Origin: Trebouxia sp. TZW2008
Lineage: Eukaryota; Chlorophyta; Trebouxiophyceae; Trebouxiales; Trebouxiaceae
NCBI GenBank assembly: GCA_002118135.1
Contig: BDIU01000012.1
Span: 1-51,983 of the forward strand
Direction of reading: 5' to 3'
DNA length: 51,983 nt
Part shown: in pieces, positions 1 to 51,983 of the stretch
Layout of the letters: each line of letters starts with the position of its first letter
How positions within the stretch are numbered: the stretch's first letter is position 1
Notes under the pieces: model-generated
Told to the model about the DNA's origin: nothing
Databases searched by the model: none
The model's input: the letters and a program-made list of their open reading frames with translations, nothing else
Program-made: the position numbers and the translations under genes

Positions 1-380
1 GCTTTGTTGCGACGTTTGTTCAACAACTCATAACGTGCCTCATGCTTATTGCTGCTGCTGGAGCCTGTCTCCCCGGAGTCAGGAGTGGCGGCACTATTTG
101 CGATCAAGCGATCAAAGGCGTTCATGTCGACAGCAGAAGCCAAATCATGTCCTACAGACTGGAAACAGCTCGGTTATCATTGGGACAAGTCGCTCACAAC
201 CATAGAAGCAAAGCATAGCGTCAAACGGCTCTTATCAATGCAAACCTTTGAATTGTGCCAGTCTGGCTCTGAGCATCTACGCTGAGTCGTCTACGGGTGG
301 TTTTGAGGTTAGAATTCGGCCAAACTCGGCTTCTAACCCGTAGCCACGGGTTAGAAGGTTAGATACGTATACGAAACCCC

Positions 381-1402
381 ACCGTAGATGCCAACCCTAC
401 CCAAGCTGTTTGCTATGATCATTGAGCGCAGGCTGGCTACATGGGCTGAGGAACATGGTGTCAAGGCGAGAGGACAGGCTGGCAAGACCACCGTACCACT
501 GATAATGTGTTTGTGCTCAGGTCCTTGATTGGCAAACAGAAGCAATTCAGGCAGAGGGGTGGCAGTGGCAAACTGTTCTTCTGTTTTGTTGACTTCAGGA
601 AGGTGTTTGATACAGTACCGAGGGCTATACTATGGCAGGTGCTTGAAGACTTGGGGGTGTCTGGGAGGGTATTGACAGTCATCAAATCTATGTATGCGCA
701 GGACAGTGCAGCTGTGAAGACATCAGCAGGCTTGTCTGAGATTTTCAGATGCCTGCTTGGGGTTAAGCAGGGGTGCCCCCTCAGCCCTGCCCTGTTTGGG
801 TTGTATGTTGACGGACTAGAGAATCATCTGCTTCAGACACCTGGCATTGATGCACCAGAGTTGATTGGGGAAATGATACCATTGCTATTGTATGCTGATG
901 ACCTCATTCTGATGTCTACTAGCAAGGAAGGGTTGCAAAGACAGATTGACGCCATGGCTGCCTTTTGTGCAGGGCGGCAGCTGGAGGTCGACCTCACCAA
1001 GACCAAAGTTGTGGTATTTGAAAGCAGGCGCTCTGACTGTGCCCATTTGTCTATCAAGACAAAGAGGTCGACCGCGTTGAGGAGTACAGATATTTGGGCT
1101 TTGTCTTTCATGCAACACGCAACATGGCATATGGGGCAGGATTTCTGGCTGCTGCAGCAAAGAAGGCTATGCATGCCATGCGCTGGCGCTGTATCTTCCT
1201 GGGCTTGTCTGACCCTCAGTCAATCTGCAAACTGTTTGACATGCTAGTGATGCCAATACTGGGATATGCTTGTGAAGTCTGGGCAGTTGATCCCAGGGGC
1301 ACAGCAAGCTTGGCTGTCACATGCATTAGATTAGTATTGACTGACATTGTTCCCTATGACAGTAAATGTATTGAAAAGAAAAAGACCCAAATCGCCGGTT
1401 GA
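381..1402 (+). mobile_element. Degenerate non-LTR retrotransposon (LINE) reverse transcriptase relic
   Basis: The segment encodes pieces of a LINE-type reverse transcriptase. Reading from the left there is a LPKLFAMIIERRL-like fingers segment, then FVDFRKVFDTVPR, then GVKQGCPLSPALFGLYVD, then the catalytic box LLYADDLIL, then EEYRYLGFVF and a C-terminal LVMPILGYACEVW motif typical of L1/RTE-like elements. The frame changes at least twice, near 480 where a few codons are missing, and near 1056-1062. The copy is therefore dead, and no endonuclease or 3' tail is seen. It sits about 160 bp upstream of the oxygenase start. The YADD box makes the family call secure; the clade is not determined. Confidence 0.9.
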
Positions 1403-1558
1403 CAGTTGCGTCTTCACAGCTGTAGCGGTCCGAAGTTGAGCAGCCGCTCAAGCAATCGCCTTCGTCACCAGGTTTTGAACCGACTTGGAAGTCCTGCGTT
1501 TCCCCCTTCGCTTGCAGTGCACAGATTGCGCTCTGCGTAAAGGGCCCAAAGCCGGGTT

Positions 1559-4500
1559 ATGGCATCGGTTCCGGATGCTGAGGTGAACGGAACTTGCCTG
1601 CGTCGCGTGTTGCGATGGAAAATTGCACTCACTCGCAGTGTGTTGAGCATTGCAGGTGCACGTCATAGATCTATCGCAACCAGACAAAGTAGCTGCAGCG
1701 GCCGTACTGCACGCATGTGTAACTTCCGGCTTCTTCTACGGTACGCAAGCTCGTTATCGATATGCCAATATCATGCACTACTCATCGCACCACTCACCTT
1801 AGAATGATACCGCAGTGTCGAACCACGGCGTTTCACAGGAAATAATCGAAGAGCACTGGCTTCAAAACAAGGCATTCTTCAACCTTCCACTGAAGGACAA
1901 AATGCTTATATTGGCCGACAGCAACAACAGGTATATAGCATGCTGGCCACCTGTGCAAGCACAATCCATGGTACCATTCAACTCCACACAATCAGCACAT
2001 GTTGCCCCTTCACTCACATCATTGCCTGTCATTTGGTCCAGCATGCTGCTCATCATGAATAGACCAGATGCTAACCGGTCTATGGTGCAATCTAGGGGAT
2101 ACACGCCAATGGCAGAGGAGACTCTTGATCCTGAGCACCAGTCACAGGGAGATACTAAAGAAGGTAAAACCAGCCTCATGCTACGTCAGCAGGCGACATC
2201 CAAACTTGTGATGCAAACAAGACCAGCAGTGTCTGTTGATATCTTCATCTCACAGTCCTCACCTGCAATACAACAAAGCCCTTGCTTGCAGGGCTGTACT
2301 TTGGCAGAGACTTGCCAGCTGACAGTGACGAGGCAAAGCTCCCCTTACATGGACCTAATCAATGGCCAGCTGAGGTCAGCTTTATGAGACTTGATTGCGG
2401 ATCTGCACCCTGCAGAACTTAGTACCTGCCTTGAGCATGTATCACTGTCACACTTGCTCCCTTTGCATGGACCAAGCCATTGGCCATCTAAGGTCAGCAT
2501 CGCTAATTTCCTTTATGCTGCATTACTTGCTACATCTCCTGCTTGTCTGTGACCCTCAAAGCGGCATGTCTGCAATGCAATAGATGTACTGTCTATCATA
2601 TTGCAGACGTGGCATTGTCAAGTCTATACCTGTTCACCCGGCTCTGCAGTAGAGCCATGCGTCTAGTGTATCAGGATTGGTCTTCTAGCAGCAAATGCTG
2701 GCATGTCACACACTGGCATGACAGGGGTCAGCATGCCAAGTGACTACGATCAATTTTGGTTTCACTAACAATCAGCATGAATCTGGAGTGTGTACCGGCA
2801 TCTTTACCATTAGCAGCATATTGTTAGCAGCGGGGTAGATTCTTTTGCATCATGAGTTGGGACTGGCGACTGCATGCATCCTGAGAAATGAGCTGCCTTA
2901 ATCCGCTGCAAATGCCTTCTTGTCGATGGAATGGTCTTCCCTACAAAGGGGTGAAATGCGTCCTGTTTGTTGCAGGAGCTACTGCCTGGTTACCGAGCCG
3001 CCATGCTAGCTTACAGATCTGCTGTGCACGGCCTCAGCAACCGCCTGCTGCTGCTGTTTGCAATCGCACTGGACCTGCCGCTGCACTTCTTCGACGCCTA
3101 TTTTGACAAGCCCATGATGATGCTGAGGCCCCTGCACTACAGTGCCCAAGTGTCTCTTCCAGATGAGGTATAGTTAGCATTTGCCTGCAGCAGACATAGT
3201 GTGGTATAAATGACTGTACAGGCACTGAACCAGCCGTTGTTTTTCTTTGATGCCAACTCTGACAAGCCCATGATGATCCTGAGACCGCTGCATTACAGTG
3301 CACAAGTGCCTCTTCCAGACGAGGTCATGTTCAAATCTTCGTCCAGCATGCATATGCCTCTATGTATGATCTGAGTGGACTTCATGTCTGCTGGATGGTT
3401 GTGAGAAATTCTCGGCTGGATTGAGTAGCTGCAATTCTTCAATGCCTACCTTGACCAGCCCATGATGATGTTGAGGCAGCTGCACTACAGTGCGCAAGCG
3501 TCCCATCTGAAGGAGGTAATCAGCAGTCATCACCCTACAATCACAGCAGGAACCAGCAGTCAATCACCCTCTTATCATAGCAGTAAGACGACTCACTGCG
3601 TTAGTGATGAAGTTGATCCTGCTGGTGCGCCATCTGTTCAGGAGGTGCCATGAACTAGAACAAGTGCATCATGGAAAGGCCACATGATATGTTTGCGGCA
3701 GCAATGCATGGAAGCTAGTTCAGCTAGTTGGCCAAGCAAGTGTGCAACCTTGCGCAATGCATTATGTCTATCATTTGTGCTGCTATCAAACCGTCATCAT
3801 TTGGTGGCAGGGTGTGTATGGGGCTGGAGCGCACACTGACTATAATGCCATGACAGTGCTGGCAACAAACGACACCCCTGGCCTGCAGATCCACACTGCT
3901 GGCATTATGTTGTTCAACACAGTGCACTTCTTTGATGGTGCTGGGGCTTGCACTGACTACAGCGGCTTGCAGGAGACAGATGGTGCTGCTTGACACAGAC
4001 ATGCACACGTTTCTCAAGAAAGTTTTGATCACAGGGCGTGTATGGGGCAGGAGCTCACACTGACTATGGTGCCTTGACAGTGCTGGCAACAGATGACACC
4101 CCTGGCCTGCAGATCCACACTGCAGGGGCTTGGCAAGACGTGAAGCCCATCCCAGGCACCTTCATCATCAATGTGGGCGACATGCTGGAAAGGTGGGCCC
4201 ACTCAGTCATGCATTTGCTCTTTCACTCATGCATTCATCTATCAGTTCATCTATCTCACTCACCCACCCACCCACCCACCCACCCACCTACTCACCCACC
4301 CACCCACCCCTCACCCACCCACCCCTCACTCACTCAATCACTCACTCACTCACTCACTCACTCACTCATTCGGCATAGATACCAGAGTGAGCCAATGCCA
4401 ATGAAAGCCATTGAGCTTCTGGCTTGCATTCTCACATGCTTTGTTCTATCAATCTGTTGATCTGTACACCTAATGCCATACAAAGCATTAACTTATACTG

Positions 4501-5010
4501 AACAAGGCTGCTTGTACTGTAGAAGGCCACCAATGTTCTTCGGCGCCGTGTTACTTCAAGCTATGAAGGTTTTTTTATATAGTCACTCAATATAAGGACA
4601 ATCTGGGTATAAGGACAATGCAACTGGGAGCCAACCACTGCGTCTGACTGCGGCATCTGTGAGTAAGAATAGTTCGACGTAAGGACAAACATGTTTGCAA
4701 TCAAACCAGTCGCTATAAAGAGAGAATACTGTATGATTTTGATGTAAAGCTGTTGCTCTGCTGAAGGTGGACCAACGGCTATTTCCGGTCAACGCTGCAC
4801 AGAGTGGTCAACACTGTCGGCAAGGAAAGGTACTCAACAGCTTTCTTCTTAGACCCCAACTTCACAGCCAGGGTGGAGTGCCTACCCCAATGCTGCAGAG
4901 ATGAAGCCCCCAAGTACCCCCCCATCACAGGGGGGCAACACATTCTGGACAAGTATGCTGCCACCCATGCAGGCTACACGGGAGGGGCTGTCAGGGTGGC
5001 TGAGGGGTAA
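1559..5010 (+). CDS. 2-oxoglutarate/Fe(II)-dependent dioxygenase, 8 exons, 322 aa
   Basis: Exons: 1559-1582, 1656-1740, 1816-1930, 2096-2163, 2292-2374, 2976-3167, 4035-4192, 4767-5010; all phases agree. The product is 322 aa, the usual length for the isopenicillin-N-synthase/plant 2OG oxygenase superfamily. The N-terminal DIOX_N part has VIDLS and FFYVSNHGV. The jelly-roll core holds the iron ligands H197 and D199 (HTDYG) and H253 (TLHRV), and the 2OG-binding R263 and S265 (RYS). Such enzymes hydroxylate or desaturate small molecules; the substrate cannot be read from sequence. The central part (GYTP..EETLDPE, then TQGDTKEG-like) matches the plant group often annotated as a 2-oxoglutarate oxygenase or flavonol-synthase-like. 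The first exon is short (8 codons), so the start is the weakest point. Introns hold decayed copies of exons 5, 6 and 7. Confidence 0.9.
2408..2497 (+). repeat. Decayed tandem copy of oxygenase exon 5
   Basis: This intronic stretch resembles exon 5 (2292-2374) and its donor. It starts with CCTGCAG, ends with CTCCCTTTGCATGGACCAAG followed by CCATTGGCCATCTAAGGTCAGC, and so mirrors the LPLHGPNQWPAE end of the real exon. It no longer encodes that peptide in frame. It lies downstream of the working exon. Confidence 0.7.
3222..3515 (+). repeat. Two tandem copies of the 3' half of oxygenase exon 6
   Basis: Copy 1 (3222-3323) reads ALNQPLFFFDANSDKPMM and so on, and matches the last 34 codons of exon 6 (2976-3167). 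Copy 2 (3429-3515) reads LQFFNAYLDQPMMMLRQLHY and so on. Both keep an open frame, an upstream AG and a GAG|GT donor. They could be alternative exons, but each would repeat sequence if spliced in addition to exon 6. They lie downstream of the working exon. Confidence 0.85.
3811..3990 (+). repeat. Copies of the 5' part of oxygenase exon 7 (HTDY exon)
   Basis: After a GGCAG acceptor the segment reads GVYGAGAHTDYNAMTVLATN and on to GLQIHTAG, almost the same as the start of exon 7 at 4035. It then breaks into a second, worse copy (VHFFDGAGACTDYSGLQ) in which the metal-ligand histidine is Cys. Neither copy has the exon 7 donor, so both are probably spliced out. They lie upstream of the working exon. 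Confidence 0.85.
4258..4370 (+). repeat. CACC/CACT microsatellite in the last oxygenase intron
   Basis: This is a run of (CACC)n grading into (CACT)n inside intron 7 (4193-4766). The apparent His-Pro-Thr reading frames over it are artefacts of the repeat. Confidence 0.95.
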
Positions 5011-6956
5011 TTCTGCACATCAGCCCTGCAAAGGGAGGTCCATCATGGCTACTCAGGGGTAGCCCACCGAAACTCCCTCCCTTTTCACAGGGGAGCAATC
5101 CATGTGGAGTTGTTTCTAGAACACAGCATTCCAGACTGTAATCACAGGCCTGACATCTGGTTCACACGAAGTCTCGATGATTGTACACGCTTCACAATCT
5201 ACGGAAGACATGACGACCACAAAGAAGGAACGGCTTTGTGAGAGCCCATCTCCCAGGCTTCACACCTTCCAATCACGCAAACTGCGTGCCAAAGAACTGA
5301 TCTTTCTATTTAGCAGAGCTATAGAGATGTGTTGCCCGTGCATCCCCTCACGGCGTTCAAGCAGCAGATTTGGGACAAGTAGACTGCCTGCCATTGTATG
5401 CTCAGTCTGTGTTTCAAGTGACCATTTGTGCATCTGAATCAGCTATTGTTCTTGTTTGGTACCCAATGACTGTTTAGATATTTGGGTCTGATGTTCATCT
5501 TTACTACAGCATGCTGTACCTGGTGATACTTGACTGGACTTACAGTTGCTTGCAACTCAGCAAATATAGCTTAGTACAGGTTGCTGATGCAGCGATTGCT
5601 GAAAATTCAAATGCTGAGTTTATGTAGCAGTGTGAGGACTTAGCACCTCGCTAGCATGCCTTTGTATCCCATATGTATCTGTAACAGTTTGCTCCTGGCT
5701 AGGCGTACGGGAGTAGCTACTAGCATACTATACTAGCCTCAGAGTCTGTCGTCTTGAATGCAGCTTTGTGTTCTGTCTTCAGTAAGTCCTGTGGCAAATA
5801 TGTTGGTACAAAGCTCTTTGATGGACTAGTTCTTTGAGCCTGCAGGGACTTCTCTCTTTCCAGCAATGCAAACCTGTCTGCTACATTGCTGACAAACTTG
5901 CGAGCAGATACAGTATTTGCTCGCAATCTGCAGTAGCTGCAGCTGTGGACCAGGCAGGATACATTCTTTGTGTAAGGTGATGCCTAAAGCAAAATGCAAC
6001 ATTCTGTGCCACAATCAGGCCTTGAAGCACCTGCCGACCGATCAAGGTGTCCGTGGTTGGCAAGCTACTGTGTGCCATAGCTGATCAAGAAGCGACGCAC
6101 CATACAAAATTTGAAGTGCATGCTAGTGATGGGACTTTTTGCTGGAGGAAGCAGCCTGGCCAATGCTGATGACTGCTGAGCAATGTGCACAGTTTAGATC
6201 ATTGCACACGCAAAAGCAAGCAAGCCGTATGCAGGCTGTGATGTGAGCCTGCGAAGGCTGTTCAGCAGTCTCAAAATATGCCGTGCATTGATGAAACAGC
6301 GCACCATGCACAGGAGCTGCGAGCAAATGTTCATGCAAGGCTTGCAAACATAACCAGGCACATTTACAAGCCGACTCATGTCGATAGGACATTACTAGGG
6401 GCAATCATTTCAATCATTCCTTTGTGCTCTAGGCCTATATGCCGAGCTTTGTCATCATTCTGAAACAGTGCAATTGCCACACCAGCAGGCAAAGATGTCC
6501 TTTTCACAATCAAGCACAAACAAAAAGCCCCTAGTGATCAAGACAACAAATGCAGACTAGACTAGACTAGACTAAGCTTCACTGAGAGGCACCCATGCTC
6601 ATCACTCCGCCACCTCAGACCCTGCAGCATGCACAAAGGATTGTCACAGGCAGCTTGAGTAAGGAAAACTTGACTTACAAGACATGAGAATATGTGCATC
6701 ATTGGTGCATGTATGTGTGCATGCTGCACTGCATTCAGCACTTGCTGTAAAATTCAGGAAAGCTAGATGCATGAAAAGGGCTGGCACAATAGTAGCAGAT
6801 TCAGTTTTGATAGGCCATGCAGTTTACAGGGCTACATGGTCTCAAATGTTGGTCTGTCACAAGAGGCCTAATGGAAGGTCAACGGTGCGCATAAGGCTGG
6901 TGGACACACAACTGATAGCATGATAGCAGGCTGACACAGGTGGAAGTCCAACACCA
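5011..6956. other. Convergent intergenic region, no gene recognised
   Basis: This is the space between the 3' ends of the oxygenase (+) and the membrane-protein gene (-). Open frames here are short, lack splice-consistent partners and match no family I know. A short (TAGAC)n run lies near 6558. The stretch may hold the 3' UTRs of both genes, and possibly a further 3' exon of the minus-strand gene. Confidence 0.5.
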
Positions 6957-9900
6957 CTAACAAAACAGCAGGCTGACAAAGGTGCAAAACTTACAAGTGC
7001 AAGTCTGCAACATACTGCAGAGCATGCAAGCACAAGCGTCAATGCAAAGGGCTGAAGGCTTACTTTTAGATTTAGAGCTAAAGGTGCGACGCAGTCTAGC
7101 CCCGAAGCCCTTGCCCTTGCCCTTGCCCTTGACCACCTCCTCATCAATCGTGGCCATAGGTCCAGCAGCAGAAGTTGACTCCATGAAAGCACCATCACTG
7201 AAGCCGTTGAAGGGAGCGGTAGTTGGCCCAGTAGCGGTGGCAGTGGACTTGCTGCGCTTCACCGCCTTGATACTGTGCGCCTTGACCTTCTGCTGCAGCT
7301 CCTTGAGGTTGGTCTTCATGGCAGCCATCCTCTCCTTCAATGAGGAGGACTGCTTCTGTAGCCTGCGGCCCTTGAGAGGCAGCCCAATCTGCAGTGCAAC
7401 AGCACATTCAGCAAACTGATAATCTTTGCAAAACAGCATCAGCCACCATGGTTGAGAACTCCAACATGCAAGCACAATGACAAGCACGTTGAATGACACC
7501 ATTGCTGAATGATCTTCAAGCAGCTCTCTCTGTTGTCAAAGCAATGATGGTACACACACATTTCTGAGAAGGGCAAAAGGCAAGCAATCAAGCAAAGCAT
7601 TACGTACTATAACACCCGTACAGACAGCGTATGACAGCAGCAAAGTCACCTCCGCATCCATGGCAGGGGGCAGGTCAGATGGACTCAGCTCAGAATCGAA
7701 CTTGAATCCATCCCCCCTGAAGCCCTGAGGAAGACCCATGGCAGACACCGACACAGGTGACTGCATTGTAGACAAGGCAAGGGGGGTCTCAGCCCCATCC
7801 TGGGGGGCCGGCTGGATACCCCCCCACTCAGCCCCAATACCAGACTGGCTCCTGCCCCTCGGTGTGAAATGGTACTCAGAGGAAGTCTCGGAAATGGAGA
7901 AACTCAGGTCAGGAATTTCGGGGCCATGACCGGAGATGGGGTAGCCGTAGGGTGAGGGGGGGTTGGGGGCGGTGCGGCCCTTCAGCCTGTCCTGGAACGA
8001 GGACAGGTTGGACCTGAAGGTAGAGATAGCCCGCTGAGTGGACGAGGAGCGCTGCACCTTAGGACCAGCCTTTTCCTGCAATTCAGCGTATAGCAAATCA
8101 GCATCAGCAAGATATAAGAAAACAATGTAATACAAGAGGTGTGTAACATAGCAGAGGAGGGGTTGTGTTTGAGCAATCACCAAAATTTGATAAGGCACCG
8201 GGACTGATGACAATGGAGCATCAATGATAGCACGGTGCACAGGAAGATCTCCAGCAGCATTCAAGGTCGTACTTGTAACAACATCGTAATGTCTGAAAAT
8301 TCAAATTCACGTACACACTCATTTTGAGCATGCAGCGTCTTTAACATCTTGACGCCTGGTGCATACAACAGAAGCCAAACAGACACAAAGCAGCAAACAC
8401 AAGCATGCATGATTACAAACAGCAGCAGTGACTTACATGTACCCTGGACACCCTAGAGAAAGTTGGCGGACTATGCAAACAGGCACAAAGCAGGCATTGC
8501 AGAAAGCAAGGGTCGCTTACATGTGCCCTCATCACCCTGGACACCCTGGAAAAAGTCGGCAGCCTATTCCGCTCCACCGTCCTGACAACTCCTAGCGGAA
8601 GATCCCTGGCACCAAACATAGGACCGCCCATCCTAGTCGGCAAACCAGTCCCCCCGTACATGGAATCGAAGTCGTCTTCACGGAACACTTTCATGGGCTT
8701 GCCGTCAGGCCCCAGACGGACAGGAGGGGGTGGAGGGGGCATGACCTGGGGGCCCTCAATGTCCGCAAACCCATATGCCTGTAGACTGCCCTGGCTACTG
8801 ATCGAAGCCTGGCTGGTCAGGGATGCCTGGCTGGTCAGCGCAGACATGACAGACACTGCACAGTCCAGTTCGGGATAGAACCCGACTGGGGATGTGCACA
8901 TGGGGACTTCGCTGACATCATGGGCAGCAGGTGCAGAGATTGCAGGGGTGGGGTTGGTGGGAGGGTTGGTGGGGGGGTTGGTGGGGCGGTAGAGGGGGGG
9001 TGGGTCAGGGTGGGTTGAGTTCAGCCCAGATGACAGAGCCCGAAAGTCAAGTCTAGGCACAGGGCCCAACTTGGGGGCAGCGGTGAAGACAGGACCGGTA
9101 CAGGGGGCATCTGTCTCAGAGATGGTGCGTGAGGTCTGGGCGGAGGAGATTGATGACTGGCGGGTGTCAAGCGCCTCACGGAATGTAGTCAAAGAGGCAA
9201 TGGGGATGACTCCTGTGGATGCTGTAGGGGGTGAAGGAGGGGCGGTGGTGGGGTTGAGGGTAAGGTTTGGGGTCAATGATGTAGTGGACCCCAAAATGTC
9301 GTCCTCGCCCATAATTCCTGCAGCAGCATGAGCCAGGGTGATTGATGCATTGAAGGGATTGAGTTGTTTGTGAGCAAACGGATTTGCGCCACAAAACAAA
9401 GTGATTTGCACATGTGCATGGGTGTTTGCAATATAGTTGAGGTAACATCAATTGCAATAAGCGCAGGCACTTGTCAGCATGGCATTGCAAGCAGAACACA
9501 TGACACTGCCTTCCATATCAATATTAGCACACGCAAACATGCTTCCAATCATCAGTCTGCTACAACCAAAAAGTAAGATGGTACACACTGGTTCATCGGA
9601 GAAATGGTCATGCATGCATTGAATGACTACTGCATGCATCAATGGCACACATGCATGCAAAATGATTAACTATTTGCATCAGCAAATGAAAGCAAACATA
9701 TGCTAACATTGTGAATAGCGCACTCAGCAGAGGCTGCAGGTTTTGCAGCATGCAACAAGGGTCAGGAGGCAAAAGCACCAACAATGCCTCACAGACTTTA
9801 TTTGTTGATACTTTGGCCTCCTCACCTTCCAATGAATGCTGATTGTCTTGCAAACTCTGCTGGAGGTGACTATCACAACAACAGGGACTATCAGGCATCT

Positions 9901-12449
9901 TCCTTTTCATGATTGATCAAATAGACTTACCCTGAGACACATTCACAACCGTGGGCACTGAAACTTCTTCTTCAACCTTGGAGGTGTCGACCACAGGTGA
10001 AGAAGATGTAGCCTGGGTGATGTCAACCATGGTGGAAGTCTCAGGGGAGACGAGAGCCAGGGTAGTGGTGGGGTCAGGGAGGGAATGCTCAGCCGTAGTG
10101 CCTGCAGCAGCGACATACAAAGCATTGTGAGTGACAAGTGTGAACAACAGCAAAACAAGGCTTGTCTGTCCCCAACTTAGGTAGCAAGCAACACAAAACA
10201 CTGAATGTTTAGAGACCATTACATTGGCAGAGGGCTGTACATGATGCATGAAGTATCAGAAAGAGCAACATGTAAATTAAACAGCTTCTGTTTCTACAAT
10301 AGAACATTTGACTGATGACATTTGACATCGACTGACACACATGTCAAATTTGTCTAAGCAGCTTGGACTACACTGCATTCTTGCAAACCACTCAACAGAA
10401 GCGTCAGTCGCACATGACATGACATGACATGACATGACATGACATGACATGACGTGACATGACATGACATGACATGACATGACATGACATGACAAGCCAA
10501 ACAAGCTGCAGCACATGAACAACGCAGGAACAAAGATGAAAATGCTGTTCAGATGCTCACCAAAGCCAGGCAGTGAGGGCAAAGAGCCCCCCAGAGAAGA
10601 GGAGGAAGGAGTATCAGCTCCATCAGGGATCATCACAAAACCAGGCACACCAGCAGCTGGCTCAGCAGAAGATGACACATGCACCACAGGCTCCACAGGC
10701 GCATGCTCAACAGCAGGTACAGGAGCAGGGCTAGGGATTGATGGAACATCAGGTGGGGTAGTCAAGGTTGGCACGTTCAGTGAAGGGGTAGACTCCAACT
10801 CTTGGGCAGGGATGGTGATCCTGCCGCTGAAGAGCAGACCAGCCACCGGTGACAGGACCTGCAGCATACAGGTAACCTTTACAGGAACGTGACTATGAAC
10901 AAGTGCACACGTAAGCAGGAACCATACTGTATGTCAAGCAGCTGCCAGTTGGAAAGCATTGAACAGAACATGCGTCACAATAAGCATTGCCTGACATATC
11001 ACCTGCCATGTAGATGTTGTTGTGATTCACAGCCACAGGTCGCCGCTGTGCAATGCTACACTTTGTATTGACTCATGGAGCTAGACAGAGCGTATGGTAA
11101 TCATCACAAATTGGCTTGAACAGAAGCATAGCCAGTGCATAATCACCCAAACCAGGAAAGCAACGACATGATGAGGTGAGAATGTACCTCAGACGTAGGT
11201 GCTTCAGCAATGGGTAGCCAAGGCCCATGACCAGAGAGAGACAGGGAGAAGACACCCTCCAACGTCTCGTCAAGGGATTTCACACTGTCACCTGCATGTC
11301 ACAGCACAGTGGCACAAGTCCAATGCACAAAGCGGATGCATTTTCAGTTTTGATGCTGTGACTGTACACTGGAAGCACTTTTGCGCTTGCAACAGCGAGG
11401 CCTGAGCACATGATAACAGCCTTGACAATAGCAGGCTTGAACAGTGACAGCAACAACAGCAAGACTGAAACAGTGACTGCTAAAGGGCAAGTCTTTGACA
11501 GCGACTGCAACAGCAGCAGGATTAAAGCAGTGTTTATATCAGCAAGGCAGGCATATAGAATGCAAGAACAGGTGTAGAGTTGACTCACCCACAGCAGATT
11601 CGCGAGCCCTGGTAGCTGCAACCTCAGAAGCCCAATCCACACTGTACAGGATGTCACGCCACACAGTGTCATCAGCTGTGAAGAACAGCTGCTGAACCTT
11701 CTCCGACAACATGAAGTGGCCAAAGAACATGACGGAGAACGCCATGAATGCGGCTGACAGGAAGGCCCATGTATACTCATAATTGGAAGCATCAAATGCC
11801 CAATCCCAATGTTTTGCTGCCTCGGATAGGGCCAGCAGGGGCATGAGATACATAGTAGTCAGGCGGTAGTATGGCATATGGGAGCTGCAGGAGAAGGCTG
11901 CAATCCCTGCAATGACACAGACCCTTGAGAACTCCTAAAACCGCATGCTGTTGCATACAAGACCGACTTGCTGCCTTGCAGAGGCAGCACTTGCAGCTAG
12001 TGAGGTAGACTATTGCATCACGGTCAACAAGCGGACACAAGACGAGTTGTACCCACATAGACCAACGCTCCACGGGCTTGGGAAGTAGAAAATGGAAGTC
12101 GATGGAATCAAGCTATCACGTCTGCCCAGTGCGACACCAAGGCTGTACTGAGAGTCGATGCCATGGGCTGCCAAGCACATGATGAACGCCGCAAGTAGCT
12201 GGCAAACAACGAACAGAAGCGTCCTGCAGAACGAGGAGATGCGTCAGACTGTGTCGGAGAGCTGCACTATACGATTCTCGAGGTTGACCGAAGCGCAGCT
12301 TGGCTGAGGGACGCAACCTTCATATCGGACACAGGCACTGCACCATAAACAACTTTCATGCCAAGCAAAGCAAGCGTAAGTACGTACCAGGGGAGCTTGC
12401 GCCATGTCCAGCGCGTCAGATCCTCCGATGCGGCCCAAAAGGACCTCAT
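6957..12449 (-). CDS. Multi-pass membrane protein with long Pro/Ser/Thr-rich tail, 9 exons
   Basis: Exons in transcript order: 12449-12388, 12223-12063, 11906-11589, 11291-11188, 10858-10561, 10101-9931, 9317-8521, 8075-7650, 7388-6957; all phases agree and the product is about 922 aa. The first ~150 residues hold hydrophobic segments (TLLFVVCQLLAAFIMCLAAH; YLMPLLALSEAA; WAFLSAAFMAFSVMFFGHFM). The remainder is low complexity: acidic and Pro/Ser/Thr-rich stretches, a TNPP triplet repeat, a LTSQAS repeat, a MPPPPPPV block and a basic C-terminal KGKGKGKGFGARLRR segment. I do not recognise the family. The last residues (Cys-rich, after SKSKSK) may be read-through of an intron, because a GTAAGC donor lies there, so the C-terminus is uncertain. 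A short copy of the exon 7 end lies in the next intron. Confidence 0.75.
8437..8475 (-). repeat. Copy of the 3' end of exon 7 of the membrane-protein gene
   Basis: On the minus strand this reads CCAACTTTCTCTAGGGTGTC, then CAGGGTACAT and a GTAAGT donor. It matches the end of exon 7 (CCGACTTTTTCCAGGGTGTC, then CAGGGTGATGAGGGCACAT and GTAAGC, ending at 8521). It lies just downstream of the working exon and would shift the frame by 17 bases if spliced in. Confidence 0.75.
10414..10494. repeat. ATGAC pentanucleotide microsatellite, about 16 units
   Basis: A nearly perfect ATGAC repeat with a single A to G change, within intron 5 of the membrane-protein gene. Confidence 0.98.
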
Positions 12450-12639
12450 CGGAGTGGGCGGGGTTGCTTCAAGACCCCTCAGCCGTCAGCGGCAGTGGCA
12501 GCAAGCGAGTGCAATCAAAATGACGACAAAAGCATCTGCTGGCGTGACTTGCGCGCTGAAGACTGAAGGCCTTGGTCCCGCAGCTCGAAGTCAAATTGCG
12601 GGCGATAGGTCATCAGTCAACTTTGGCTTTAGTCACGAT

Positions 12640-13134
12640 TAGGGCTGTTAAGTACGCATTGCGTGTACGGTACTCCGTATAAAGTTATACGCTGAAAACC
12701 ATGCGTACCAAGGATGCGTACGTAGTGCAGGTTTTGCCTCAGCTTTGGGCATGTCACCCTCATTTCCATCGATTTCGGCCTTATTTCTAGGCATTTACGC
12801 TATGCATTATGATAGACATTGCATTGGGCGGTGCAATTTTCAGTAGATTTGCCCATAGAAGCAAAACAAATTTGAAAAGTGGCTCACTGATGACTCATCG
12901 TCTCATGACAGGTAGAGTTACGCAAAAAACTATGAGTCAAATGCAACAGTTGACTCATATTTGACTAAGTATATCATGTTTTTGTACGTTTGTACACGCT
13001 GTATAAGCGTCCTTTCAGTGTCACGCCCTTTTTGGCCAAATGTACGCAAACATGGGCGTTTGTACGGATACATGCATATTATACGCGTTATGCGTACAAA
13101 AATTCTCGGTAAAATTATGTACATAACAGCCCTA
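12640..13134. mobile_element. hAT-like MITE (495 bp) with 8-bp target duplication
   Basis: The element starts TAGGGCTGTTAAGTAC and ends with the inverted form GTACATAACAGCCCTA; 15 of the 16 terminal bases match. It is flanked by GTCACGAT (12632-12639) and GTCAAGAT (13135-13142), an 8-bp target duplication with one mismatch. TAGGG-type ends and 8-bp duplications are the hallmark of hAT transposons. There is no transposase frame, so it is non-autonomous. The interior is AT-richer than its surroundings and full of TACG/CGTA motifs near both ends, as expected for transposase-binding subterminal repeats. Confidence 0.88.
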
Positions 13135-13142
13135 GTCAAGAT

Positions 13143-14385
13143 CCAGGCAGTCGAGTTTCAGCCTAGGCTGGATTGTCAGCAGGACTGAACGACAGAGCCG
13201 CGCTTGCAGTGTCTTTGCCTGTAGCTTGGCTTGTTGTGAAGACACGTGTGCTTGGTTCATGTGACAGCTTGTTGTATGTTGCCTTGCCCCGTGAAGCTGC
13301 AGCTCGTCTGTCACATTTGACACTGGTGGCACGTCAAACAAAACAGAAAGCAGCTGCATGCTCAGCAAGATACGACATCTCTGAGCTATCGTTAGCCCTC
13401 AAGCACTCCCGAGCGCATCAGCATTGTCTGCAGCAGCTATGCTTGGTACTTGCCCAGGTGGTCAGCTGTTCGCTGACTTAAAGACACAGCCACGATGAGC
13501 TTACAGCTACTTCTGTCAAGGCTCAGCAAACGCCAGCAGTCCAAATTTGCCATGCACCCACAGCCACCCAAATGGACGCTGCAGTGTCAGGCAGGACCTG
13601 ATATTTGGACTAAGTCTTGGATGTGCAGCTTGCCAGCAAGCACCAACAGCCAGTCTTGAGATCAGTGCCAGGCTGTCAAACTCCTTGCTGTGCCCATTTC
13701 AAAGTTCTGTGCCAATTTCACACAATAGCAGCTGCAGGAATAGCCTCATCTGCAGATCCAGAAGCAGCAGCAGCAGCAGCAGCCGCAACATAAGCGTCAA
13801 GAACTGCATCAGCATATTGGCAATCATGGTCGTGGCAAGCAGCCGCATGTACACGGCTTGGAGACAGCGCCTGAAGCATGAAGTCATTGCCCTGGGCAGT
13901 AGCCTATTGAAGCATAGGCAAGCATGCAGCAATGAGCAGTTTCAAGTGATCAGAGGCTACCATGCTGACTGACCTGGTCAACATTTTTGCAGTACAAGGA
14001 CGAAACAGCTGCTTTTTGAGAGATTGAGCCTTTGTGCCTTTATCAGTCAGCTTGAGATGTACCAGTGCACATACATCAATAGTTTTGCCAATGACCAGAA
14101 TTTCTAGCTGCTGAAGCTGCATGCACACTGCCTCAGAGAGTGTGCCAGCTTGGCCCAAGCAACAAACACTAGATCAGACACACTGCAAATGTGTCTCAAT
14201 CCAGAATCTGAATGCAGCAGCTAGGTCATGTAGGCTCTGCCTGAGCAATCTGGGTCTTCCTTTGCTCAAGGGCTCTGCCGAGTTGCAGTCCAAACTGTTC
14301 CTGAAATGCACATGCTGACAATTCAAACTGATGCGGAGTCATAAGTCAGAGAAAATGCAACATTGGGCGCCGTGACAAAGTCTGA
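13143..14385. other. Downstream region of the SAAL1-like gene, no gene resolved
   Basis: This stretch lies between the MITE and the SAAL1-like stop. It contains a (GCA)n run near 13764-13788. On the minus strand a few open pieces have plausible splice edges: one around 13720-13911 with an alanine run, and one around 14040-14310. I could not join them into a consistent frame. They may be 3' UTR or a small unidentified gene. Confidence 0.4.
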
Positions 14386-17300
14386 TCATATTGCCAAAGG
14401 CATTGACTTGCATTCTTTCCCTTTTGCCGTCACAAATGACTGTGACCAAGGCTGCAAGACGCAACTTGAAAGTGTTGAGTGCAAGGCAGTTGGGATGTAC
14501 TGATCAAATCCTTACCAGGGCTGCACTGTGCTGAGTCTGCTCTGCATCTCCAATCTTGCTGCGGTCAATAGCTTGCAGAAGATGTTGCCATGTAAATACA
14601 GCGCTGCTGTAGCTTATTGCTGCAAGTGCTTCCTTAGTGATGATGTCTGCATATGCAAGCAACTTCTGCCAGACCTGCAGCCAAGATGACTACTGTTCTA
14701 GGCCCTAAGTCTTCACAACGATTGTAATTGCAAGAGCTGGAGAGCAAGCACCAGATGCTGCCTTTATGTCATGAACAAATGCAGATGGCGCACCTGCAGT
14801 ACCTGCTTCTACAGGTGACAGATTGTGGATGCATTTGCAGTTGCTTGTGCAGAGCAGCTCCTATTTTCAAAGCGTCTGACGGGCTATTGTGATCCAGGCT
14901 CTAGGGCTCTGATGTCCATCATCGAGGCTGGGCATACCTGATCAGAAACATCATTCTCAGCCATGTACTTGCTGACTGCCGCAAGCACTGCCCAGGCAGC
15001 TTCTTGCCCTTGCTCAGCTTCTTCTTCAGCAAACTCATCATCAAATCCGTAGTCATTCTGGAGCACTTCAAGAACAGCAGCAATGGCTTGTGCCTCTTGT
15101 GACAGTTCTTGCAGCCAGTGCTTGCTGTCCAAACAAGCCAGAATGACCACCAGCAAGCTCAACGTGGTGGCTCTCTGATGCAGCACTTCATGCAGTGCTA
15201 GCAACTGAACCACCACCAAGCACAAGGGCCTGCTGTGTCGAGCAAACAGTGGATCGTCAGGGTGCTGTGCAAACACCTGCAACAACACTCACTGTCTGAT
15301 TCCAGTAAGCTTCGCATGGCGGCTTTCTGATGCAGCACTTCATGCAGTGCCAGCAATTGAACCACCACCAAGCAGAAGGGCCTGCTGTGCTGAGCAAACA
15401 GTGGAGCGTCAGGGTGCTGTGCAAAGACCTGCAATAACAATGATTGTCTGATTCCAGCGAACTCTGCATGGTGGCTTTCTGATGCAGCACCTAATGCAAT
15501 GTCAGCATCTGCACCACCACCAGACACAAGGGCCTGCTGTGCTGAGCAAACAGTGGATCGTCAGGGTGCTGTGCAAAAACCTGCAACAACAATCACTGTC
15601 TGCTTCCAGTAGGCTCTGCATGGTGGCTTTCTAATGCAGCACTTCATGCAGTGCCAGCAACTGCACCAGTGCCAAGCACAAAGGCCTGCTGTGTTGAGCA
15701 AACAGTGGATCGTCAGGGTGCTGTGCAAACACCTGCAACAACACTCACTGTCTGATTCCAGTAAGCTCTGCATGGCGGCTTCCTGATCAACACTTCATGC
15801 AGTGCCAGCAACTGCACCGCCACCATGCACAAGGGCCTGCTGTGATCAGCAACCAAAGGATCATCAGGGTGCTGTGCCAAAACCTGCAACAACAATAATT
15901 GTCTGATTCCAGTAAGCTCTGCATGGCGGCTTTCTGATGCAGTAGTTCATGCAATGCCAGCAATTGCACTGCCACCAAGCACAAGGGCCTGCTGTGCTGA
16001 GCAAACAGGGGATCATCGGAGTGCTGTGCAAAGACCTGCAGCAACACACGTTTTCTGTTCCAGCCACAGACTGAAGATGATCGACAATGCTACCAAGTCT
16101 TCAGTGCAACAGTCGTAATGCATCATAGTCAGTGCAGTTGAACCAGGCGGATTATGAAGCGTTGCTGCTTTGGCAGGGCAAGTATGCAGACGCAAAGCAG
16201 CAAGAGTTGTCCAGCAGTTGATCCTACATGTCAAATGACCGTGGTCACTAAATCAACATGCCTGCAGAAGTGCATGCAAGACTGCTGTAACAATGTCGGT
16301 GCAAACGGATGCATCACCTCACACAAAGACAGAAGGGCCACTACAGCACTTGGGGTCAGGGCAGGGCCAGATGGGCTCTGTTTTCTACTGGACCTGCCCT
16401 CTGGTGACTCACTGTGACTGTCTGACTGCAGAGTTGCACTGTAGCGCTTCAGACCATGCAATACAATGGTCATGACGCCTCCTTGCAGCGCTGATTGCAC
16501 AGTCTGCTCACGCTGGTACAGGATTGCCAGCAACAGGTCCAGACTCCTAAACAACAGTACACAACCTTAATCACTTGAAGGCAGACTGCAGTGCTTCACT
16601 GTAATGCTTCAGACCATGCAATACAATGGTCATGACGCCTCCTTGCAGCGCTGATAGCACAGTCTGCTCACGCTGGTACAGGACTGCCAGCAGTAGCTCC
16701 AAACTCCTGAACAACAGTACACAACCTCAACCATTTGAAGGCAGACTGCAGCGTTTCACTGTAATGCTTGAGGGCATGCAACATCATGGGCAAGGTGCCT
16801 GCTTGCAGCGCTGTTTGCACAGTCTGCTCACGCTGGTACAGGACTGCCAGCAGTAGCTCCAAACTCCTGAACAACATGACACAACCTCAATCACTTGAAG
16901 GCAGACTGCAGCGCTTCACTATAGCGCTTCACAGCATGCAACATGGTGCGCACGATGCCTGATTGCAGCGCTGTTTGCTTTGTCTGCTCACGCTGGCCCA
17001 TAGCTGCCAGCAGTAGGGCCAAACCTCATGAACAACAGTCTACACCGTGCCTCATTTGACGCCAGTCCGCAAGTGGGCAAAGCTGAAAACTGTGTGACAC
17101 ATCATGAAACTGGCTTGAGTACAAGATCACAAAGAGGCGGCATAGCATTGATGTGCATGGTCATGCTTGAGCATATACTGTCTGTGTCTCAGACTAGGTT
17201 TTACGACGTTGCAATTTAAAGACATGCCGAGTGTCCGGCAGACTGGGCCAATTACCTTTCATACAGGAGTGAGTTGAGAGTGTTGTCGAATATCCAGATC

Positions 17301-18609
17301 ACATGCTGAAGCAGGTCACGAGAGCCGTCCAGCAATGCAGCCAGCCAAGCGCTACTGCCTGGGCCTTTCACAGCTACTGCCATCAGTCTGAAAGTCTCTG
17401 AAAGGCACGTCGCGTCACTGGTGCTGAATGGCATCTCAGCCACAAATTGCTGCAGGCTTTGGTGAGTGGCTGCCTGCAAATTATTCAATATTTGTGCCAG
17501 CACGTGTATAGCTGTTGTCATGTGGCATGCAACAATCATGGGTGCTGGCTGACAACAAGCCATGCTCCTGGATCGTCATGCTTTGCAGCTTAGACACATG
17601 CAGGTTTACCACTTGTGCCAGAGACGGGTGGCACATGACATTGGCCAGAGCTCCCAGCAGCAGCTCCGCTGTCCTGAAGTTATCAGTCTCAACAGCGTGC
17701 GTCACGACTCGAGGCAGAATGTCCAGTGCCATATTGTTGACTGCCACTCTTGCAGGTTCTTCTGACTGTGCCAGGTCCCACAGGTCGGCACCCGCGCTTT
17801 CCCTAACTTGATCTGAGTCTTGGACATCAGTGCGCGCTGCTTGTGTGTCGGGGCTTGCATCAAGACCGTTTTGATCGTCGTGCCGGGACTGAACCGGTGA
17901 GGTTGTGCCACCTCTGGGGAGAACAGCTTGTAACAGCTGTACTACGCTATATGCGACATGCTGTGACTCTGGCGGTGAGACTGGCTTTTCTTCGTGTGTG
18001 ATTGTAGACATGTCATGATTGGCGCACGCTGGGAAGGCTTTGACCTGGTTCATTTGCTCACTTGAGGAGACCAACAGTCTATGCGTCAAGGTGAAGCTGA
18101 TAGAGCAGCTGAGATCGCATGCAGTGCATGTTGTGTCGCTGTGATCCTGCCTCATGCCAGAGACCAGCATTGCACAGGACAAGTGCACCACAGGCAGCAT
18201 TGCACTACTCTATACATGCTCGAGTCTTGACATATCTCAGAACCAAGCTATTTGGCTGGCCAAAGCACACATGTTGGCCAACATGTATACATACGTATGC
18301 ATATGCATATGCCATGGTGCATACGTCTCCCTGAAGGAGACAGAGAGCTTGCTCTCAGGGCTGTTAGGTTTACTCACCTGCAAGGGTCAGTAGCATTTGC
18401 TGTGCAGTTTGCCGTTCCTTGTTTGACTCGCTACTGAGCATCAGCACCTTTTGACCTAGACTTTGTTCCCCAAATCGTAGAGCAGATGTGAAAGTTTTGT
18501 GCTTCTCATGCAGCGCTAGATCATGCAAGATCAGCTGCTGGGTCAAGGTCGATGCAGAAGACAAGCGAGCCTGAAGCGCTTCATGATGAGAAGTCAGAAT
18601 GCTGATCAT
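14386..18609 (-). CDS. SAAL1-like armadillo/HEAT-type protein, 7 exons, about 553 aa
   Basis: Exons in transcript order: 18609-18378, 18028-17610, 17473-17256, 16546-16318, 15276-14938, 14674-14516, 14451-14386; phases agree. Helical-repeat segments resemble animal SAAL1 in order: DLWDLAQSEEPARV, then LLLGALANVMCHP, then LSETFRLMAV with SSAWLAALLDG, then LDLLLAILYQREQT, and near the C-terminus ITKEALAAISYSSAV. Human SAAL1 is about 474 aa and has no settled biochemical activity; it is described as a pro-proliferative nuclear factor. The last short exon is inferred from phase only. Exon 4 is preceded by three extra copies of its 5' part (160-bp period) and exon 5 by five (152-bp period). Only the copy next to the real donor gives a continuous frame. 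Family call by eye; a profile search would settle it. Confidence 0.75.
15160..16057 (-). repeat. Six-unit tandem array, 152-bp period: intron tail plus head of SAAL1-like exon 5
   Basis: Units begin after TGCAG acceptors at 16035, 15883, 15732, 15580, 15428 and 15276, a spacing of 152 bp (151 where one base is lost). Each unit carries about 110-120 bp of exon 5 head (VFAQHPDDPLF, then HSRPLCLVVVQLLALHEVLH) and about 35 bp of intron. The last unit (15276) continues into the functional exon. The 15883 unit has a 1-base deletion, 15732 and 15580 have TAG stops, and 16035 and 15428 remain open. Confidence 0.95.
16418..17045 (-). repeat. Four-unit tandem array, 160-bp period: intron tail plus head of SAAL1-like exon 4
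   Basis: Equivalent acceptor positions fall at about 17026, 16866, 16706 and 16546, exactly 160 bp apart. Each unit encodes a version of RSLELLLAVLYQREQT followed by about 25 codons, then a short spacer with no usable donor. Only the 16546 unit runs on to the GAG|GTGATG donor at 16318. The 17026 unit has an altered acceptor region that breaks the frame. Confidence 0.95.
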
Positions 18610-19459
18610 CTTCGGGGACAAACGCGGCTAAAATTTAGCCCATCCATGCATGTCAGACGTCAGCTTCCATCCTGAAATCAAATTCACGCTAGTCTCCTGC
18701 TCAGTGCCACACGTCGATACGGCATGCGCAGGGTCATGCTGGGCGCGCATCAAGAAGAGGTACTACACACGTCATCAGGAAAGACAGCCATGTGCACGTG
18801 CGGCACAAGCCATGTGCGCAAGGCGGCACGTGCAATGCAAAAGTCTGGTACATAAACCTGGTACCGGTTTCGAATTTGGATATCAGTCATGGCATCGAAT
18901 GCCAAACGTGACTACCCATGTGACTGCTGAAGGCGAAAACCGCAGGCATGAGAATGCACATCTACGCTTTGCGAAGGCCGTAAAGGGCTGAAGTTGTGTA
19001 AGTTACGCCTGCTACACAGCATAAAGTACAAAGAGAGACCGTCATGACGGCGCCGCCTCTCCGGCTGACTCGGCGTCACAACTGCTGTCTCTTGAAGCCT
19101 GGATTCGAAGTATAGAGTGCGTGTACACCAGATGACTTGGAATCAGAGAAAGTATCAGCTCAATCTTGTACCGACTACGCACTTCTCAGTCTCGCTCAGG
19201 ATGTCAGCGATGTTACGCTAACCCGAAGTCAACCTTGCGTTTGGATCACAATGCCTGGATTGCCCGCACCTACATCGTCAGAGCACCCTACCGGGATAAT
19301 GGAATGTGCCCATACGATGTTCGATTTGGAGGTATCAATACTCTACGCTCATCAGCATCGCAGGCATCATTGCTGTTATGTTCGTGTGTATCAACAGCTT
19401 GCACAGTGTGCGTGGCCCCGACTCTCGGTCGATGCTCATACCTTCTCGTTCACGTGCAG
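18610..19459. other. Divergent intergenic region between SAAL1-like and DUF506 genes
   Basis: The two genes start away from each other, so both promoters should lie here. I see no clear core promoter motif. The frame of the DUF506 first exon stays open upstream to about 19166, so that exon could begin earlier than annotated. Confidence 0.5.
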
Positions 19460-20737
19460 ATGGATGACTCCTGGGGTTCACAGGCAGCCAGCACCAGCTT
19501 GCAGAATCATCTCAGTTTGATGCATCAGAAGCTTGCACCATTGCTGTGCTCCAGCGACATGCCAGAGCTACGGGTATGTACCTGTCTTCGAGCATGACCA
19601 TTACCTGTTCCCGTATACGCAGCTTAGCTTCCTGCCTATGTATGCGTCTCTCGCATGCTAGCAGCGCTGCCGATCCTCCACCACTGCCATGCCTGTCTCG
19701 CGGGCTTGCGATCACGATGTTGTCGCAGTTCTAGGTCAGAATATTCTCCAAGGGTCAAAGCGCCCCCTCCTAGGGTGCAATTGCTTTTAGGTGCCTTCAG
19801 ACAAAACAACTAATGTTCACTGCGACTGTTGTACACTGCAACCTCAGCCTGCATTGCATGCTCTGATTTGATGGCCTTTCTGCAATAAGCTGACCTGTTG
19901 CATGCTTTGATTTGATGCTACACCACAACAAACTGACCTATTGCTTTCCTATTGCTGCAGCTGGCTAGGGATGTCCGCTGGCTCAATTGTGCAACTGTCA
20001 GGGAAGATGGCAAGCATGACACAGTGGTGCTAGCAACAAAGCTGGTCAACGTTGGCTACAAAGTCAGGGTCAGAACAGCAATGGGAGGCGGCTCTGGCCA
20101 AGACTGCTTCCACAACCTCAGCCATGAGTTCCTCATTGTGTCAGACAGCAATCAGGAGATCATCATAGACTGCAGTTTCAAGGATCAGTTCAGGATCAGC
20201 CAGCACACTCAGCAGTACCAGCAGCTACTGGATTGCCTGCCAGACATCTTTGTGGGATCTGCTATGCGCCTTACTCCCCTGGTCCAGCTGCTGTGCACAG
20301 AAATGGCGGTGAGCTTCAAGGAGCGCGGCTTCACTTGCCCTCCATGGCGCCAACCCAGGAGCATGATCAGCAAATGGTTGCCTGCAAAGTCTCAGGACAC
20401 ACTCATCGGCAGAAACGCTACCTTCAGTTCAGCAGCTAGCAGCACATCAAGCGTCAGCTCAGATGAAGGCTTTGGAGATCTCCTAGACTCAGGCATCAGT
20501 CCCACTGGCCCTTTGCCCTCATACCATGAGCATCATGGATACAAGAAGTGTGAATCTGGCAAGGCAGGGTCACAGCCTCAAGTCACCTTTACTGGCTTCA
20601 AAGTCAAATCACTGTTGTCAAGTGGCTTGGCAGCAATCCACAGCAAGACGACTGATGAGTTGCAAAGCTGGCAACAGCCTGCAATCCGTACTGTCAGGAT
20701 GGCAGGCAGGCCTTTGATGCAAGCCCAAGCTGTCTGA
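19460..20737 (+). CDS. DUF506 (PDDEXK-like family) protein, 2 exons, 296 aa
   Basis: Exons 19460-19573 and 19961-20737, joined in phase 0 (CTACGG|GTATGT and CTGCAG|CTG). Exon 2 has the DUF506/PDDEXK_6 pattern of land plants and green algae: a GYKVRVRTA strand, a HEFLIV strand, IIDCSFKDQFRI, a LPDIFVGSAMRL block, then LCTEMAVSFKERGFTCPPW and a tryptophan-containing ISKW. The family has a nuclease-like fold but no generally established activity. The last ~90 residues are Ser/Gly-rich and probably disordered. The first exon is inferred from phase and its donor, and is less certain than exon 2. Confidence 0.85.
19850..19960 (+). repeat. Imperfect ~50-bp repeat ahead of the DUF506 exon 2 acceptor
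   Basis: Two copies share TTGCATGCTCTGATTTGATG (or GCTTTGATTTGATG) followed by GCTGACCTGTT or ACTGACCTATT. They end just before the TGCAG acceptor at 19960. This is intron sequence only. Confidence 0.6.
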
Positions 20738-21643
20738 TTTGTTTTCTGTCTATGTTCAAACGCTGCAGCATGGCACTTACTGAGCAGTGAATGCAAACAA
20801 GGTCTTCCGTCTGTTTTGTGTGGAGTGAGCGTTGTACATGCTGCAGCCATTTTTGGGTGCTGTCAGTTATGTTGTATGTGCATATTGTGTGAGAGCCCCC
20901 TTCCTCAAGTTTTGATATCCTGCTGGAAGCTGTTCACTGGCATGCGCACTGGCATAGGCTCTGAAGAAGGGCTGTGTCCTTTCTGCATTTGGTCATATGA
21001 TTAGAACATGCGTAGGTGCTAGCACACAAGTAGGTACAAGCTGAACAGGCGCAACAAGATACTGTTTCGAGTTAGCTTGCAGTGTAGATTTTATGCTTTG
21101 TTGAAACAGACATCTGCATCACAAACAAAAATGATCTGTGAAGGCTGTTCTCAGCTGTGTCACACATAAAAAGCAACAAATGTCAGCCTATCCAAGTTCA
21201 TGATGTAAATCACACTCCATGGCACAACTGCAAATCATGGCTGCATACCATTTCAGCACATGCTTGACTCATTTGCAGGTCAACATTTTTGCACTTGCAG
21301 GTATCACTACTATAGTTTCAGCAAGCAGCACTCTACACTACAAGCATTGCATGCACACAGCAAAGCAAAAAGGCAAATGTGCAGGGCATTATGTCTCAAG
21401 TAATGGTAGGAAAACAATATGCGCCAGCAACTTTGTATCGTGACTACGGGTGATCTAAAGATTACATGCCAAGTATTTCCAGGCAGCGAACAGAAGGCAG
21501 TACATTTTCATTGACGAGTCGGCTGCATGTTGCCAAAAGTGATTTTACAGTCAAATTGTGACACATAACACATGTTGCAGCAAAGCTTGCAATATGCTGC
21601 CGCACAGCTCTGCTGAACGCTTGCAGTGCTGGTGATCAGATCA
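20738..21643. other. Convergent intergenic region, no gene seen
   Basis: Space between the 3' ends of DUF506 (+) and MoaC (-). Only short open frames without family resemblance are present, probably 3' UTRs. Confidence 0.6.
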
Positions 21644-23414
21644 TCATTGCCGCTTGTAATCACCAGACTTGCCGCCTGTTTTGGTCTCTAGTCTGACAAG
21701 CTCAATACTGATGCCCTTGTCCAATGCTTTGCACATGTCATACACAGTCAGAGCTGCTACTGATGCAGCCACCATTGCCTCCATCTCCACACCTGCCAGA
21801 AGCAAACATGTATCTTCCCATTCTAGATCTAGCAACACAAGTGAAGTGTATTGCCGCAGCTGCAGTCATAGCGCAATTTGTCGCCCTTTGAATATCATTC
21901 CCTGACCGGCTATGCGGGCATTTGTCAAGATCAGATGTGCCTGCCAATTGAAACACTGCATGCATCACGATGACCAGAACGCACACAGTGTGTCAGCGGC
22001 TGGTCAGCGACATAATGACCCGCCTATGCCTGTGCTTTGGCCATGGCTGCGGTATGACTGCATTGTATCATCCAGCACACACAGCCCAGCAACAGCTGGT
22101 CAGCAACATGTTCACCTGTGTGTGCCTGTGTCTTGGCCATGGCCTCAATATGAATGCCTTGTTATGCAGCACACACACAGCTGGTCAGCAAAATAGTCAC
22201 GTATGTATGCACGTGTCTTGGCCACGGCTGTGAAGCAAATGCCCTGCTGTTCAGCACACATAGCTCGGCATCGGTTGGGGAGGACAACAGCTACCTGTGT
22301 ACGCCTGTGTCTTGGCCATGGCTTCAATACGAATGCATTGCTGTTCAGCATCAAGGCTGAGCTGGACATCAACCTTGTCCAAGGGGATGTTGTGGCACAG
22401 CGGGATCAGTTGAGAGGTCTGCTTTGCACCCATGATACCTGCAATGTTTTTGGCAGACTTGATACACTTTGCACCAATTCTGCACAGTTATCAGAGCAGT
22501 GTTCACAGTCTGTGCTGGCAGCTTGTGAATGTTGCTGAAGCAACACAGACAGCAATGCTCGAACTTTACAGCAGCATCCCGTGTGTCATGTCAGCTAAGA
22601 TGTGCTAGCAAGGCAGCAACGGCAGTCAAAATGTGCCAGTAACGCAGTAACATTAGCTGAGATGAGCGAGGTAGCGCTTTACCTGCTAGCTGGGCCACAG
22701 TCAGGGCATCTCCCTTGGCAAGCTTACTGTCTGATGCAACAGCATCAAACGCTTCATCATTCAGCTGAACCAGGGCAGATGCTGTTGCGGTTCTGCTTGT
22801 GACGCGCTTCTGCAGTCGACAGTCTGTGTCATTGCTTCTCAGCAGCATTGAAATGTGTATGCAAGCAAAATGCCAAGAAAGCTCAAAGGGCGCATCAACG
22901 TACCTGACCTACATCAACCATGTGTGCTTTGCCGTGACTGTCCAGATGAGTCAGCTTAGGAGGCGAAGCTTGTCTCTGGCCACTCAGACTTTCAGCATGT
23001 GCGCTGAGGCCTGACACTGCTCGCGCTTGCTGCGTCTGATCAAGATGTGCTAGGTCTAGCTGGTCTGGAGCAAATCCAAAGCTTGCCTCCTGCAGTGCAG
23101 TTGCTGCTTGTATTGAACTCCATTGCTGCTACTGAGCCTCTCAAGAGACATGCTCACCCCAATGTTTGCAAATCCATCCTGTACAACATCATGACAACCA
23201 TGAATTCAAGCTGGCCTTGTCCGGCTAGCGATATAGCTTGATCAGTGAACACCTGGGCATCGGGGCTGGTGAAGTCAGTGTCCTGTCGTCCGACGCCGAC
23301 GGGCGCTGGAGCGTGGAACTGCCTGATGAAGATCTGTGATGTACAAGGTTGGTGCGACCAGAAGTCTTCGAGAAGTCGCAAGCCTCTTGAGGCCTGCTGT
23401 ACTCTGCCCAGCAT
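21644..23414 (-). CDS. CNX3: Cyclic pyranopterin monophosphate synthase (MoaC/CNX3), probably mitochondrial
   Basis: Secure exons in transcript order: one ending at 22904, then 22809-22683, 22438-22295, 21792-21644 (stop). The protein carries the full MoaC signature: [16 protein letters not shown], then a TSRTATA segment, [29 protein letters not shown], and MCKALDKG to GGKSGDYK. The catalytic Lys, His, Glu and Asp positions of MoaC are visible. The enzyme converts the MoaA/CNX2 product into cyclic pyranopterin monophosphate for molybdenum cofactor. A first exon from 23414 ([18 protein letters not shown], then [11 protein letters not shown]) looks like a mitochondrial presequence, as in plants where this step is mitochondrial. 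The exact junction joining it to the 22904 exon is unresolved. Three decayed copies of the exon 22438-22295 tail follow it. Confidence 0.92.
22015..22345 (-). repeat. Tandem copies (~95-bp period) of the 3' end of a MoaC exon
   Basis: Four versions of the same block recur at about 22305-22340 (functional exon end), 22210-22262, 22118-22175 and 22020-22075. In minus orientation each has TGTGCTG followed by GCCATGGCCAAGACACAGGC-like sequence. The three extra copies lie downstream of the working donor and have lost the reading frame. Confidence 0.9.
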
Positions 23415-24474
23415 GCACTACAGAGGCCGGACCAACAACAGCATTGCGGGGTCGCTGGTTGGTCTCAATCTTTGCGCCATTCTAATCTTGCCTCGAGCAT
23501 TGCAGCATGCAAAGCGTGTTGCGCGACAGTTCACCCTGGTCGTTTGACTGACCTAACCGGCTCAAATGCTCAATGAAGACTGTGCTCAGCTCTCTGCCTG
23601 CGTTTGCAGATCTGCACAATGCTGCTATGCTACATGACAGAACACTTTATGCCTTCAACTGCATCAAGATTACAATGACATGCAAGCATGCGTAACAGGC
23701 ACCTGCAACACGTGTATGACAAGACATGGCAGTGTACACTTCTCAATACGATGGTAATGAGCAGCATGTGCTTCCAGCAGAGAAGTATTGGCTTACGTCA
23801 ACGTTCACAACCTATGTTACATTGAGGTGATTGTCATGTACAGCCAGAGACTCTCATGCAAAAGAATGATGAGCACAGCTGCTTCTCTCATCAGACATTC
23901 ATGCAGCTGGGCTCCTGCAATTGTCAACGCCAAGTGTTTTCGCACAGTCACAATGAAGCCTTGTCTTTGCAGCCTATGTGACATGTGGGTGCTTGACAAT
24001 CAGAATTCCTGCTGGGGTTCTATGAGTCTTGGCCAACCAATCTTTGGCACCAAATCAAAGTAAGCGGCCCAGTGCTGGTCAACTTGTGCCGCAAGCATGC
24101 CCTCAGAGCTTGAATGCTCCTACAAGACATAATCTCGGCGTGCTTCCAGAGCTTGCTCGTCAGTGCAGGTGTGGGAGTCAGCTTCCAGATCACCAATCAA
24201 GTCAGCATGCCCTCAGATCGTGCACTTGCAGCCATGCAAGGTCAGTGGAATTGCGCAAAATGCCTGCCAGCAGCATCTATGCTTGACCTCTCGAGCTGCT
24301 CTGAGAACCAACCTCTGCGTCGCAAGCATTGTTCCTGAGCTGCCATAGAACGCTACAGCTTGAGCTCAGGGGTATACAGCAACAATTGCGGGCTGCCTCT
24401 GCTCCCAGAGCATTTTGTGATGACGCCCAACGGAGTACAGTCTTCTCTGTTTCTCTAGCTTTTCAAGATTGCCA
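23415..24474. other. Intergenic region between MoaC 5' end and aminotransferase 3' end
   Basis: Both neighbours are on the minus strand, so this should hold the MoaC promoter and the aminotransferase 3' UTR. Nothing else is recognisable. Confidence 0.5.
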
Positions 24475-29320
<4,846 letters not shown>

Positions 29321-30834
29321 CCCAGCGGCGCTGCGTCTGCCTTTGCGGCATGCAACGGGACTGGCACTGACTGTGGCCTTAGTAAGTCTGTTATTTGCTA
29401 AGCGTTGCCCCCTCTTAGCATTTCACGGCAACATCATGTCATTGACCAGATGTTGCAACACCTTCGCTGATTCTGGCTGCGATGAAGCAGAAGGACGCCA
29501 AATGACAGGTATTGCTGTTTAGCACCTTGGCAGGTAAACAAAGTGAAGAAGAGACTAAGTAGCCCCAACCAAACAATAGGGCCAATTCAGAGTGGATACT
29601 TGTTTTCTTTAGATGTGCTGAGTGTAACACCATGAACCAAAAACAATAAAATAGTCAATTCCAGGAAAAGTTCAGGAAAAACACCTTTTATATCATTTTC
29701 AAAGAGTACTTTAAAAACATGCAAACATCGCTGGTGAACATTGTGAAGCACACACAAGCTGATACCTGAGTCAATGCATTGAGATGTCAGAGCGCATATG
29801 TGCTGTGTTTAGACAATGAGTAGACAGTGTGCACATGGTCAACACTTGCGTCCATGCTGTTGAGCAGATGTACACAGTGTGCATGCACAGTCACTGAGTG
29901 CTCACAGAGTGAATGCATGTGTATACCTGCTTAGCAAACTGTGTCAGGCCCTGAGGTTGACTAGAAAGCTTGCACAGATAGCTACAGCTGTTGTTGCACT
30001 CTGTGTTTGCCACACAACTCATCAGATACAAGCTTAAGGACATAGCGAGCAATGGCACACAGAAACCAGACATTTTGCAGCTTTTGCTGCCATGCATGCA
30101 TGCCATTCGAATGTCCTGTGTGCTCACTTGATTTGTGCTGTTTACAGTGGATCAATGCCTCACTGCGCTTGCTATATTCGTTTGTCCATTCAGCTGTCTG
30201 AACCACGACGCACACAACCAAGAGCCACTTCATAGACACTCATAGACAGACAGAATCTGCAATGCATCTTGCAAGTGACTTATTCCACATGCTTGCTGTA
30301 CCGAAGCTGCACAGCATGAGCAATGCTGCAGGCTTTAAATCCTCTTCCATGTCCACCCAGGCTAATTTGTATGCAACACTTGCTCACTGTAACCCTCCTT
30401 GGCCATTGTACCAGCGCATGTTGCTGTCAAGACCTGACCTGCTGCTGCATGGTAATCAACAGACAAGTACATATGCCAGCACATGTGCTAGGTATGTGTG
30501 GCACAAGTTCTGTCTCGCCAGCCAGGCCTGTTCTGAGCGTCTGCTGCTCCATGCAAGCATACAACCAAGATACAAATGCTGTACAGATCGATATAACTCA
30601 GCAGTCATTGATCATATCACAAGCACATGCCTGTACGACTTAAAGACATACTGTATGACATCTGTCAAACCTCCAGCATTCGTAGCTTTGATGCTTACAG
30701 TGTGCTGCCCAATGCTGAACTTGCTCACTGTGCACTTTTGCTGCCATATATAGCTCCACTCATTTGGCAGTAGCCAGACTGTGCAGGGTGCTATGGCCAA
30801 TATTTTGTTTCCTGTCCTGCATAAACAGTCATAC
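29321..30834. other. Intergenic region, no gene resolved
   Basis: Should contain the aminotransferase promoter. A stretch around 29630-29720 is AT-rich. Open frames around 30262-30753 (+) show no family resemblance and no supporting splice structure. Confidence 0.45.
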
Positions 30835-31324
30835 CTGCAGATCCGTTTCTGTGCTGAGGAAGGCTCCTTGTGACAGGGGTTGCTGCACTCTTGGAGCGTT
30901 GTGCTTGTTTTTGATGGGCAGTGTACTTGAGCAACACCTTGGCAAGCTTGTGCGCATGTGTTGGATGGGCAGGTAGACCAGGCTCATCTGCTGCTAGAAT
31001 GCAAATGCTGACGGGTAGCATAGCACCTACAAAACACTCATTGGCCGGCCAGTGGCACATCATGCCTTGAATCAAGCTCTGCATGGTTTCACGCTCAGCA
31101 GCATCCTTTTACACACCATGCATCAGTCATGCATCAGTTGTTGCAGCTGAAGCCTGCAGAGGCAGGGTCAGAGCCAACAGAGCTCACTAACCTAGATCCA
31201 CAGCATACAAACAGAAGTAAAGCATGTGCCATTTGCCGCCATATTGGGAGCTTTGGTTGAGTAGAAGCAGCCTGAGGCAGGAGTCATCGAGGACTCTGGT
31301 GGCAGAACAAATGGGCCTGGCAAT
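30835..31324 (-). CDS. Unidentified multi-exon gene fragment
   Basis: Three probable exons on the minus strand: 31324-31192 (RPICSATRVLDDSCLRLLLL, then GGKWHMLYFCLYAVDL), 31105-31027 (DAAERETMQSLIQGMMCHW) and 30987-30835 (DEPGLPAHPTHAHKLAKVLL, then a basic tail). The second and third join cleanly in phase (GTAG|GTGCTA to GCAG|AT). The join between the first and second does not work with the obvious donors, and neither the start nor the stop is found. The helical, charged composition loo​ks like real protein, but I do not recognise the family. Confidence 0.45.
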
Positions 31325-31425
31325 CTGCGTGCGCAGCCAAGCAGCCCTTAACAACAATGACAACTACACATTCCAGTACACGTGCTGGGTGTGTGTGGCC
31401 CAAGTCCTGTCTTGCAAGGCAGGCT

Positions 31426-31560
31426 TGTTCTTGCCAAGCAGCCTTGCTGAGCTGTTACTTGGCAAGAACATGCCACTGTAGGACCCAACAGCAAAACTGA
31501 GTCCTGCTACAGCAGGGCTAAGTGCTGCTTCTTAGCAGGACTGTTCTGTGTTGGGTCTTG
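31426..31560. repeat. Two adjacent inverted repeats (potential hairpins)
   Basis: A perfect 13-bp inverted repeat, TGTTCTTGCCAAG at 31426-31438 and its complement at 31458-31470, with a 19-base loop. It is followed by an imperfect one with arms GACCCAACA and AGTCCTGCTA on the left and TAGCAGGACT and TGTTGGGTC on the right, ending near 31558. No coding or element identity is seen. Confidence 0.75.
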
Positions 31561-33942
31561 TCTGCTGAAAGGGAAACATTTGCAGCCTATATGCAGCCTG
31601 AGTCAAGCATCTCTGTGTCTCCTATTACAGCTGAAGTTGCTTTGAGATGGTGAAGCTTGGTGTTGGGCAGCATTTGCATACACAGACTGCAAGCGATTCT
31701 ACAAGGAACTGGAGCATTGTGTCAAAAGAGAGCATTGTGTAATGAAGCATACCAGCACAGGATGATGTTCAACACCAAGCGCGACTCTGATGCTATACAC
31801 CACCTCTCAAACCTGTATGCAAAGCATTGTGAGACAAATCTGTCCTTCAAGCTTTGCCTAAGGTGCAGTATAGAGGCAACGTATATACAGCGCATGGGAG
31901 GTGTGATTGAGCAATGGGTGCGGTATATAGTGATTCAACATTGCAATTGCTGCGCACTGTGCCAAGTCCTCAATGCAAATGCCCTTGCAATCGAAAGCAA
32001 TGTGTCAGTGTGACCAGCTGACCTGTAATCTGATTGCGACAGATGCATATCACATGCGGTTGCTATTTCTTTGTATGTTGTTGTGTGCCAGTGCATGACA
32101 TTGGCTGCCAAATTGAATGTCTAATCTTGATCAGAATGACGTAGCAGAGACATGTTTTGCAGCTGGCCGTGGGCTGCAATGCTCAAGAAGATCTTTTGCC
32201 TACAGTCCTGGACTGATTTTCAATGCCGCAGCACAGACTGTTCATGCTGAGCATGCAATATTAATGACGCAAGGTATGAACAGCAATGCTGTAGCTTGGA
32301 CGTCAGAAACTGCTGGTGCGTTGAAGCACAGCCGCTGAGCGTTTCTCAGTGCACCCGTTGAGCTTTTTGCACAAGTGCAATTCTCATTCACAGCTGCAGC
32401 ATGGCCACGCAGGCGCAATTGACGCCCAACATGTCTGGACGAATTTGGACGAGATCGACTCATGCTTATCAGACTCAAGGCCATTTACTGTGTGTCTGGT
32501 CATGCACAAGCTGCATAGGCCAAAAACGAAAACGAATCCGAATCTGACCCTTCCTGACACTGGCACCCGTGCCAATCGCAAGCTGTTTGCAAGTTCTGGC
32601 GCCAAAAAAAAGGCGCTCTTCACTTGAACTCTGGCATCTTGCATCTGAAATGCGATATTCTGGCTCAACATGCTGTTGAGCATGCAGATGCATGTGCTAT
32701 TGCGTAACTTGCCTCGCAAGTCGCATAAACTGTTGGTCGAGTGCAAGCCTCAGAAGCTGACAAAGGCGCGAAGCGAAGCTGCTGCCAGATACGTTGCGCT
32801 ATCCTCAAAGCTCTTGTAATAGGTTCATGACGACATGCGACGCCCGGTTTGAATTTTTGACAGAATGGTTTACAGGTCTGACAGCAGCGGCTGCCGACGT
32901 GCTGTCTGCCATGTCAGCAGCCTGTATGGCTGTCTCAGGGGCGGACGCAGCTCAAATTATCCAAATCCAAGTTTGGAAGGCTAAATCAGGCGTGAATTAG
33001 CCGTTTTCCGGCGGTGGCGTCAAGTCTTGAGTTCCCTGTGACGAGGGCCCGCGGCTTGAGTCGCGGCGGCATCCCAAATGTCAGACACAGGAATCCAAAT
33101 CGTAAAATCCTCTCAAGGCTCCGCACAGCAGAGTCTACCTGTCAGGACAGGCTGTGCATGCCGGTTGCCCGTTGCCGTGCTGTGCTTGAGACGTGCTGCT
33201 GGCGCATCGGCATCGCTGCATGTTTACAGTCGATCAAGGTGGCTCCTGAAGGTATGTGCACGCGAAATCTGCGTGAAAGGTCAAGTCCACGAGTGGCCTT
33301 GCAGTGCTCTGCTAGCAGGGGCTCGAACCTGTGAATGTCTGTGTCAGGTGTCTCGCAGTTCGCGCATATCGGCTTGCACGGCTTCAAGTGATCACTCATG
33401 AGTAGCCAGGCTGTCACAGATCGCTCGGTGCAGGATTCCGCAGGTACAGACCTCTTTCAAAGCATTGCCAGCTTGCTTGTCGCAGCTAGCAAGGGACAGC
33501 CCCGAAGCACCCTTCGGGCTCTGCATCATTTCGCTGTGATCTCAGGTTCATGACAGCGTCGTCAGTATCTGTTGTTGATTATGTCTGGGATGCCGGGCTA
33601 GGCATGCCTGTACACATGGACTTCCGAAACAGTTTGTGTCATAGTCTTTTGCATAGCGCATGTACTGAGCAGACGCTTGGGGCATTGTTCAAGCTGTAGG
33701 ATTCAAGATGTTGTGCTTATTTGATAGGCTCGAGGTGCAGCTTTCAGCCTCTTGACTTGTTGTCGTATTTTCGCTGAGCAAAGCAGATGTGCCACGCACA
33801 GGTCCTCATCGTTGCGCAGAGCGCGCTGGTCATCGTACATTTGACCTCTTATTCCCTTATTGCAGTCACGCAGTTTCAACTTGCTGCTGTGGCCTGACTA
33901 TTTTGACTGGTGCGACAGCTGAAATCCTTCCTCGCTATGCAG
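31561..33942. other. Long region without a resolved gene
   Basis: Contains only short open frames. A minus-strand frame over 33142-33400 and a plus-strand frame over 33014-33334 both look partly protein-like but overlap each other and match nothing known to me. The 5' exon(s) of the next gene (33943-35907) should lie here. Confidence 0.4.
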
Positions 33943-35907
33943 GTGTTCAGCCGGTGACTCAGCAGCAGACCTCCCCGGTTGAGACCGTGACAGAAACCAG
34001 CGTGACTGCACGTAATACCTCTCCATCCGCGCCTGTGCGCCCTGGGTCAGCTTTCAGGCAGACGGGTCACTCTCAGCAGCGCGCCGGTCATGCCTTGACA
34101 AGTCTGCAGTCACCCTTTGCGACCAGCGACGTTCAGCACGCAACAGCTCAGCCCGAGCAGATACACCCTGCTCCTGCTCGCAAGCGTACCAGATGTCAGT
34201 CCAGCGACCTTGACAGCAAGCCCCTCAGTAAAATCCCACACCTGGCTCACAGGCAGCATAATATCACAGCAGTCGCGGCGCCAGACCCCAACATGATTAC
34301 AATACATAAGCCAACCCCACAGCGGCCAAGTGCCGCTACCCCCTGTTGCTTTGCAGTTGTTTCAGCTGCTCAGCCTCTACAGCATAATCAGCTCAAATCT
34401 TCGAGTTTGAATGTGGCTCAGCCAACATCTGTCACACCGCCTGCAGCAGTGCCAAGCTCTCTAGCTACAGCAGCCACATTTGCCAATGCAGCTGCAGTCA
34501 GCAAGCTGCCAAAGACAGCTCCAGCTATTGCTGACAAGGGCAGTCCTTCCAGACCTGATCGCTCCCAAGACCTGAAGTCAATTCCAGGTAAGCATGCGAA
34601 GACTTCACGTACTCAGGCATTGCAAGTTTCCTGCCATTGCCTAAAGATGGTGATCTCACTTGTTAAGCCCTGCCCATGTCACGTGTGCAGACTGAATGCC
34701 AGAACATTTCTTGTGCATTTTGACAGCAGCTGAGGTCAAGCTGAACATTTGTCCATACACCTACAAGTCTAGCAAGCTACAGCATGTACGTCATTGCTGT
34801 GATGGTGCTGCAATGTGAGCACAGCTTCTACAAACTGCAAGGCTTGGTCATGGTAGTACCCGATGCTGGTTGCATGTCTTTTCCCAGTGCGGCTTCAGCT
34901 GCAACTTTGATCATCTTGCATCATGTTGCAATTGCACCCCTGAGCGCTCAATTGCACCATGAAGCAACTGAGCAAGTCTTCCAGCTGGCAAGCCTGGTGG
35001 CATAGCCAAATCTTGCAGCATGTTTCTTGCGCCACATCTTCTCTGCACAGAGGCGTCATCATCATGCGTTCCAGAAACTTTCCAGTCTGATCTTCTCACA
35101 GCATCTAAATGTATACACATGCTTGCAGGTCCAGCAGCTTCAGACTCTTCAGAGGTGGTATCTGACAACAGTCAGCAGATGTCAGCCCAGCCGCATGTCA
35201 GTCACATACAAGCGTCTGCATCCATCCCAAACCTTGCACACATCTGCGCACCACCCAGCATACAACACATCCAGACACCATCTTTCACACCCTCCAGCTA
35301 CCTTTCCACACAGCACTTGCTACCCAACCAGCAAATTATTCACAGTAACCTCACACCCTTCACTACATACAGCTGCCCAACTCCCAACTACAGCGCGCCA
35401 GGCAGCTTACCTAACCCCACTACATACGTTGTGGTCAGTGGTAACAGCCCAAAACGCTCAGCAGACAAGTATGTGGCAGCTGTGGTTCAAGATGCGCAAG
35501 GCAATAGCCAGCATGTGACAGTAGCAGCTTCTGCTATCTCAACAGGAGGCCCTAGCTATGTTCTGCCCACAACCCTGGCAGTACCCTTTACCCCACTAAA
35601 CCCTATGATCAACCCTATGGTCACACAGCAGGCTCTAGCCTTTGGCTCAGCAGGCTTGAACAGGCCTCAGCATATTCTTGCCCCAGGGCCTTTTGGGCAG
35701 TCCCTGGCAGGCCTAGGGCCTCTTGGGCTGAGTGCTGGAGGGGGTCTGTCTGCTATGGCATTTGGTCTTCCCAATGGATTTGGTACAACTCAGGCGGGGT
35801 ACAACTTGCTGCCGCAGGTCCCACCTGCTATGATTCCCAGCATTCAAGTCAATGTGCAAGATAAAGCCTCATGTGTCGTGCCTTCAACTAATGTACGCAT
35901 CTACTAG
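33943..35907 (+). CDS. Low-complexity Ser/Thr/Pro/Gln-rich protein, 3' part of gene
   Basis: Two exons, 33943-34587 and 35129-35907, join in phase 1 (CCAG|GTAAGC to TTGCAG|GT) and give about 473 residues to the stop. The first is placed at a TATGCAG acceptor. The frame stays open upstream to 33789, but no convincing ATG is found, so a 5' exon is missing. The protein is Ser/Thr/Pro/Gln-rich, with basic patches (PARKRTRCQSSDLDSK) and a C-terminal half rich in Gly, Leu and Pro (LAGLGPLGLSAGGGLSAMAF). The composition suggests a disordered nuclear or RNA-associated protein. I do not recognise the family. Confidence 0.6.
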
Positions 35908-37165
35908 GAGCAGCTAGCTATCTCTAATCACTGAGCTTTTGGGCTTCATACTGAGTCGTTCACTGTTTAGGTGAGCTTTTGAATTGAGTCTCGTAACATC
36001 TAGATCAGCATTTGCTGAGTGGTCTGATGGCTGCTAGACAATTTTGTCTTTGAGGGCTTCATTGACTGTAGGACTGAAACAGTTCCCTTAGACATAATTC
36101 TGGGTAAAAGTGTCTGTGTATGCTGTCTTGGTTTGGGCTGCTGGTGGCTTGCGAGCCTTTTTGATTTCTGTATAGTAGTTCCAAGCGCCCCCCTGTCACT
36201 GACTCTTCTGCTTGTCTCGTTCTGTGCAACATTTGATTTGCTACTGCGTTGCTGGCACCATGTGTGTTGATTGAACCCCAGTCAACTGGCAGCATGCCTC
36301 TCATACCTGACGGGCTTCAGGTTGTAGCTGACACCCAGACAGTTTTCGTAGGCTTTTGCTGCAACGAAAGGTAGATTGAAGTGTATCAGCGCAGATGGCT
36401 TCAGGCTGTACCATGAACACCCTGATATGAACTACAAAAGTACTGTTCATCTTTCTGCAAGCTGTGCAGCAGATCCATGAGACTCATTTTGAAAATGGCA
36501 ACCTTGTAATATCACAATTGCAGCTGAGTGGCTGTTCATAGCATGTAATTTCTGCATGGTTACTGTACATTCTACAACCCTGCTCAGGATGTCAATTTGC
36601 CCGTGTGGTTACACAAACCTTGCAACCCTTTATGTTCATGGCATCACGACAGTGTGCTGCAGCTTGACCACAACACAGCCAAGCAGCAGCAGTTGTGTGC
36701 GATGCTGGTAACAACAAGGCTGCCCAATGATTTGTGAGCCTGCATATTGGTCTATCCGCAAGGCCATTAGCACATCTGCCCCGGCACTTGCACTTTTGAT
36801 ATGTGAGCAGACAACTATACATCTTGCGCTCTAATACTTGATTTCGAAAGTTGAACCAGTAAGCTTCAGGCTGTAAATGTAGGAAGCCAGCTGCAAATTG
36901 CAGCACGATTGTCACAAGCAGAAGCAAACAATTGCCTATTCATGCGCATTGTACAATGAATTTCTCACTGCGATAAACGCGTGATTGTAAAATCAAACAT
37001 GTAACTGCAGGGTCGTATCTCCGCTGGCCACCACACTATATGAGAAAAGCAAAATGTGCATTGCTAGGCATCATAGTGACAGCCTATGACTACAGAGGCA
37101 GCTCGGGATTGCTGCTTTAACAGCAACAACCACTAGCAGCAAACAGGCGACGTATGGTGGGTTGA
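35908..37165. other. Convergent intergenic region, no gene seen
   Basis: Lies between the 3' ends of the low-complexity gene (+) and the CaaX gene (-). Only short frames without recognisable domains are present. Confidence 0.5.
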
Positions 37166-40146
37166 CTACATGATGACACAACAGCAGCACTTTTTGTTTA
37201 TTTTCTCATCCTGCAAACTCGGCTTGTGCGGCACACCTGCTTCAGCACCTTCTGGCATGCTTACTTCTATATGTTCTGTTGACACAGGTGCATTGGGATG
37301 AGCGTGACCATTCTGTGCCTGCACCCCACAATCCATGTATGTGTTGCTCAGCCAGCACAGCCATATGGATAATTGACCAGACAGCAATGATTGCAATTGA
37401 GGCCCTTGACAAAGCTTTGATCTGACGACACAGATGTATCAAATCGAGCATGACCGTTCTGTGCCTGCACATCTCAATACATGTTGGGGGGCATTGGCCA
37501 GCACAGCCCAATGCACAGTTGACCTGGAATGGAATGGTCAACATCTGAGGCCCCTGTTGAAGTTGTGAAGCAGTCAAGGGCACATTGGGATGAGCATATC
37601 CATTCTGTGACTGCACACTGCAACGCAGCTTTGATATCTTGGGCAAAGGAATGTCTGCACACACTGACCAATGCCAACGTCAATGCATATGAATAGGACT
37701 ACAGCTCAGTGTTACAAGGTTGATAGCATCTGTGGCTGTGGTAACTTGCGACGGTCAGCCAGCATGGCCCTAAGCACAACTGATCTGACTGCTGTGAGAA
37801 ATGAGGAGGACCATTCGTGCAGCTGTGAATCCAGCAATGCACACCACAATGCAACTTGCGATGGTCAGCCAGCACTGTCCTATGCACAATTGATCTGACT
37901 GGGCTAGCAATAGTGAGGATTGCTCATGCAGCTGCAGAGCAATGATGCCCGACGCTGTTGCCAATGTCATCGATCTAGAAGCAGGTTCCCACAACTGTAC
38001 TGAGAATCAAGTTTGGAAGGCAACAATATGCTCAGCAGCAACCACTTGACATAGTATTGATATACAACATTAGACACAGAAAGCGCTGTCAGCAATAGTA
38101 ACTCTTGCTGCCTCATTGCTACTAAGCTATTGGGCTGGTACTTAGCTATGATGCCCTATCTGCAAGACAGCGACGTGTGATGTTAAGTTATTGCTCGTCC
38201 GCTACATGTTTACTCCAATTTGCTGTGCATTCATGTGCATAGCGTACTTGTTATAGCAGTGATATTGGCGTTGTACCTGATGCGCCTCTTCAGGTGGTTT
38301 ACTGGCAATCTCTGCAGTCCCTGCGGCTTCTGTAGTATTGCTCAGCTGCTCATTTGGTTGCGCTTGGGCTTGAGGTTGTGAATTCTCAGCCTGTTGAGCT
38401 GCAGCTTGGTCCGCTTCAGCAGCCTGCAAAGTCTCCGGTTGTGCCAATCCTGTACAAAAACATCGTTTTGTACAGACACACATTGTAAGGACATCTACAT
38501 GTGAACACACAAGGCCATTAGGAACCAACAACTGCATTCTGACTGGAGTGGTATTCCTCAAGGAGGACGACTGATAGTGTCAATCCTGTACAGAAGCTTC
38601 TGATTGTAAGCACAGGCAATATGAGGACATTCTTGATGTAAGCTTGAGGCCATTGGGATCATTCTGGCAGCAGTTTCACCTCTGAGTAAAAACAACTTGG
38701 TGTAAGAACAACTTTCTTGGCAAACAATGCAGTCATTATGAAGAGAAAGAAGAGATTCAAAATTGGTTGGGGGAGGGTTATAGGTTTTCAATTCGCAAGT
38801 GCAAAGACAGAACTCACAAGAGCAATGTTTGATCCATCTGATGATCAGCAGCAGGCAGACCAAACCATATGTAAGACAGCAGGCAAACCAAACCATTTGT
38901 AAACAGCAAGCAAAAGCGTCTGCAAACAAAGCAGTGTACCATTTCTGCCATCAGATGCAGTAATGCTGCTGGTGTCAAGCTCAGCAGAAGCTGACTGCGC
39001 AGGTGCAGCAGGAGTAATTTTGATAAACGACGCAATCAACTTCAAGAGAAGGGACAGTACCAGTTCTGCCATCAGATGCACTGATCCCGCTGGTATCTGG
39101 CTCAGCAGAAGCTGACTGCGCAGGTGCAGCAGGAATCCTTGACTGGAACGGCAGGAACAGTTGCTGCTCCTGTATAAGCTGAGGCTCTTGGGGATTTGCA
39201 GTAGTGACAGCAGCTGCTGTGCCGTTGGGCGTTTGATCCTTTGCTGAATTGGGTCTTGAGCCTTGACTTCTAGCAGGCTTAGTGCGTGTTCTGGGCTTGG
39301 CCGAGTTTGCTCTGGTTAGCTGTGTGCTGCCTGCCTTTGGCAGTTGGGTGCTGCCAGTTCTTTCAAAGGGCCCGCCTAACGCGGCGTCTGTTTGCTGGGT
39401 GTATTTAGGGGCAGGAGCTTTGCTGACATTTCGCCATACAGGCTGTCCATCTGCAAGAACACTCAGGACATCAGCAACATCATAGCATGCTGCCAGTGTT
39501 TTCAAAGGGCTCGCCTAATGCGGCGGCGTTTGCTGGAGGTACTCAGTGGGAAGGGCCTTGCTGACATTTTGACATACAAGCTGTTCATCTGCAAAGATAG
39601 CAAGAGTGTCTGCAAGTTTACCAGTCCCCACCAGTGCAACTGCAGTACTCCTCGGTCAAAGCACTGAAGCAGCAGTGGGCGTCAGCAACACAACAAACGC
39701 AGCCGCACATCTTGACTGATGCTGTGATGTCAAGTATAAAGTGACATGAGCTACTGCTCGCATGTTTGCTGCCAGATGGTCAACATGCTTGAGCTTATGC
39801 ACAGGTTTCTGATGCTCATTGGTCAGCATGCTCAGCTCAGCACTCTGCTGTAGCGCTGCAGCACCTGTGGCAAGAGCTGAATTCTGACACTGAACATGCG
39901 TACTTTAGCGGTTGCATATCAAAAGGCTGCCTTTGCAAATGCCTTGCCGAAGCAACACACTGGCGATGGAAGTGGGCAGCTTTTTCTGACCTTCTGCAGT
40001 GTCAGACACGCTTCTCGGTGGAGACGCCACAGCAGGCTTGACAACCTTGGCCTTGCTTGGCGCCGCAGTTCTGCTGTCATCGGCCATTCCAGATCTGCTT
40101 CGCGTCACAGGGCTAGCAGAGGCAAGACCACCGCGGCTTGAAGGTC
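37166..40146 (-). CDS. Disordered protein ending in a CaaX prenylation box (CVIM), 5 exons
   Basis: Exons in transcript order: 40146-39991, 39450-39061, 38449-38277, 37610-37524, 37318-37166; phases agree and give about 318 residues. The chain is Ser/Ala/Pro/Gln/Thr-rich (SRSGMADDSRTAAPSK; QAAEADQAAAQQAENS) and probably unstructured. It ends DEKINKKCCCCVIM, a classic CaaX box preceded by extra cysteines and lysines, so farnesylation plus palmitoylation and membrane attachment are likely. No folded domain is recognised. The 5' end is open: exon 1 needs a preceding exon ending in phase 1. A donor at 41028 inside the small gene to the right would fit. Exons 4 and 5 are related to each other (QNGYAHPNVP and QNGHAHPNAP), suggesting one arose by duplication. 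Exon 2 is flanked by partial copies of itself. Confidence 0.65.
37330..37900 (-). repeat. Tandem repeats within the last introns of the CaaX gene
   Basis: Two repeat themes occur. First, the exon 4/5 head (TGTGCAG acceptor, then CACAGAATGG) occurs at 37610 and 37318, with a decayed copy near 37470. Second, a block like GCCAGCACAGCCCAATGCAC followed by AGTTGACC occurs near 37340, 37497, 37760 and 37868. Confidence 0.8.
38940..39035 (-). repeat. Copy of the tail of CaaX-gene exon 2
   Basis: Matches the end of exon 2 (39061-39140), encoding PAAPAQSASAE and ending in a TG|GTAC donor; it lies just downstream of the working exon. Confidence 0.88.
39486..39610 (-). repeat. Copy of the head of CaaX-gene exon 2
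   Basis: Matches the start of exon 2 and its acceptor (39360-39475; in plus orientation CTTTCAAAGGGCCCGCCTAA, then GCTGTCCATCTGCAA). It lies just upstream of the working exon and its frame is broken. Confidence 0.88.
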
Positions 40147-40984
40147 CTGCACAGCATAGATCACTTTTACCCACAAAGCACTGTGTCCTGTTATATATAG
40201 ACTACTTTTGCTCCGTGACATTGCCCTCATATCAGAGTCCTTCGTTGAACGGATCACTGTTGCTAGATAGCAGTCATTGGTTCTCAGTTTATATCGCTTG
40301 CCGCTAAAGTGTAGTTATGCTGGGCATCCCCAAGTTCAAGACATTACTGTTCACTGCAAGATTCGTCAGGAGAGACTCCCAGTGCTGCAATTGTACTGAT
40401 GCTGGTCAAGGCCAAGCAAGATTCTGGCAGGTGACTCAGGTGACAATTTGAGGTGACACCCACTTGTGTTGATTGAGGCTACATCATGCAGGACAAACAA
40501 CATTGCAAGCACTTGTACCGGCGGAGGGCTGACGCTGAACAGTGCTGCCTGGCATGAGTCTTGGGATCTTGCTTGGCTGCGCATATGCTTGAGTCAAGGC
40601 TCTGCTAGGAGCACGCTCCATTCTGCTGGCAGGCCTGTCAGCAGCAAGACGTAATGTGTCACTTCATACAGGATTGCGCGGTAGACAAGCATCCTTTTCA
40701 TGACTGCGCCCTCACAGAGGCACGTGCAAGCACATTCTGAGGCCGTATTGTGGTTCACAGTGACAAGATATGGCTGACTCTTGAGCTGAGACAGAGGCTT
40801 GCATCAAAAGCGACATACAGCACGACTCAGCAGGCTCAGCATTGACCTGAGCAGAGTCTTTCTGTTACCTGTCAGCTTGCTTGCTTGCGGGTGGCGCATC
40901 ATTGACCTCAGCAGTTGCAGCTGACCTAGGAGAAGTGTAAGGTGATGCTACCAGCCTGTGACCAATACCTGGTTGCTTGTCCTG

Positions 40985-41421
40985 TCAAGCATTGGTGTTC
41001 ATGAACAGCGAGAGATGTCGCAGTCTACGAGCAAGCCGTCTTGAGGAGCTAGAGAAGGTGCTGCAATGGAGTTGGGTGATGCCATACCAGCTCTCGTCAG
41101 AGTCGTCCATGGTGGCCAACATGTCAGTATCAGGCCTGGTCCTGACAGCAGTCTGTTGCGCTCCGGAAAGAGCTGCAATGCCACTGCCTGTACAGGCACC
41201 ACAAAACGTGTACATGGCACATCGCGGCATGCATGTCGACTGACGCAGCACGCACCACTGGCGCTGTGGATGTCGTCGAGTTTGACTTCACCGTCGTGCA
41301 GCAAGTCGTTGTCAGCGGCGTGACCTAAATCTCGCTGGAACTGGTCTGACAAGTGCTCGCTATTGATTCTGCCAACGACTTCGTGATCACCAGGGCTGTG
41401 ACCACTATACACTGCCATCAA
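40985..41421 (-). CDS. Small two-exon gene, or 5' end of the CaaX gene
   Basis: Exon 41421-41256 (MMAVYSGHSPGDHEVVGRIN, then an acidic stretch) ends AGTG|GTGCGT. It joins in phase to 41172-40985 (LSGAQQTAVRTRPDTDM, then DDSDESWYG), which ends in a stop, giving 117 aa. Alternatively a GCTC|GTAGAC donor at 41028 splices in phase to the CaaX-gene exon at 40146. That would create a single protein of about 422 aa. Family unknown. Sequence alone does not choose between the two. Confidence 0.5.
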
Positions 41422-42149
41422 CAGTCTGCAACGATCAGTTCTGGCCGCAACAGCCTGTCAGCAGAATCCGCGACAACAAACACAATCACGTGGGTCAACT
41501 ACTTGGGCAGAACGTCGTGGGCATCTAGAACTCCGTTGCGCATCTTGCGACTCTTGCATATGCAATCGAAGCGACAATACTCACTACCTGTCCCGAAACC
41601 TGCCATTGCTCTTCCTCACCACATCCTTGCAATTCAAATCGGCAGCATTTGCCATGGCGAGAGACACATCGTAGCAGTAGAGGCTCGTGAACAATGTACG
41701 TGTGACGCTGTCCCAAACAGCAGACGAGATCTGATGGGTGTTGAAATACTCCGGAAAACACAGTTGTAATGAAGATCTGCATGTTCAAGCCCGTATACAA
41801 GGCTTGTTATTTCAAACTTTACGGCAAAGTGACATCAAGACCGTCTGTGGGCCTGTCCACACGACGCAGAACATGGTCCACGTGCGGCTTTCGCCAATTG
41901 GAAACCGAATGAAAGCGCCTTTCGATTCGAATTGAACTAGGGTATCGGCCGCGCTTCGCGCGGCCCACAAGCAAATTGCAGTGCAGAATTGCGTTATTTG
42001 GACTCATGATACTGTGGAGACGTCAGAATAACATCTGTGCAAGCGTGCAGTTTTGCTTTATTGATTATCATAATCAATCATTGGCAACATCCGTTGATGT
42101 ATGCACCGCCACACACTGCTGTGCATTGCTTTTGAACGACTTTGCATTT
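41422..42149. other. Region upstream of the small gene
   Basis: Probably holds the promoter for the minus-strand gene at 40985-41421. It contains a perfect GC-rich hairpin at 41947-41965 and no recognisable coding sequence. Confidence 0.5.
41947..41965. other. GC-rich perfect hairpin
   Basis: GGCCGCGC-TTC-GCGCGGCC, an 8-bp perfect stem with a 3-base loop, in otherwise moderate-GC surroundings. The role is unknown. Confidence 0.85.
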
Positions 42150-43247
42150 ATTGTGTTGCCTACCAATGCATTGCGCTACATTGCATTGCGCTGCATTGCA
42201 TGGCACTGCATTGCATTGTCGCACATCGCATTGCATCGCATTGCATTGCACATCTTGGATTGCCTGACGTGACATTGCACTACATCTGACACTACTACTG
42301 ACACTACATTGCACTACGCATCAAGCCATCCAATGCAATGCAACACAATGCAATCAAGAGCATGCAATGCGGCAAAATGATTTTATTGCTGATGTTGTGT
42401 GATGCTGAACTCAATGTCATGCAATGCACAGCATTACACGGCAAGGCAAACCAAGGCAGAGCAATGCAAAGCAGTAACAAAGCAATGCAGGACAGTACAA
42501 TGCCATGCAATGCAATATAGTGAGATCTTATGCAGTACATTGCAATTGAGTGTCATGTCAGGCAGCGCAAAAAATGCACTGTAGTGCAATGTAATGTCAG
42601 GCAATGCAATGAATGCAATGCTAAGCCATGCAGAGCAATGTAATGCATTGCAATGCAACGCAACACAAAACAATGTAATCTTTTGCAAGGCAAGGCAAAG
42701 CAGTGCAGAGCTATGCACAACAAAGCAATGCAAGGCAAGGCAAGGCAAGGGAATGCAATTCAAAGGAGTGTAGTGCACTGTCAAGCAATGTCAGGCGACC
42801 TGATACATGCAATGCAGTGCAGAGCCTTGCCATTCAAGGCAAAGCAAAGCACAACAATGAGTCAATGCAACACTATGCAGTCAAGATCAATGCAAGGTAA
42901 TACAATGTTGTCTGATGCTGGTGTTGTGTGTTGCGGAATCTAAAGTAATGCATTGCTATGCGCATCATTGCATTGCATTGCTTTGTTTTGCACTGCTTTG
43001 CATCCCGGTGCATTGCTTTGCATGGCTTTCTATTGCGCTTATGGTACTGCTTGACTATGCATTGCATGGCATTGCACACCTTTGCTTTGCATTGCAGTGC
43101 TTTGCATTGCACAGCTTTGCATTATTTTGTGGTGCTTTGCTTTGCATTGCACAGCTTTGTTTTGCATTGCAGTGCACTGCACTACATCGCATGGCTTTGC
43201 ATTGCATTTCTGGCATTGCCTGACATTGCATTGCACTTCATTGCCCT
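42150..43247. repeat. TTGCA/TGCAA low-complexity island, left part with polarity switches
   Basis: Dominated by degenerate GCATT/TTGCA words at about 42160-42270. It switches to the reverse-complement CAATGCAA form at about 42330-42900, then back to the TTGCA form at about 42950-43240. Near the switches, less repetitive blocks recur (GATGTTGTGTGATGCTGAA near 42390, GGTGTTGTGTGTTGCGGAA near 42920). They resemble part of the inverted arms of the neighbouring element (ATGTTGTGTCTTGCTGAA near 43487). Confidence 0.9.
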
Positions 43248-44946
43248 ATTGCTGACACTGCACCTGTCTACAAGCGCTATACAATGCAACACAATGCCAT
43301 GCTATGCATTGCGATGCAATGCAGTGTCAGGCCATACAATACACGCACAGCAAAATCACTTCAAATGCGTCGACTCAGACAGTCTGAGGCTCCTATGAAC
43401 ACAATGCACATAAATCTGCTGTTGTGTCAGCCACTGCTCAGTGCCATCACTTGATGACACAGAGTGTTGTTGTATTCACACGCCGGATGTTGTGTCTTGC
43501 TGAACATGATGCAATGCAAAGCCATGCACTGACACAAAATTGAAATGCATAACAGTACACTGCAAAGCATGAAAATGCAATGCAAAGCAATGCACCTTGA
43601 TACAATTGTATATGGCAATGCATTGCAAAGCAGCAACAGTGCACTGCTTTGCCTTGCACTGCAGCGCAGTGTATTGCATTGTATTGCGTTGCATTGCATT
43701 GCATCGCACTGGTTGCTTTGCTTGACGCTGCATTGCTTTGCATTGCACAGCTGCGCCTTGCATTGCACTGTGTTGCGCTGCATTGCATCGCGTTGCACTG
43801 CATTGTACCACACTGCATTGCTTTAGGGCAGTCATTGTATTGCCTCACATCGCATTGCACTACATTGCATGGCATTGCTTTCTTCTGAACTGCTTTATAA
43901 TTGTTTTGCACTATTTTGCACTGCTTTGCGCTGCATTGAATTGTTTTTCATTGTTTTGCGCTGCATTGCATGGCATTGCACAGCACTGCATTGCATTGCA
44001 TTGCATTGCATTGTATCATTTTGCATGGCTTTGCATTGCTTTATTGCATTGCCCAACATTATATTACACTACTTTGCTTTGCTTTGCACTGTCTGCGCGC
44101 CGCAAAGGGGAGGCAGCCGGCGCATGGTCTGCTGCACCGATTCGATCAGCCTGTCAATGTGAACGGGCGCACCGTGAACAAAGTCAGGTTTGGACTGCTG
44201 GCTGCTCGCACAGACTACAGAGTCATTTTCGCAATCCTTTGCTTTGCTTTGCACTGCTGTGCACTGCTTTGCTTTGCATTGCTTTGAGCTGCTTTGTTGA
44301 GCTGTGCATTGCGACGCTCTGCATCGCACAGCTTTGCATTGCATTGCGTCACGGTGCAGTGCACTGCATTGTACTGCATTGTGTTGCGTTGCTTTGCATG
44401 GCTTTGCATTGCACTTATGCCATTGTCTGACGTTGCATCGCGTTGCATTGCGTTGCTTTGCACTACATTGTTGTGCTTTGCATTACATTGCGTTGCAGGG
44501 CAATGCACTGCAGTGCACTGCATGAGCTTTGCTGTGCTTTGCATAGTATTGCATTGCTTTGCACTGCACTGCACTGCATTGTTGTGCTTTGCTCTGCATC
44601 GCTTTGCTTTGCATTGAATTGCGTCACTGTGCATGGCTTTGCAGTGCATTGCGCAGCTTTGCATTGCGTCATGTTCAACAAGACACAACAGCAGGTGTAT
44701 GACTACACCACCATTCACTGTCATCAAGTGATGGCAAGAAGCAGTGGCTGAGACCACAGCAGACTTGCGTGCGCTGTAATCATAGAATGCATTTGAAGTC
44801 TTGGACTGCCTGTGTCATAGGTTTGTGAAGTAATTTAGCTTTGGTTTCATTGTATGGCCTGACACCGCATTCCAATGCAATTCAGAGCATGTGATTGTAT
44901 TGCATCGTATTCTATGAAATTTGTAGGCGTGTGCAGTGTCAGCAAT
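43248..44946. mobile_element. 1.7-kb element with ~280-bp terminal inverted repeats and TTGCA-rich interior
   Basis: The left arm runs from ATTGCTGACACTGCAC (43248) to about 43523. The right arm, inverted, runs from about 44655 to GTGCAGTGTCAGCAAT (ending 44946). Shared blocks in order are GTGTCAGGCCATACAAT, ACTTCAAATGC, TGTCAGCCACTGCT-like, TGCCATCACTTGATGACA, and GTTGTGTCTTG followed by TGAACATGA and GCAATGCAAAGC. The interior is nearly all degenerate TTGCA repeat apart from a unique segment at 44094-44240. No transposase and no clear target duplication were seen, so the element class is open. It could be a non-autonomous DNA transposon or a foldback element. Confidence 0.8.
44094..44240. 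other. Unique segment captured inside the TTGCA element
   Basis: About 150 bp of normal-complexity, GC-richer sequence interrupts the TTGCA repeat. On the minus strand it stays open and reads like ordinary protein (PDFVHGAPVHIDRLIESVQQ, then TMRRLPPLCGA). It may be a captured gene fragment; the source gene is not recognised. Confidence 0.55.
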
Positions 44947-44970
44947 AACAAGCCGGTTGTCAGTTCAGAG

Positions 44971-45269
44971 TCAAGTCACCTCATACACGTTTGGAGTCAT
45001 CCGGTTACGCTGCAGCATGAGCAACTCGCGTGACTCTTGCCGATACAGAGCATCCAGATGGTCAGGATTCTGCTGAGCTTGGTGAGTCGCTTGCTTGGAC
45101 TGACAGTTCCCAGGGGTAACTGAAGTTTGTTGAAGGCCGTTGCCAACGTTAGGTGGTGTACCCGGCCTCAATGACGTGAGCAACCGGGATGTCTTCTCAT
45201 TGCGATAGCGTCGTGCGGCATTGACTGACGTAATCGGCAGACGACCTTCTGCCGAAGCATGCCGCGTCA
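44971..45269 (-). CDS. Possible terminal exon of an unidentified gene
   Basis: About 98 codons are open from a TATCAG acceptor (45269) to a TGA at 44971: RHASAEGRLPITSVNAARRY, then a Gln/Thr/Pro-rich middle, ending RNRMTPNVYEVT. There is no ATG at the start, so upstream exons are needed; I could not find them. A later acceptor at 45249 (CGGCAG|AAGG) is also possible. The exon begins 25 bp beyond the end of the inverted-repeat element. Confidence 0.35.
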
Positions 45270-46148
45270 CTGATACAGCAAAAGCTTACTGCCGAACCAG
45301 CGCTGCGGCACAGGACGCGCAAAAACAGACTTCTGCTGCTATTGACGCATGCTTCTCATTCCCGACACCAACATCGGGACAAAACATCAGCGGTGGCAAA
45401 GGCCGATCGCGAAGTATGTCGACGATCAGAACGACATAACAAAACAACAGAACAAAAAGGAACGGGGAACGATGGATTTACTAAATGAAACGGTCCCGAA
45501 AGGGAATTTGGGGGACGTAATCAGCGTCGAGTTCATAAAGTCGAGAATGGTCACATCTTGCGCTTAGTGTCATTGGTGAAAGCGACTATTTTTTCGCTTT
45601 CAGGAGTTGAAATGGGTTTATTCGCCACGTGCCCGCGAGGTGTGAGCTCGGCAGAGATGAGCTAGTAATCTAAAGTGCGACTCCTGGCCAATGCATTGCT
45701 CAATGCTCAGTCGAGGGTCGTGCGGACAACACTCCGGTTTCAGTGAAGTGATTCTGTGACTGAGTCAGAGGCGTTTCTGGCTGTAGCAATGGAATTATGC
45801 CAGACTGCAGCATTGAGCAGCATGGTCATTGCTGTAGTGTTGATGTTTTGCTTGAATTCATTGCGTAAGGTGCTCAAGAAGTCGCAATGGGTTTATCTGT
45901 GTTCTCGATGCGAGAAAATGAAATTTGGTCCTTGCCTCACTGGCAACATCAAAATTCTGCTGCAACAGCTTCAATACATCAGATTTGCAGTTAGAATTGC
46001 AAGCAAGCGTTTGAGTGCTGTGCTAAGCACCCCAAGACTGTGCATTCACATTCATCCGCCACACAGCGCTGCAAAGTGTTTTCTGCAGTGCTTCCGCACC
46101 TGAATATCTACAATCTTGAATTGCTCGCGAGCTGCTGATTTCTGCGGC
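45270..46148. other. Region upstream of the carboxypeptidase gene
   Basis: Likely promoter of the plus-strand carboxypeptidase. It contains an A-rich stretch at about 45425-45500, followed by a short open frame (MDLLNETVPKGNLGDVISVE, 45474-45567, +) that I cannot assign. Confidence 0.4.
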
Positions 46149-49100
46149 ATGCATACCAGCGAGGCAAAGAAGCAAAGCTCGCCAGACGCATGGCTGGCGG
46201 ACTTGCTGTCAAAGGCGCTTTTGTTAGAATACCAGAAGCCTGTCAAGCAGAGCAAGCGGAAGAACAAGCGCTTGAGCAAGAAGAATCGCACGTCCAGCAG
46301 CAAGAACCGTGCTGGGGTTGGTGCAAGCCCGAACGACGATGCAGGAGCAATCCCTCAGCTTGCTTTAGATGTAGCCGACATGCGCGCATTGACTGCTGCC
46401 ACCTTGGGGAGCATTGCCATGTACCAACCTGGTTCAGCACAGAGCTGGCAGCAGGCAAACTGGCGCCTTGAGGATGTTCCAGTCTTTCAACTGTTTGCAC
46501 AGGTTAAGAGGCTGCTTGGGAGGTAGGATTTTCACCTGCTGCGTGCTTAGAGTGTCAGCAGTCCAATGCGCTGTGCCTGTTCCCCCTCTGAAAACCCCTC
46601 TGAAAGCAAAGGAAGGCCACCACAGACCCTCGTTGCAGGGTGCCAATACCCGTGCCTGTCAGCCCGCTTGGCGCAAGTCAAAGGGCATCACAGTCACATA
46701 CAGCTGCACCAGGCGCATTGCTCAGAAGCACAGCAAGCAGTGCTCAAGAGCAGCCTTCAGCAGACAGCATCAGCCATGTACACAAGCTGCTGTCTTTACC
46801 AAGCTTTGGCAAGGTTGTCTACACATCCAGCAACTGCAGCGCTACTCTGCTGAAGCAAAACAGCTTGTCTGTTTCAGTTCCCAGGCCTTTGGGAGTGGTT
46901 GATGCAGCTCAGACATCATTGCAGGGCAATGCCAACTCCAGCTTACGCCTGCCCCCCCTGCAGTTTGACAGCCTGTTTGAGAGTGGCAACCTGTACAAGG
47001 CTATGCAGGCAAGTCGTCATCGATAGTATTGACAACAAGCATCACTGATTGGAGACATTTGATTGCGCCAGTATGTACCTTGTTGGGCCTGCTGAGCCTG
47101 CCTGGCATGTGCATTGAATGCATGCATGAATCAATCACAGCATGCCTTGCAGAATGTCTTTGAGCCAGGCATTTGAAGAGTTTATGGGCAATGCTGTGGT
47201 TGGAGTGCATTGCTGCCTCCATGGACTATTGCTGCATACCTGGCAGATTCATACTATTCAATGCTAGCTTCGTGTCAGCCACTGCATGAGGCCTGTGTCA
47301 GCATTGAACCTTGATATAGCAACAGGCGTGCTGGAAAGATGCCTATGGGCATCAGCATTGACACAAGCTGCTGCATGTTTTGTCATCCTGAGAGCTCATG
47401 CCAGACATCCTGAGTCATAGTGCACAAACATGATGCAGAAGAAGTTTGCGCCTGACATAGTACGGTGCTTGCTGAGTACAGGTGTCATCCCAGGAGCATG
47501 AGCTGGGGTTGCCATGGAGGGAGCTCATCAAAATTGTTCAGTCATGGTGCACCACATGATGCATCAATTACATTGTCCCTCAGATGTTGCTGCACTTGCT
47601 GGTTACAGGTGTCATCTCAAGAGTATGAGTTGTGGCTGTCACCAGATAGCAGCACCACTGGCCATACACAGTGGTACTTCTTCAGCATTGCCAATGGGAA
47701 GACTGGCGTGCAGTACCAGCTGCACATTCACAACTTCAGGAAAGCTCACAGCTTGTACAGTCAGGGACTGCAGCCTCTGCTGCACTCAACTGTAGAAGCT
47801 GAACAGACTGTGAGTCCGTCTGCTCATGCATCACAGCATTTAATTTGGTTCACTGCAAAGTGTGCAGAAAATTGCAAAAAGCATAGCATTGCAAATATGT
47901 ATATGAGATGTACACCAGAAGCTTCATAGGTGAACAGAGGCATGAGAATGGGCTGATGCGCTTCTGCGACAGCCTTTTGACAACATCAGTATCAGCAGTG
48001 TCTTCAAGCTGTGTGTGCTCTCTGTTTGCAATGGAGAAGACAATTTCTGCAGAGCATGCAGCTAAAGCATGTTGCCTTTGCCATTCACATGGGCCTTACG
48101 CTTGTCTTTTGACCAATGTCACTGCATGCACAGCTCATGACAACCACTGCTGCTTTCATTTCTGCATGTGGCATCAAACAAGAAACAGAAAATACGTGTC
48201 AAAAGTCGCAGCAATGCAGCAAGTGAGCCGCAGAATGGATGTTGCAAAGTGCCTTTGGCAAGCCTTGATATGTGTCAGCTGGTTGCCAGGGCAGGAGCAG
48301 GTTCAGGGTAGGCAGTGGGGTGAGCTACCATCCGACCAGCATAACTGGGAAAGCTGTTTTCTGCAAAATGTGCTGACAGTGTTTAGCAAGCCTTGACATG
48401 TATGGCTGCTTGTCAGGGCAGGGGTTGGTTCAGGGTAGGCAGTGGGGTGAGCTACCACCCAACCAGCACAAGCGGTGAAGGCTGCTCCCAGTACACACTG
48501 ACCTTCACCCTGACAGTGCCTCATGACGATGACGTGGTGCACCTGGCTCACTGCTATCCATACTCCTATACACACCTGCTCAGGTAATCATACAAATGTT
48601 TGGGACTCCCTTGCAGTGGATTTTACTGCATTTTCTTATGTCAAACCCAACAGTCCACAGTGAGCTGAGGCGCTTTGAAGCACAAAGAATTCGTATACCA
48701 CCACCAGCAACTACCGCTGTGCAATGTATCACCACTGTCAAATGTATCACCACTGCTTGCCTGCAAATCATAGGTCAAGAGGGTCATTCGGCACAAAAAG
48801 CATCAATTTACAAGGAGCTGTATCAGCTGGAGTCACAACAGCAGCAGTGCATGCAGTGCAAAGCGCTGTGCCACAGCCTGGCTGGCGTGACTGTACTCCT
48901 GATCACCATCATCAACCCCTTATCTGAGCCTCACACCCTGCATCTCAGGTCAACAGGGCTGTTGCTTATCAGCAGCATTGCTTTGCAGGGATCTAGATCA
49001 GCTGGAGTCGTTGCCACAACGGCAGCAGTGCATGCAGCGCAATGTGCTGTGCCACAGCCTGGCTGGCAACCCAGTTCCCCTAATCACCATCACTAACCCC

Positions 49101-51922
49101 TCCTCTGAGCCCCACACCCTGCGCCCAGCTGTGGTCTTCACAGGTCTGCTTCCCCTCCCCTGCCCTGCACAGTGCATCATCTAGTGTGCCCATCAGCCAG
49201 TCTTTCTAGTATCAGATTCTGCTGGGCTAGTCTGCTGGGGTGGTGCCAATAGCGCTATGACTTGCAGTGGCTTGCTGAAACCTTCAGCTGCAGGCGATCC
49301 AAGATGTTTTAGGGCCTTGCAAATCTACATGCTGAAGCGATGCTTGCACAAGCTTGCACTTTGCTGATGCTGTCCTCACACATGGAGTTGCGTCAAGTTT
49401 GAGCACATCGCTTCCATCAGTGCGGTCTGCCTGAGTGCTACCTACCCAAAGGACAGCATGTCTGTGTCAATCCCTTCCAGCAAATGCATGGACTGTTGCC
49501 AGCCCCTGCATCTTGGGAGCAAGTCACATACATACCTCGTTTTGTCTGATTGTCAAAAGTTTGAGTATCAGACGTCCCTACAAGGATGCTCAGAACAAGT
49601 CTGCCTGGTGAGACAGGACCTGGGCACACACACCTAGCACATGTGCTGGAACGCGTAAATATTTTGTATATAATTCCATTTCAGCAGAGGGTGCGAAAGC
49701 TCATGCACTCGGACTCAGTGTATGCTTGTCAGCAGGGCGGGTACATCCAGGTGAAAGCAATTCCTCCTGGATCATGAGGGGCTTGCTGGACACCCTCACT
49801 GGCCCCTCCCCTGAGGCACAAGCCCTCAGAGACAAGTATCTCTTTATGGTATGCTCATCCTGATTTTGCGGTTGGTGCACCAATGCCTTCTGATGACCTG
49901 CATCATTGTTGTGTTTAGTGCTGCTGAGCTCCTCAACCTTGACTACAAACTAGCACACATGATACAGATGTCTTGCCCAGGTTCAGCTTCGACTGCCATC
50001 ATGTGATGCTTGATTGACCGCTATTGATCAAATGCTGTTTTGCAAACATTGCTGAGGTGTATACTGATTGGTCAGGTGGTGCCCATGCTGAACCCGGATG
50101 GTGTGGCATTTGGCAACTACCGGTGCAATTTGGGAGGGTTTGACCTAAATCGGGTGTGGCAGCAGCCAGATCCCCTGCTGCACCCTACCGTCCATGCCAC
50201 CAAGACCCTACTGCAGCAACTGCAGGCTGAAAGAGGGGTGAGGCTTGATTGCTCATGTTGAGGCTCATTTGAGCAGCATGCAATCATGCATGATGATGTG
50301 ACTGAGCAAAATGGCATAGCCTGGTTCCTGTACCCACATGCTTGCTTTGACCTGTGATAACATCTGAGGCTTAAACGGCAGCCTTTGGATTTGGCACAAT
50401 CTTTGATGGCTGTAGCTACTTCAGAGCCTGTGAAGTATCGCATGTACGCCATGCTGCTTCATCATTGGTTCAGTCTCTCCATATGTCTCTCCATATGAAC
50501 TTATGCAAGCAGCAGTCTGTGCCAGGCAGAAGCTGTTTGCATGGCTGAAACAGTGCACCCATTCTTGCGCTGACAAGTGCAATAGCTGATGGTCAAGCTG
50601 CATGCTGAAGACAAAGCTAGTTGCTGTATGCCCATTCTTTACGCAGCTGCTGTGCAGGTGGCGCTATACTGCGATCTGCATGGCCACTCCAGGAGGCATG
50701 GCTGTTTCATGTATGGCTGTGAGCAGCCTTCTGCATCCCAGGTAAAACTGCAGCTTAGGGTCTACAATGCAAGGACTACATGTCTGCATGCATTCTGTGA
50801 TGCAAGCAGCAAGTTGCAGCACATCTGTACAAATTAGCCCATTACCTCTGTAAGAATGCTCTAGGATAAAAGAGCAGTATGAAAGCACAACAAAGCTGTC
50901 TTGCATGGTGACCAAGTATGCATCTTTGATGGCTCACTTGTGACTTGCAACTTGGTGTGGCACTGACACATCATGCACATATATGACTGTAGAGCAGGCA
51001 GATTGGTCTTATGCAGCACAATTGGCTGATGTGCCAGCCGTGCAACTTGTTGATACTGTCAAGCTAAGCAAGGCATTGCACGGCTCATTCAGGGGCCGGC
51101 AGAGCTGGATAGCATCAGTCCTTCAGGGCAGAGTGACAGGCAAGGCAGTGCACGGCTGTTTCCCTTCATGCTGCAGCAGCACTGCCCAGACCTCTTCTCC
51201 TTTGATGCCAGCAGCTTCAGGGTGCAGCGCAGCAAGGCCGGCACTGCGCGAGTGGTGTGCTGGCAGGAGTTGGGCATTCTCAACAGGTATGCTGATGCCT
51301 ATTGCAGTGAATGTGCATTTTGGAAACATGTCCTGCTGCAGAAGAGCAGCTTCAGAGAGCAGCGCAGCAAGGCTGGCACTGTGCGGGTGGTGTGCTGGCA
51401 AGAGCTGGGCATTCTTGACAGGTGACTTGCATAGTGCAATTATACCAACAACAGCAAGTGTGCTCAGTCTGTCCTGCTGCAGAATCCGCACCTATACCTA
51501 TACCTATACCTATCGTGTGCATCATGCATGGTGTAGAGTTGCCTGTTTGCGTACCACATTCTTTGTGGCATGGCAGTCTTTGCATCTTTAGTCCGTGTGC
51601 AGTGCTGACACTAGTTGCCTGCTCGACACTGATTGCTCCCACTTACCATATTTGGCTGCATCAATATCACAGTTCATTAGGTTATATGTTTCTGGCAGGC
51701 AATCAACAGGCTTGCAGCACCTAGCACCTGCGCTAGAATGCAAAATTTGTTGCCACCATGATGGACAGGTATGCAACCTTGGGTGCCTGCTTTGCAGCTA
51801 CACCTTAGAGGTTTCATTTGCGGTCCCAACACAGGCAGCTTGCTGGCACCCACTATGACATCAGCCAACTGGAGTGCATTGGCTCTAGCCTGGCTCTGAC
51901 GTTGCTGGACTATTCAGACCCT
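46149..51922 (+). CDS. Cytosolic carboxypeptidase (M14, AGBL/Nna1-like tubulin deglutamylase), 5' and central part
   Basis: Exons: 46149-46522, 46639-47008, 47609-47809, 48417-48583, 48989-49143, 49736-49848, 50076-50237, 50658-50741, 51132-51286, 51798-51922; the gene runs off the right edge. After a basic low-complexity N-terminus comes the CCP-specific N-domain (QFDSLFESGNL; TGHTQWYFFSIANGKTG; AHCYPYSYTHLLR). The M14 domain follows, with zinc ligands H426 and E429 (RVHPGES) and H522 (CDLHGHS), substrate-binding GNYR and DLNR (residues 473-485), and the YTLE catalytic glutamate. Such enzymes trim polyglutamate from tubulin and related acidic tails and are typical of ciliated lineages. Intron 2 uses a GC donor (ATGCAG|GCAAGT). 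The last exon needs one extra base at two homopolymers to stay in frame. Partial copies of exons 3, 4, 5 and 9 lie in introns. Confidence 0.92.
47470..47530 (+). repeat. Decayed copy of the head of carboxypeptidase exon 3
   Basis: ACAGGTGTCATCCCAGGAGC followed by ATGAGCTGGGGTTG matches the acceptor and start of exon 3 at 47605-47640 (ACAGGTGTCATCTCAAGAGT). It lies upstream of the working exon. Confidence 0.85.
48274..48350 (+). repeat. Decayed copy of the head of carboxypeptidase exon 4
   Basis: GCCAGGGCAGGAGCAGGTTC followed by AGGGTAGGCAGTGGGGTGAG mirrors the exon 4 start (48412-48460). It lies upstream of the working exon. Confidence 0.85.
48813..48953 (+). repeat. Copy of carboxypeptidase exon 5
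   Basis: Encodes YQLESQQQQCMQCKALCHSL followed by an ITIINPLSEPHTL-like end, close to exon 5 (48989-49143; DQLESLPQRQQCMQRNVLCH). The frame is still open, but the exon lacks the PAVVFTG end and donor of the real exon. It lies upstream, about 165 bp away. Confidence 0.88.
51341..51421 (+). repeat. Copy of the 3' half of carboxypeptidase exon 9
   Basis: After a TGCTGCAG the sequence repeats the last ~80 bp of exon 9 (SSFREQRSKAGTVRVVCWQE, then LGILD) and ends in AG|GTGACT. It has both splice edges and an open frame, so it could be used as an alternative or pseudo-exon. It lies downstream of the working exon. Confidence 0.9.
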
Positions 51923-51983
51923 GTAAAGGCCAGTCAGGCCGCCACTGACACGCAAAAGCTGCAAAACATGGGTGCTTGCTGCT

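Follow-up and report, generated by a model that had tools for sequence, protein, structure and literature searches.

Several described systems come close to the arrangement found here. In the potato RdRp gene, a tandem genomic duplication across an intron-exon boundary made a new spliced intron (Ma et al., 2016; PMC4974935), and a review treats tandem genomic duplication as one way in which introns arise (PMC3443670). Rogers-type intron gain involves duplication of an exon segment bearing AGGT, and internal gene duplication is described alongside it (PMC4974935; PMC3443670). In the C. elegans helq-1 system, end joining by polymerase theta gives tandem duplications and patchwork insertions (PMC8654963). 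Introners build up sequence in introns genome-wide (PMC9860276); a family of that kind has related copies in many unrelated genes. Direct repeats of 4-30 bp that pair the two ends of an intron are described at intron/exon borders (Rogers and Bendich, 2025; PMC11782384). In a chromosome-level Trebouxia genome paper, "intron" occurs once, in a reference title, and "tandem" does not occur in the main text (PMC12712428).

The window studied here is a stretch of 51,983 nucleotides from the green alga Trebouxia sp. TZW2008, probably a partner in lichens, in which copies of exon starts and exon ends lie in the adjoining introns. Like the potato duplication as described in PMC4974935, these are local direct duplications over an intron-exon junction that supply a second acceptor region. 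However, the potato case is one event that gave a new spliced intron, whereas the alga holds tens of events in about 250 kb, with decaying copies, and most of its young pairs have a spacer. Rogers-type gain, as outlined in the same source, shares the short intragenic tandem duplication that doubles splice signals. The algal copies are not introns of that type, since none of the 54 copy edges comes as close as 6 nt to the predicted splice site on the far side. The helq-1 duplications reported in PMC8654963 are also direct, start at about 100 bp and are occasionally accompanied by templated insertions, but their median is about 1 kb against an algal spacing of about 155 bp. Introners, in the account of PMC9860276, are likewise a genome-wide accumulation of sequence in introns. 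In contrast to their related copies, the algal ones are private to their genes: none of the 54 intronic copies matches elsewhere in the 252-kb sample at E 1e-4, and a mobile family was rejected on this ground. The repeats of PMC11782384 are shorter; the algal blocks measure from tens of bp up to more than 100 bp and match the edge of an exon to the interior of an intron.

Boundary-crossing tandem duplication is already known; its abundance here and its gapped form look new. The literature search, mostly outside the subscription journals, found no report of exon-edge copies throughout introns at such a scale. If the abundance is real, traces of copying are present at roughly one predicted exon edge in seven in the window and in a seventh of the sample's predicted intron DNA. 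Extended to the whole genome, the copies would amount to many natural trials of a splice site against its own copy of estimable age, a test bed for intron growth and for how splicing ignores decoys; they would also allow intron growth to be followed event by event and provide raw material for new exons or introns. Annotators should be warned that ghost exon edges can be predicted as exons.

Exon-edge copies in the window and across the genome

The window is one whole contig of a 68.5-Mb assembly in 527 contigs. A wider sample takes in 15 other contigs, picked by number rather than drawn at random, and covers twenty stretches of 10 kb, six of these stretches being contiguous. Exon edges in the combined 252 kb come from a home-made, self-trained HMM predictor that was trained on the same 252 kb and merges genes; it returned 451 exons and 407 introns, and called ghosts as exons, the SAAL1 array included. 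The predicted acceptor consensus in this sample is strong, TGCAG/G (the slash marks the splice junction here and below), with T at 0.80, G at 0.81, C at 0.96 and the following G at 0.70.

Self-BLAST of the window, restricted to same-strand matches less than 3 kb apart of at least 30 bp and at least 40 bits, gives 93 local direct pairs. An island of pentamer repeats at 42.05-44.95 kb contains 57 of them, which were left aside, and 36 lie elsewhere; three dinucleotide shuffles of the window gave 0 pairs each outside the island. Within the island, TGCAT/GCATT pentamers repeat in degenerate form over about 2.6 kb (42100-44700). Each predicted exon edge was also compared with its own flanking intron, a copy being scored at z above 6. 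By this test 18 of the 130 predicted edges of the window are copied in the intron next to them; predicted exons that were themselves judged to be ghosts (3222-3323 and 51342-51421) account for at least two of these edges.

The original prediction placed such copies in seven genes. They are clear in six of these, encoding a 2OG oxygenase, a SAAL1-like protein, MoaC, an aminotransferase, a CaaX protein and a carboxypeptidase (Table 1). For the seventh, a "membrane protein" gene that the predictor runs together over 6602-12613, the support is one short pair (34 bp, 85% identical), and no other edge in that predicted gene is above z 3.0. Pfam matches support three of the gene labels (2OG-FeII_Oxy, MoaC and Peptidase_M14), and the Pfam search gave no match for the SAAL1-like, membrane or CaaX genes. 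The aminotransferase matches a protein of Trebouxia sp. C0005 (80% identity over 99% of the query) and, at 68% identity, one labelled Astpho2, a label we take to stand for Asterochloris; these matches point to a Trebouxia or a near relative as the likely source. The CaaX label is consistent with a minus-strand open frame at 37169-37438 with the tail KKCCCCVIM (CVIM at 37169). The predictor also merges into the 2OG gene a reverse-transcriptase-like open frame at 450-1244 (FDTVPRAILWQ..GCPLSPALFGLYVDGLE..YADDLILMS), presumably a LINE fragment.

Table 1. Copied exon edges in the window (positions of the window) and in genes found through Pfam matches elsewhere in the genome (contig handles)
Feature	Position	Strand	Identity, spacing or basis
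2OG oxygenase exon whose end has two copies downstream	2976..3167, donor at 3167	+	
2OG exon-end copy 1 with donor GT, in the downstream intron	3222..3325	+	83% identical, spacing 156
2OG exon-end copy 2 with donor GT	3428..3518	+	81% identical
2OG copy of the next exon start with acceptor AG	3800..3902, upstream of real 4024-4126	+	88%, spacing 224
Membrane-protein gene, exon-end copy	8441..8474, real 8534-8567	-	
SAAL1-like array, about six 152-bp units of acceptor and exon start; exon body attached to the last unit (acceptor 15276), remaining units upstream	15150..16064	-	
SAAL1-like array, about four 160-bp units of acceptor and exon start	16424..17071, real acceptor 16546	-	
MoaC, exon-end copies in the downstream intron	21999..22350, real donor 22295	-	
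Aminotransferase, two exon-start copies in the upstream intron	25857..26068, real acceptor 25769	-	
Aminotransferase, three worn exon-end copies, CAG/GT intact in two	26358..26642, real donor 26755	-	
Aminotransferase, two exon-start copies of the same exon as donor 26755, both with CTGCAG/GAAAGACC	27051..27311, real acceptor 27014	-	
CaaX-protein gene, pair with acceptor copy at 37464	37272-37378/37418-37524	-	
CaaX-protein gene, intron-intron pair	37743-37791/37853-37901	-	
CaaX-protein gene, exon-end copy	38936..39134, real donor 39061	-	90%, spacing 121
CaaX-protein gene, exon-start copy	39349..39594, real acceptor 39450	-	82%, spacing 139
Carboxypeptidase, exon-start copy	47413..47641, real acceptor 47608	+	
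Carboxypeptidase, exon-start copy	48254..48484, real acceptor 48433	+	
Carboxypeptidase, exon-start copy	48799..49122, real acceptor 48988	+	
Carboxypeptidase, exon end in two versions, the first taken as real from the usual look of such proteins	51210..51423	+	89%, spacing 135
Aminotransferase, exon end copied downstream, with stop	C243		Pfam matches
tRNA synthetases, exon starts copied upstream	C193, C47		Pfam matches
HSP70, one exon start with two upstream copies, another with one	C150		Pfam matches
HSP70, two exon ends copied downstream	C165		Pfam matches
Kinesin, exon start copied upstream	C79		Pfam matches

Exon-edge copies in introns are real and genome-wide. A scan beyond the window, by which the original prediction could have failed, found non-simple local direct repeats in 18 of the 20 stretches, in 72 clusters or 3.6 per 10 kb. 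The density in the window is similar, at 3.3 per 10 kb (17 clusters, the pentamer island counted as one). Across the 252 kb, 103 of the 407 introns contain at least 25 bp of such copies, which make up 14.5% of intron bases compared with 1.6% of intergenic bases. An assembly artefact might be suspected in a genome of 527 contigs, where one of the twenty stretches contains 91 N; with repeats spread over so many stretches, and with copies that are 69-92% identical over the 54 edges and differ base by base, the probability of such an origin is negligible.

Evidence independent of the predictor comes from Pfam matches across the genome, where nine clear doubled exon edges were chosen by eye out of the match tables, all of them with the predicted polarity. 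Direct repeats were confirmed in the DNA of the HSP70 genes on C150 (88-89% identical) and C165 (86%) and of the tRNA synthetase gene on C47 (86%). Base by base, the HSP70 gene on C165 keeps AGCAG/GT at three successive exon ends, and three units of that on C150 start with CAACAG/GTAG or CATCAG/GTAG. Further overlaps beyond the nine are ambiguous and chiefly in kinesins, which have 152 matches; among the matches listed, one overlap is clear and several are unclear by eye. The 68 chaperonin matches genome-wide gave only one doubtful overlap.

Polarity and placement

The combined 252 kb contain 196 local direct pairs, of which pairs within one array are mutually dependent and not independent events. 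Fifty-one have one copied acceptor edge, with the copy upstream in 47, and 28 have one copied donor edge, with the copy downstream in 27. In 40 pairs both sides are coding; 29 of these link different predicted exons and 11 touch a single one. Another 58 pair intron with intron, and intergenic DNA takes part in 5. The remaining 14 pair exon with noncoding sequence and have both edges, none or a terminal edge, and stay outside the polarity count.

The predicted polarity, starts copied upstream and ends copied downstream, thus holds for 74 of the 79 pairs with one internal edge, against 5 on the other side. Part of this polarity is geometry: randomly moved pairs fall on the expected side 27.8 times and on the other 13.4 times, about 2:1. 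Geometry accounts for only part of the observed ratio, and the excess therefore needs a filter or a preference.

Exon-intron clusters number 46, against 27.9 expected by random placement (sd 4.3), an excess that prediction error may inflate, whereas intron-intron clusters are at 18 against 25.7 expected. Exon-edge ghosts are over-represented in part through longer visibility, as one partner is held still by selection. The junction excess is however larger than the 1.3-fold longer visibility obtained by simulation, and the copying may also have a preference for junctions. Intergenic clusters are at 2 against 8.1 expected, a shortage that uniform duplication does not predict.

Duplications inside exons were expected to break the protein and be lost. 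In line with this, pairs confined to a single predicted exon number only two, and in both the spacing is divisible by 3. Yet coding-coding clusters as a class are not depleted (19 against 22.4 expected, sd 3.8); many of these are probably ghosts called as exons.

Spacing, spacers and the proposed copying step

Direct pairs outnumber inverted ones by 196 to 9, and this dominance speaks against break-repair insertions of the kind that use either strand. Over the 54 copied edges the median copy spacing is 154.5 bp, with 46 of them at 90-215 bp, so the unit of 90-180 bp first proposed was about right. Block length is anticorrelated with spacer length, and spacing is the least variable quantity; for the youngest 26 (at least 84% identical) taken alone, this tightness is not significant (permutation value 0.06). 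A spacing of about 155 bp is of the size of a nucleosome or an Okazaki fragment, and a link to either is a guess.

The blocks often span the splice junction: at 26 of the 54 edges at least 20 aligned intron columns extend beyond position 6. This part of the original account, duplication across the junction, is supported. A contiguous form fits most of the youngest pairs poorly. Thirty-seven adjacent pairs are at least 84% identical; 27 of them are separated by sequence without detectable homology, 4 by a homologous spacer, and 6 are contiguous, whereas 323 simulated contiguous duplications of the same identity gave 6, 4 and 313, respectively. At least two of the 27 are in arrays whose spacer matches other nearby units, and in 12 the spacer is only 21-46 nt, a length at which the test has little power, though simulated pairs rarely leave spacers. 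About nine of the 27 have spacers longer than 50 nt and flanks that both give p above 0.05; two of these nine show some flank similarity in an edge-anchored test. In the 2OG gene, the 121-bp spacer between the real exon start at 4024-4126 and its copy is unrelated by test, and a worn third copy is readable by eye inside it. Most young pairs do not appear to be plain contiguous tandem duplications.

A plain tandem duplication could still underlie these pairs if the intronic half of one unit was later deleted or replaced, or if gene conversion renewed the exon half. We regard this as a possible history, though on balance a doubtful one. Contiguous cases do exist, among them the SAAL1 arrays and the HSP70 gene on C150 (289 bp aligned, spacing 174, 89%), and 44 of all 139 adjacent pairs are contiguous. 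Such pairs are more frequent below 75% identity (23 of 35), partly because only long alignments stay visible at that age. The edge-anchored test finds the intron flank homologous at 39 of 54 edges (p below 0.05) and not at 15, and the tight spacing would suit a primary unit of about 150 bp. Weighing against it, besides the spacers of the youngest pairs, is that intron-intron pairs are gapped as well, where no exon half is held still. Four of the eight listed at 84% or more are gapped, the clearest being L004:9254-9316 and 9349-9410, 95% identical with an unrelated spacer of 32 bp.

A process that recognises exon ends, for instance through RNA, would leave copies bounded by the splice site. Similarity does drop abruptly there in several edges, and 19 of 49 blocks end no more than 10 nt from the splice site (five edges with blocks over 250 bp were omitted). 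However, random placement with block length fixed already gives 26.5% (p = 0.07), 30 of the 49 blocks reach further into the intron, and intron-intron pairs occur. Similarity between a copy's flank and the predicted exon next to it reaches p below 0.02 in only 8 of 54 cases, and the two such matches that were inspected are both in arrays. Recognition of exon ends is thus a very improbable explanation. Copying bounded by splice sites, for which an earlier extension measure had seemed stronger, was rejected on the fixed-length comparison, as were spliced-RNA templates on the neighbouring-exon matches. Offset homology left by deletion was found in 1 of 13 cases tested and was likewise set aside.

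The reading we consider likely is local direct copying within genes, whose junction copies sit in the intron and change like unconstrained DNA. Within genes, short stretches of DNA would be re-copied as direct repeats at a distance of about 155 bp, probably by a slip or re-copying in DNA replication or repair. Copies that harm coding sequence would probably be removed by selection, the spliceosome would go on using the real site that adjoins the exon body, and the intronic copies would decay neutrally. Re-copying does not account for the spacers, the intergenic shortage or the junction excess beyond 1.3-fold. A bolder form of the idea, which we think unlikely, is that introns grow largely from their own exons, through re-copying, as opposed to plain tandem duplication, that has about the step of a nucleosome, prefers junctions and lays in live splice sites; many splice sites would then stand next to a row of decaying copies of themselves, ignored by the spliceosome.

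Fate and age of the copies

Mismatches between exon edges and their copies were counted by codon position over the 54 edges. They amount to 154/1175, 136/1174 and 264/1159, or 13.1, 11.6 and 22.8%, at positions 1, 2 and 3. Such a 1:1:2 ratio is that of a pair in which one partner is under constraint and the other, here changed by about 12%, is free. Of 30 gaps within the exon part, 24 disrupt the reading frame. In appearance the copies are non-coding leftovers; coding constraint and a kept frame, as in tandem alternative exons, were not found over the 54 edges. Mismatch in the intron (21.0%) and at third positions (22.3%) is about equal in the 26 pairs that align over 20 or more intron columns, which fits exon and intron parts copied in one event. 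Joined to one another with every copy left out, the aminotransferase exons align to the Trebouxia protein with a single gap of one amino acid, away from the copied edges, and require no new intron.

Splice dinucleotides are kept in 41 of the 54 copies (donor GT 15/20, acceptor AG 26/34), close to the neutral value of about 0.88 squared. Neither retention nor removal of the decoy sites by selection is apparent, and together with the codon pattern this weighs against the suggestion that they act as regulatory decoys. Functional copies, whether alternative exons or decoy sites under selection, would be in keeping with the many intact AG or GT seen by eye in the SAAL1, aminotransferase, 2OG and HSP70 arrays. 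They would also suit the scarcity of stop codons (4 in 1113 codons against about 10 expected by our own arithmetic), a slight pull against neutrality. Set against the codon pattern, the frame-breaking gaps and the near-neutral dinucleotide retention, such a function is very improbable indeed.

Repeat hypermutation was considered and set aside; substitutions between copies have a transition/transversion ratio of 1.29, with strong CpG loss. CpG sites differ between copies in 350 of 447 cases, compared with 714 of 1889 for GpC, and this fast loss suggests cytosine methylation.

A very high ongoing rate of duplication had been proposed from the density of copies in the window. Many events are seen, and a very high current rate is not established by them: the youngest pair is at least 95% identical in 2 of 87 clusters, whereas a simulation with constant birth gives about 13%, or about 11 expected. 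Either the process has slowed or the youngest pairs were collapsed in assembly.

Two repeats of other kinds were seen in the same DNA. In the window, an 80-bp direct repeat at 30457-31431 (81%, spacing 895) falls either outside the predicted genes or at the margin of one. In the wider sample, L014:994-2246 carries inverted repeats 97-98% identical (994-1226/2014-2246 and 1417-1605/1734-1922), which may represent a mobile element of recent origin.
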